Source: Nymphaea colorata (lineage: Eukaryota > Streptophyta > Magnoliopsida > Nymphaeales > Nymphaeaceae). Taken from it: a DNA stretch of 64,000 nt. A program made the translations under genes and the position numbers. Every line of letters begins with the position of its first letter. Positions within the stretch are counted from its first letter, which is position 1. The notes under the pieces were generated by a model. It was not told the DNA's origin, did no database searches, and was given only the letters and a program-made list of their open reading frames with translations. Shown one piece after another: positions 1 through 64,000 of this stretch. Location: assembly GCF_008831285.2 (NCBI RefSeq), contig NC_045147.1, positions 11,101,427 to 11,165,426 on the forward strand, in the 5' to 3' direction.

Positions 1-1295
1 TGTTGAACGATCTATAGACCCAAATAAGATTTGGATGCCTTTGAGTGGTGCAACCAAAGTGCCTTTTTGCCTTGAGCATTTGCAAAGAGAGTGTTCAACG
101 TCATTGAGCGACTTTACTTGCTTCATCAAAGTGAAGAACAGAGACCTATTCAAAAGCTCCACCTTGGCACCAGAAGAGTAATGAAGAAAGCAAACGGCCT
201 TGATGAAGGCTGCTGGACAAATTTTCCAAGTTCGCCATAGCTAGACATCTTGGCTCCTGTGGTGAGTGGATAGTCAAAATGTCAAAGACGAAATATCATG
301 CAAAAATATGAAGGTTCAACTTATGGAATCCAAATCCTTTTCTATATCAATCTCGACCACCAAAGAAGGGTGAGTTGAAATCATTGTCATAACATCCAAG
401 AAACAAGTCAGCCGTATCAAATGGCAATTAGACGCGTCTTAATATTTAAAAAATTTCTTATTATGTAATACCCGTACACGATATATGTGACAATGGTTGA
501 AGTTGAACGCGGGCAATGCACTGTTTGGAATTTACGTGGTAAAAGTGAAGGCAATCTGGATCGAGTTGATGGGTGAGTGATGGCATCATCGCACATTGAG
601 ACACTTGGCTGAAAGTTTGGAGAAAAATTTTGAAAGAGCAGAGACATGGTTACGAAGAGAGTGACATCTGTCACTTTTAAGGTATGGGAAAAGAATTGTG
701 CATGCCGTGTTGAATTCCGTGAGCCAGCTAGAAAGTTCAAGAACGAATCTATATGTAGCTAGGATAAATTTGGGGTAACCCCCGGAAAGGGTTGCAACGG
801 AATGTATATGTAGATTTAGATTAAGTATTAAATAAGTATCCTAATTCATATACAACAGCCGATGAAGGGATCAAATCGGATTCGAATTGATTAAGAAATG
901 ACATTCTTTTATAATTTAGATTTAGATTCAGTTTTAAATAAGCATTCAGTCAAATAATAAGCATCAAGTCTTTCCAGTTAAATTTCCCTATATCTAATAC
1001 CCATACATTAATTTTGAAGGTCAGTTTCTAACATTTCATAACGCAGTTCGGATGTGGTTGTAAATTGAATTAAAGCCACATTCCAATTCAGTTGTAAATT
1101 CAAAACTCAGATTTGGATTTCAAATTTTAAAGTTGGATCAGGTTATGGTATAGCTTTCGCACTTGAATCCGAAACCTAACAAATCAGATACGGTTAAGAG
1201 TGCATCATTCTAATATATATGATCCAATCGCCATCCCTAGTCAAGGCACCATAATTTTTCCACTTTTGAAAGAAATTTTTTTTCCTTAACTTGTT
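1..1295. other. AT-rich intergenic DNA, nothing recognised
   Basis: No reading frame with recognisable protein similarity and no clear terminal repeats were seen. The stretch is AT-rich and contains only short chance ORFs on the minus strand. Confidence 0.5.
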
Positions 1296-1327
<32 letters not shown>

Positions 1328-1355
1328 GGAGAGAGAGAGAGAGAGAGAGAGAGAA
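1296..1355. repeat. Compound (GT)n(GA)n microsatellite
   Basis: A GT run (about 1296-1312) passes directly into a GA run (about 1313-1355) interrupted once by GGGA. It lies just upstream of a TATATAAA box (1390-1397). Confidence 0.9.
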
Positions 1356-1419
1356 AAGAAGTTCCATCAAGGGTCATAGGACTACTAACTATATAAAGCG
1401 CTAGAGAGCCATCACTTTA

Positions 1420-1650
1420 ATGGTGGCAAATTCCAGAAGAGGTAGAGGAAGTGCATGGCGCGGTGGGGGCAGCTGCAAAAGCAAGCTTAAGCAGATCGTC
1501 GTTCTGCAGCAACATGCAGGCGGAGATGAGACGTTGGCAGGCCATGAAAATGTCCCCACAAAGTTGACTGTAGGCGAGTTAAAGGACAAGCTCAAGAAAC
1601 TGAGACAGAACCTCTTGGCATTATCAAAGAAACCAAAAATTTCTAGTTAA
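1420..1650 (+). CDS. Hypothetical 76-residue basic protein
   Basis: This is an open frame of 76 codons. It has a basic Arg/Gly-rich N-terminus (RRGRGSAWRGGGS), a middle segment with no recognised motif, and a Lys/Leu-rich C-terminal segment (about residues 50-66) that could form an amphipathic helix or short coiled coil. A TATATAAA box at 1390-1397 and a GA microsatellite lie upstream. However, the ATG is only about 23 bases past the TATA box, so an mRNA starting about 30 bases after TATA would miss it. I do not recognise the family. It may be a chance ORF or a gene scrap. Confidence 0.2.
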   Translation: MVANSRRGRGSAWRGGGSCKSKLKQIVVLQQHAGGDETLAGHENVPTKLTVGELKDKLKKLRQNLLALSKKPKISS

Positions 1651-1744
1651 GGAGTACTAGTAATAAATTTTTAAATGGCATCAACATGTAAATGAGTAAA
1701 ATTTCTTTGAGGTGTCAATATAAGAAGACAAATATTTTGTGGGT

Positions 1745-1768
1745 CCATGTGGGCAATTGCCCACACGA
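1745..1768. repeat. Palindrome, GTGGGCAATTGCCCAC core
   Basis: The core at about 1749-1764 is a perfect inverted repeat. Related GTGTGGGCAGTTG sequences occur near 3793 and 4910 (the latter reading GTGTGGGCAGTTGCCCACA), and a weaker one near 55213. A dispersed short element family is likely, but its borders are not clear. Confidence 0.45.
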
Positions 1769-2653
1769 TACTCACACTTGCCTCTGCCTCTATAAGCTGG
1801 CCTACATGGTGCTCACACCTGCCTCCGCCCCTGCAGGCTGACATAATCCTCTCCCCTCTTTCAGTTCGACCGGCAGACAGAGATTGAAGCTGGGCAACCA
1901 CATGGAATTGGACAGAGTACCCAGAGGGCCGTATCAGGGGGGTTAATAATGCTTCATATGTACAGCATCTTGATGCATCGACCGCTCAGTTATATTGATG
2001 CATCTCTTGAACTAAAACGAATCCAAAAACTACGGTCGTACGTTCAAATTTGTTAATAACTAGCTTTTTTCCCCTTCTCTTTTCAAAATTGTCTCAGAGA
2101 ATTTCATCTCTGCCTTGTTTGAGTACAAATCTATCCTTGGCATTTTTTTTTATTTGGAAGAGAAATCTTTTGTTACTTTAACCATAGTTGATGATCTGCT
2201 ATATCATGTTTCATTAAGAAAAATGTTATCACCTTCATAGAGCTACAAAAATAATAAGTGAGGGTCATGTTGCCACCATTTCAACTCAAAGATTGTCACT
2301 TTTATCGATGGATACCCTATCAACTATGACCAAGAAGATCCATAGCCAGCTTGTTGGGGAAGTCCACCTAAAAAGTACTTTGTATTCCATTCTTCTACCA
2401 ACTCATCCTTTTCTTTCTTTTCAAAGAGTGCCTATGCTACTTTGTTTGTAAAAAAGCAATTTCGTATGATAATTGTTTTACATTTGAAACACTTGGGGAG
2501 GCAAGAGCTCACCGCCAAAAGGCTTTAGACGCCAGCAAAGAATAGGTTAATTGTTATGGAGAAAGATGAATTAATTTTCAAGAGGTGAGAGGAGTATTTT
2601 ATTCCACAACGGAGAACAAGAGCCAAAGTACCATCTCCTCTCCCTTTCTTCCC

Positions 2654-2860
2654 ATTGCACCAAGGGTGGAGTCAGAAATTTTTCATGTGGTTGGTTGAAT
2701 TAAAGTTTCTAAATTTTGACTAGGTTCAAAATATCATTTTTCAAAATTTTTATATAAAACAAGTAATTTTTTTTAAATTTGTATGTAATTTTTTTTTTTA
2801 AATTTCGAGGTGGAGTTAGGGCCCATGGAGGCCCTACCTTGGCTCCACCCCTATTGCGTC
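2654..2860. mobile_element. hAT-like MITE with near-duplicate 8-bp target site
   Basis: The element body is 2662-2852 (191 bp). Its left end AAGGGTGGAGTCAG and its right end (reverse complement AGGGGTGGAGCCAAGG) form an imperfect terminal inverted repeat. The flanks are ATTGCACC on the left and ATTGCGTC on the right, an 8-bp duplication with two mismatches as expected for an old hAT insertion. The interior is T/A-rich and non-coding. A relative lies at 41356-41547 and another at 38618-38799. Confidence 0.65.
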
Positions 2861-5800
2861 TATTGTCACATCGCCCAAGGAAATCAAACCGGCTGGTGAT
2901 GGACTTCACTGCCCACACAGGGTTTCATTTTAAAAATCCAAAATGTACAATGAATTAAAAGATTACAGAAGGTGCCCACATCAAGGTGCCCACATCAAAC
3001 CTGACCTAGTGATTTGAGTACTTCTCAACCAAAAAATCCTACCACCATGTGAACCTGACCACCAACTATGCTCTGCTGTTTGAAGCAATTTACCAGCAAT
3101 TTACCAGGACGATTTAAGCAACGGATAACGAATGAACGAATTTGAAAAACCAGCCTAACAAATCTGGTGGCCCTTCTCGAGTACAACCTGACCAATAAAT
3201 AAGTATAAATTCCCAGATCGTGAGAACTGCATGCAGAATCCATTTTTCTAGTCATGGCTGAGAAGAAAATCTCCAGATACGTAGGAATGCGTGCTTCAGA
3301 TGCCCGTTAATTACCACAGAAACGAAATCATATCCCTAAAGATTTGTTCCAAATTATGAATGAAAAGCTTAATAGAAAACGTGAGTTCATGATTGTGAGC
3401 TGTCGTTTGTCATGATAAAATTCATGTGCAGTAGAAAAGTTGCGCATACGGATACACATGCATTATGATATCGTTCAAGTCGTCTTCTCCACCGGCCCCT
3501 TTTCTTTTCTTTGCTTAATAATGACGGCTTTGTGACTTTTTTTTTTTTTGGGGTTTTCAATTGACTAGCTTGAACGGGAAATGACTTGGTTGGACATTCA
3601 TTGTTTGGTTATTATCATGCTTAATCCAATAAGTATCTGAGTGCATAGGAAGAAGTAATTCATATTCTACCATATAAAAAAAGAGTCGAAAACCCCACCT
3701 TTTTTCTTATCCCCTTATAAGGTTATATGTTTGTTTTGTTGGTGTTTCATATAAAACACCTTTACTTCATCAATGCTCTATTTTTGACATAGTGGCTGGT
3801 GTGGGCAGTTGTCTACACCAGCCTCACAAAATTAGTTTAATATATATGTTAATGTTTTGATATATTTGATTGTTATATATACAAGTACTTCAAAAAAATT
3901 AAAGGTATTGAACGAATGTCCCAACCAAAAAAAATTTCCGACTCAAGAGTGCCAACTCTCTAAAAGATGCTTACGATTACGGTGGTAATAGCAAGTAACC
4001 AGACGTTGTTTCAATACATTAAATAGCACTTTTAGGGTAGAAGAACGTTAGTTGTAGGTCCTTTAAGGTTGGGGCTTTAGAAGTTGTATGGCATCACTTC
4101 AACCATCTGAAAAAGCCATAGAAAAAGTCGTAGCACTTAAAGCACTGTAGCTACGATTGTTACTTTTTCTGGTTAAAGCTTGGAATCGTGGCTTACGAAC
4201 AAAGTGAGTCTTTTTTTTTTGGTTTTTAAAATAGAAATAGGTTGCCATCCATTGCCCAAGCACGAGAGTCTTTCATTAGCATACTGCCAACTCTTCAATA
4301 TGTAATATACTGTTTACGGTATATGTCAATATGAGCCCCAAATTGGTTTATTATGCTTCTTATTAGCAGATATATAAATATAAAGTAACCAAACTAGTGT
4401 ATTTATATTGCCTGTAAAAGAGGTCCGATATGAGCTGTATTAACGTCAGCAATAAAAAAATAAAACTAGTTTATTTCATTTCAGAAAGCTTTCAATAAGA
4501 AGAACATTCTAGAATTACCGACATGTGTCGAGATGCACAGGCTGATAAGGTCCAATCGTATAGAAAAAAGTGGTATGGCTGGCAACGATACTTGTAAGAC
4601 TGATGCGGACCTCTTCTCCTGCTTTCATGAAATTCAAAATGATACTCATTTTGGTAGGTGGTACTTTGCTTGTTAACAACATTGTCGCTTCTTTGTGAAC
4701 AGTTCTCAATGTGATGTCGTTTTGATCCAACCTGGAGCTTGTATGTAAATGTAAATATACTAATTAAGCACGAAAGGATTAAGAGCCTGAAAATTAACCC
4801 TTCGTTTGCATTTTCTTTTTGTTTAGCATGAATAAAAAGCCTTCAAATTTGGCCATTCGTTTACATTTTGTTTACAGCATAATATTTTTTTTATGGCACG
4901 ACCACATGTCGGCTTGTGTGGGCAGTTGCCCACAATGACCCTTATTATTTGACTTATTATGTAATGCTACCCCACAAGTGTCACCTTCTACCTTTTTCAA
5001 AGCTGGAATAACTGGTAGATATATGATCTTGTGTCAAACTTGCTCGTACTCGGCCTAAAATGTTAGGAACAGGTCTCTCTCACACTCTCTTATGACACCA
5101 AGAGAAGAAAGTTGAAGAAAAGAAGGAAAAAACACACAAACGCACACACAAGGATTTTACATAGTTTAGAGACAAGGTTTTCCTGTATCGACGGCCACAC
5201 ATAATTTTCACTACCACAGAAGAATCAAAGAATACAAGAACCGGTCTCACTCGTAAACATGGGGATTAAGCAACCCTACAAGATGTAAAATTATGTAAAT
5301 TCTCTTATAAATTAGGGAAGTCTATTCAGGATCCACACTCGAACAAGAAAGATGGTTTGCCAGTTGACTTCACATAATCATTTGCTTCGCAATAAAGTTC
5401 AACTTAAATGCTGAAGTCGTTCCAAATCATATCTTGCCATCACGGAATGAAAATGCCATATTTAGGAGCGCCTCTTCAATCCCATTTATTCTCCCTTTTC
5501 TGCCTACTGTTCAAAACAAATGCAACAATTAATACGATTTTAATGAACCTACTTTTGTTTCTACGTAAACCTAACTTTAAGGCATAAATGCTATCGCAAA
5601 TCAAGCTGCTCCGGACTCCTACCGCTCGCTGAGCCTCAGTAAAGGCTAGAGCATCTTGACCTCGTGGCTCAGGCGAACACACTACGATGGTCTTAATGGC
5701 GGATCTGATTGCACTGTGCGTGACAATAGATGGTGAAGTTGATCCATGTGTTAGCTTGTCATGGCTATTATTGTCGCCGATGTGTTCGGGTGAGCAGGAG

Positions 5801-7170
5801 GATTAATCGTACCACTAAGCGAGAACGGGATGAGTCGCTAACCTGTCATTTTCTCATGAGAAGTTCAAAGAAAAACGATTAAGACATTACGTTGGATTCA
5901 GATTGGACCATTATCGCTAAATATCTCGTGTGGAAGCGAGAATGCGAAACGGAGAGGCTTTTGATCATTGAAGCAGCTGTGTCCTTTAGTTCACAATCGT
6001 CCCGCTGGAAAAGGACATCTGGATCCCATTGATGCCACTTCTTGATTGGATCATGGAAATGCTCGGAAGAAAATGGCATCCTGCGTTCGGTGAAAAGACT
6101 GAATTTCTCTTCTTTTAAGCAGCTTTCATGGCTTTCTACTATTCTGTTCTGAACTGCACAGGAAAGGGAAATTGGATTAAGGTGGTCGTGCTCCGCAGAG
6201 TCCATCAACAAAAATGAAAAGTGATGGCAACGTCAAACAGCTGACTGCTTAGTCTATAATTCATGACTCATTGCTTTTCACTACATTTAGGAGAAAAGGA
6301 ACAAAGTGGAGCTATTTTGCTAGCTAGCATCAAGTGGGGGTTTCAGCTCCCAGTCAGGTTGTATGATAAAATATTTTTTTTTGTTCACTCAAAAATTGAT
6401 AGATTTTGAGAATATATATACATATGTGTGTGTAAGAAAATTAAATGGTGACTGACTTTTCAAAGTCACACAACAATCTAACCAAAGCCGTTAGATTTAT
6501 CATGATGAATTTTGTCATCTACTATTAGTTTACATAATTTTCTCATTGGTTTTTCTCTCAAGGTTGGTTAGATGGCTGAGTGACTCTAGATGTTGAATCA
6601 TTATACACTCACTATTGAGTATATGTAAAGTTCATGCTTGTTCCATCAACAACCTCTACCAAATCGGTTGATTCACTCAATCAGCAAAAAAAATAAAAAA
6701 AGAAAAAAAAAATGAAAAGCCTAGGAAGAGAAATGTATTTCCTCAAAAAATATCAACGGGTTCATTTGATTTAACAATTTAGAAATGTTCCATGTGTATG
6801 TACAAAATATTGGTGTAGATTCACAAAACACTTTACAAGTGTCTATGACGTCAATCTTGACAAACTTATGAAGAAGTTACAAATGGAAAAAGATTCCCAA
6901 CCTTTCAAAACTTTGATTTGCACTTAGATTGCTATAAATAAGGTCAAAGGAGGAGAGTGGCACATAAATAAAGTTCTTTTTAATCTTGAATCGTGACGGC
7001 TAGTGGGGAGAATCCTGACTGGGGGCGGGAGGCGCTCCATGTTTGGGTCGAGTACCTAGGTACTCTCTCTCTTTCAAGCAAGCGGTTCAAGAAAGGGAAG
7101 CCGTTAGCACTCAGTTCGGCCATCAGTACACAGATAGATAGCCTACCTATTAGTGTGTTGCTTTTTAGTT
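2861..7170. other. AT-rich intergenic DNA
   Basis: Only short ORFs without recognisable similarity were seen. The stretch contains the GTGTGGGCAGTTG palindromes (near 3793 and 4910) and poly-A/T tracts. No complete element or RNA gene was recognised. Confidence 0.45.
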
Positions 7171-7326
7171 AAATATATAGTTAACAAATTTTCAATGGAC
7201 CATGTAGCAGAGACTGAACCTCATGGGTTTGCCCCATATAACTGAACTCAAGTTCTTCCAAGTTTCAAAACTAATCAAGGTTTCGAAGAGTGGGTACCAC
7301 GGAGACCCCACCTGCTTCCGCCCCTA
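7171..7326. repeat. Dispersed repeat, related to 29403-29563
   Basis: The block runs from a shared segment around ATATAGTTAACAAATTTTCA through a CCCCATATAACTG-like motif to a CACGGAG..CCCCACCT end with TCCGCCCCT. A similar order of motifs recurs at 29403-29563. The GGGGCGGAGCTAG motif near 37465 looks like the complementary end of the same family. It is probably a hAT-like MITE fragment; no target-site duplication was found. Confidence 0.45.
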
Positions 7327-8035
7327 GTTGAACAAAGGCTAGAGCTGCATTCACGCCATTGATGCATAGGCTGCTTCATGGATGGCTAACCATGAAGCGG
7401 TACTGGTAGGCGTTTATTAGCCATTTGGGTAGCGCAAAAATCATGTCACAAACTTGGTTTTAGCACCAACAACTTCATTAAAAAAAATAATATTTTTATG
7501 TTACAACCAGTTATTGATCTTCACTAGCATGAATTTTTATGCAATGTAATTTCCATAAAAGTGTGCAATTTGATCTTGGGGGTTGAATGGTGAAGGTTGC
7601 TTCCAGAATTCTAATTTTGTAGATGCGACCAAACTATTGCGGCTTTAATTAAACACGCGAATTGACTACTAGATGGGTCCATTTGAATTCATAAGCAAGA
7701 TTTTATGACGATTGAAAAATTAGATGATCTAAAACATCTGAAATTTCGTATATAGGCTCTGGATATGCATTTTATTAATCTGAAGAAGCATACTTAGAGA
7801 GGAGTTACAAGCTTCTAATGTTGATCTACGAGGGAATCCAGACCCCAACCAGATTGGCTCCCCCCAGTGAAATATGAGTCTCAAGCCATCAGATAAAAAA
7901 ATCTGGCTCACCTTGTAAAACTTGAAGAGTTTAGTCTTATAGGTTGACTAAATGATTGATAGTCATATTTCCTAGTCTTTTAAAACTTGAATTGAAACTT
8001 ATAAGGGGTGGGTTGGGATCTATTAAACTGAGTTA

Positions 8036-8056
8036 TTATAATGGTATTAGAGCCAG
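8036..8056 (+). other. Possible LTR-retrotransposon primer-binding site remnant
   Basis: TGGTATTAGAGCC resembles the initiator-Met tRNA primer-binding site TGGTATCAGAGC found after the 5' LTR of many plant retrotransposons. No LTR pair could be delimited and no gag or pol frame follows, so this may be chance or an old remnant. Confidence 0.25.
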
Positions 8057-8252
8057 TTTAACACGTAGACCTGATGTCTTAGGTGTGCAAACATTTGTGT
8101 CTCAAGAAAAGTATATTGTAACACCCGATTCTCAAAACTTTAGTCGCATATTAAAGATTATGAGAAGCACTCAAGGCTATGAATGAGATTAATTAAGTGA
8201 TTGATAGTCTTGATTCATAGGTTTTTAGATTAAAACTGAAACTGTTAAAAGG

Positions 8253-8600
8253 TATCAAGGCTTTTAGATTAAAACTGAAACTGTTAAAAGGTGGGTTGTG
8301 ATCCACCAATTCTCGAGCTTAAGCCCATCATAAGAGAGTGAGTCGAGATGTTATGCTGCTACTTAAAGTATCAAGGCTTTTAGATTAAAACTGAAACTGT
8401 TAAAAGGTGGGTTGTGATCCATCAATTCTCGAGCTTAAGCCCATCATAAGAGAGTGAGTCGAGATGTTATGCTGCTACTTAAAGTATCAAGGCTTTTAGA
8501 TTAAAACTGAAACTGTTAAAAGGTGGGTTGTGATCCATCAATTCTCGAGCTTAAGCCCATCATAAGAGAGTGAGTCGAGATGTTATGCTGCTACTTAAAA
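8253..8600 (+). repeat. Tandem array, 3 x 116 bp
   Basis: Three head-to-tail units start at 8253, 8369 and 8485, each beginning TATCAAGGCTTTTAGATT. They are nearly identical (one CACC/CATC-type difference in the first unit). About 40 bp of the unit's beginning also precedes the array at 8213-8252. The near-identity indicates recent amplification. Non-coding. Confidence 0.92.
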
Positions 8601-8696
8601 CTACCTCACATGGTAAAAGGGGAGAAAGATGAAAGCAGGTTTTATATTTGAACCACAAAGTTTGAATCGCCATTAAATCAATCCTTTTATAAAACT

Positions 8697-8925
8697 TTAA
8701 AAAAGAGGTGACAATGAGCATGAAAACTTTAAAAAAGAGGTGACAATGAGCATGAAAGGATTATTTGACAATAAAAACTGTACGTGAGTATTTCATGAAT
8801 CTATCCTTATCAGAAAAAAAAATTCTTGTTGCCAAACCTGACCAATTTGTAACTAGTGATGCCGGAAAACCACATAAGAAAAGCAACAGAAACCGGAAAA
8901 CCACATAAGAAAAACAACAGAAAGA
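8697..8925. repeat. Two short direct duplications
   Basis: A segment of about 33 bp around AAAAAAGAGGTGACAATGAG is repeated twice near 8697-8758, and a segment of about 30 bp starting CCGGAAAACCACATAAG is repeated twice near 8862-8925. Both look like simple replication-slippage duplications. Confidence 0.75.
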
Positions 8926-8955
8926 CATTTTAAAGCTGGGTACGACGGAGAGCAT

Positions 8956-11900
8956 CAGCCCATGTGGGTCAACATAACTTAAAAGGAAAAAAAGAAAAGA
9001 ATATAAAAAAGGAGGAGGAAATTAATTAATGAAGAAAAGGGGAGCGACTAGGATGCGCTTCCTCGGACGTTTCTGTTTGAAGTCTCAAGTCGGGCGGACC
9101 CCTCGGATCCCATTTTGAAGGTGACAGCCTGATGTTGGGGATATAACTGGCCTCTCTGTCGCTTCTTCACTTTAATTCACAAACTTAAAATTAAAAGTAA
9201 GGTATTCCAATAATTTGATGAACATAGGATGATGTCTAACTTTATAATTTCTCAAGTCTCTTCCCTCAGGGAGGAGCAGGCCTTCTGTTAACATTTTAAA
9301 ACTATAGTTTGAACCTTCTAATGAAAAGTTTCTGCCTTCCCTTCTGTCTTCCACTATGATATTTTATTGTCTTTGAACCAGTGTTACCTGAATCCATCGA
9401 TCCAAAATTATGCCACTTCTTGAAATTATATATTTTTTTATTTTATACATTTATTTTTTAGAAAAAATATTTTTTTTTAGCCGATCTCTCTGATTCGGTT
9501 AATGGGTAGATTCATCTTATCGGTAGCATCACCGATTCAGTTCTCAAACTCATTTTTACGACACTGCTTTGAACAGCTCTAAAAAGTAAGCAGGCTCAAG
9601 AACAAAAGACCACTAAAAACTGAACGCTGAACTCAGAGCGATTTGGTGCACCAGAGCCGAGCTATACTTTTAAAATTTTAACACGAACCAAGGTATAAAT
9701 TTTCAAAATTTTTATTTAGATTAAAATATTTTTTAAAAAATAATACGAATAAAATTTTTGACTTTTTAAAATCCAAGGAGGGGCCATGGCCCTGAGTCAC
9801 TGTGTGGTGGAATGAAAATTTCTTTGCAGGTACGTTTTTCTCTTGTTTGCAACATCGAGCTCAACCTCTCAAAGCTTGCATGGGGTTAGGCCCCTTACCT
9901 TTGACAGAAAATCACCTTTGACAGAAAATCAATGCAAAATTTTCATTCCAACCTCACTTGGGTAGGATAAAAAAATCTGAAAACTTATTTTCAGAATTGG
10001 GTTCAAAGGGTACAAATTCCATCCACTGTTTGATGGAACCGTCACCTATTTCAAAATTTTGAACTTTAATTCACCATTTAGGATCAAACATGCTCTAAAG
10101 GAAAGAAAAAAAAAGAAAAAAAAGGTTGGGGGAAGTCAGAGTGGATTGGCACCTCACATTCACAAACCTAAGATGATGGAGGAAATCACATGACATGTGT
10201 GGACATGGGTCACTTTTGCCCGAGAAAAACAAAGGAGAGGAACAAAAACCCTCTTCTTCTCCTTCTTCCTTTCTCTCTCCCTCATGTGCATTGATATGCA
10301 CGAGGTACGCATGTACCCACGGGGCCGATCAAATGCGTGTCGAGGTGTGGGATCTAAAAAGGCTTACATGCCGCAACAGTTGAGTGATCATGGTTCATTT
10401 GAATAAAGGGAAGAAAAGATTATCCATGGGACATGGAGGAGAAGTGGTAGGGCCTTTCAGGAGCAGTCGCTTCTGGGCAACAGAGAGACGACCAAGGGCC
10501 GGAAGAAGTCAAAGGCTGAAAACAAAAGGAAGAAAAAGGGAAACCAAAGAAAACCACGGAGTTTTTGATGAAGGAACAGTTGTTGCAGGTAATGAAAAGG
10601 GGGCAATTGGAGAAGGGGATGGCTACAGGGGTTTCACATTCGTGTCGCCATGAGGTCGTGCTTTCACTGGTTATTGGTGGGGAGGTGGCATTTAGTTTTG
10701 TTTTCTAGGAAAACAACGGGTAAAAGGAAAGGTTTTCACTGCTGAGATAAACAGGTTAAGTGGATGAGTTGTCATCTGCTGGACAGCTGCTGCTGTCATT
10801 TCTATCTTGCACCAACAGGGTTAATAAATTCCACCCTTGACTTGAAGCAAATGAGTGTTACAACCATTCAATGTTGAAAAAAGGAGGAGGCAGGCCCCCA
10901 GTTTCTCTGTTCAATCCGTTAGGGGCGGCAGTGGAACTGGTTTGCGCCTGTGGACTACCCAAGATTGGAAGACAGTGGGAGCAGATCATATGATATTGGG
11001 TAAAGTTTCGCCATGGAAGAGGTATACTTGTCATATGGTCCCAGAAATTGATCAGGGCACTCTAAGAAGAAACGGACAAAATGTTGCCAAAGATGTAGGA
11101 AACAGCAGCATCTGCGAGAATGAGGATTGAAGTTGACACCTCGAAGCAACAGGAACAGTAAGGTTCGATCCCACCTCTCTTAATTCGCAGAGCACTTCAT
11201 CAATTCATCCCATCGGGCAATAATGAGAAATTATGGAGCGCTCAATGAGAATTGCGAAAGCCCATGTGAAATTAAATGAGCCTTCCTAGGCGACTGGGAC
11301 TGATCATTGACAAACATACAGCGGGGAAATGATTCTGCGCCCGGAAAACTTGTCCTCGAATCGAAGTGTAATTAGGTGCCTGCTCTTGCAACAAACACTC
11401 CAAAAAGATGCGAAAGATTGTACATTGGGAGAAGGCTTTTGGATCTTTGCCATTAGAGAGGAAGGGGGGGAAACACCGTCAAACAATTGATTCATCAGCC
11501 CCTGTTCATCAAGGGACGGCGGTTCCTTCGACAAATTCCTACCTCTATATCTACCTCTTACCTCTTCTTAGAGATGTTTGAATTTTTCAAAATTGGTATT
11601 TTTTATTATCCATACATGACGTTTGAATGCCCGAACAGAGAGCATATCGCAGTCTTGATGAAGGTGGGTACCCATGTGAAGATCAAGATCCGAAAGCAAA
11701 GACATCATTAGATGTGCCACACTCTTGGCATTTTGTTCGTAACACAGAATATAGAGGTTCCGCTAGACAGAGGGAAGGGAAGAGAAAAAAGGAAGACTTG
11801 TTTCTGAATCTGTATCATGATATATCTGCAAAAGAGAAAAGAAAAGAAAGAATCTGCATCATGGCTCACAAACTCTTCCTTATTAGGTGGACAAGTCAAT

Positions 11901-12310
11901 GCGGTTCTTATGACAGTAACAACTGATGTTTCCATGTAAATCAATGATTCCTGATATGCTTTATTGCCTCCCTAATGGCTTGCTTATACAGCCATAGTTC
12001 TTGTCATTTCCTCTTGTTACATTGCGAATATCAAAAGCATTTCGACATGGAAGGCTACATCAGGGGGAAATTAAAGTGTCTTTCCACTTTTTGTTGCACA
12101 AAGGTGTTTACCCGTTTATCATAATGCCTATGCATGGCACCTCTGATTTTCTTCTCCTTTTGATCTGATAAAAACAGAGCCCGTGAACTTTAAGAAGATA
12201 GATCATTTATTAAACAAGAAAAATCTGTCAGAAAGCACGTACCCGAAAAATCAAAGTAGTTTGTAACAAATAGAAAGCAAGCAGATCCTCGAGTAATGTG
12301 ATTGATGCAG
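8956..12310. other. Intergenic DNA, no gene recognised
   Basis: There are several ORFs of 60-100 codons, notably on the plus strand at 10384-10653 and 10855-11130. None has a recognisable domain, and several overlap each other in different frames. A fragment resembling the TGG/CCATGGCCC-ended MITE family lies at about 9660-9800. Real small genes cannot be excluded, but I have no positive evidence. Confidence 0.4.
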
Positions 12311-12313
12311 ATT

Positions 12314-12480
12314 GGCGGGCCATGTGAAAATGAAGCAAACAGTAGTCTGGAGGCCTAGACAAAATCAGGCCACAGCCACAACCATGAGAGAAGAATCACT
12401 GAGCGGGCCATGTAAAAACTGAAACCAACCGTAATCTGGATTGACAAAATTTGGCCGCAACCATGAGAACAGAATCACTT
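12314..12480. repeat. Direct duplication, two copies of about 80-89 bp
   Basis: Copies start at GCGGGCCATGT at 12314 and again at 12403. Both run through a GACAAAAT(C/T)(A/T)GGCC motif to an AACCATGAGA..AGAATCACT end. They have diverged by several substitutions and small gaps. Confidence 0.75.
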
Positions 12481-12619
12481 ATCACATGGACCCAAGATGA
12501 GGTAATTGATAAACCGATTTTAAAATTTCCCAAATTCAGTGTGAACCGGGGGTTAGATCCGACCTGATAGTACCAACAGAAGGCCATACACAGAAAGGGA
12601 AGCTTGGAAATCTCATGTT

Positions 12620-12871
12620 TCACACATCTTCCATCCCATTGGCGACAAAGTTAGCCACGTCAGGCACTACTAAACCACTAATTTCTCCGGCAATTTCTGA
12701 GTTGCTGCCAATTGCAAAGTCTGCTAAATGACTCTTCTCCTGATAATAAAATGACTCACCAATCGAAGAAAAGCTCAGTAGTCTTGAAATCCTGAATTCA
12801 TAGTGTGAAGGGCCAAAGCTCACGAGCAACAACAATGCGAGAACAATGATTAGTTGCCTCAGTAACATCAT
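12620..12871 (-). CDS. Hypothetical small secreted protein, possibly a first exon
   Basis: This is an 83-codon open frame. The N-terminus (MMLLRQLIIVLALLLLVSF) is a typical signal peptide: a short basic n-region followed by a 14-residue hydrophobic core. The mature part is short, lacks cysteine pairs and has no motif I recognise. The minus-strand leader upstream holds a CT-rich run (complement of 13012-13060), common in plant 5' UTRs. The frame ends GAAGATGTGTGA, so a GT donor just before the stop could make this the first exon of a split gene. It sits tail-side of the hAT-derived gene on the same strand. Family unknown. The signal peptide is seen directly; expression and secretion are inference. 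Confidence 0.4.
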   Translation of the reverse strand: MMLLRQLIIVLALLLLVSFGPSHYEFRISRLLSFSSIGESFYYQEKSHLADFAIGSNSEIAGEISGLVVPDVANFVANGMEDV

Positions 12872-13004
12872 ACTGAATGCCAGCTCCCATGTACCTGCTT
12901 CTAGCTGCCTAACAGTACTAGATAGCTAAACATAAGAGTGACAGCAAACGCCTCTGCAAGTGGGAGCAAGCTAATTAAATTGTAAGATCGAAGTGTAGTA
13001 ACTC

Positions 13005-13062
13005 TGTTGAGAGAGAGGAGAGAAAGCGAGAGAGAGACGGAGAGAGATAAGAGGGAGGAACT
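13005..13062. repeat. GA-rich microsatellite
   Basis: An imperfect GAGAGA run. On the minus strand it is CT-rich leader-like sequence for the ORF at 12620-12871. Confidence 0.85.
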
Positions 13063-13492
13063 GATACAAAACAAATGACTGTATCACTGTATATTATTAT
13101 CCAGTTTCTCTGGTAATCAGAAGCTACATCATTCTGTTCGTTCAACATCCTATTCCATGAACAAGAGTTACAAACTCACTAGCCAAAATCAGAAGAGGGG
13201 AGGCGAATGAATTCCATTTGAATCAGTAGACAGAAAGAAAAAAGTGTGGCTGTATCCGGTTTTTCCCTTAGTTTCGCTCCCAAAAAAACAATACATTAAG
13301 CTTACACACAGAGCACCTCGAGCTCCCACGGTCAAGGGCACTTACCGCGGGGGAGCAGTTCAACCCACTGCTCTTCACCACACACGGTTATCAGACTGGA
13401 ATATACCCTGAAGCTAACAAAACAAATGGCTACGGTGGAGAGAAGCTACCCGTGTATGGAAAGAATTAGACTAATCCTACAACGTAGAAACA

Positions 13493-15880
13493 CTACACAG
13501 AGGAGTCCAACAAAACTTCGTTGAGTACATCATCCTCACCATTGGCAAAAAGCTCCGCATCCTTCTCTTCTTCGCTGGAGAAGTCCCTCCTCTCCAGCTT
13601 GGAGTGAGCTGCTATAAACATCATTTTCTGAGCCCTGTCCATCCCTGTCCGGGAGTGCCCATGAGCAGACACCCATCTCAAGAAGGACCAGTTGCATTTG
13701 AAACTGCAGGAAGTGGCGTGGAGGAAGATAAGCCTCACCGCCACCCTCCCCAATGACTTTAACTCGCTTAGGCATGTTTCCCAGACCAGCCTACTGCTCT
13801 GAGGGTTAGCAACCTTCATCTTCCCCGTCAGGGGATCCCGTTGCTTCACCTGAACAGCCTGCGCGTACAGGGGATCCAGCCCTTCAGATCTCCATTTCAT
13901 GAGCTCCATAAGGGCAATGTGGGCTTCCTCCCTCGACACCAATCTGGTGATAAGCTTGTCCACGTCCTTCTCCTGCTCCGGCGTCAGGCACTTGAAGGGC
14001 GGCAGGTACTTCCCGCTGGCGTCCCTGTACAGGTAGAGAGGATCCAGAATGTAGGCGGCTGACCACGCCGGATGGTAGTTCTTCTTGAACCGCCTCTCGA
14101 TCACCTTCTCCACCGGACCCTCCTGGATGTTGTACTTGGCACACCAGTCCTTGACCTTGGAACGAAGCTCTTCCCACAATGGGAGGCACCGGCCAACCAG
14201 CGGCCTGTCAGCTTCGATTTCCTGAGCCATGGCCTTGATGAGCTTGACCAATGCCAGCACGGACTCCAGCTCGTTCCAGAAATCCATGTCCCTCGTCATG
14301 TCGGCCACCTCCTGGGCGACGGGGTCCTCCTGGCACACCAACTTATACGACTCGTCTAGGACAACTAACTGCAAGACCCTCGCCGAATTCATGATATCGT
14401 CCAGCATCGAAGTTGCGAAAAGAAAGCTCCCATCGTCGCCCGCTCCCGCCGTCGTCGCGGAAAATGGACATTCGCTGTCGGGTGGCGGCACTCTGAGCAG
14501 GGCAGCATTAGGATGATGGTGATCAAGGGCCTGCAACTGATACCTATGGAAAATGTTCCTCGCCCCGGAGTTGGTGTTGAAGAAATTCGCGAGCTTCAGG
14601 CAGCTCCCGGCCACGGACCTGAAAAGAGGCAACTGCCTGCTGAAGTCCTTGATCAGGCTGCCTAGCCCCTGCAACTGGCAGCACAGGTTCACCATCCAGT
14701 GGTTCTGAGATTCCAAACTCCTTAGCGCTTTGGCCTTAAATCTGTCGGCCACGATACCGGCACACCGCTGCACCGGCCCACCCTCGCAGGCGCTAGTGAC
14801 CGCATCCCACAGCACGTCCTCCGCGTACTTGGAGGGAGCAGCAGAGCTGGTGAAGACGGCCTTTCTGAAGAGACTGGTCCCATTGGGCAGATTCAGAGTG
14901 ATGCTCACGAGGTTCTCCGCGGAAGGGAGCTGTTGTTGTGCGGATGCCCAATTGAGGCTCCAGCTCCTCTTGCTCCAGCCATTGGAGGCTAGCTGGAAGA
15001 ACATGGCGTCCTGCAGCTTGGCCTCCGACTCGGCCCTCACCTCCTCGTAGCGCGCGTCGAGCTTACGGCCGGCGATCTCCCTGCGGCTGATGGGTGGGAG
15101 ACCCACCTGCTGCAGGAAAGACTTAAACTTGGGGTGGTCAACGCAGGAGAAGGAGACGCTGCCGCACGACTCGTAGAGCCAATCGGCAAGAAGGCCGACG
15201 GCAGCTTCGACCTGGGCCTTGCTAAGAGCAGGCCCGGGTGAAGCCTTAGGGGACTTGAGCTTCTTCACGCTGTCCTCAAGCATCGCCAGAGCACCCAAAT
15301 CTTCCTTGCCACCCGACAGCACCAATGGAGCAGACGAGACCCCCGCCTGCAGGGATGGTGGTGGGTATACCATGTCGGAGCAGAAGCGAGGAGAACAGTC
15401 GATCATGGCTAGCGGCATCGGTTGGTTCTGAACTTGGGGCTGGCCCTGACTCTGGTGGTGGTGGTGGAGGGACGAGGTGGCGCAGCCGATGCCGCTGGCA
15501 CCGCCACCCCTCTTCCGGGAGTGTGGGGCTGCCACAGTAGTGGCGCCCGTGGCGGCGAGTGGAGAAGGGGAGATGGAGAAAGAGGAAATGGGTTTGGGAA
15601 GGGTACCCGTGAAATTGGGGCATGTTCCTCGTTTGAGATGCTCAGAGGCAGTGCGAGAGGGGTTGGAAGCGGAGAAGACGGCCTCGCAGAGGCCGCACCG
15701 GAGCTTCACGGCTTTGGGCAGGCCTGTCTCCTGGTTATGTATCAAGATGGGCTCCAGATGAGCCCAATACCAGGCTCCTTTACCTTTGATAGCCTTGCTT
15801 CGAACCGTCATCAGACCTTCGAATCTCTTGTGCACCGCTTTCACTGTCAAATCGTCTTCAGCACTAGGAGCGTTCGCCAT
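13493..15880 (-). CDS. Domesticated hAT-transposase-like protein, BED-type zinc finger
   Basis: A single uninterrupted frame gives 795 residues from the chosen start at 15880. The N-terminal block (residues 11-90: TVKAVHKRFEGL, KGKGAWYWAHLEPIL, then Cys62-x2-Cys65 ... His81-x5-Cys87 with HLKRGTCPNF) is a BED-like C2HC finger. It matches the plant hAT-derived family I associate with Arabidopsis AT1G12380/AT1G62870. A low-complexity Ser/Ala/Gly/His linker follows (about 95-200). The long middle is an RNase H-like transposase core, and the C-terminus (about residues 690-775, with WSFLRW and LERRDFSSEEE) is a degenerate hAT dimerisation region. No terminal inverted repeats were found around it, and the length fits the conserved family, so it reads as a host gene. 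The frame stays open upstream to an ATG at 16069. I prefer the inner ATG because homologous sequence begins there (MANAPSAEDD). Its cellular role is not established; a DNA-binding nuclear protein is inferred. Confidence 0.85.
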   Translation of the reverse strand: MANAPSAEDDLTVKAVHKRFEGLMTVRSKAIKGKGAWYWAHLEPILIHNQETGLPKAVKLRCGLCEAVFSASNPSRTASEHLKRGTCPNFTGTLPKPISSFSISPSPLAATGATTVAAPHSRKRGGGASGIGCATSSLHHHHQSQGQPQVQNQPMPLAMIDCSPRFCSDMVYPPPSLQAGVSSAPLVLSGGKEDLGALAMLEDSVKKLKSPKASPGPALSKAQVEAAVGLLADWLYESCGSVSFSCVDHPKFKSFLQQVGLPPISRREIAGRKLDARYEEVRAESEAKLQDAMFFQLASNGWSKRSWSLNWASAQQQLPSAENLVSITLNLPNGTSLFRKAVFTSSAAPSKYAEDVLWDAVTSACEGGPVQRCAGIVADRFKAKALRSLESQNHWMVNLCCQLQGLGSLIKDFSRQLPLFRSVAGSCLKLANFFNTNSGARNIFHRYQLQALDHHHPNAALLRVPPPDSECPFSATTAGAGDDGSFLFATSMLDDIMNSARVLQLVVLDESYKLVCQEDPVAQEVADMTRDMDFWNELESVLALVKLIKAMAQEIEADRPLVGRCLPLWEELRSKVKDWCAKYNIQEGPVEKVIERRFKKNYHPAWSAAYILDPLYLYRDASGKYLPPFKCLTPEQEKDVDKLITRLVSREEAHIALMELMKWRSEGLDPLYAQAVQVKQRDPLTGKMKVANPQSSRLVWETCLSELKSLGRVAVRLIFLHATSCSFKCNWSFLRWVSAHGHSRTGMDRAQKMMFIAAHSKLERRDFSSEEEKDAELFANGEDDVLNEVLLDSSV

Positions 15881-16200
15881 AGACAAGACCCTCAAGCCTA
15901 CTATGTTTTTCTCCTCGCTTTTGCCTTTTCCTGTTCCTCCTCTGTCGGTTAAGGGATGGAATTGAAGCAGTCTTCCGGTGGCCGGAGGTAGAAAATGGAA
16001 GAATGGTGCCTGCCCATGTAGACGAGACGGCCAGGGGTGATCGTCTCCAACCTCAAGGACCACAGCCACAAAGCAAGGAGCAGACAGAGAGAGAAAGAGA
16101 GAGGGAGAGAGAGAGAGTGTGTGTGTGTGTGTGTTAGGGGGAGAGGGGGAGAGAGAGAGAGAGATCAGTATCTCGCCTTTCTGATTCCCCCTGAAAAATT
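15881..16200 (-). promoter_or_regulatory. Probable 5' leader of the hAT-derived gene, with GA/GT microsatellite
   Basis: The stretch upstream of the chosen ATG contains an in-frame open extension to 16069 and then a compound GA/GT microsatellite (about 16080-16165). Read on the minus strand this is a CT/CA-rich leader. No convincing TATA box was located. Confidence 0.45.
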
Positions 16201-16814
16201 CCGCTTTTTTTTCTATTTGATGATCGGTTTTGCTACCCGTTCTCCCTCCCGCCTGTGCTCTTTCAGTAACCCTCTCAGACCGAGACCATCATCATCATGG
16301 TCATCATAACAGTGCAGCGCTGCTCATTTCCTCTCTCAATACGCGCTGCACTTTTTTTTCCTAGTTCCTTGGCTTCCTCTGTTGCTTCTCATGACCCCCA
16401 AAAGCCGTAAGACAACAGAAAAAGGTTGCCCGCTTCCCATCTGGTTTCGTACCCGTTATGCATATGCCTTTAGGTCTCTCATTTATGCATCTCCCTGTGA
16501 TTGCAGTCGGGTTGTTCCGAGAGGGAGCTCCAGTCTTCAACAGGGGCTTAAAAAGGGCCTCTCTTGGAGCAAGTTTCCTTCTTTTCCTCCCTTCTCCCCC
16601 ACCATCTAATATTTCCCACGTCTCCATTGCCAAACAGAGAGATACTGAGAGAAAGTCATCATGCTGCGACCAAATATCGCAGTTAGCAAACGCCTGTCTC
16701 GATAGACAGCAAACATGTACGATGATGTCCTCTGTTTGAGGGCGGCCGTTGCATGCCACCCGTCTTCGAGTTACATAAGTCTTCATAGTGATCGTCACAT
16801 CTCAATAAAACTCG
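16201..16814. other. Upstream region of the hAT-derived gene
   Basis: Mixed-composition DNA with a short palindromic GCAGCGCTGC near 16311. Overlapping ORFs on both strands (for example 16361-16798 minus) show no recognisable similarity. It may include promoter sequence for the minus-strand gene. Confidence 0.35.
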
Positions 16815-17110
16815 AGTTTTTCTCCTTGAATTTTAAGATACTGACATTTTGATTGCCAATATGGATTGCAAGGGAAAGAAGACAGCCCGAATTTTAAAGG
16901 CTGCAATTAGCATCCTTCCTAGTTGTGTCTAGAAATATCAAGGGATCAATTTCAGATGGAGGGTCCGACAGCAGGCCATTGCCGCTGCATCCGCTCGATT
17001 GTCGATAACCGGTCCTTAAATATCACGAGTATCTCAAACAGCTAATCAAACCCATAAATTTCCAAGCACCTTTTAGTGGAATGACTTGGATATTTAGATG
17101 CTCTCCCCCA

Positions 17111-18447
17111 CTGATTCCACGGGAAGAAGAAGTCTAAGAAACTAAAGAAAAATACTATCAGGTATATAACTTAGTTCGAGGGAGGTATATCAAAGTTGCA
17201 ACTCTTCTGAACTTCAAGCAGGCAGGTCGTCTGGGAAGTTAATAGGCGGAGAACCTCATATCAGTTGCATTATTCTAAACCTTCTCATTCAAATTCACTG
17301 TAATATTTTTTTTTTCCCCATCTCAATGTTAGGTAATTTTGGCAAAGAAAGATGGCAAGGAGCTTCCTGATATTTCTTCTCTGGCACTTCACAGCAAAAG
17401 GGCCTTTCACAGGTTTGAGAAGCTCAAACCAAGATTAGAGATATCCATATTGCTCACTCTAGACCATAAACAAATGACACCAACAAGCACAAGCTGTCGC
17501 GTTGGCTGGAGAAGATGGTTCAGCGTTAACCTAGAAAATGAGCACTAAAGTTATCATGGCATGAAAAGACTAATTACACAAGAAAGAGCCAGCAAATTTG
17601 TAATGTCACACAGTACCCAGGTCGACTAAATAGCTAGACTTATTGAGATAACAATGTAATAAGGGAACAGTCCAGCATTAAGTCCACAAGTAGGTGAGCT
17701 ACATATATAGTTCAGCTCACAAAAAAGTTGTATGGCTATGCAATCTTGACCCCCATCTTCTTCCTTCCCCCCCTGCAATCAGAAACACTGATTCCACGGG
17801 GAGAAGAAGTCTAAAAAACTAAAGAAAAATACTATCAGATATATAACTAAATCCTTCTGCAGCAATGGCAAAGGAGGCTCCTGTGAACATGGTTATAACT
17901 TAGTTCATGGTATATCAAAGTTGCAACTCTTCTGAACTTCGAGCAGGCAGGTCGTCTGGCAAGTTAATAGGCAGAGAACCTCATATCGGTTGCATTATTC
18001 TAAACCTTTTCATTCAAATTCACTCTCATGTTTTTTTTTTTTTGATCTCAACGTTAGGTAATTTTGGCAAAGAAAGATGGCAAGGAGCTCCTTGATATTT
18101 CTTCTCTGGCACTTCACAGCAAAAGGGCCTTTCACAGGTTTCAGAAGTTCAAACCAAGATTAGAGATATCCATATTGCTCATTCTAGACCATAAACAAAT
18201 GACACCAACAAGCACAAGCTGTCGAGTTGGCTGGAGAAGATGGTTCAGCGTTAACGTAGAAAATGAGCACTAAAGTTATCATGGCACGAAAAGACTAATT
18301 ACACAAGAAAGAGCCAGCAAATTTGTAATGTCACACAGCACTAGGTCGACTGAATAGCTAGACTTCTTGAGAGAACAATGTAATAGGGGAACAGTTCCAG
18401 CATTAAGTCCACAAGTAGGTGAGCTACATATATAGTTCAGCTCACAA
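17111..18447. repeat. Tandem duplication within segment A (two copies of about 650 bp)
   Basis: Copy 1 (about 17111-17735) and copy 2 (about 17789-18447) share CTGATTCCACGGG at the start, the GCAGGCAGGTCGTCTGG motif, and a GGTGAGCTACATATATAGTT end. They differ at scattered positions and small indels. The other segments hold this block once, so the doubling is specific to A. Confidence 0.9.
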
Positions 18448-18582
18448 AAAGTATGCTAATGGAAAAAATACTCCTTCATTCATTGAACAAGACAAGGGGC
18501 CTATGCCGAAGCAGCATTGGCATATTTCCACAATTGCTCTTTATTGAGATTTCAAGTCCTGGGATGACTCCAGAAATATGTT

Positions 18583-19046
18583 TTAATTTCCTTGCGTTGC
18601 ATGGCCCTTTTTCATCTGCAAAAATAGTTTGTAGTCTAAGGAATAATCAAACACAAAGGAAAGAATAGAGGCAGTAGAAACAATTTCATAAGCAGTGTCT
18701 AAACTCACATTTACTAAGCATGCTTTTTGGTACTGAGAACCCTGAAGAAGATGAATACAAAAGATATGATTTGTCAAGCATCTTTAAGAACAAAAAAATA
18801 AGAAAGCTAGAAATTTCAATTACAAAAAATCATAATGATACTAGAGAATCAGAAAAAAGACGCAGTAGGTGAGAGTTTTGTTGGACAGGAGATTGGATAA
18901 CCTTGTCAAGTCCATGAATGTAATTACAGTATGCAAAAACAGAGGCAAAATTGCTTTGGCTCTTTCCAACATAGTGATGGTAACCATGGTATTCTACACC
19001 TCCATAGGTTGGAATAGATTTAATGAGACTCCAGGGGAAATCATAC
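18583..19046 (-). pseudogene. SMO1-type methylsterol monooxygenase, 3' exons only (copy A)
   Basis: Three exons match the intact gene: exon 3 at 18902-19046 (145 nt, the same length as the intact gene), exon 4 at 18709-18741 (33 nt) and exon 5 at 18583-18615. Exon 3 encodes YDFPWSLIK, EYHGYHHYVG (third histidine box kept) and KSQSNFAS. The frame is open through all three. The break is at the exon 3 splice acceptor, which reads CCTG instead of CCAG. Exon 5 ends early (MKKGHATQGN then stop) compared with the intact copy's 24-residue tail. No exon 1 or 2 was found upstream, so this is a 3' gene fragment. Some substitutions at conserved sites (FIPFYGG to SIPTYGG) agree with loss of constraint. 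Confidence 0.85.
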
Positions 19047-21085
19047 CAGGATAAAACATGGACAGATGTTAACAGTTGAAAAGGCAAAAAACTGCAGCAA
19101 TTGTAAATTACAAGACTGAAATGCCTTTTAAAGAATATAAGGTAGAAATATTAAACAGACAAAATACTGCAAATTCTTGCCCTAAAGAATAGCTCTCAGG
19201 TTTTCTTAGTTCACTGATTTACCCCATGCCATTATGATTCAACGTAATGACAAAGGAACCAGGATAACATCCAGGCTTGGTTTAGTAGCTGCAAATGAAA
19301 GAGAAGCTGAGGATTTGAAGATGTTTTATTGAGCATTTATATGTTTTATTGAGCATTTATATGTTTTATTGAGCATTTAATGCCTTCGACCAATCACACT
19401 TAGTTTCCCAGCTCTGCTTAAAAGCATACATTTGGGAGATGGATCATTTTCAGCTACTTCAGGGAGAGGGCGCTATTACAAATCCATTCCCATCTCCCCA
19501 CTCATTTCTCCAACAAAACTCTTTCTCCTAACCAGAACCTTAGCATTAAGCCACTCCAAAGCAGCATAACATTTAAATTACAGGAACTCGCATTTCATGC
19601 TCGGTGACTTGAGAGGAAGATACAAGCCCAAACCCTCACTTGAAGAGTTACAAGAGAGTCCAAATGAAACAGAGATTTTCCTTCAATAAAGCAGGCAACC
19701 AGCCCCAAACAAATTGCCAAGCAGCCCTAGTTATAGGCCAGAAGGTAATCCTTACTGAAACATCAAGCTGGTGGCTCTTCTGTGTACAAAAGAAATCAGC
19801 TATTCTCTTGCCAATTTAATCATATCTATATTTCAGAAAATGAATACTGAATATTTTGAACAAATTCATAACTACCATGTGCACTTGCACACATTGGTGC
19901 AATACTTCCACTAGCAGCTTCAATAAATTAACGATCAAATTTCAGATGATGCACAAACTCTTAAAATTGCAGTGGCATTATAATGACAAAATAGGGCATG
20001 ATCTGAATGGTACCAACAACATGAGGGAATTATAAACTTGAATTTCAACATCAAATCCTTGCTCTGAGTGCAGATGTTTGAAAAACTGTTGGTTCCTTGC
20101 TAATTTGTCTGTTGATAAACTTGAGCCAAAAAGAAGCATGCATCCTTTTCAAGGTTTGTAACTTTGTATCGATCTACTGTTTCACTGTGTCCAGTAACCA
20201 GCGGAAAAAGTTGGCTTGCTTATCTCCTTTCTCTAAATGTCCTCATAATTCTTCTCATGTTTTTTCTGCAATTTATAGCTCCAAGTACTTTATCTTTAAT
20301 CTTTTTTCAATAAACCAAGTTAATAAATTCTTTCACCAAATTCAATATCATTATTAATATGCATTCACAATTATCCACCTTATACTGTCTGCTCAGACTA
20401 ACAAAACCTATGCAAGGCACTGTCACCACATAAATGTTGATACCCTCATCAGTCAAATAAGGCCAAAATTATGGTGCCAGCAGCCCACGTTTGCCTTTTT
20501 CAAAATTTTGATAATCGTCTTCATATCCCAAACCTTAGTTGGTTTTAGTTTTTACAGAGGACAACCCTAGAGAAGTGAACATCCAGCATTATCAGGAATT
20601 ATGAAACCAAAATCTTGAAGTAAAGTAGAGAAAGTTCAAGGCACCAAATAAAAAATATATCACTCAATCAATTTGAGAAAAACATACAATGTGTGTCTAT
20701 GTCCATTTAAAATGTCTCAAGAATACCCACACCACCCAAGCCTTCAAAAGATGCTGCATGCTAATGATCTAGGTGGTACCGCCCCCCTCCTCAGAATCCA
20801 GCCAAGTCTATGCAGAAAATGAGGATCCAAGATTTTTTGTTGGATCTATAAACGTGATCTGGATCAAGACTATGCTGACCATAAATTATTTAATCCTTAT
20901 AATGCAGGGATGTATAAGGGTTTGAATGTTGCCCTAATTGAGATCCCAATGGTTCATAACATATTGATGCCTCAGCCTGATGGAGTGGCTCAGTGAGTCA
21001 GCTTCAGTTCTATCTAACCAGCTAGCATTTCAAACCATAGCCATAGGCGCTGAACTTGTGCTTCATCCCTGTAACCAATATTGGC

Positions 21086-22574
21086 TGCCCATATTTGACC
21101 TTTTCGTAAGATAGCACCATAATCATCTATCTTTTATCAATTACTACAAATGAAATCTCTCTAGTTCCCTTTGATAGACACAAATTGTTCTCATGCAAAT
21201 TTGTTGTCCAAAGCAAAGGAGAATTATGCTACATTCAGCCAATGGCTGCAGAGGAGAACGGTGAACAAGATATATATACATATATATATATAAAATCGTT
21301 CCCACTAGCTGGATAGCCAACAAGCTTTATGTATTCAACTACCTTGAAACAAACAGATCATGCTTTTAAGAGTAGTTATTGTTCATGGTATTAACACGAT
21401 CTGAACCTAACACATATTTTCTGCATGCATCTGAATTAGTAAGAGTAGCAAATACCTTCAAATTTAAGATGCAGATTTGCATCGATTAAAGAAAAAAAAT
21501 CAGGCCGTTGCTTACATATTGAGAATCCTTATTGCTAAAGGTTCTACCAAATATTCTGACCAAGACCCTTCATGTGAAATGTGCCTGATTGTATATATCA
21601 TGCTCCCGTCAAAGTCTGATACTTCTTCACATTTCTTTCTTCTTTGTTTGCACTTATGAAGCTGGTAGGAAAATTACATCTGCAGCCTCTAAAACGAACT
21701 TGGCTTGAATGAAACAGCAATAAAAAGAAAGGGCAAGTTGTAAGAACAATAAATGGCTTCTGAAAAATCAATATCACATGTCCCAAATGCTTTGCACAGT
21801 GCACACCTAAGTCACATGGAGTGGGTACAGACACAGATATTTTAACAATTGTGAATAGGGAGATATGATGAGGTATATATACACATATAACATATATAAA
21901 TGTGTGTGTGTGTGTGTGTGCAAAATTCCACAAGAAGTATGCAAAATTAATATAAAACAGCTAACAAAAATGCTAACAAACAGGTGAAAAGTATGACTTG
22001 GAGAATTAACACATAAAAACAACATGCAAAAATTTGAAATTAATATGCAAAAAGTAAAAACTAACATCATTTATTACAAAATGTGTCCAAGTGAGTCGTC
22101 ACACCAGCATCCATGTGTTGGCATGTCGACGCATGTCATTAGCACTTAGCAGCATTGTCACAGATATTGCAAGCTTTTTGTAAATTTCACAATATCTATG
22201 GGAAAAACAAGTGAAACGAAAATATGGGGACAATTTTGCGAGATTTTGAAAATCTCAACGAAAATGAATAACTCGCGATTTTTTATGATTTTTTAATTCT
22301 TCATTAATTTCCCATTTATTTCATTTTTTCTAAGTTTTAGGATTTTTTATTTAAAAAAATTACCAAGATTTTTCCAAAAAAAATTCCCGAGAAAAAACAA
22401 GTTCTCAAAAATATACCCAAGAAAAAACTTGCCGATATTTTCCCAAAAACGGTATTTGCGATAATGCTTAGCAGCTCACCATGATGTTATAGAAAAGGCA
22501 CCTCTTTGTGCAGTTCCAGCATAAATAGCTTTTTTAACTATTAGATTCCACTTTCACAGAACTATTACCAACTG
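21086..22574. other. AT-rich intergenic DNA
   Basis: No gene was recognised. It contains a TA-rich run near 21270-21292 and a (GT)n run at about 21901-21920. Confidence 0.45.
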
Positions 22575-23040
22575 GCATGCAGTCTAAGTCACATGGGTAC
22601 TTCAGTAAGGTCTACGTACCCGTGTCGCCGTACTTGTACCCAAAATGGATACTTTGACACTTGAGTACCTATAGATCCAAACTGCTTAATTTTACTTTGA
22701 TTTAATTTTTTCCACCTTACTTTTTATTCTATTCTTTAGATGTGAAAATTCGATTGATGTTCATATTTGACTAGGGGCCTGCTTGGTTGTCCATATGTTT
22801 AAAGTTTTTCATAGGTTTCTTAAACACACTGCTCCAAGAGCCGTTTATATATATTTTCTATGTTATTTATTTGTTTATGTTGATGTATATTTTTTATTTT
22901 GATACATATTTTCTAAGTATTTCTTATTGTTTATATATATATATACGGCTGTACCCCCGCACTCAAGTTTTTTGAAAATGGTCAGTACCCGTACCCGCAC
23001 CGGCACCGGTACCCGTACCTATGTAACATAGCATGCAGTC
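22575..23040. mobile_element. TIR element with 10-bp target-site duplication (MULE-like)
   Basis: The element body is 22585-23030 (446 bp). The left end TAAGTCACATGGGTAC and right end (reverse complement TATGTTACATAGGTAC) form a 16-bp TIR with 4 mismatches. A perfect direct repeat GCATGCAGTC lies immediately outside both ends (22575-22584 and 23031-23040). A 9-11 bp duplication is the Mutator-superfamily signature. Sub-terminal GTACCCGTACCC repeats are present and there is no transposase, so it is non-autonomous. Relatives occur at 45550-45841 and 57856-58204. Confidence 0.75.
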
Positions 23041-23125
23041 AGGGTTGAATTTCAAACGGCATGTTTCTCAACGAGATTCTCTATAAACCAATGGCTTAAT
23101 CATAATTCATAAGTACATAATCCAT

Positions 23126-24056
23126 CTCTATTCTCTTTTCAATTCATGATCCACATAAAAATAGGCAGCTCCGAATCTCCACCTCCTTCCCTACCTCATT
23201 TTTTATTTGAAACATTAGCATGAACCCACATTCTGACAGCGCTATTTCTTATCTGAAAGCATCATTAATGTGTCGTCTCATGTCCAGCTATAATTCTTGT
23301 GAATTTTCATCTCACCATTTTATGTTTGTCTAGGTCCTCATTATGCTTCTTCATTCTTTTTTTTCTATTTGCATAGGACAACCTTCTAATTTGGTCTTAA
23401 ACAAGTTCAGCTGTAAATTATTTAAACCATCTCAAGAGATCTTTCAGTGTTTCCCCTGATTCATGACATCCCTGAGAATTGAGATCTCCTCTAACACATC
23501 CACTGTTGACCTTATCCTTCTCGTTACTGTGCAAATATTTTAATGTGTCGACTTCTATGCGAGACATTTTCTTTCTCATTTCTTCACTTCTCTATTCTCT
23601 TGGTTAAGCTTTTTAATTTATGATCCACATAAAAATAGGCAGCTCCGATTCTCCACCTCCTTCCCTAACTCGTTTTTTATTTGAATCATTAGCATGAACC
23701 CACATTCTGATAACACTGTTTCTTATCTGAAAGCATCATTTATACGTTGTCTCATGTCCAGTTATAATCCTTGTGAATTTTCATCTCACCAATTTAGTGC
23801 TTGTCTAGGTCCTCATTATGCTTCTTCATTCTTTATTTCTATTTGCACAGGACAACCTTCTAATTTGGTCTTAAACAAGCTCAGCTGCAAATTATTTAAA
23901 CCATCTCAAGAGATCTTTCAGTGTTCTCCCTGATTCATGACATTCCTGTGATCTCCTCTAACACATCCACTGTTGACCTTATCCTTCTCGTTACTGTGCT
24001 TATATTTTAATGTGTCGACTTCTATGCAAGACATTTTCTTTTTCATTTCTTCACTT
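23126..24056. repeat. Tandem duplication, two copies of about 465-474 bp
   Basis: The two copies share GATCCACATAAAAATAGGCA, GAACCCACATTCTGA, TCAAGAGATCTTTCAGTGTT and GACATTTTCTTT in the same order, offset by about 474 bp, with scattered substitutions and small indels. Copy 2 holds a 79-codon ORF that is disrupted in copy 1, so coding function is not supported. Confidence 0.9.
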
Positions 24057-26795
24057 GCTAAACACTTGATAGTTGCTTACTGTGGATTCACAAATATAAA
24101 ATTTTAATGTAATAGTCACTGGGACACATCCAACCGCCACCAACCATCAAAAATAGAGTTATTGAAATTGACTAAGATGACTCGTTGACTTGGTCTCAAC
24201 CTGATGAAAGAATGGAAAACCCAAAAATCAGCAAGAACCAACCAACTCATGAAATGACCAGGCCGAGTCATCTGAGTTTCGACCAAGTCAGCTGAGTCAC
24301 AGGCTGGTTTAATCAAGCCATTCATGTATACCTTGTATATGTTACACAAGTGAACCATGTAAATGGTATCATACCATGTATCATGTGAGTGCGCATGTTA
24401 CACAGATGAACTATGTAAAGATATTAAAATTTGTATATACACCGGGACACACACACACACACTAAGAATGTCACTATATTATACGAAGATGCACATACAT
24501 ATCCTAAAGATGAAATTGTATCAAACATATAACAATGATTTATGTATATCCTTATACATACTTTGTAATTTGTATATCATGTCAATGTTAAAATGGATTA
24601 AAAAGAAATACTTGCTTTACAAAAGTGAATGCACTTTATGTGAAAAATAAAGTTTTCAATACAAATCTGAATCATCGAGTTGACCTAGCAATCACAACTC
24701 AATTCACTCCAACTCTGGAGTCACTGGGTCATAAAACCTTAATATAAAGTCGTAATCAACCAAAGAATCAGGATATATCTCATTGCAGGAACTTCAAACT
24801 TAGTTATGACATCTAAATCACTAACATTATGCTGTTCTAAAATTCTTCCATCTCTCTACTTCTGTCTAACATATGTGATTGCTTTCACTTCATCAAGTCC
24901 AAGGTAGAAGTAGATGTCAAACCTAAGTTAATAAAATAAAAGAAAATAAACAAAATTACAGAAGGATTTCAAGAGAATGCATCAAATTTTGAAGAATAGG
25001 TTGAAAACCATGTTAGTAACAAAATCTGTTTTCTTCACAAGTAAAAAAGTTCACTTTTTGAAAAGCAGTAATATTTTTGACAGAATCAGGTATACAGAAA
25101 AAAAGTCCAGTTTGATGGGTCTACTTAGTAATAGCACTTGAGACAGAACCAGGTATACTGAAAAAAATGCTTTCCAACAATTTTGAACATCCACCTCTTA
25201 GTATACTTATAAACCTTGAACTTTTTTATACATATTAAATATTCAGAAACAGTTTTTATAAAACGAAAATTCATTGGTTATATCCACCAAATCATAAAGA
25301 TGTACTTTTACACAATGTTGTATGCCTCGTTTGTAGCTTCTTGGCATATGCTTTCAATTTTTATACATAAAAGGTGCTAAGTGACCATCTCATATAAGGA
25401 ACTCCATATGCTTGGACAATGTGTTTACCATTCTCACCAATAGGTTGGCCAGTTGTAATCTCTGATCATCAAAAAACTTCATCACTTTTAAGACACGATT
25501 TGGTCCATGTTTTTCTTGCTTGTGCTGTGCTCTATATATAATTATATATATAACACACAATAACATCTATTGATAATTTACTAGCCTCAATTATAATTGT
25601 ACAGACTAATAAAAGAAGAACATCCATGGTTCGTTTCTGCAATAAACATAATTGTGGCTTCCATTTACCAGGCATCCAAGCAAGCAACTTGATAAAAATT
25701 AATCATATAAGGGACATCGAAAAGAAAAATATATAAATAAGACAAATATGCAAACAAAAACTTAGCTACGTGATAAGAACAGTTATCATATTGACAATAT
25801 ATTAAGTATCTATTTAACAAGGTATTGATGGAATCATTCAATATTTTCGACTTCTTTAAATTATTCATTGCAAAGAAAATTTTCAACTGTAGTTGCAGAA
25901 ATGTCTGTTCAAACCCAGGCATCTTCATCATCCTCAATTATGTCATCATTCAAAAGGACATTGCATAAATTAATATCAAATACATATTGGTATCAACAAC
26001 ACTCACTTGGTCTTCTTCCACAGGTAAGTCATTGCACATATGGAAAGGCCCTAAGGACTATCTTGATGACCACTATCGAATTTGAATCAATGAAATTACA
26101 TAGAATGCTTGTTGTGCTTGTGATGCTAATTAAAAGATTGTTCATCCATACAAGTGAAACATATTTACAAATGTGAAGTTCCCCTCATCTTTTTTTATGC
26201 CCCATTGTGTGACATAAGAACATCAAACCAATTACACTTGAATAAAACATATGTCATCGTGAAACCATATTTGACTACCAGAACTGCAATATGTGATTTC
26301 TTTTCCATTTTCAGCTTCTCAATAGATTAAGCAAGACCAACCAATGTGTCATTTCTGATGTTCATGCCATGTGTATTTCCCATCTCATGTAGGCTTGGGT
26401 AGGTACACTTTCACTGACTATGTCTCCAAAGTCCACACAGAAGAATCTACTCTTGCATCATGTATCTTCTGAGAAGCTAGATAGGAATTGTAATAATGCA
26501 CAAAATTTTAGATTGTTGATTAATATTGTATAAATCCTTTCTACAAATTAGGACTACAATGTAGCAGCTAGTTCTCAGGTTTTTGGTCATGAAATTCACA
26601 TCCCGCCGTTAACATCATGAAAAGAGAAACAGGCAAATATCTAATTTCTCGATTTTCAGAAACAGAAAACATATCTAAGTTTGTTGAAAATGAACTGTGT
26701 TTTAGTAGCCGAAAATTATAAGAGATGCCACTATAAACAATGCAGAAAATGAACATATACAGGAATGAAGGTCCTCACCGGAAACAAAGATTGAG
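24057..26795. other. AT-rich intergenic DNA
   Basis: No recognisable gene. A GAGTCA/GACTCGG-rich stretch (about 24160-24310) resembles a dispersed plant repeat. A direct repeat AGTCACTGGG occurs at about 24115 and 24720, but no inverted termini accompany it. A (CA)n run is at about 24447-24464. Confidence 0.4.
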
Positions 26796-26938
26796 ATCTC
26801 CAACCACTGCCACAAGTGTCGCAAGTTCAGTCTCTTTAGCTGCTAGGGACCGGTGCAATCTTGCCTTAACATGGTTTACCTCGGCCACATTCCTCCTATA
26901 CACTTGTACACATTCCCTCTCCAGTTCCATCAACATTT
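26796..26938 (-). pseudogene. MAP65 (microtubule-associated protein) exon fragment
   Basis: The minus frame reads [15 protein letters not shown], then KARLHRSLAAKETELATL. This matches the start of plant MAP65/PRC1-family proteins, where a MLLELE(R/Q)EC(L)xVYRR(K)V segment precedes a heptad-like coiled coil. Only about 48 codons are present, followed by a stop within 10 codons. Immediately upstream, in another frame, lies H+-ATPase-derived sequence, so there is no MAP65 start or context. This is a captured or inserted gene scrap, not a gene. Confidence 0.65.
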
Positions 26939-26949
26939 GGCCTCCTATG

Positions 26950-27060
26950 ACGGGCATCAGCAGGAATCATATCACCTAGTTTAGCACTGATTATGTCTCC
27001 TAGAACCATAATGGAGGCTTTTTCCTCGCTCCATCGCCCTCCCCTAGGACCTAACATTTT
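26950..27060 (-). pseudogene. Plasma-membrane H+-ATPase (P-type) exon fragment
   Basis: The minus frame reads [10 protein letters not shown], then [18 protein letters not shown]. This is the actuator-domain region of plant P3A proton pumps, where the consensus is DGRWSE(E/Q)EA..LVPGDIIS(I)KLGDI(I/V)PADAR. About 37 codons are recognisable. Sequence beyond PADAR changes abruptly into MAP65-like coding sequence in a different frame, and no phosphorylation (DKTGT) or other ATPase region is nearby. It is a gene fragment. Confidence 0.75.
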
Positions 27061-28040
27061 TCCACCATCATAAAGTAGCAGCATTAATTTCAACCAGTTG
27101 ACAAGGAGAAACGCCGTATGATGAGTCCGACATACAGTACAAGAGCTTGTCTAAAAGAAGATATTAGCTTCGATTTTGGAGCAAGGCGGGGCCATAAGTC
27201 GCAGCGGCGGCATGGTTTTCCTCGATAAAGCTTATGGTTGAACTGATGAGAAGAAGGGTTCTACTGCCCATAAAATCTTGCCAATCAGGAGGCTTCGTCT
27301 AAACAAAAATCCCAAAAAATAAGAAGACGCAAATCTTCCCGAATGGGAAGAATATTGACATGTTGAACTAATAATACTCCTCCATTGGCGAGAGCAAATG
27401 ATAGCAGCTGTTGCCAACCACGACAATCGGTGCCAACCACGACAATCGGATAACAGGCTCCGCCTAAAAGCTTCAAAATGTTGTTCTTCTGAACAATGAA
27501 AGAGCTCCATGAGAGGAGAGGTGCAGGAGATAACGATTGAGAGAGATTTTAATATAGGAAATAAGGGTCGGAGTTGACCACGGGCGACGCTGGGCCTCCA
27601 CCGTTAGGAGAGCGAGAGATATGTTAAGAATATGGGTAGCGTCGGAGAGCATAACTGATTTACTCCAGAGGGAGCAGAGGCGCGCGGGGAGAAAGAAAAA
27701 CGGGGGCAAAGAGAAAACGGAGAAGAAAGGGGCGCAACGACTCTTGACAGAAGTCAAGCCTCTCTGAGAAAAGGCGCGTCACAGATGAGTGCTAGGGTCG
27801 GATGCACGACGACCCTCCGCGGCGAAGATTGAATACTCGGCACACATTCTGCAATGACTAAAATGTCCCTGATGATAAAACGTACCCCTTATAAGAACAA
27901 AATGAGGAAAAATGACAAAAACCACCATGTAAAAGGACAAAAAGGCCTTCTTACATGGAGCCATGTGGGGCTTGAAAGAGTCGACCATTGAGTTCAACGG
28001 TAAACCCGAGTATCCATAGCGCTCTACTTTCACAGGCCAA
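27061..28040. other. GC-richer flank of the gene-fragment block
   Basis: This is mixed DNA with several chance-sized minus ORFs (27232-27510, 27473-27757, 27779-28033) lacking recognisable domains. A direct duplication of about 18 bp (CCAACCACGACAATCGG) is at about 27415-27450. It could be part of the same transposon or captured block as the H+-ATPase and MAP65 fragments, but no termini were found. Confidence 0.35.
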
Positions 28041-28134
28041 AAAATTTAAGTGACAATATGGTATTATATGTGATCAATTGTTTGGTAAATCACATATTAC
28101 GAATGATTTACGAATCTGCTTAAAAAATTAGAGT

Positions 28135-29165
28135 AAATTCATGAACACCTTTATTTCAACTGTCAAATGACTCTTAAAAGTGTCATTACTGTCAAATGAC
28201 TCCTAAAAGTGTCAATGAAGAACCAACGTTGTTGTCACCATATGCTACATTTTTCTAAAAGCACGTCAGTGAAGAGCAAACTATTTGTATTGTGTTCACG
28301 TTCCAACAAAGTGTCAGTGATGACCCAATGTCGTTCAGATCATATGCGACATATCAGCAAAGAGTGAACCATCGATGACGCTTTCTTAAAAGAATTAATA
28401 AGATATTAGTAGGACCATCTCTAACAGCTATTAGGAACGGGTCAGTAAAGATGGACCATACGTGCCACAACTTAGAAATAGTTAGCAAAGTCCCTATGGT
28501 TCTTGAGACCATCTGTAATGTTTTTCGTTAAGCGTAGCAGCAAGACTGAACCATCTACACTGCTTTCTAAAAAGTGGCAGTAAAGACCTTATATTATTAG
28601 GACAATCTCCAACGTTTTTCAGAAAAGCGTCATTGAAGTTTGGAGCCTTTGGACCATCCATGATTCGTTCTAAAAGGCTTCGATGGAATTCCAATGCTGC
28701 TAGGACCATCTATGACAATTCTCAGATGCCAAGAAAGATAAAAAAAAACCATCCGTAATGTCTTGTGAAAAATGTTAGTGAGCACTATTATTATGGGAAC
28801 GATATATGATGTTTTCAGTGAGATCAATGACTCAATATTGTTAAGAACATCTGTTGCGCTTTTGTGAAAGTGTTAGTAAGGACATGACACTGCGGCTGAC
28901 TATCTATTATGCTTTCTGAAAATAACTGAAACTGTTACTATTGAGATAATCTATGATATCTCCTGAAAAGGCGCCAGTGAACCAGTACTGCTGGGGCCAC
29001 CTTTGATGCTTTAGAAAAAACGTTAGTGAAGACCCAACTGCTGGGACCATTTGTTACATTTTTTGGAAAATTGTCATTAAAGACCCAACTACTGAAATCA
29101 TCTGCGATGCTTTCTGAAAAAGCATCAATAAAAAAGGCACCCCTGGTGACAAAATCCTTTTTTAG
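28135..29165. repeat. Degenerate minisatellite, unit about 50-90 bp
   Basis: At least ten diverged recurrences of a motif order were read by eye: GACCATCTRTGATG, then GCTTTCTGAAAAAG, then CGTCAGTGAAGACCCAAC, then CTGCTGG. Spacing is irregular and substitutions are many, so this is an old array. No ORF runs through it. CACTA-type transposons often carry sub-terminal arrays with AAAGCGTC-like motifs, which is one possible origin. Confidence 0.7.
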
Positions 29166-29402
29166 ACGCTGCTAATCGTTGTTTGTCAATGAACAAATAT
29201 TTATCCTGATGAAACCAAATAATGTGAAGAAATGAAATCCAAAATACGATGAATGAAACTATTGGGATTGGCTTTTCTTAAGCTAGATCATATCCTCCCT
29301 GACCAATCAAGTTCACTGAAGTCATGCAGTTAGCTATACTACTCACATGTTGTTTGGAAAGCTTTGGAAGCTAAAACCAGAAACTTTTTTCCATAGGGCA
29401 CT

Positions 29403-29563
29403 AAACATATAGTTAACAAATTTTCAGATGGCTTTGAGGCAGTAATCCGGGTCACAGGGGCTGCGCTATATAACTGGACCCAAGTCGACCAAGGTCCAAC
29501 ATGTAAATTCAAAGTTTCAGATCAGATATGCCCCACGGAGCCCCACCTATCTCTCCCTGCTTT
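29403..29563. repeat. Dispersed repeat, related to 7171-7326
   Basis: The motif order matches 7171-7326: ATATAGTTAACAAATTTTCA, a CTATATAACTGGACCCAAGT motif, and CCACGGAGCCCCACCT at the end. Likely MITE-derived. Confidence 0.5.
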
Positions 29564-30221
29564 GGGGAGAATCATGTTGCCCAATCATTAGCAAGTATTC
29601 AACAATTCGATGGCTAATTGCAGAATTTGAGAAAGGGAAACGAGATGAGTACTTTTGTAAGGTGAAAAGCTAGTTTTGCTCATCAGCTCTCTCTTGCATC
29701 CATAGCTGTGGAGGGTGAAGATCTCATCACCCGCATTCTGACCAGACTTCCTATGGCCAATTTTACGGTCGAAATGTGAAAACATTCGACATATAGCAGC
29801 AAATTGCAAACCACTCCTCAAATATGCAGGAAACAAGACATGAACATTGAAGTGCAACCCGTTTCAAAAGAATAAATCCAATTCGAATAGTGAAGCAAAC
29901 ATGGTTGCTCTTTAACTATTTTAGTGACAGTGGTATGATCACAGTGGGACAAGTCATTCTATTACAATTTACCACAGATATCAACAACTTGTTTGTTCTT
30001 GAGTGTTCACAATGAATATCTAGGAGGAGAAGTAAAATTTATAAGAATGGGACATGACTGAATATAAAAAATGTGGGTAATGCACCACTTCTCCTCTCAT
30101 GCCAAATGTGCCATGAACAACATTCTTCATGTTTCCTACTATTTTAAAAAATTTGCTTTCTATGCATAAACTTACCAAGGATAATAACGCGTGCTTTGAT
30201 TTGTAGCCTAACCACTACTAT
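29564..30221. other. Intergenic DNA, nothing recognised
   Basis: A minus ORF of 89 codons (29588-29857) has no recognisable domain. No repeats with clear borders were seen. Confidence 0.4.
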
Positions 30222-30464
30222 GTGAAGGACCTTCAGTCGGTTCTGCTAGAGGGAACAAAGGAGAAAAGGATATATAGTGTCAACCTTAAGAAAAAAGACG
30301 GTGACATAGGAGAAGCCAAAACTAACGTTGGTGGAAGAAATATAATTCAATTTTGGCATGATCGCTCAGGACATCATTCCGATGAAATGGGTTGGGGGTT
30401 GACCCTTCCTTTATTAAGAAAGAACGAAAGAATAAATAATGCAATCAGCTCAAAGAGCAGATAA
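30222..30464 (+). pseudogene. Possible Copia GAG-pre-integrase remnant
   Basis: The 80-codon frame contains LLEGTKEKRIYSVN followed about 25 residues later by FWHDRSGHHS. The order and spacing resemble the Copia gag-pre-integrase region (L.G....LY.L ... WH.RLGH.S). No integrase or reverse transcriptase follows, and no LTRs were found. If real, it is a small decayed fragment; a chance resemblance is possible. Confidence 0.3.
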
Positions 30465-33400
30465 CATAATAGAAAATCATCTCTCTACCTGCTCCCTGAG
30501 CAGGGACAAAGGAGAGTTGCATACAGAAATCCTTTCTGAAATTTCATCAAGATTGAAAAAACTTGCCCGATGTTCACAACAAAAGGAAAGATCTCAGGCA
30601 ACCAGAGAACCACCATTTCCCTCTGGCATTGTTAGATCAGACACGAATATCCCTGGTCAATATGAAGATCACTAACAAGAAGACATTCTACCATCATCTG
30701 TTCAATAAAGGTCCTGCCACCAGAATCTGATGATACTTTCCTGTCCAAGATAACACCATCCAGCCATAACAAACCAACGCAGATGTAACCAACATTGACT
30801 TTGGCTGACACCACTTCAACAATTAAGGTAACCATTCATCTCTTTATTCTGCCAAAACAGACTAGAAACTTTGGGATGGAACCAAATTTTCAAGGCCGTA
30901 TCCATGAGAAACTTCCGTATTACTTGCCATCTTTACAAAATGTATGCACTATCGTGGGCCTGATGTAGCCATTTAAAGGCACACAATGAACAAAAACATT
31001 GAGATAAAGAGAGATAAACTTAATTAGGGCCGTGGATGTAGACTCATACAAGTAGAACCATCGATTCATCATATAAATTAATTCCTTGAGAGAACGAACA
31101 TTTGAGCCTCTACACAATGCAAATGTTTGCGTGTTTGAAATAAGAAGACTGCTTCTCGTGAAGCCGATTAAAAAAGTAAAATGCCTAAAAAATATATTTA
31201 GAAAGATGAAGAAACTCACTTTTCATCAAGATTAAAAATTTCCTTCACACAATGGCGTGGTGGCTTGTAAGGGGTTCCAATTACACATGAAATAGTACTG
31301 TGTTTGACCTAGAACATCCAGTGTGCTGTGCTCTAAATGAATTGATATCATTTGAAAAACACTCGTATCATGTTGTACATAACCTACTGATTTATTTTTT
31401 CCTTTTGTGTCATATTCGTGTCAATTTATTCCAAACTTGTTAGTTATGTGAGCAAATTTAAGCATCAAAGTTTTGTTTTCTCATTTTAGTGGATTAAGGG
31501 CAATGACAAGTCTAAATAATTTTTGGTAAAAGTTGGAACTCATACTGAGAGCCGATCTCAAGAAGGCCATAACTTAAGGAACAAATTATAGGTCTTGCAT
31601 GTGAAGTTCAATTGCATAACTCAATATGCACTTCGACTTTGCATCCTTATTTGGATGGGATATCTCACTTGAATCACTAGACTTAAACATTTTCTTCAAT
31701 TAAAAAGTTTCAATCTTAACAATAAATTATGGGGCATCCCCAGTAGGCTCGTTTTCATAGTTTGATAAAAGTGGATATAAATTCTTAATTAGACATAATT
31801 TTTTCTGAACTAGGGGAAGAAGTCTTCCTCAAAGATAAATTTACTACTTTTGCAAATGACCCACTACTCGAACAACTATCCTAAGCATTCCTAACATATC
31901 ATGAGTTTCTCAAACAACTAATCAAACCCATAAAGCACTAAGCCTCTATGGAAATGATTGGTCATTAAGATGCTTCTTCTAGAAAGTTGTTTCTGTTGGC
32001 TTCATATCATAGAAACATGTTGGCCGTGGTGCCTTACTCATGGATCCAACACCATTTGAGGATATGGGCCCTCTTCCTTCACTGGTGGGAGCAGTAACTG
32101 TGTTTTCTAAAACATTTAAAATTGTTTCTTTTTTATAGGATAACCGCAAGGTGTGTTAGTTAGTGAAAGGGTGTGGTAGTTAGTGAAAGGGTGTGATGGT
32201 TAATGAAAAAAACAATGGCCTGAGAATGTGATTCTAGAGAGGTCAATAAGCAATATAAATGATAGGAATGATACACAATTTTACAACAGTGGAAACCCTG
32301 ACAAAGATTGCAGCCCTCTGTGGAGCTATGAAATTCAGTAAACCTTGCTATCACTTTCTCTTCCCCTTTTGCTTCCTTCATCTCTCTAATATTAAAGACT
32401 TCATCAAATTTGATTCTGTCACATTATATGCCTGCCTCATCTGCTCAACTGAGACAACTCTCCTTCAGTTTGGCAGTGCAATCCTTAGCTACCCTTTTTC
32501 TTCTTTCTTCCCTTGCAATTTGAAAGCCTGATTCCATGGACAGAAAAGGTCTAAGACCTCACAAAATGCTTCTTTCATATGAATATATATGTGTGCATGT
32601 GACTGTGTGTGTACTCTTCTGCAAATTGGCACATGCCGGCCGTGTGAATGTGGTTATAGACTTGTAGTTTAGTTTGAGGTATACCAAATCTGGTCTTTTG
32701 AACTTCAAGAAGGCAGGTCGTCTAGCAAGTTAGTAGACGGAGAACCTTATATTGATTTCATTAGTTTTAAGGTATTTACTCAAACCTACCGTAACATTCT
32801 TCTTTCATCTGAGAAAATTAGATCCATTTGGTAGACAAGATGGTAAGGAGTTTTTTGATATTTCTTGTCTTGCCATTACACTGTGAGAGGGCTTTTCACA
32901 GGCTTTAGAGGCTCAAACGAGATTAGAGATATCTGTGTTGCTGACTTGAATCCATAATCAAATGACAGCAACAAGGACATGTTGCACGCTGCCTGGACAA
33001 GATGGTTCAGCTTCAACATGGAAAATGAAAACCTAAAGATATTGTCATGACACCAAAATGCTAAATAGGAAAGAGCCAGCAAAAATTTATAATGCCACAT
33101 TACACCAAACTCGGTTGAATAGCCAGACTTCTTTAGAGGTCGTTTGATTGCATTGGAACAGCGCGGAACAGAACAAACGGGTTCTGTTTTGGTAAAATTG
33201 ACACAAACGTTGGACAGAGAACTCTCAGGACAGGCAGGACAAAGAACAAGGGGTATAAAAGGCTCAAGAGTTCCACCGCGTTCCGTGCTAAACCACGGAA
33301 CAGCCTCTCCCGACAGCCTCCCCAACCTCGAGCTTGCCCTCGCCCCATCTCTTCCTCTCCTCCCCCTCTCCCTCCCCGAGCAACTCTTTCTCAATCCATC

Positions 33401-34224
33401 TCCAACAACATCCCCATCTTCTCTCCTTCTCCTCCTCCTCCGTCTCCGCTGGAGGGCGACTGCCGCAGCATCGCTTGCTGCCCCTGCCTGCTGCCGACCG
33501 GTATTCCAGCCTTCTATTCATCTCCAACGTCTCCGTGACCATTTGCATTCATCTATTCCCATCTCTCTCTCTCTCTCTCTATTGTTCGATTCTATTATCA
33601 ATGGTATCAAAAGCCCCTTTTGGATTGTCTGATTTTGAGCTTTGTTGCAAATGGCAACGATTAGGTTACTGGATTTAGGGCTTTTTCCTTTTTTGCGTCG
33701 ATTGTTCTTTTTCCTTTTTTGTGTCGATTGTTCGGGGATTAAGCTTTGCCTTGATTTCTTATCATTGTTCCTGGTACATCTAATGTTCATTTGTCTGTCT
33801 GCCATGAGATGTAGCTGATACGATGATGCGGCTGGCCAGGGATTTAGTTCCTATAGGCTGGAAAAGGGAACTATAATACTATTTAGTTCGCCCAGCTTTC
33901 TCACGTCCTCCAGCCACTTCTCTTCCGAAAATTTTTTCATCAGCAAACTAGGTTGTTCGTGTTTACGGATAGATAAACCGTAAACGTTCTCTTCTTCAGG
34001 TCTGTTGATACATTGGCTGACGTCTTCAATTTTTAGCCCTCTTCAGGTCTATTGATACATTGGCTGATGTCTTCAATTTTTGGCCTGATGGTTGATGAAA
34101 TACTTGGGGTGAGATCGTGAGCCTGAAATGTTAGACAAGGCCGGCCGGTTTAACTTGGAAATCTCTCATCAATGGAATAACATGGAATCGGCAGGCTTCC
34201 CCTTTCGCCTGAATTCAGCTGCTC

Positions 34225-34611
34225 TTGTTTGTTGATGGATCGGAAATTCTTCTTGTGCCTTATATCAATGACAAATTACCAAAATTAATTCTTCTCATTC
34301 TTCTCTCTCTCTCTCTCTCTCTCCACTTGTGTTTGTTTTCTCCTTACTTTATCTATATTTCACCTTTTAATATTAAATTGACATGGGAATGCTTAATTTT
34401 TATGGATTGCAGGAAGCAAATACATGGCCCAAATCAAGTTTACATGATGAATGAAAATGATGAGCAGACTCTTGATGGTCACATTACTATTATAGAAAGA
34501 GAGTATAGAAATGGGGAGACCACTATTGAGAGTAGGAAATGGTTGAAAGGTTGTTATACATGTAATTATGAAGAGTTGATGATTCAAGAACAATTAATTG
34601 TTTTTATATAA
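34225..34611 (+). CDS. Hypothetical 128-codon ORF inside the Harbinger-like element
   Basis: The first about 55 codons are Leu/Ser-rich and include a CT microsatellite. The last about 70 codons (from MDCRKQIHGPNQVYMMNEND) look more protein-like, and a TTGCAG acceptor-like site precedes that part, suggesting a downstream exon. No DDE-transposase or Myb-like domain is recognisable. It may be a remnant of an element-encoded or captured gene. Confidence 0.25.
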   Translation: MFVDGSEILLVPYINDKLPKLILLILLSLSLSLHLCLFSPYFIYISPFNIKLTWECLIFMDCRKQIHGPNQVYMMNENDEQTLDGHITIIEREYRNGETTIESRKWLKGCYTCNYEELMIQEQLIVFI

Positions 34612-34650
34612 ATAGCAAAAATTATTTTTTCATGAATTGATGATCTCTTT

Positions 34651-34651
34651 G

Positions 34652-34693
<42 letters not shown>

Positions 34694-34694
34694 A
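34651..34694. repeat. (CT)n(TA)n microsatellite
   Basis: A CT run (34651-34676) passes into a TA run (34677-34694), inside the Harbinger-like element. Confidence 0.9.
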
Positions 34695-35168
34695 AAGAAA
34701 ACTATTGCTTATCTTCGCCATTCAAATACTTTCTTTGAGTATTCTTATAATGAAACAAGAGACTCTAATAAGCAAACATTGGACAAGACGAACAAGACAG
34801 ACAGTACAGATAAAGGTAAAACAAAGACATAAGGAACATGATGTCTGTTCCTAAAACTGTCAAACAATGGACAGAAAACAACATTGACAGGATGAACAGA
34901 ACAGTAGCGTAATAGGCAGGACGTCTTATCTGTTCTGTCCTACGGTACATCTATCAAACGACCTCTTAGGAGCACATCGTAACAGGAACAGTTCCTCGCT
35001 TCCAGTATTAAGTCCCCAAGTTGGTGGGTCACGTATTCAGTTAAGCATATAAAAAGTATGGTAATGGAAAGATCACTTGTTGAATAAAACTGAGGGGCCT
35101 ATGCTGAAGCTACCTTAGCACATTTTTGGTACTACTGCTCTTCATTGAGATTTGAAGTCCTGAGCTGA

Positions 35169-35615
35169 CTATATGTCTAAATTTCCTTCTGCAGACATGT
35201 TCCTTTTCATCTGCAAGAACAGTTTGCAAATAATCAAATACAAAAGGAAAAAAGTTGCAGCACTACAAACAATTCTATAAGAAGTACCTAAATGACTCAC
35301 ATTTGCTATGAATGCTTTTCGGTCTCGATAACCTGAAGAAGAATAAGAAAAAGTAAAATATGATTTATCATGCAACTTTAAGAGCAAAAGGAGTAAGAAA
35401 CTTAGAAATTTCGATTATTGAGTAAATCATGGTAATCAAGGCAAAGTAGGTGAGAGTTTTGATGGCCAGAAGATTGGATAACCTTATCTATTCCATAGAT
35501 GTAATCACAGTATGTGAAAACATTGCTTTGGCTCTTTCCGACATGATGATGGTAATGGTATTCTGCACCTCCACAGAATGGAATGAGTTTGGTGAGACTC
35601 CAAGGGAAGTCATAC
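35169..35615 (-). pseudogene. SMO1-type methylsterol monooxygenase, 3' exons only (copy B)
   Basis: Exon 3 is 35483-35615 (133 nt). It is 12 nt shorter than the intact gene through two in-frame losses: the Asp codon inside the third histidine box (EYHYHHHVG in place of EYHDYHHYVG) and the three codons for FAS after KSQSN. Its acceptor CTCAG is intact. Exon 4 (35301-35332) is 32 nt instead of 33, giving a frameshift right after the acceptor and an early stop. Exon 5 (35169-35210) encodes MKRNMSAEGNLDI and then stops, short of the intact tail. Loss of the HxxHH spacing would remove an iron ligand position. A scrap of exon 2 remains at about 39985-40045. Confidence 0.85.
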
Positions 35616-36847
35616 CTGAGACAAAGCAGGGACAGATGTTAATAGCTGATAAAGGAAAAACACTGCTGTTATTGTTTGTTCTAAGCCTAAAATGCCTTCA
35701 AGATGGTGCAATTGTTCTCCCTAAATGAAGAATAGCTTCCAGATTGTTCTCATTTTGCTTCATGCCATGAGAATTCAACATCATGAGAAAGGAACTCAGA
35801 AAATATTTTGGCTTGGTTTGGCAGCTGTAAGTGGAAGGGGAAATGAGGATTTGAAGATGGTTCACCAAATTGGACCATTCCATGAATCTGGCCCAATCCT
35901 TGGAGAGGTTCATGGGACACTCACATAGTGTCTTTGCTGCCGAACGGCCCCTATAGAAACCAGATTCATGGACTATTAGTTCTAATGTTCCATGAACCTA
36001 GCCTAATCTTTGTGCAAATTAACGAAACACTCTCACTGTGTCCCTGTTGTCAAATGGCCCATACAAAAACTCATATTTCATGCTAGGTAACTTTAAAGAA
36101 GATGAAAAGGCCAGACTTGTCCAACTGAAACAAAGTTTTTCCATCAAGAAAGTAGTCAAGCAGAGCCAAATAAATTGGCAATTGAACTTCCCTACATACA
36201 TCCCAGAAGGAGCTCGTTTACTGAAGCATTAAACTAGTGGCTCCTTCATATCCAAAATAAATCGGCTACTCTGTTGCCACATATCGTGTCTTTATTTCCG
36301 AAAATGACTACTGAAACTTTTGAACAAATTCACAACTACCACTTTCACTTGCATAAATTGATGCAATACCTTCACTGCAGCTCTGACAAATCAGTTATCA
36401 AATTTCATAGTCACGTCCACAAATTCTCAAAATTTTAGTGGGATTATAATGATAAAATATGGAACAGCTACTGAATATGGTGAAAATCTCCATTGGTTAT
36501 TTTTTTCATTACCGATACTTCCTACCAAAAAATCATGCGCACATTGTAAACAATTTATTTTTGAACCAAAGTATTTCACTATTGACGAACAGAAATACAA
36601 ATCTCTTCAATTCTTAAAAGAACAAGGGGAAGCTGTAATCATAATTAGAGCCAGATGAATGCTTCTAAAATGAAAAAGGAACACTGACGATTCAATCACA
36701 AATTTAATTGGAAAATTATCCCTCGTTCTGCTTTAATTTCATCACTGTTTCCACATTCATGATCCTATAACATTATCTGATTGATATATACCAACAAGAG
36801 GAGGGCATCTAAACTTGCATTTCAATATCAAATCCTTGCAATGACTC

Positions 36848-37110
36848 CAATTGTTGAACCAAGGAAAATTGAATGGTCTCTGTTTTTTTTTAAGTTGATC
36901 ATCCATCTAACCAGGACTGTCCAATTCATCATGGGGATGGTTAAAATAAAAACATGGAGAAAAAGGTGATGGAAATGTCCATCACCTTTTTCTCCATGTT
37001 TTTCTTTTAATCATCCATCTGCAATAGATGGATGACTTTGGTTAGATGGCTGGGTGACTGGATAGCTAGAATCACCATTCACTCACTCGTTGGACCAACA
37101 ATTGGTTCTT
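36848..37110. mobile_element. Foldback insertion with perfect 26-bp hairpin
   Basis: At the centre, arms 36948-36973 and 36978-37003 are perfectly complementary over 26 bp with a 4-base loop (AATG). Pairing continues to about 39 bp per arm (36935-36973 with 36978-37016) with two mismatches. Outer sequences CCAATTGTTG (36848) and CAACAATTGG (about 37100) are also inverted. Segments A, C and D lack this insert at the collinear position, which supports a foldback MITE in B. Confidence 0.6.
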
Positions 37111-37750
37111 TTGCTTAATTTGTGTCTCGATCGATAAATTTGAGCAAAAAATAAGTATTGTCTCCAATAATTATAGAAAAAGTTGGCATGTTTACTCCCC
37201 TTTCTCAAGTAATTAATGCACTCATTATTCTTCTGTGTCTTGGTTGTTTATAGCTCCAACTAATTTCCCTTTAATCACTTTTCGATAAAACAAAGTAATA
37301 AAACTCTTTATCCTAACTTTATAAGGTTATTAGTATGCGTTCATAATTATATATCCATCTTTTGCCATCTACTAACACGGCACTGCATGTCACGACGTAA
37401 ATGCAACAGTCACCATAACAAGTCAAATTCAACGCTACAATTCTATTACCGGCGGCCCATACTTAGGGGCGGAGCTAGAAATTTTTTATTGTTGGGGCCG
37501 AACTATAGTTAACCCTTACAGAAATGTACGTCCAGCATTAGCAAGTTATAATTCAATCAATTTGGAGTAAACATTGTGAGAACTATTTCCATTTATGGTA
37601 CAAGCCTTCAAGAAAATTTTGATGTAATGATGGAGGCGGTACACAATCCCTCTTGAGAAACCAGCCAACTCGATGTAGAAACTAGGATCCGGAATTTTCA
37701 ATTGAATCCGTAAACATGATCTGGGCCAAGTCGGTTTGTAGATAAATTTT

Positions 37751-38183
37751 GTAGATGGTGTTTGATGAGGCTGGAATTGTTGAATTCTGAAATTAAAATT
37801 CTCATTTTTGATTAAATGAAAATTGTATTATCAAACAAAGAGTTTTGATCTTGAAATTATAGGCTCGTCGTTCAAACAAAATTCCAAAATTGTGATTCTA
37901 TCTTACGGGGTGGAATTATGGAATTATGGTTTTAGAATTTTAGTCTTCTTTTTTTTTCTCTTTAGGGTTCATGTCATGATGGTTTTAATTTATTAATTTT
38001 AAAATTTTAATTCATGTTTTATCAAACACTTTCTTTTTAATTTTGAAATCAAAATTCCAAACTATCCAACACAAAGGAAAAGTAAAAGTGGAATTTTCAT
38101 TTCAATTCCAATTTAAGGTGGAATTTTATTTTTAAAATGTTAATTTTAAAATCAAAATTCAAGGCCTGTCAAACGGCCCCTTA
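37751..38183. mobile_element. Tourist-like MITE (TTA-type target site, diverged)
   Basis: The body is 37754-38180 (427 bp). The left end GATGGTGTTTGATGAGGC pairs imperfectly with the right end (reverse complement GGGGCCGTTTGACAGGCC). Flanks are GTA and TTA. The interior is AT-rich with internal A/T complementarity (AATTTTAAAATT). Non-coding. Confidence 0.55.
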
Positions 38184-38609
38184 ATTTTTATATTAAAAGG
38201 TTAAAAGTGTTGTATTGCTTGGCGTTGCCAAAATGTGGTGATGCCAAGGCATTGACTTGTATCCACCATAAATAATTAATTAAAACTTTAAGAAAATATC
38301 CATCATTCTTTTATTAATACATGTTGGTCGACATGAGCCTTATGGATGGATAAATACCAATTTAGGTGCTATATATGTTTTTTTCTTTTAATATATATAA
38401 AAAAATCCCCTTTGATATAAAACCTTGAAGATTATATTTTTATGTATTCAAGGTTTTGACTTGTTTTAGAGTCTCCGTGGACCTACAATATATTATTCAA
38501 TTTAGTATCACAATTGTCTACAACTCAAAAGAGTAGTGCACCATAGTGTGACAGTGATTGCAGGATTCAAATCCACATCTTGAGTTTAAACAGCTTTACT
38601 GTCACCAGC

Positions 38610-38807
38610 ACTGCCACGGGGGAGCGCTTGCAGGATCCCTGGCCCTCTTTAAATAAAAATTAAAATTACATGTAAATTTTAGAAAATTTCAATTGACCAA
38701 TATAGAAATTTTAAAAAATGATATTTCAGCTCTTGTTAAAATTTAGAAACTTTAATTCGGTTTTTTTCATGAAAAATTTCTGACTCCACCCCACCCCTAA
38801 CTGCCAC
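38610..38807. mobile_element. hAT-like MITE with perfect 8-bp target-site duplication
   Basis: The body is 38618-38799 (182 bp). The flanks are identical: ACTGCCAC at 38610-38617 and 38800-38807. The right end (reverse complement TAGGGGTGGGGTGGAGTCAG) and the internal GATATTTC(A/G)G..TTTAGAAACTTTAATTC-type sequence match the elements at 2662-2852 and 41356-41547. The left terminal repeat is weak (GGGGGAGCG). Confidence 0.7.
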
Positions 38808-39123
38808 CATTGTAGCTGCACTACACCTATTGAAGCCCATATAAACCAGTATGAGTTAAAGCTGCCGTCAGACCTCTTATGGCGTCCAGTTGGTGATTGC
38901 ATTGAAAATTCTCATCTAGAAATTCTAGCAACTTCTTCCTCTCACATTTTTTGTTCTCAACTAGCTATATTACTTACATTACAAATATATCTTGTATTAT
39001 GAGATGCAGAATCTCTGTCCGAAGCATTTTATGCTTTACTCGCAGTAATCTAAAATTTGTTGGAGAAACATGATAGACAAGATAAAATAACGTTTGCTCC
39101 TATGGAATTAGCATTTTGGAATT

Positions 39124-39405
39124 AAGGGTGGGCGTCGGGCCGGGCCACTGCTGGGCCGGCCCGGCCTGGCTGGATTGGGCCTGGGCTGGGAAAAACTTGG
39201 CCCGGGCAGGGCTCGGACGCAAGAGGCCAGTTCGGCCCGGCTCGTTTAGTCCGTTAAGAATAAAAAAAATATATTTTTAATTTTTTTTGTTTTAATAATA
39301 TATATTTATTAATAATAAATATATTTTATATTAAAAAAATTATTTTATAATTAAAAAATTAATTTTAGTTTTAAATGGGCCGAGCCGCCCGGATGCCCAC
39401 CGTTA
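39124..39405. mobile_element. MITE with GC-rich ends and AT-rich core
   Basis: The left end TAAGGGTGGGCGTCGGGC and the right end (reverse complement TAACGGTGGGCATCCGGGC) form a TIR of about 18 bp with few mismatches. GGGCC/GGCCC-rich sub-termini surround a strongly AT-rich core (39256-39370). The terminus type is common in plant hAT-like repeats. No clean target-site duplication was found. Confidence 0.6.
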
Positions 39406-39984
39406 ACTTTGATCCTAATTGGGAAAACGAGAATGGATTTCAAAAATTATACAAAGGGTCTTTTGTTTTGTTTGCATAAAAAGGAATTTCCGGAATTAAT
39501 GGGCGTCGATAAATAAAAAATAGAATTATTTGGAAACCAAACCGCAGTTTCGAATTTTCTTTTTTAAAAAAACCATGGGTTATTCTTGTAATTTTTCTAA
39601 AGGATTAACATTAATATTCCCAAAATTTCTAAAAAATAGGGAGATGTCGAAGTAATTTGTTAAAAAGTATTTCGTGCCATTTCAAAAGTCTGATAAAATT
39701 CATCGGGTGGACTTGACAAATTTCCTCGTAATTTTTTCGGTTTTTGTTTTTGTTTTTCTTTTAATGCTGCAAATAAAATCCGCTGGCCGCCGCCACCATT
39801 TTTTTATGACCATCTTCAATAAACAGTCCATCCTCATTTTAGCGAAGCTGAGATGAATTTGAACTTTTGAATTCACTTTTCTGTTCTACGGGAAATTTGT
39901 GGGCCAGCAAGCATGACCTTAAAAAGAATCGGTCGTCACGAGGAGAAAGGTCAAAAGAGAGGGAGGAGAGCAGGGAACGAGGAG

Positions 39985-40045
39985 TACCCGCAGTGAGTCT
40001 CGACGGCCATCATCATCTCTGCCGCAGAAGGATCTATGCTCGCAA
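39985..40045 (-). pseudogene. SMO1 exon 2 3'-end scrap, belonging to copy B
   Basis: TACCCGCAGTGAGTCTCGAC (39985 onward) matches the exon 2/intron 2 junction of the intact gene (49741 onward) with one difference. On the minus strand it encodes AVETHCG followed by the same GG|GTA donor. The match fades after about 60 bp, where the expected upstream coding sequence is replaced by unrelated GC-rich DNA. The distance to copy B exon 3 (about 4.4 kb) is similar to intron 2 of the intact gene (3.55 kb). Confidence 0.65.
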
Positions 40046-40150
40046 GATCAGGAGCGGCGGAAGCAGCGGCGGCGGGAAACCCCGGGGGCTACGAGTTCCG
40101 CCCAGCGGCCGTAAAGTGCAGTGGTGCTGATGAGGCCGGGAAGAAGGTTG
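40028..40150 (+). other. GC-rich island with short plus-strand open frame
   Basis: A GC-rich patch in otherwise AT-rich DNA. A plus frame from the ATG at about 40035 reads MLARSGAAEAAAAGNPGGYE and onward through FRPAAVKCSGADEAGKKVGK with GC-rich third positions. The codon bias looks exon-like, but I do not recognise the protein. It abuts the SMO1 exon 2 scrap and could be a captured gene fragment. Confidence 0.3.
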
Positions 40151-41355
40151 GCAAATCCATGATTCAGACTTGACTTGACAAATGATCAGATCAACAAGTA
40201 GTCTTATCGACTTAATTGAGTTTTAAATAACCTGTCAACCTGAATCATCTTGTCTCTCCCAAGCAAAATTGGTCGTTGTCTCATTGACGTAAGGGTGAAT
40301 TGTTGGTGGAGACCGACCTTAATGGTCGTGTATCAATAAAAAAGAGCGATTAGCACCGATAGACAATAAAATTGAAGGATTAAAACCGAGAAAACATTAT
40401 ATACACATATATAACTCCCTTCCTTGTGATGAGAGATAAAGACAATGCACATTTTGCTGGTCGAAGTTGATTATATACGCCGTTTCTGTTGTACGTAATT
40501 TCATGCGTTGTTTTAATGATAACAAAAAATGTTCATAATTAATATAAAAAGAAGCCTTTTATAAGAACAAAAAAAACTGTAAAAATAAGACTTGGTGATT
40601 CGATAACAGTAAAATTTGTTAGCCTGACCATTATTTAAAGAGAAGAGAAAGACACTTCTTTTTGTTAGTCTGACCATTATTCTAAGAAAAGATAAAGACG
40701 CTTCATCAATATACTACTTTAAACAGTAAAAAAATGTTTTAGTTTTTTTGCCCTGCTCATAGTGTTATCTCATCATCTCATAAATATTTTATTATTTCAT
40801 AAACCATTATTTCATGCTTATATTTATTGTTATCTCATACATCGATCTATTATCTTATTATTTTATATTTTTTATTATCTCATACTTATGTTTAGTGTTA
40901 TTTCATTATCTTATAAATATTTTGTTATCTTATAAATATTATGTTATATTTATGCATGTAATGTTTAGGCATGAAAGCAAATGTACATATTGATAGTAGG
41001 GTCCACATCAGGCATGCAGTCATTGCATATATCAAACAACGTACAAAACTCTCTCTGTCTGTTGGTTGGGGCCTCTTGCCGTTGCCAATGTACTTGTCAT
41101 TATGCAATATGATAAGCGCAACTCTTCCTTCCACTCCTGCAAGTGCACTTGCTCATTCAATGGGTACCTCGATGGTCCCCAACTTGAGCTTTATTGGTTT
41201 CCTCCTGCCATGAGAAATTTGTTTGCCTTTTTGCATTTAACTTTATAATCTCCCTTCTAGAGAGCAAGATTACCGAGTAAAAGGAGAATAATCGCACCAA
41301 CTTTAGCTGGACCACAACATTTGTCACATGGCCTCACATGAACTTCAAAGGTACT
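40151..41355. other. AT-rich intergenic DNA
   Basis: Nothing recognised. A TTAT(C/T)TCAT-rich stretch at about 40750-40930 is low-complexity. Confidence 0.45.
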
Positions 41356-41547
41356 AGGGGTGGAGCCAAGTTAAAGGCCAGCATGGGCCCTGACTACATC
41401 TCAATTTTTTTTTTCAAAAATTAGATGTACATTTTAAAAAATTTCACTTATTTTATATAAAATTGTTGAGAAATGATATTTCGGTCTTACTCAAAATTTA
41501 AAAACTTTAATTCAGTCATTTTTATTAAAAATTTCTGACTCAGTCCT
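41356..41547. mobile_element. hAT-like MITE, same family as 2662-2852
   Basis: The left end AGGGGTGGAGCCAAG and the right end (reverse complement AGGACTGAGTCAGAAATTTTT) match the family seen at 2662-2852 in the opposite orientation and at 38618-38799. The target-site duplication is no longer recognisable. Confidence 0.6.
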
Positions 41548-42454
41548 AATACGTTGCTAGCATTTAATATATTTAAACAAAAAATTGGAGAGCAGTTTCC
41601 AAACGGAATAGAGTTCAACGTAGACTTAGAGTAACTTCAACTAAATAGACGAGGAAATAAATCTTTGCTCTTGCAAGTAGAAAGCTAGAGGTGGTTATAA
41701 AAAAAAGGGATTATAAATTAAAAACAAAATATAACTTTGGTGATTTGATCCCATCTAAACCTGCTGGAATGGCAACGAATAAAAAGGGAAAAATCAAAAG
41801 CTGCAGCCGAACCCCGTCCAAAAATAAGTGAGGCGAAACTGAAAGAGAAGATGTTTACATTGACGCGCGTGCCATTTCACTGACATTTTTTGATCAACGA
41901 CTCTTACAGACGTCAGTAAAACTTTTTTTATGACGTTGAGGCCATTGTTTAGAAACGGGTTGAAAAACCATTGCCGTTGACATTTTTCGTCTCTTAAATA
42001 ATCAATAGAATAATAACATCAGCTGCGCTTATTTGATTGTTTCATTAAGATTGAGGCCATTGTTTAAAAAATGACAAAATGTGATACATTTTTTCAATTA
42101 TAAGCAAAAGGCAGGCCTGAAAATAAAAATTCCCTTGAAAATAGTTATATAAAAAAATATAAACACTAATAGATACTCTACGACCAGTGTAGATTCACAT
42201 TTCCTTGGAGGAGATGCTTCAAAAAAATTCATTTCCTACTTAGTTTTCTTTCCTGAAAGGAGAAAAGAAAGCAAATGGTTATGGCAGCGACAAACAGCCT
42301 CAAAGGACAGTCAGGCTAAAAGCTTGTTAACAATATTATATCTCAGCCTTAAATGACATAATATATCCTTTAAAAGAGAATGAGGAGCTCAGCCTTTCAA
42401 CTGGGACGAGTGACGACCTTTCTATGAGATATAAATGTGAAGGCTTCATCTTTC
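41548..42454. other. Intergenic DNA, nothing recognised
   Basis: AT-rich with no gene. A short CACTGACATTTTTTGATCAACGAC..GACGTCAGTAAAAC stretch near 41880-41920 is mildly reminiscent of the motif in the 28-29 kb minisatellite. Confidence 0.35.
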
Positions 42455-42783
42455 TTAAGGGAGCGTTTGATATAACTAGAATCACGAAATTTTAGAATCA
42501 AAATGCTCCTTTTTTTTTAAATTGAAATTATTAATTACACATGCAGCATTTTGTTTCTGGAATTAGGAAACTTAAACCTAATTTTGGTCACATTTCAGTT
42601 TGAGGAGGAATATAATTATGATTCTGGTGATTTTCATTTTTTAATCAATATTCCAAACCATCAAACGCCCCTTTAGGTATTTGTGGTCACATTTCAGTTT
42701 GAGGAGGAATATAATTATGATTCTGGTGATTTTCATTTTTTAATCAATATTCCAAACCATCAAACGCCCCTTTAGGTATTTCT
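42455..42783. mobile_element. Tourist-like MITE with 99-bp tandem duplication of its right end
   Basis: The body is 42458-42672. The left end AGGGAGCGTTTGAT and the right end (reverse complement AGGGGCGTTTGAT) are inverted, with TTA flanks at 42455-42457 and 42673-42675. A 99-bp segment spanning the right half, the terminus and the TTA is repeated head-to-tail (42586-42684 and 42685-42783), so two right ends exist. The copies look essentially identical, so the duplication is young. Confidence 0.75.
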
Positions 42784-42898
42784 TTTTTGCTGTACATATA
42801 TACAAACCATTTTTTCTGGTCAATAAATTGGCGTGGGAGGTGTTTTGTGAAATGAACCTTATCTCTCAATAGATATAAATTTGTACTCATGTGTGTGC

Positions 42899-42902
<4 letters not shown>

Positions 42903-42937
<35 letters not shown>
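42903..42937. repeat. (TA)n microsatellite
   Basis: Uninterrupted TA dinucleotides, about 17 repeats. Confidence 0.95.
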
Positions 42938-42938
<1 letters not shown>

Positions 42939-43439
42939 CTGGTTCACAGATAATTCCGATTTTGATAGGATTCACCAATTCCTTGAATCATTAGGTTTTT
43001 TTATTCAATTGATAAACCCATTTTATTTATGGATGAAGGATGTTGAGAGGGTTCCACATTTTATTTTATTTATTTAGGATGTATTTTATATCAATCAGTT
43101 AAAGTTGCATATCATTTCATATTAGGTTTTGTATTGCATATTTCATTATATTTGAGGCATATTAGTTTATTTCTTGTCTGAATTTTAGTTGAATTGCTCT
43201 CGACCCATGTTACGTCAATTCCATTCATCTCACTCTCTCTTCCCCTCCCTGTATTTTGGTCCAACATCCTATTGGGTTTTGAAATGTTGAAAAATTTATC
43301 ATCTCTCTCTCTCTCAATGTATCATTCATTCTGGATATTTGAACAACACAAATTTTTATACCAATTAATTTGTGTTAGCTAGGAATGTAAGCATTTATTT
43401 CAAATCTGGAGGTCGATTGTACTCTGGCAACTTTGTAAG

Positions 43440-44545
43440 GCAATGTTTGTGTTTTTTGAGGTCGTATTGGAAAAGTTATCAGGTAAGTCATCCTTTATCT
43501 CATTCTACAGAAGTGTACATAAACGTATGGCTCATTCATTTTTTTCAAAGGACTTGGATAGTTTTTCTATTTCTTGGAATCTTGTTCCTTCTTCCACTAT
43601 GACGGCGTTCTTCAGGTTCCTTTGGGGTGGACATTGTCCTTCAAATTGTCTTGTCCGTTGAGATGTGGTTACTTGCCCTCGAGGATTCGGGGGTGCTGGG
43701 GTTCCGACCTTAATTGTAAGAGTCTAGGTTAGTGGTCCTCTTGGTTGTGGCATTTTGAGACTTAAAATTCCATTTTCTTGCCCTCATCTGCTCTAAGTAT
43801 GACAACCCTGCCCCCTATGCCTGGCCTGACCTAACATCTCACCATCACCTTCCTATCTTTGGACCTATATTACTGGTGCCCTGCCGTTCTTCCTTTACTT
43901 CGCCTGCCTTCCACCTTTAGGTACTCCTCAGTGGGCTCTCACCCCCTCTATCACCACTTTGCCTCATTTTGTCATTCTGTCGCCTGGCTTCCTTGTTGAG
44001 CTCTTTGATTTGTAGGGTCCTTTCTTTGTGTTACTGTTTTTGTCTTGCTTCTTGCAGGTTACATTAATACCTTTGACCACCTCCAGTGTCTTGGCCTTCA
44101 TCTAGCTAACCAAGTATCATCTATTGTACAACTGCAGCGTCATGCATTCACCTTTTCTATTATTGCCCTTTTTTTCCAGCATATACTTGCAGCTGCTTGG
44201 CCTTCATTGCTCGATCTCCTTCCTAACCCTCCTCCGTCTGCTTGCCTACACCTTTTTCTTACACCTTTGAACTTCTCCTCCTGGCTTTGGCAATATACAT
44301 GGCAGTAATGGCTTATTATCTGTTGGTGGCAGATATGGGAGGAGTGCAACAATCTCCTCCTGGCTTTGGCAATATACATGGCAGTCATGGCTTATTATCT
44401 GTTGGTGGCAGATATGGGAGGAGCGCAACAATCGTGTGTTCATAGATACAGCCACTTCGGTGGACTCAGTTAGCTACGTGGAGAAGGCTGATATGCATCT
44501 GGCACTTCGCCTTGGCCAGCACTTGTGTTCGGCCTTAGATTAGCA
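43440..44545 (+). mobile_element. L1-type LINE remnant: reverse-transcriptase C-terminus and zf-RVT region
   Basis: Broken plus-strand frames give, in order, LEKLSGKSSFISF, FFRFLWGGHCPSN, a RWDVVTCPRGFGG-like segment (a stop replaces the Trp), INTFDHLQCLGLHLAN, and finally WWQIWEERNNRVF near 44395-44430 and on to a stop at about 44540. This is the characteristic order at the C-terminal end of plant LINE ORF2 (FLWGG, then the zf-RVT LP.R..LH..N region, then WxxWKERNxRxF). Stops and frameshifts interrupt it, and the endonuclease and catalytic RT regions (YADD) are missing, so it is a dead, 5'-truncated copy. A T-rich stretch follows the end. Confidence 0.75.
44274..44431 (+). repeat. 79-bp tandem duplication in the LINE tail
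   Basis: Copies at 44274-44352 and 44353-44431 begin TCTCCTCCTGGCTTTGG and differ at only about two positions, one of them AGTAATGG versus AGTCATGG. It doubles the WWQIWEE-coding segment out of frame. Confidence 0.92.
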
Positions 44546-44819
44546 TTTCACTTGTTCTCTTGTTCTCACTCTTTTTTTTTTCACCTTTTGTTTGCTTCTT
44601 TGTATGATTTATTTTTCTTTATCTTTTTGCAGACTTTTCGTGTTCTTCAGTGACTACTCGTCACTCAATTTTGTTATTGAATTCCCATTTTGTCGGCTAT
44701 CTCTTTCCCCCCACACACACCTCCCCCACCCCCCAAACTCAACTTAGCTCTCATAGCAGTACCCTAATTCCAGAACAATACTCCTTAATACTCTAACTGA
44801 GGACATGCTTAATATCATG

Positions 44820-45564
44820 GTTGCAAGTCATTTGAAATTCAAGTAGGGAAGTCGTCTAGAAATTTAATAGGCAGGGAACCTCTTATTGATTTCCTCGGAT
44901 TAAACATCCTTCTTCAAATTCATTTTAATGTTTTTCTTTCACATAAACATTAGGTCATTTTGGCAGGGAAAGATCATGGTAAAGAGGTTTTCAATTGGAA
45001 ATTTCTTCTCCTTGACATTTCGCAACAAAAGGGCCTTTTCACGGGTCTTATAAGAAGCTCAAACCAAGATTAGAGATATCTAGATCGCTCACTTGAAACC
45101 ATAATCAAATGACTGCAACAAGCATATGCTAATGTCAACAACTGGCTAATTAGAGAAGAATGAGCCAGCACATTTACAACCTCAAAGAGCTCAAAACTTG
45201 GCTGAATACCTAGACTTCTTGAGGAGCACATTGTGATAGGAACAGTTCTAGCATTAAGTTCCCAAGTTGGTGAGTTACATATATAGTTCAACTAAATAAA
45301 CAGTATGTAAATGGAAATATTGCTCTTTATTGAATAAGGCAAGGGGCCTATGTTGAAGCAACCTTAGCATGTCTTTGCACTACTGCTCATCATTGAGATT
45401 TCAAGTCATGGGATGACTCCTGTAACATTTGTAGATTTCCTTCTATAGACAAGGTCCTTTTCATCTGCAAGACAGTTTGCAATGTAAGAGAAATAATCAG
45501 ATACAAAAGAAGGAAAAATAGAGGCACTAGAAGCAATTGTATGAACAGCTAATTCACGGCAGGA

Positions 45565-45608
<44 letters not shown>

Positions 45609-47180
45609 CACAAAAAAATAAAATGAAGCAAACATTTAAATAAACAAGTCATTTTAAATAAAAACATGGCATGTTAATGAACAATAACTCTAAAAACAGA
45701 ATGAAAACTAAGTTGGAAAAAATTAAATCACATATCATTCAGCAGTTTGGATTGGTTTCAATCTGAAAAACACTCAAGTATGTGTAAATACCCAATTTGG
45801 GTACGGGTACGTGAACCTTATTGAAATACCCATGCGACTTAAATGAATAATATTGAAAGACTCACATTTGCTAAGCATGTTTTTCGGTACTGATAACCCT
45901 GCAATAGATGAATATAAACAGAAACATAAGATTTGATTTGTCAAGCAGATTTAAGAACAGAAAGAGTAAGAAACCTGGAAATTCATTGAAGAAATCATGA
46001 TAACCAAGATAGAGTAGGTGAGTTTTGATGGCCGGTAGACTGATTAACCTTGTAAGTTCCATAGATGTAATCACAGTATGTAAAAGTAGAGGCAAAATTG
46101 CTTTGGCTCTTTCCAACATAGTGATGGAAATCATGGTATTCTGCACCTCCATAGAATGGAATAAATTTATTGGGGCTCCAAGGGAAGTCATGCCTGGGTA
46201 GAACACAGGACAGATGTTAACAGTTGATAAAGGCAAAGAAATATTGTAGAGCAAGTTACAAGGCAGAGATGCCTCTTGAGGCATATAAGCAACGAAATAT
46301 AAGATATTGCAACTTTTCTTGATAAACAATAGCTTTCAGATAGTTCTCGTTTTATATCATGCCATGATATTTCAACACAATGACAAAGGGGAATATTGAT
46401 ATTCAGAAAGACCGTCTACTCAAGCAAGAATCTGGGAAGCGGGATGATACCAAAGTGCTGCAGTATTGATATTCAGAAAGACCATCTCTTTGGTTGTTAG
46501 AAGGAACAAAGGAAACTACAATAAATAAAGCCAGTTGAACATTTCTAAAGTGAAAAAGGGGAAAGAGACAATTCAATTTCAAACTTCTCTAGAAAATTCT
46601 GTCGTTTTGCCTTATTTTTAGAACAGTTTGCACATTCATGATGCATAACATTATCTGAATGGTAGCAACAAAATGAGGGCACTCTAAACTTCCAGTTCAA
46701 CGCCAAATGAACTCTTCGCTTCTAATCCAAATGTAGGACACACTTTTTGATTTTCTTGCTTAATATGTCTGCCAATAAACTTGCGCCACGATTACCGAAG
46801 ACAACCACAGAGAAGTGTACATCCAACATTATCAGGAAATTATGAAACCAAAATCTTGAATTAAACTAGAGAAAGTTGGAAAGCGCCAACTAAAAATTTA
46901 TAACTCAAGCAATTTGAAAACGTAAAATTTGTGAGTCCCAAGGACACCCACACCACGAAGCCTTCGAGAAATGCTGGATGTTAATGATCTAGATGGGACG
47001 CCACCACCCTCTTCAGAAACAAGCCAAGTCTTTGCAGAAACGAGGATCAAAGATTGTTCAATCTTAAACATGCTCTCGATGGAGTGGTTCACAGAGTCAG
47101 GTTCAATTCCATTTAATCAAGCTGGCATTGGACAAGATGGTGCTCAGCTCATGCTTCATCAACATAACCAGTATATATAT
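44820..47180 (-). repeat. Duplicated SMO1 segment C (3' half of the intact gene)
   Basis: This block is collinear with A and B from the AGGGAAGTCGTCTAG motif (about 44845) through exons 5, 4 and 3 to the ACCCACACCACGAAGCCTTC end (about 46945-47170). It contains the only copy whose exons all keep frame and splice sites. Confidence 0.8.
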
Positions 47181-50100
47181 AATGTTATATATATATATAT
47201 ATATATCGTCTGTCATGAAGAGCAGCCATGTTTTGGTGCAGGTCTGTAAAGGAGGAGAAGTGACACTGGAAGAGTGAAGGCTTTTTCTGCAGGCCTGGTG
47301 AGAGAAGAGCGGCGGTCTCCTTCGCTGGTCATAGTCGACTGCATTAACAAGAGGGTTTTAAGATCTGTTAATGGCGAAGGTACGCTTTTGGCCCTTTTCC
47401 TCTTTATTTTCTCGTTTAGGATATGATGTTCATCAAGGAGTCCATTATTCTTCCTTGCTAAAGGTTTTTCCTCATCATCGTCATAGTCAGTTTCTATAAT
47501 CAGGTAAACCCTAATAACTTCTCCATTTTTTCTGAAAATCACAGATTTTTTTCCGTGCTTAACTGACGGTGATAAAATTTTCCAGAATCCACCAATCCAG
47601 ACTGAATTCGAGGTTTTCTGGGGAGAAAGAGCTGGCTCGAGCGTCTGCCCTTCCATGCCCTGTGCCTTCTCCTCATTGTCGACGCCGTACCATCGACCAT
47701 AACCAGGTGCTCTTTCACAACTGAGCCCGTTTGCCCTGGTAGGTAAGCTTTGTTGGTGCATTTGAGTCACACCGGCTATGGTCGTCTACCAGCGCCGAAG
47801 TTCCGCAAAAGAATTTCAAGACGTAGATTATAATGGAGGCTTTTTCTTTCACAATTTTATAAGGCTTCGATGAGTTCTGTAATCATCTCAAGCCATCTAA
47901 CCATTTAAACAAGCAGTAGACAAGATAAAGTTGAAAATTTTGTATTTATAAATAAACACCAGACATAATTACAACTTATCTATATGAACAATGACTCTTT
48001 GTTTTTAGGACACTTGTTTGAAAGACAAGGGTTGTAGAAACAGTTGTTCTTGCAACCAAATCATATTTGAGGGGTTGTTTTGTAACAAGAACACTTTGTA
48101 TGCCTAAAAATTGAAATAAATTCATTAAACACTTTAATAAGTGTTTCATAAATATATTACTTAGATTTTTAAGATATATTCGTAATGTATATTCATGCAC
48201 CTGTTCCATTTGCCAAATCGACAATGAATGAAGGGTCTTACTACAGTACTACATATAACGTAATTATTTAATCTCGTACTCACAAACTGAAACTGAAGCC
48301 TATGTTTTTGTAAATCCGATCCAATTACACTCATGTATACTTGAGTGAAGCTGACAATTATTGACAACCTAAATGGTCACTTACTGCGCGGTTCACGACT
48401 GCCCATCATTAAGGGTTGTTTTTTGGCGTTAAGAATTTATTTTCTTTTGGCAGTAGCTGAGCTTTTATTAGAAAGGTCAGATGTCAGTCTCGACAAACTA
48501 TTTTGGAACCGTATCCTAGAAAATTTTGCATTAGCTGCTAAGTGCTAAGTATGTCTAAATTTGATTTAGATAGTATATCCTATTCATCAACTGCTTATAA
48601 AAAATCAAATATGAAAAAAAATTTAATATAGGATTAATATCCTAGAAAATTTTGCATTAGCTGCTAAGTGCTAAGTGTGTCTAAATTTGATTTAGATAGT
48701 TTATCCTATTCATCAACTACTTATGAAAAATCAAATATGAAAAAATTTTTAATATCCGATTAATGAATGTTATCGGAGCAGATTCATATTCAATTCACAT
48801 TCAAATTAAATAAAAACCCACGGATTAGGATCGGATCTAGTTTTTAATAAATATTCTATATCGAATGTTTGAAAGTTAATTCTTAAGATACTGTTATAAG
48901 ACAGTTCATACTCTATTTAAAACTCAGGCTTGGGTTTAGATGTGGTTTGAAAAAAAAAAAACAGAAGATTCCAAACAGATCTGAACTGCGGATTTGTATT
49001 TGGTATTTGGTTTTTAATATAGTCTTTTCTTTATTGGTATCTGAATTCAAATGCAAATACGTAAACATCTTAAAATTCCGAAAACGTGAACATCCTAAGA
49101 AAGTAGATATAGTTAAGAATATATCACATTCGAATCTCTATCCATTTAACTTCCCTATGGCTTGGTGCTTACATTGAAAAATCGACCGAGGAATTCGAAT
49201 TCTAGCAGCTCCATGCATTTTTTTAAAACTAGATATAGTACTTATTTTAGAAAAATATTTTATATCTTATGATATGGAATTTCTTGCATGAATTTTTTAT
49301 GTATACTTTACTTCTAGAGGCAAAGTCACAGACAAGCTGGTGCCTCTCAAGGTTTCTTTATTTTCAAATTAAATATATTTAAATATATACTGATTATGTG
49401 CATGGCGTACACAGTGCACAGCCTTTAAGAAAAGGCTAACTGTGCACTTAAGCCTGAACATATAACCAGGTTCCAATGTCTAGAGTGTTTAAGTATATGA
49501 AAATCTATAAAAGGTGTTCCATTCTAATTTTTTTTCTGATTCCCCACTGTTTAGCTGCTGTATGTAGTCTCTAATTGTCACAATAAGATCATATTTCAGT
49601 CGGGATTCTTATGACCATCAGTCGCCAAAGGAGGAAAAAAAAAATTTAACAGGCAACAGAACACTGCACATGAATCGAACGTGGTCATGAAACACGAAGA
49701 AGAAAGATTGAAGAGAGGGAGGAGTGCCAGGAATGAGCATTACCCGCAGTGAGACTCGACGGCCTGAAGCTGTCGCAGAAAGAGCCACGCGGTGAAGGTC
49801 AGAACATGGCAAGGGGCGATGGCGGGGCCGGCAACGGTTGGCAACGACAGGATCAGGATATCCACCCAGTGGCCATAATTTGTACAGATGCCGATGGGAG
49901 CGGTGTACTCATGGTGGACGCGGTGGAACTTGTCGTAAGCCCACGGCGAGTGCATCAACCTGTGAACCCAGTACACCCCATAGTCTTCCACCAGCATATA
50001 AACAAGGAGCTGGACGGCCACTTCCGGCCACAATGACGGCAATGGCAGGCTCGTTCTGATCCCCATCAGCTACATAAAAGGAAAGAAGGCCACCATAGAA

Positions 50101-50489
50101 TTAGTGAAGGAAAGAAGACTACTTAGTGCGTAAAAGTTCATGATGTCATGATCGGTCACCTTGAAGAAGGGGATGAAAATGGACTCAATGGGAGTGATCG
50201 CAATGAGCTGGATGATAAACACATCTTTGTAGCACTGCAGCACGCGGGAGAAGGGTATCCTCACATTTGGTTGTACCTTGAACTTATTGACAAGCTTTGG
50301 ACTCATCGCCTCAATGAGAGCTAGTGGTAGAGAGCAGAGGACCATAAACCAGAAAAACAGGAAGAAGATGATGAAGTAGATGAAGTAGTCGGGCATGGTG
50401 GCGGAGTATCTGAACCAGAGGGTCTCAGCGTGAGTGAGAGGCCTCCCTAGACTCGCCGCTGCTTCCTCCAAGCTGCTGAAAGGCAACAT
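45390..50489 (-). CDS. SMO1: Methylsterol monooxygenase, SMO1 type (sterol C-4 demethylation)
   Basis: Five exons give 302 residues: 50160-50489, 49744-50069, 46049-46193, 45866-45898 and 45390-45464. All introns are GT-AG and the exon phases agree. The family is ER-membrane, non-haem di-iron oxidases that oxidise the C-4 methyl group during phytosterol synthesis. The start MLPFSSLEEA..LGRPLTHAETLWFRYSA is typical of plant SMO1. A membrane segment lies at residues 36-60. The three histidine boxes are HRLMH (146-150), HRVHH (159-163) and HDFHH (239-243). The length matches the family. Oddities: Tyr to His at 220 (GHDFPW for GYDFPW), SPNKF for SLTKF, GTYK for GTDK, and less conserved sequence at 165-215, so constraint may be relaxed. 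Intron 2 is 3.55 kb and holds an ORF and repeats; intron 4 holds a TIR element. The tail MKRTLSIEGN..LKSQ agrees with copy D exon 5. I am confident of the family; that the gene is functional is inference. Confidence 0.85.
45550..45841. mobile_element. TIR element in SMO1 intron 4, with (TA)n
   Basis: The right end (reverse complement TAAGTCGCATGGGTATTTC) and GGGTACGGGTACGTG sub-terminal sequence match the element at 22585-23030. The left end TAATTCACGG is more diverged. It contains a TA microsatellite (about 45571-45604). Copies A, B and D of this intron lack the insert at the collinear position, which confirms a discrete insertion after duplication. Confidence 0.65.
47165..47206. repeat. (TA)n microsatellite in SMO1 intron 2
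   Basis: Interrupted TA dinucleotide run. Confidence 0.9.
47213..47770 (-). CDS. Hypothetical 185-codon ORF inside SMO1 intron 2
   Basis: This is an open frame on the same strand as SMO1, in a patch with higher GC content than its surroundings. The predicted protein is basic and hydrophilic, with an acidic patch (ETDYDDDEEKP) followed by a Lys/Arg-rich one (NEKIKRKRAK), and no recognisable domain or signal. The upper reading frame contains a strong acceptor-like sequence and could be a decayed exon or transposon piece. I do not recognise it. The length is notable for AT-rich DNA, but coding is not established. Confidence 0.3.
   Translation of the reverse strand: MTQMHQQSLPTRANGLSCERAPGYGRWYGVDNEEKAQGMEGQTLEPALSPQKTSNSVWIGGFWKILSPSVKHGKKSVIFRKNGEVIRVYLIIETDYDDDEEKPLARKNNGLLDEHHILNEKIKRKRAKSVPSPLTDLKTLLLMQSTMTSEGDRRSSLTRPAEKAFTLPVSLLLLYRPAPKHGCSS
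48514..48762. repeat. Tandem duplication, two copies of about 126 bp, in SMO1 intron 2
   Basis: Copies start at TCCTAGAAAATTTTGCATTA at 48514 and 48640 and run through TAAATTTGATTTAGATAGT to a TCAAATATGAAAAAA end. They differ at a few positions. Confidence 0.9.
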
Positions 50490-51959
50490 CCTCTGACTGA
50501 GTGACGAGTAGCAGGGTGGTACAGGTGCGAAAGGCGGAAAGAATGGAGGGGCGCTCGTCCGTCTCCCTGTCTCTCTTTATGCTGCTGCCACCGATGATCT
50601 TCGTGCATGGACGGCGGAGGAACCATTAATGTTGACGGGCGAGGGAGACTGATCCACCAACTCCTGGAGATTTAAAAAAAAAGGAGTTGGTTCTCTCGAG
50701 CTTCATTCATAATCTGTCCCCTGGCTGCAATGACAGCTGCAGTTGAATTTACCATTCAGAAACACTTCTCAGTAAAGCAGCACAGGTAAAGATTTCAAAA
50801 GTTCGCCTTGTAAATTTTACAGTAGAAAGAAGCAGGAATTCTTCTTCTTTCTCGACTACCATTCTGCATGCTGTCTTTTATGAAGAGCCGGCTTGGAAGA
50901 AATGCCTATGCGACTATGAATGCAATACGTTGGTAGAACGCTATTTCGAGAGAAAGTGCTCTACGAGGTAGAACTTGGACCTGCTTCAGAGAATTAGTAA
51001 CTTTCTTTGAATGATGCATTTTTCTTGTAAATTTTTTGAAACAATTGTTTTTTTTTTCGTAATTTTTCTAACAGGAGCTATGTGTTTGCTAAAATGATAA
51101 AAACTTAATTTAATTAGTGATAGAGTATAATGCTGAAAAACAATTGTTACTAATTTTCTCTTTTGTTAAATTAATAGCACATTCACTTGAGACATGGTTA
51201 TGTACACCGAAGTGCACAGTGCACAACGCATATGGAGATGTGGATAATGCAAAGGTGCAGAGACTTGTGCATATAACGAGCTTCATATTCACTTTGACCA
51301 CCTACTTTATAGTGCTTACAAAAAGGGAGACCATTGCTAATTAGAAATGAGAAAACTTGATTTGACTATAAGCGAATGACAGGCCTGAAAAATGAAATTT
51401 ATCTAAAATAATTAAGCAAGAAAAAATAAATATATAGGAGAGAAACTAGTCCAAAGAATTCAAATAACAAAAAATTTAAAAAGGAAGGAGTCAAATAAGA
51501 AGCAAAAAAAAAAAAAAAATCGGTGTGCAGCGTGGGCTCAAACCTATACACAATGATGCAGCTAGATAGCCCCAGACTTAGGGTGGGGGAAGGGATACTT
51601 CGGCTCTTAGTCAGCTGATGAGATTTCCTTCTGCTCACCCAAAAATATTTTTTTGATGCATCTCCTCATCTTAATTTAAGAGACACGAGCTTCTTGTTGT
51701 AGATTGGATCAACTATGCACATTTCAGATATTAGAAAGCAGAAACATATTGTGCCCATTTTCAGAGATAAAAGAAATCTTCTAAATTCATTCAACCTGAT
51801 ATTTATTCTTTATTCTAGGACGAGTTCATCTTTTATTCAAGGCTGTTTAAGCAAGATGAATCGATGCCATTTGAAAAGTACATGTATTTCCTTCTATCTA
51901 ACTCATTCATTTGCTTTTATAGTTTTGTTGTACTTGTGTCATCTCTTATGAAGATAAAC
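50490..51959. other. SMO1 upstream region and intergenic DNA
   Basis: 50490-50640 is GC-richer and probably 5' leader and promoter of SMO1, but no clear TATA box was found on the minus strand. A small hairpin (CCAACTCC ... GGAGTTGG) is at about 50655-50690. Beyond that, AT-rich sequence with nothing recognised. Confidence 0.4.
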
Positions 51960-54900
51960 TCTGCTTACATCCCCTTGCACTAGAACATGCAAAATGATCT
52001 TGATGTCGTCTGAAAAATAGACGTACTGCATGTGTATTTAACTCCCTTATTTCTTTCCTTTTTTTTGTTGTTATATTGGTGCCGTTTAATCATAGAACCA
52101 AATTTTAGCATAAAAATTTCGTTTTCCATTCAAGCGAATCAAGGGCAAATTAAGGCAAGTCTAAACATTTGTCAGCGAAAATAGGAACTTTTGCTGACAA
52201 AACTGAAAAATCTAGACCCATTAATTTTTACAGGCAGTATGCACTTTGATCTGACAGCCTTCCTTGATCAGTTGGGCGTAGTTTTCACTCCATCAATAAC
52301 TGTAAAGAATTTTCTTGAGTTAAAAGGTCTCAATCTTCCCATTAATAATAAGAATGAGACCTATCCCCGACAACCACAGAACGCTGGTAGGAGCTCTGCG
52401 TAGAGACCACTTGCATGGGTCAATCTTTAAGGCTGACATCGATCTGACCTTTATTGCTGAAGATGGTCTAATCTTTCAGGCAATTTGGTGATGGAACGGA
52501 AAAGACTTACAATGAGACTGAGGGGTCCTCTATTTTTTGTATTTTATTTTTTATTTTAACAATACCGAGTCGGGTTCTTCTCCTACCAGTATCGAATAGA
52601 ACATGCTGAACAAGATTTTCTTCATGTAAAACCTGCTCGATTTAGATCAGGAAAATCTTATGGATTTTATGAAACCATGTGCTATGGCTCGAATACGTAG
52701 TCTTTCGATAGGAGCAGTTGACAATGGAATCCGATTTTTCCCATTATTTTCGTATCCGTAATAGTGCGAAAAGAAGGCCTGGCTCCTGGTTGTTCAGGAA
52801 TAGTGGCGTTGAGCTTCTCGACTTGACTAACCCGCAAGTCTGATCAGCTATACTACTTTGAGGAAAAATAGTCATCCAGCACAAGTGGATTTGATATCGA
52901 AGGCTACCATAGATGTACCAAGATATTAAAATCATGGATCTTTAGTCCAGACTCTCCAAAAACAGTTCTTTGGTTTTCAAAATGTAATGCAGATCTAAAA
53001 TCCTCAGTTGTAGAATCCATTGTTTGCATCAACATTGGATTCTATCTAACGCAGACTCAAGTTCGACCTCAAATTTGAGATATAGAAGTTATCAAACTTA
53101 GCCCTAGGGATTTGCAGGACGTGGACTTCTCCAGCTGTTCATGGATGCTCTGGCCTCTTACTCATGCAGCCCAATGAATGCATCCGGATGCATGTGTGAC
53201 AGGTCTAGATGGCCAGAGGATTTCAACTCTTCAATCGGGAATTTGTATTTTTACTGTACACTGACCATTAATTTTCGGTCTGCAAGGGTGTAACTCTCCT
53301 GGTGGCAGATTACACAAATATCGAGGCCTATTCTCCAGTAAAGTCTTTTTCTAAATTAAAAGTGGATATGAATGTTTGCTCAGATATAATTTATTTTGAA
53401 CTTGCAATAGTTGACTTTGCTCCAACTGACCATGGCTGGGAGGTTGGTGGCTTCAATAAATATTCTCTTTGAGGAAAGGGCATTGGCATAAGAGATTATC
53501 AGATGCATGTAAAAGTGTAGCATATTAAACCCCACTTGCAACACCTTTCTTATAATTTTCTACATACACAAGGGAGTAAATACCAGAAACATTTGGAATT
53601 GTGCATTTTTTTTTTTAGAAAGAATACCAACCTCTGGCATGCCATGTTAGGAGGTCGCCCACCAACTCAGAGGAAAGTGATGTCTCCACAGGGAAATCAC
53701 TTAGTGAAGGGGACCAAACGCCTTATGTGGCACCATTTGTTCTTAAGAGCGTAGCGTAGCTGGTTGGTTTGAAGAAAGACAAACATCTTCAATTGAATTC
53801 TAGTTGGTGGTACTCTTTTGAACTGCAAACGGTGGCATGTACAATACTCAAGTTGAAGGATGTACCGTAATACTACATCCCAAAGCAACCCTAAACCCTA
53901 AAAGAGTTCGAAGGGAGGTGGCATTTGCCTCTCTTGTGCTGCCTTGTTTGACATCATTCCTTGGTAGCATGGAATTTTACCTCATTATGCCATGATTTTC
54001 TCATTTACTCGGCCCAGCAACTATACAAACACTTAGCAAACCAACGGAAGAAGGAATCATTTTAACATGATAATGCAGGTGGAGTAAGATGTTTTCCATG
54101 GAACCTTGGAATTATTAGTTCCCTGCACTGAAGCTCCCACTTCAATGTCCTTGGAACCATTTCTATTACAGAGAAAACAACAATCTTATTGAGAATACAC
54201 AAAAATGGGGCTTCAAAAGTAATTTATATTCTTCATGCCAAAACATCATAAACAACAATCTTATTGACGGCACCCAAAATAGAGCTTCAGAAGTCATTTA
54301 AATTCTTCAAGTCAAAATATCAGTGGTAGAGATACATGGGTGCTGGTGTGGCAATAGCGGAGATAGGTGAGGGCTGACGTCGGCCACTGCCGCATAAGTC
54401 CATTAAAACTTTCATGGAAAAAAAATCAAAATTACATTATGATAATTAAAAAGTAGATAGGATGCCTGCATTTGAGACGTGGGCTAATGACTCAAGTACC
54501 AAAAAGTCCTGACTCCACCATTGCAAACAGGCTTTCATTTTTCTCAAAATATAGGTATCAAAGATTAAACTAGTCTTTCTCCGTCTTTAACATCATGAGT
54601 TAATTTGCAGTCAAAGATGGACAATCTAGCTAGGGACAGATTCATAAGCAGTAGCATCGTTCAGGAGCCTCACTTTGGCTAAGCATGCTTTCTAATACCT
54701 ATAACCCTTGGAGAAGATAAACGAAGATAATTCATTTAAAGCAGATGCGACAATTACTTTTTTTTCCTTATTTTTCTTTTAATCATCATTCATGTTGGAT
54801 CTGACAGTGCAAATTAGATAGTTGAATGTTGAATCTAGCATTTTGTAGCTCTGCACGTCCATATAGAATGGAATGAATTTGGTGTGGGCAAAACTCGTGG
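51960..54900 (-). repeat. Duplicated SMO1 segment E (most decayed)
   Basis: Sequence at 52090-52360 (GGGCAAATTAAGGCAAGTC, GCAGTATGCACTTTGA, TAAAGAATTTTCTTGAGTTA) matches 31460-31720 of segment B. 53330-53420 matches 31745-31810. SMO1 exon 4 and 3 remnants lie at the end in the same order and orientation as elsewhere. Identity is lower than between the other copies. Confidence 0.6.
54675..54900 (-). pseudogene. SMO1-type methylsterol monooxygenase, exon 3-4 remnants (copy E)
   Basis: Exon 4 is 54675-54707, still exactly 33 nt with AAG acceptor and GTGAGG donor. It encodes GYRY, then an in-frame TAG where the other copies have a sense codon, then KACLAK. Part of exon 3 survives at about 54851-54895, encoding THTKFIPFY-like sequence before similarity is lost. 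The rest of exon 3, including the histidine box, is gone. Confidence 0.7.
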
Positions 54901-55084
54901 AGTGATGTTACGGTTGGTAAAGGTGAATCACTGCCTCACATTTATGAGCTTTCACTGCTTTTAGGTCGAGCACCATAAGTTGAGAATACACGAATCTTAG
55001 CTGCGTGTACCCATGCCTACATTGGTCCCCAAACATTTCAAGCTACTAAATTCTTTATTTCCAAAATATTGGCATACCGTGTGA

Positions 55085-55592
55085 TTGCACATCGGTCCAT
55101 ATAGGACTATTTTCTCTTACTTTTTGATTTTAAAAGTATTTAGAAATATTTCAAATTGATAAGTAGAAAATGTGGAAAGAAAACTAATCGGTAGTAGTGG
55201 AGCTATTGTGTGATTGGTGTGGGCCAGTGTCCACGCCAAGCCTTGGAATACTTATTGTTACTGAGCTGGACCTACGTTAAGCCATATGTTGTGTCCACAC
55301 CAGACTTAGGTATGTGCCCTACAAGCATTCATCCTACTGTAACAGAGGCTGGTTAGTGTCTCTTAACCAAAATTTTCTGGTTCTACCACTTTTTACCGGC
55401 TGTATATCTCATTGGCAAGGGACCAACCGGTAGGTATGGATCCAAACTAGCCAATAACAATGGTTTAAGCTATTTAATATATATAAATAGATCTTATAGA
55501 TTATTAATTTTCATTTGCATGCCCATATTTTAATTGCAATTTAAATACAGGCTACGATGTCTTACAATCTTAACAGATTTGAGAACTTGTAG
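55085..55592. other. Intergenic DNA
   Basis: AT-rich. GTGTGGGCCAGTGTCCACGCC near 55213 resembles the palindromic GTGTGGGC family seen at 1.75, 3.8 and 4.9 kb. No gene recognised. Confidence 0.35.
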
Positions 55593-56028
55593 TTAGGGGT
55601 GAACAACGAGCTCGACTTGTTAAAGCTCGGCTCATTAAAGTTCGGGCCAAGTCATTTGCTTAACGAGTTGAGCTCGAGTTCATCAGTTGACTCGTTCAAA
55701 TAATCGAGTTGAGTTTGAGTTCACTGAACTCAAACATTTTTTAAATTTTAAAACTGATATATTGATGTAAATTAATTATGTAAGTTTTTACAAAAGCTCA
55801 TTCAAGTTTGTTGAGCCTTAATTGAGTCGAGCTCGATTTATGACAAAGTAATAGTTCATATATTCAAACAAATTTGTCGAGCCTTAATCGAGTCGAGCTC
55901 AACATGTAACTGCCGAGTCATGCTCAAACTACTTCTGTTGAGTTATTATCAAGATTGAGGTTTCATTAGTTGAGGCTCGAGCTGGCTGAACTCGCGATTG
56001 ACTTGCTTGTGTTCACCTCTACTTGTAG
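55585..56028. mobile_element. hAT-like non-autonomous element with perfect 8-bp target site
   Basis: The body is 55593-56020 (428 bp). The left end TTAGGGGTGAACAACGAG and the right end (reverse complement AGAGGTGAACACAAG) are inverted. ACTTGTAG flanks both sides exactly (55585-55592 and 56021-56028). Internal sequence is rich in GAGCTCGA/TCGAGCTC motifs. A relative without clear ends lies at 63330-63750. Confidence 0.8.
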
Positions 56029-56243
56029 CAGAAAGATGGTAAATACAGGTTAAAATGCCAAAAACACTTTGCTCGGTTGGAACGACTCATGACCAGTAAA
56101 ATCAACCAACCTGGTCACTTCATTTGTCTCAAGATTTCGCACCCTAATCTAGAGTAAAAAAGCAGCATGAAGCCCCCATTAAAATCCAAAGCACAACGAA
56201 AGGAAAGAGGCGAAAAAGTAAATAAAACAAGTAGCTAAAAGGA

Positions 56244-56306
<63 letters not shown>

Positions 56307-57549
56307 GATCTTTCATCATTTCAAAAGGATCAACAGGTTGGAGATTACACAAGAAACAGTAAAGCTTTTAATCCCATAAAGCACATGCATCATGTAGTAG
56401 GTCAGGCTGGTGGTCTGGTAAAAGTCTGGTTATCAATTTGATTGTCGTGGGTCAGATTTCTGTAGACTGGAAACAATAGTAGATACTATTCTTGAGTTGA
56501 GTTGAAGAGAATAATCTAAGTTCACCCATATCCTAAAATAACTGTGGATCATTCAACACATTAACCTAAAATAACTGTGGATCATTCAACACATTAATGA
56601 GTCACCATTACAGTCATGTTGGTATGGAACGGACACAATGAAAAATATGTTGATCTTTGCCTCCCTAAGTCCCGTACTCCCATCCCCGACACCTGTAGAC
56701 TATCGTGCTTTGATCAGCTGAAAAAAGTACGTGGAATTTTCCCATTTGTCATTGTCACGATTACTCGTTGGTCATCGACAAGTCCAGTGTCACCATTACC
56801 GTGGGCCTAGCATAGTTTGAAACTCCCACATAAATGAGTGACTTCATCCCGTCCTGGTAGCGGAGGCGACACCCTCAATGGTTGTAAACCTAATTATTTT
56901 CTTCCTCCATGAGAATCAGGTCCCTCCAAGCAGGATTAAATCTCTCTTGGGCCAAAAACAAGAGATGTAAAAGTTTCATCCAGTGAAGTACTGCACTTTT
57001 AAAGATTAATTTATGCCTTCATATATGAAAATGAAACTCATATATATGAACATTATCCCTCTCCACCATATATGGATCGGCAGAGATATTTAAGTTTTAC
57101 TCTTTTTCCGGGGTGAAATACGTTCGGTGATATTTAAGCAGCCTCTGTTAGACATTGTTATTGAAAGCCTACACCTTCAGGCTTCATGCTTCGAAGTCTT
57201 ACGTGAAAATCCCTCAAAGTGTGAGGATGAGGCAGTGTGCGTGTGGCGCACGATCAGATGCATGCCTCAGGACACAATAGATTCTTTTCACTTCTCCCCC
57301 TTTCACCAAAATCCTACATGGTTGCGCCTCCCCCCCACCCCCCCAAGCCCTAATTGATTATGGATAAAGCAACCGGTCATCTGGCTGCAAGGACTTTTTG
57401 TGAGCGCCTCATGAATGTACTCCAAAAATTAAAAATATTCACTAAACACTATAACTACATGTACCATGTTGTCTTTAGCAATATCTTTCTCATACTAGTC
57501 CAAATTTAAAGTATGAGAAGAGCAAAAAATTTCTGGCTAAGTAACACAC
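56029..57549. other. Intergenic DNA with microsatellite
   Basis: A compound (TA)n(GA)n microsatellite lies at 56244-56303. A direct duplication of about 40 bp (CCTAAAATAACTGTGGATCA) is at 56530-56595. ORFs at 56616-56810 and 57127-57357 have no recognisable similarity. Confidence 0.5.
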
Positions 57550-57695
57550 TAAAGGGTTGTTTGACATTACAAATAACATGTGAGTGTTCTATGTATCTGC
57601 CTCAACCTTGAGGTAGATTCATGGCCTCAATTTGAGGGCAGATACATGAAACACTCACACATTGTTCCTACTTCCTAATGCTAAATGGCCCCTAA
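57550..57695. mobile_element. Small Tourist-like foldback MITE
   Basis: The body is 57553-57692 (140 bp) with TAA on both sides. Terminal sequences AGGGTTGTTTGACATTA and (reverse complement) GGGGCCATTTAGCATTA are inverted. An inner pair, GTGAGTGTTCTATGTATCTG and its near-complement at about 57635-57660, makes most of the element self-complementary. Confidence 0.7.
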
Positions 57696-57855
57696 GGCAT
57701 AGTTGTCATCACATCTCATCAAGAAAATGTTGAAGAGATTTTTCTCTTGTACTTTTAGATACCGACATTTTATTGCCAATATGGATTACAAGGAATAAGA
57801 GCAGAGCCCATTGTAAAAGGCTGTGATTCACATCCTACCTAGCTGTGCCTAGATC

Positions 57856-58204
57856 TAAGTTACGTGGCTAATATAGCTATTAAAATGGGTATGAACATGA
57901 AAACTTTAAAAAATGTGGGTGCAGGGATACAAGATATATGGTATATATGCAAAATAGCACAAAAAAAATCAAAATGAAAACAGCATTTGTATAAATAAGC
58001 AAAATAAATTAAAACATTACATGTTAATAAACAGCAACTCTATAAAAAAGAATGAAAACCGGGTTAAAAAAAATAAATCAAGTAAAATTAAGAAGTTTGG
58101 ATCAGTTTTGAGGTAAAAAATACGTATGTATTTTAAGTACCCACTTTAAGTAGGGGTACAACAACAAGGGTATGTAGGCATTACTGTAGTACCTATGTGA
58201 CTTA
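57856..58204. mobile_element. TIR element in segment D, family of 22585-23030
   Basis: The left end TAAGTTACGTGGCTA and the right end (reverse complement TAAGTCACATAGGTACT) are inverted. Segment A is uninterrupted here (GTGTCTAGAAATATCAAGGG), and the D flanks (GCCTAGA on one side, GCCCCAGA on the other) look like a diverged target-site duplication. Non-coding, with GGGGTACAACAAC-type sub-terminal sequence. Confidence 0.65.
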
Positions 58205-59169
58205 GCCCCAGACATACCAGGGGATCAACTTCAGATGGGTGGGTCTAACAACTGGCTAGCCATTCTCGCTGCATTCATCTAATTGTCAACTACCAGACGG
58301 TCACAAGTATCTCAAACAACTATTCAAACCCATAAAGCACCAAGTCTTTAGTGAAATTATTTGGATATTTGAATACCTTTTTTACGAAGTTGTTTGGCTA
58401 TGCAATATTGGGCCTCCTCCTTTTCTCACCTTGCAATCTGAAATAACTACACCACGGGGTAAAAAGGTCAAAGAAACTCAGGAGATGCCGATTAGATATG
58501 TAACTAAATCATGCTGCAAAATTGGCATGCGCAGACCTGTGAAGTGTGAATGTGGTTATAGATTTGTTCATGATATATCAATGTTGCAAGTCTTTTCAAC
58601 TTCAAGTAGGCAGCTCATCTTACCACATTCAAATTCATTGTAATGTTTTTCCGAATGTTTGGTCATTTTGGCAGAGGAAGATGGTAAGGAGATTTTTGAT
58701 ATTTCTTCTCCTGGGAATTTCACAGAAAAAGGGCCTTTTCATAGCTTTCAGAAGCTCAAACCATGACTAGAGATATCCATATTGCTCACTTGAAACCATA
58801 ATCAAATGACATCAACAAGCACGTATTGTCGAGTATACTGGACAAGATGCTTCCGTCTTAAACATGGAAAATGAGCACCAACATATATTATCATGGCACC
58901 AAATGGCTAATTAGATGAAAGAGACCGCACATTTATAATGTCATAAAGCACCAAACTCGGCTGAATGGCTATACATCTTAAGGAGCACATTGTCATAGGA
59001 ACAGTTCCAGCACCAAGTCCGGAGTTACACACATAGTTCAGAATATAAAAAGTATCCTAGTGCAAGTACTCTAGGAGAGATGGCTGAGTGGTTGATAGCG
59101 ATTACTCTTTATTGAATAAAGCAAGGTTCCTGTCGAACCAACCTTAGTATATTTTTGTACTTTTACTCT

Positions 59170-59688
59170 TCACTGAGATTTCAAGTCCTGAGCTGAGTCC
59201 TGAAATATGTTTAATTTTCCTTCTATAGACCAGGTACTTTTCATCTGCAAAAACAGTTTCCAGTGTAAGAGAAATAATTGAATAAAAAAGAAAAGTACAA
59301 GCACTAGAAACAATTCTATAAGCAGTATCTAAAAGACTCACATTTGTTAAGCAGCTTTTCGGAATTGATAACCCTTAAGAGGATGAACACAAAAGTAAGA
59401 TATGATTTGTCATGCATCTTTAAGAACAAACAGAGTAAGGAACCTGGAAATTTCAATTATTGATTGAAGAAATTATGATAATCCTACCGAATAAAAAAAA
59501 ACACAAAGTAGGGGGGAGTTTTGATTGCCAGAAGATTGGATAACCTTGTCAGTTCCATAATATAATCACAGTACGTAAAGATAGAGGCAAAATTGCTTTG
59601 GCTCTTTCCAACATAGTGGTGGTAATCATGATATTCTGCACCTCCATAGAATGGAATAAATTTGTTGAGACTCCAGGGGAAATCATAC
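59170..59688 (-). pseudogene. SMO1-type methylsterol monooxygenase, 3' exons only (copy D)
   Basis: Exon 3 is 59545-59688 (144 nt, one short of 145) with an intact CCCAG acceptor. It encodes YDFPWSLNKFIPFYGG and EYHDYHHYVGKSQSNFAS, the most canonical exon 3 in the window. A one-base deletion near its 3' end (in the codons for YIYGTD) then shifts the frame. Exon 4 (59342-59373) is 32 nt, also one base short, with a resulting stop. Exon 5 (59170-59244) is full length and encodes a tail closely matching the intact gene (MKSTWSIEGK ... DLKSQ). Exons 1-2 would lie about 3.5 kb upstream (about 63 kb), but none is recognisable there. Confidence 0.85.
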
Positions 59689-61110
59689 CTGGGTAGAACA
59701 TGGACAGATGTTAACAGTTGATAAAGGAAAAAAAATTGCAGAGGTTGTAAGTTATAAGCCTAAAATGCCTCTTTAGGCATATAAGCAAGAAACAATAAAT
59801 AGACAAGATACTGCACATTTTCTTCCTAAAGAATAGCTTTCAGATTGTTATTTTTTTTTAATGAGAATTCAGCACAATCACAAAGTAACCAAGGAAAATA
59901 TTTAGGCCAGGTTTGGTAGCTGTAAAATGAGGATCTGAAGATGTTTCATCAAACATTTAATGCCTCCAATCCATCATATTCAGTTCATCAGCATCTCAGA
60001 AGCATGGATTTGGGAGATAGGATTGTGAGAGCAGAGATGAATGTGGAAATGGACCATTTTCAGCTACTTGAAGGAGAGGAGGATGTTAAGAAATCCATTA
60101 CATATCTTTTACATCTCCAGTCGTTTCTCCATCACAAACTCTTGCTCTCAAGCAGAGCCATAGCATTAAGGCACTTCTATGGAAGTACAAAGGTGACCAT
60201 TTGAACAAAAACATGGCTACCACTTCTGGTGCACAAATCGCTGAAATACATCCACTACCATCTCCCACAAATTAATGATCAAAATTTCAGTTGATGCACA
60301 AATTCTTAAAATTGCTGTGTGACTATAATGACACAATATGGAGCAACTACTGAATATTGCAAAACCTCCCTAAGTTACACTTTCCTCTTCTAGTGCTTTC
60401 TGCCAAAAGATTTGCCTACGCTATATAACAATTTATTTTTGAACCAAAGCTCTTCACTATTGATAATCAGAAAGACCATCTCTTCAAAGGAAACTAACAA
60501 TTGTTAGAGAAACATGAACACTTCTAAAGTTAAAAAAGGGGAAAGAGACAATTCAATCACAAAGTTCACTGGAAAATTATCCACTCTTTTGCTTTATTTT
60601 CATCCGAGTTTGCACATTCACGATCCAATAACATTGTCTGAATGGTAGCAACAAAACGAGGGGACTCTAAACTTCCAATTCAACATCAAATCTTTGTTCC
60701 TAGTCCAAATATTGGGCCACCAGTTAATTCTCTTGCTTAATTTGCCTGTCAATAAACTTTAGCAAAGAAGATTATATCCTTTTCAAGGTTTGTGTCAATC
60801 TGCTATTTCATTGTCTCCAGTAACAGTAGGAAAAAGTTGGCACGTACCTCCCCCTATAATAATTTCCTCATAGTTCTTTCATATTTTTTTCGTGTGGTTT
60901 ATACTGCCAAGTATTTTCTCTTTAGTTCCTTTTAATAATCCAAGAAAATAAAATTTTTTCAACTAACTTCATAGGATTATATATTTGGATTCACAGTCAT
61001 CCACCTTGTACTTTATTTTCTGACTAACAAAAATCTACAACAGGTGCTGTCACAACATAATGCAGCAGATACCATGACGAGTCAAATCTAAGGCAAAAAT
61101 TATTCTGCCA

Positions 61111-62121
61111 GCGGTCCCTAGGGACGTCCGCGGCATCAAAATTTCCTACAAGTACTAAAAATTTAATGAATATAAGAATGTAACTTCTAGATTGAGGAGC
61201 ATGATCCATAACTCTCATTGACTTACAAAAAAATACGAAGCTTATTTTTTTAAGACAATAATGTGCAAATTGTGTATTCAATAGTAGAACCTGATATCCA
61301 AACCACTAGCTTGATCTGGACCCCAAACATTGAAATACTGAAGTAGTTTTCGCAATAGCTAGTACATTGTTCATCTAGTCTAGCATAACAGAAGACTAGC
61401 TGTTTGTCTGATATCTTTAACGAAAAAAGTAGATGAACTCCGAAAAACTACACCTATAACAATACGATATTCAACACCATGCCAATGTATTGAATCCCTT
61501 AACCTAAAGTCTAAGCTTATGAAGAATGATAACATATAACTGCACCAGCTTAACAAGCTAAGGCAACTATGTTTTTCATGTGATGCACCCAGAAAATAGG
61601 AATCCGCATATTCATCAGCAGTTCGTGTTGCCCTCATCCAAAAAAATGGAAATTCCTTTGTACATGAAAAAATGACACTTCATCAAAAAGCAGAAATCCT
61701 CATATTCGGAAATTGTGACTAGGAAGCAGAAACCTTTCAAGAAGTCGACGTTCCGTGTCACAACAATTGCGGTCCCTCTGTATGGTATCTAGGATTCTTG
61801 TGTCCTGGCTTTAATCCCTGTTCATGGGAATTACAGTTCCTTTGTCAGACAATTTTCATTCCCATGTACATGAATTTTGACACCTCCCATTTTTCCATGT
61901 CCTACTACTGGATGCTTCTAGTCGATATTCTCCACTCTTGCATCAACTACTCCTAGCTTGAGGAAGTCATTCTACCAAGAGCACCTTCTTACGTAATTTT
62001 CGATAAAGGAATGCTTAATCACCTTGTTAAAAACGCACCACTCATAGAGGGTTTATACCAGAAAAAGGTCTATAAATGTCCACATGCATATGAGTTTGAC
62101 AATGGAAGAAGGGCTTACCTG
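61111..62121. other. Intergenic DNA, nothing recognised
   Basis: AT-rich. Minus ORFs at 61024-61281 and 61380-61637 have no recognisable domain. 61290-61330 still shows weak similarity to the end of the SMO1 segments. Confidence 0.35.
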
Positions 62122-62255
62122 AACACCCATTGCAGGAGGTGGCTTCAGAATGGTGGTGTCGCAGCAGACTTCGTGGGGATCTTTGCAAATGTTTGAAATT
62201 CCATTATCTTTTGAAGATTTGTCTGGTGCCAACGGGAGGGTTTTTTCTGAAGAGC
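62122..62255 (-). other. Possible internal exon of an unknown gene
   Basis: The minus frame reads SSEKTLPLAPDKSSKDNGIS, then NICKDPHEVCCDTTILKPPP and AMGVQ. It ends exactly at a strong donor (CAG|GTAAGC) and is preceded by a TTTAG/TTCAG acceptor-like sequence. The composition looks coding, but I recognise no family and found no partner exons. It may be an exon scrap. Confidence 0.25.
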
Positions 62256-63329
62256 TAAACAAGATTCTCCTTCGGATTAAACGACAGCACTCTCATTTCC
62301 TATTTTTCCATTCCATCGAAAAGCTCACCATGTCTGATTCCAGTTGGGGGAACACCAAATGGGCCAAATGGAATACTTGAATGATATAGACTCAAAAAAG
62401 CGTTAGTCCCGCCGCAAGATAAATGTCCTTTTAACTTTGGAAGTCGCGTAGTCGCATATATTGGTTGGATGAATGGGATTTGTGAAGTTTTCTCTTTAAT
62501 CCTGACATTTATTCCTTCCTTTATATTAGATTGCAGAGTATTCGTAGATCTGGTACCACTAGCTCTTGCAAGAATCCCTTGGATGTCCATGGCTGGCGTC
62601 TGTACTTAATGGCATGTTGTGTTACAGTAATATAGCTAGTTTTCTGTGAATCTCTGACTCACATTCTTACTCACGTTAATAGGCTAGGTGTGATTAGATG
62701 ACAAGGGTAGGACTATAATGTATTAAATGGCCCATGTCCTTAGCCGCACTACATAAGACTGGTGTTAATAGTCGAAAGCATGCTTTTATTAGAAGGCAAT
62801 TTGGGTCTCCTTGGCCCTGAGGGAGAAGTTTTTCATTCTTTTCGTGTGTTTTCCTAATTACTGCAAATAATTGGTAGCACAGGCTACCAAACTATAGTAT
62901 AGCCTCATGACGGGGAGAGAGGTATGCATCGAGAGGGTAATGACTACAATTCCCTTGGTGAGTAAGGGGTGTTTTTTTTATAAGAAAAAAAAAGTAGTGA
63001 AAAAATTAAAAGTCCAAAAAATATATTTTTTATATGTATGGTGCATGAAATTTCATGCATTAGTACGGTTAAAAGCTTAAAAGGTGAAAAGACTCAAAAG
63101 AACATTTGTTTTTTAATAATTTCAAAAATGAATCGTAAGGGCGCATGCAACTCTGTCTTGGGATGAAATGAAAAGTGGGCTCTAAGGCACGTCATGAGAG
63201 AAATGAAACTCAACATGGCTGAGGAAAATGAAACACAAGAAGAGTAGCCTAGCAGAGAAATGATGCTTGAAATCCCATTTCACGCCCTATCTAAGATAAT
63301 GTTCTGTAGCTTATGCATGTAAAAGTAGG
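62256..63329. other. Intergenic DNA, nothing recognised
   Basis: Mixed, mostly AT-rich DNA. A minus ORF at 62300-62590 (96 codons) has no recognisable domain. Confidence 0.35.
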
Positions 63330-63753
63330 GCTGCAAAATGTGTTGAGCCAACTTGGGTTGATTCGAACTCGCTTGAAAAAACTCAGCTCGTGCTTGACTT
63401 GTTTATAAACAGGCCAAGTTCGAGCTTACAAAGATACTCGAAATGATAAACAAGTTGAGTTCTAGTTTTAGGAACTCGACTCGACTTATAAACCAGTACT
63501 CTATATGATACTGCTAAATCGGTTTTAACCTTTAGGGTAAAAAATAAATTTTCACAAGTAACACGAGTTAAATGAGTTACATAAGTTAATGCATACACGA
63601 GTTAATTCCTAAACGAGTTAAATGGGTTAAACAAGTCGAGTTCGAGCTTAATTTTGTTTAGTCCAGTCGAACTCAATCTTATTATAAAGAGCTCGACTTG
63701 AGTTCGAGCTGAGCTCGAGCTCAAGTTTTTTGAGCCGAGTCAAGCTCGAGCTA
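63330..63753. repeat. GAGCTCGA-rich repeat, related to 55593-56020
   Basis: The same GAGCTCGAG/CTCGACTTG vocabulary as the hAT-like element at 55593-56020, starting near GTAGGGCTGCAAAATG. Clear terminal repeats and a target-site duplication were not found, so it is probably an older copy. Confidence 0.5.
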
Positions 63754-64000
63754 GCCAACATCTGAGTGGGCACTGGATCCACCAACTTCGCTTGCTTGTG
63801 AACAAACTGTGGGCCTGAGTGGTTGCCATATAATTGAAGCGCAATGTTTCCAACTGATGGTTGGAAAGAGAGACCTTTCGGTTTGGAAGAGGAAGTGTGA
63901 CCAAGAAGTTACAAAAATCCATAAGGCGGAAATTTGTGATGGATCTTCTTGTCATATGGTAACTGGAAATCATAATGGCCAAGTTACTGTTGAAAAACAT
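63754..64000 (+). other. Open frame running off the window edge
   Basis: The plus frame beginning CCA at 63754 (after an in-frame TAG) stays open to the last base, about 82 codons. It includes FQLMVGKRDLSVWKRKCDQE and VTKIHKAEICDGSSCHMV. No family recognised. The minus strand is also open here (63740-64000), so the true coding strand, if any, is uncertain. Confidence 0.25.

Follow-up and report, generated by a model that had tools for sequence, protein, structure and literature searches.

A head-to-tail array of intact and decayed SMO1-like genes in Nymphaea colorata

The window analyzed here, 64,000 nucleotides of Nymphaea colorata contig NC_045147.1, contains five blocks (A, B, C, E and D, from left to right) in which exons 3 to 5 of an SMO1-like gene, or pieces of them, are found. 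The question raised by this locus is whether the blocks around the intact gene C were copied as 3' segments, with the 5' exons lost at each exchange as a first-pass annotation had proposed, or whether they are the visible parts of what were once whole genes. The genes are presumably SMO1, a label that we base on the general features of SMO1 sequences and on their likeness to a gene on the contig C2.

Layout of the array

With the flanks beyond the window included, the five blocks make up the left-hand part of an array in which nine copies, A to I, of an SMO1-like (C4-methylsterol oxidase) gene lie head-to-tail over ~125 kb, all on the minus strand (Table 1). The count of nine is made up of eight copies found by tblastn in 244 kb with flanks and of copy E, which was added from weaker DNA-level matches. 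A self-BLAST of the window gave collinear same-orientation off-diagonals between A, B, C and D at ~70-80% identity, confirming the collinear blocks that the annotation had described. Its statement that each block carries exons 3 to 5 or remnants of them holds for A to D, while E is present but weak, with pieces of exons 3 and 4. Exon 3 gave a tblastn match in each of A to D. For exon 5, the protein-level match is clear for C and D but weak for A (E 0.16) and B (E 0.36), whereas at the DNA level all four are clear.

Table 1. Features of the SMO1-like copies in the window and directly beyond its right edge (window numbering, continued past 64,000)
Feature	Position	Strand	Remarks
Copy A	16786..25130	-	
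A, exons 3, 4, 5	~19046-18902, ~18741-18709, ~18615-18541	-	premature stop in exon 5
A, local direct duplication of 3' flank	17109..18450	-	666 columns, 87.5%
Copy B	31337..42163	-	3' flank from 31.3 kb
B, exon-2 remnant	39988..40139	-	3' half, GT donor; alignment runs into intron 2 to 39937
3' flank of C	44700..45389	-	common to A, B, D
Copy C	45390..50489	-	intact five-exon SMO1-like gene, 302 aa; tblastn, Pfam, gene model
C, exons 1 to 5	50489-50160, 50069-49744, 46193-46049, 45898-45866, 45464-45390	-	
C, insert in intron 4	45586..45841	not assigned	related sequences at 57934-58207 and at 22583-22740 (opposite strand)
Copy E	51856..54977	-	heavily decayed
E, intron-2 piece	54977-54917	-	matches copy I
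E, exon-3 piece	54887-54850	-	38-column match, E 4e-4
E, exon-4 piece	54706-54666	-	41-column match, E 0.005
Copy D	57700..64000, on to ~70.7 kb	-	continues outside window
D, exons 3, 4, 5	~59688-59545, ~59373-59342, 59244-59170	-	1-bp deletion in each of exons 3 and 4
D, exons 1, 2	70,292-69,963; 69,870-69,551	-	outside window

Introns 3 and 4 are kept in A to D, and intron-2 sequence is also common to copies, features that a processed pseudogene, with its introns missing, would not have. The introns and flanks common to the copies thus uphold the view that duplication took place in tandem at the DNA level and not by retroposition. When exons 3 to 5 of D were used as a query against the whole 407.8-Mb assembly, a search that did not detect copy E itself, 13 rows were obtained, 11 of them in the array and the others at C2 and C5. 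The array is in part repeated as a unit: F and G lie in a block (92.9-118.4 kb) that is 80-91% identical to a second one holding H and I (120.5-159.7 kb).

The frames of C, F and I are intact (302-315 aa), with the histidine boxes HX3H, HX2HH and HX2HH that are also found in the C2 gene, and lesions are present in A, B, D and H. The four introns of C are GT-AG, and a whole-protein Pfam scan, run for C only, gave 96.7 bits for FA_hydroxylase against a cut-off of 31; none of the PDB sequences matched C at E 0.1. Intron 4 measures 401 bp in C versus 95 bp in F, and the insert within it is probably a short transposable element. An Rfam search gave no match at the gathering score, and an in-frame Pfam scan of the long frame at 13.5-16.3 kb returned no family.

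Exons 1 and 2 across intron 2

In the array, exons 1 and 2 sit 1.7-9.9 kb upstream of exons 3 to 5, across intron 2. Homology reaches 25.1 kb in copy A, ~42.2 kb in copy B and ~70.7 kb in copy D, and in copy C it passes exon 1 (50.5 kb), so that the ends of the blocks as first drawn are not the ends of the duplications. Nor is C the only block joined to exons 1 and 2, as had been claimed. Copy D has all five exons: its intron 2 spans ~9.9 kb, and exons 1 and 2, the second with a further lesion, are located ~5.6-6.3 kb outside the window. D is collinear with F in all eight blocks listed, from the 3' flank through exons 1 and 2 to the 5' flank.

In copy B, exon 3 (~35615-35487) has in-frame deletions and exons 4 and 5 carry a frameshift, and a remnant of exon 2 is retained. 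The remnant scored 74.0 bits; 180 of 200 dinucleotide shuffles were matched, the best at 31.1. B also keeps a piece of 5' flank (41666-42161), of which 41960-42161 is matched by F 101757-101948 (E 1.2e-13). A genome-wide search with the F query for this block, too insensitive to show B, matched only F and H, and the block is thus not a dispersed repeat. Another B block, 40764-41006, was dropped as 5' flank evidence, as it also matches a reversed control. Full-length copies near A, B or D, which the annotation had itself named as contrary evidence, were accordingly found for D and in part for B.

Copy H, whose exon 3 carries a stop, is without exons 1 and 2, yet the sequence on both sides of them is kept. 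On the two sides, F 95525 and 97636 align to H 123948 and 126797, and the comparison of D with H shows likewise. Copy A matches H in eight rows, which extend to 25,130 and keep their order except for the duplicated 3' flank of A, which is matched twice. The homologous intron-2 sequence extends to 25130, its last piece matching only H elsewhere in the genome, and no trace of exons 1 and 2 of A was seen up to 31.3 kb.

For E, the 3' flank pieces are common to B, whereas the exons lean to I. An apparently kept 5' flank (55658-56020 versus I; 55798-56020, E 1.7e-31) was rejected as a genome-wide dispersed repeat, with at least 44 rows when the best 40 of 1591 first-look candidates were scored. No exon 1 or 2 was found for E, and no 5' evidence is left once this repeat is discounted.

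Reversed-sequence controls gave the following numbers of matches below E 1e-3: none for E upstream, one for A 20.9-25.2 kb, none for A 25.2-31.3 kb, four for B upstream, none for the F flank block, one for the I flank, and none for either C exons 1 and 2 or D 61.1-70.4 kb. Pfam scans of minus-strand read-through upstream of A, B, D and E (21200-31099, 38000-42500, 61100-64000 and 55100-57600, respectively) found nothing over the curated cut-off, a weak negative, as these scans also miss the exon-2 remnant of B; on the plus strand, 22800-31100 gave nothing at E 0.01.

Origin of the partial copies

The array very probably arose by whole-gene tandem duplication, which on at least one occasion took in two genes together, followed by piecemeal decay. 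Whole SMO1-like genes would have duplicated in tandem, probably via unequal exchange, and single copies would then have decayed through small frameshifts, internal deletions and repeat insertions. Since introns 3 and 4 are short, exons 3 to 5 would still be recognisable as one compact unit, while insertions gained by intron 2 would leave exons 1 and 2 overlooked (B), outside the window (D), or gone or undetectable (A and E). We infer that unequal exchange was the mechanism, that duplication preceded the loss of exons in H, and that both A and E started out complete. The repeated unequal exchange of the earlier proposal is plausible in so far as the F and G block recurs as H and I, but the loss of 5' exons each time is contradicted by the five exons of D, by the part of exon 2 and the 5' flank of B, and by H, in which both sides are kept.

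The main alternative is repeated unequal exchange in which the break fell within intron 2, so that the copies were without exons 1 and 2 from birth. Such 3'-only duplicates should have neither exon 1 or 2 nor 5' flank outside the parent, an expectation that D, B and H do not follow; moreover, intron-2 homology ends at different points in different copies. For the set as a whole, truncated birth is contradicted by D and H, and we consider it quite improbable. Of the five copies in the window, just A and E fit it: neither has a detectable exon 1 or 2, A lies at the 3' edge of the array, where a truncated end copy is expected, and A bears no sign of coding constraint. These two copies might thus have been born truncated.

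Coding constraint was seen as an excess of differences at third codon positions. Over exons 3 and 5 it was present in C-D (19/28, p 0.0002) and B-D (19/31, p 0.0013) and absent in the other four pairs among A to D (A-B 15/40, A-C 11/41, A-D 14/37, B-C 13/31); with exon 4 added, the values were 20/32 for C-D (p 0.0007), 19/37 for B-D (p 0.018) and 15/43 for A-D. The excess in C-D and B-D shows that D at least stayed coding after the split. Since only two of six pairs show it, the test is silent on A and says little on B. Tree support was weak at the nodes 81/79, 82/80 and 87/83.

Capture and spread of a gene fragment by a transposable element of the Helitron or Pack-MULE kind would also keep introns, and repeats do occur in and near several copies; however, the nine array copies have one orientation with common and collinear flanks, and outside the array the segment was found only at C2 and C5, which makes this origin extremely improbable. 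An assembly artefact such as unmerged haplotypes is hardly credible, as aligned copies are ~9-35% apart, with distinct insertions and lesions, and too far from each other for two alleles.

The role of C as parent of the array, which had been assumed, is not supported, given the more conserved SMO1-like gene on C2 and the fast evolution of C; changes relative to I were 51 versus 17 for C and 50 versus 18 for F, both having changed more. The suggested antisense or chimeric RNA from the copies likewise finds no support in the sequence, for antisense because all copies lie on one strand and no reverse-complement 21-mers of the C coding sequence, taken together with 240 bases of 3' flank, occur in A 16815-21100, B 31337-40140, D 57739-61112 or E 51856-54904. 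In the sense direction, 20 such 21-mers are common to A, five to B, 29 to D (window part) and none to E.

Comparison with known systems

The genes resemble plant SMO1, the 4,4-dimethylsterol C4-methyl oxidase of the fatty acid hydroxylase superfamily (PF04116), in the intact frames and histidine boxes of C, F and I, in the score of C above the Pfam cut-off and in having five exons like the C2 gene model. Unlike I (66% identical to the C2 gene), C and F are less identical to it (57-58%) and more changed. The array might represent a lineage-specific SMO1 side branch with two gene types in tandem, in which C and F, the intact fast type, would act on a specialised sterol substrate other than that used by the conserved C2 gene; we regard this as rather unlikely. 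If C or F does have a new substrate, the locus would provide a small instance of diversification among sterol genes.

With adjacent homologues in one orientation, few copies elsewhere, and both intact and disabled members, the locus is an ordinary tandem array of intact and decayed copies. Tandemly arrayed plant genes are described as head-to-tail, with unequal exchange as the usual mechanism and several pseudogene members (PMC7565063), and the array is alike, without essential difference. It clearly illustrates tandem birth and decay, H lacking exons 1 and 2 between kept flanks, and it corrects a misleading picture, in that what looks like gene fragments within a short window can be the compact ends of long genes. 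The trait of its own is the long, insertion-prone intron 2, which parts the 5' from the 3' halves of the genes, and decayed members consequently resemble 3' fragments.

Repeated 3' blocks and the intact copy C

Comparison of the window (C10:11101427-11165426, within a 407.8-Mb assembly) with itself revealed collinear same-orientation matches of ~70-80% identity among blocks A, B, C and D, confirming the repeated 3' blocks of the first-pass annotation. Exons 3, 4 and 5 as well as introns 3 and 4 are present in blocks A, B and D, while in block E exons 3 and 4 survive only as fragments. Copy C, whose 3' part forms block C, is an intact gene on the minus strand, comprising five exons and 302 codons; its introns measure 90, 3550, 150 and 401 bp (all GT-AG). 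Its protein matches the Pfam family FA_hydroxylase (96.7 bits, cut-off 31) and contains three histidine boxes (HRLMH, HRVHH, HDFHH). We take it to be SMO1-like (C4-methylsterol oxidase) from its likeness to plant SMO1 sequences and to a gene of the same genome, rather than from a named database match. The coding sequence of C plus 240 bases of 3' flank shares 20 sense 21-mers with A, 5 with B, 29 with the window part of D and 0 with E; no antisense 21-mers of C were found in these four, and the comparison lends no support to antisense production.

Exon content of the copies and the region beyond the window

The analysis also covered 40 kb of left flank and 140 kb of right flank. In the right flank, tblastn with the C protein detected four further copies (F, G, H and I), each on the minus strand; this search misses E, whose decay has gone too far. 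The same method located exons 1 and 2 of D past the window, which makes D a pseudogene of five exons with an intron 2 of ~9.9 kb. As read from the alignments, its exon 2 carries a 1-base deletion and has lost its donor, and exons 3 and 4 carry a 1-base deletion each. All eight listed blocks shared by D and F are collinear from the 3' flank through the 5' flank. F has an intact frame of 315 aa that, in the alignment, lacks the usual stop and extends several codons further, and the intact frame of I (314 aa) uses an inferred downstream exon-4 donor. G retains exon 1, and exons 3-5 at least in part; its exon 2 was not found by tblastn with the C protein. Between its exons 1 and 3 lies what appears to be a very recent LTR-type insertion: an element bounded by identical 377-bp repeats and flanked on each side by the five bases TCATA. 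In H, exon 3 contains a stop and exon 4 is present in part.

In A, the alignment showed exon 3 to be open and exon 5 to contain a premature stop; B has in-frame deletions in exon 3 and a frameshift from a base missing at the start of its exon 4, and E is largely lost. Exon 2 of C gave a match whose order and orientation fit copy B; the matched exon ends at a GT donor, and the alignment continues into intron 2. This alignment scored 74.0 bits, compared with a best score of 31.1 after dinucleotide-preserving shuffling of the window (180 of 200 shuffles gave any match), and an additional intron-2 piece was found. Exon 1 of C had no match above shuffle level in the rest of the window (26.8 bits vs up to 29.7). 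One flank block of B was retained, for which the F query matched only F and H in a genome-wide search whose sensitivity falls short of B's 65% identity; a second was dropped as 5' evidence because it also matches reversed sequence. A 5'-flank match between E and I was rejected as a dispersed repeat occurring genome-wide, which leaves E without valid 5' evidence. E resembles I in three short stretches near exons 3-4 and groups with it at a weak tree node, while its 3' flank resembles B.

Homology between F and H, at 85-91% identity, runs from the 3' flank into intron 2 and resumes beyond a gap that contains exons 1-2 of F. The same gap pattern was observed between D and H. On the H side, the gap contains a probable transposable element with related sequence at about -12.8 to -10.0 kb. 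Most simply, H would have been duplicated whole and have lost exons 1-2 later. Eight rows link A to H as far as 25,130; their order is kept apart from A's duplicated 3' flank, which matches twice; elsewhere in the genome the last A piece matches H alone. A thus reaches well past 21.1 kb, where it had been taken to end, and no exon 1-2 trace was found in it up to 31.3 kb.

Coordinates of copy features, repeats and relatives (window coordinates unless a contig is named)
Feature	Position	Observation
D exon 1	70,292-69,963	outside window
D exon 2	69,870-69,551	outside window
B exon-2 match	40,139-39,988	
B intron-2 piece	39,040-38,890	E 6.5e-10
Gap in F-H match	F 95,525-97,636; H 123,948-126,797	
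G element	105,912-111,849	outside window, contig C10; repeats 105,916-106,292 and 111,476-111,852
Part of dispersed repeat	24.17-24.53 kb	within A-H stretch
Open frame (-)	13493-16288	931 codons, stop to stop; by eye, presumably resembles plant BED zinc-finger/hAT-like protein; no Pfam family at E 0.01 in in-frame scan of 13496-15916
Dispersed repeat, ~450 bp	55658-56020; 141570-142020	many contigs; at least 44 matches, 1591 first-look candidates
Short repeat family	2664-2853; 38654-38791; 41355-41541	both orientations; probably a small transposable element, also present near -0.8, 116.2 and 178.5 kb
Tandem repeat	8249-8599	116 bp x3, 99%
Tandem repeat	23135-24092	about 450-490 bp x2, 89-91%
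SMO1-like remnant	C5:9788000-9792000	exon 3 and exon 4 pieces, resembles the contig C2 gene; exons 1-2 without match within these 4 kb
FA_hydroxylase-family clusters	C7 2.20-2.36 Mb; C11 15.47-15.54 Mb	two more in same genome

Ancestry, duplication and constraint

Copy C had been regarded as the parent of the other copies, which our comparisons do not support. An SMO1-like gene outside the array, on contig C2 (304 aa by gene model), has the same exon layout and is more conserved, with identities of 66% to I, 58% to F and 57% to C. With this gene as outgroup, 51 changes were assigned to C vs 17 to I, and 50 to F vs 18 to I. Pairwise dN/dS was 0.46 (C-F), 0.39 (C-I), 0.34 (F-I) and 0.17 (I-C2 gene), below 1 in all four pairs (Fisher p 4.3e-5 or less). 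The conserved C2 gene, the excess of changes in C and F and these ratios indicate that C is a fast-evolving member, probably still under constraint, and not the ancestral gene.

Rooted on the C2 gene, the tree built from exons 3-5 and their introns separated A/B/C/D/F/H (98.1/99) from E/G/I (82.4/80), with some weak inner nodes (81.2/79, 87.4/83). The tree of exons 1-2 joined C, D and F (94.2/86), then B (95.3/96), and set G and I apart (99.9/100). Along the chromosome the copies run A B C E D F G H I. The F-G block is repeated as H-I with 80-91% identity, so two genes were duplicated together at least once.

Differences in exons 3 and 5 fell in excess on third codon positions for C-D (19/28, p 0.0002) and B-D (19/31, p 0.0013), and with exon 4 added for 20/32 (p 0.0007) and 19/37 (p 0.018), respectively. 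No such excess was present in the other four of the six pairs for exons 3 and 5 (A-B 15/40, A-C 11/41, A-D 14/37, B-C 13/31). Since both pairs with an excess include D, the substitution pattern indicates that D remained coding after its split; the test gives no coding sign for A and little for B.

Taken together, the picture of one intact gene with 3'-only copies fails for D, with its exons 1-2 past the window, and partly for B, with its exon-2 remnant, while A and E may fit it. It is mostly an artefact of the window edge, the long intron and decay; the SMO1-like copies at this locus form a tandem array, some of them intact and others decayed.
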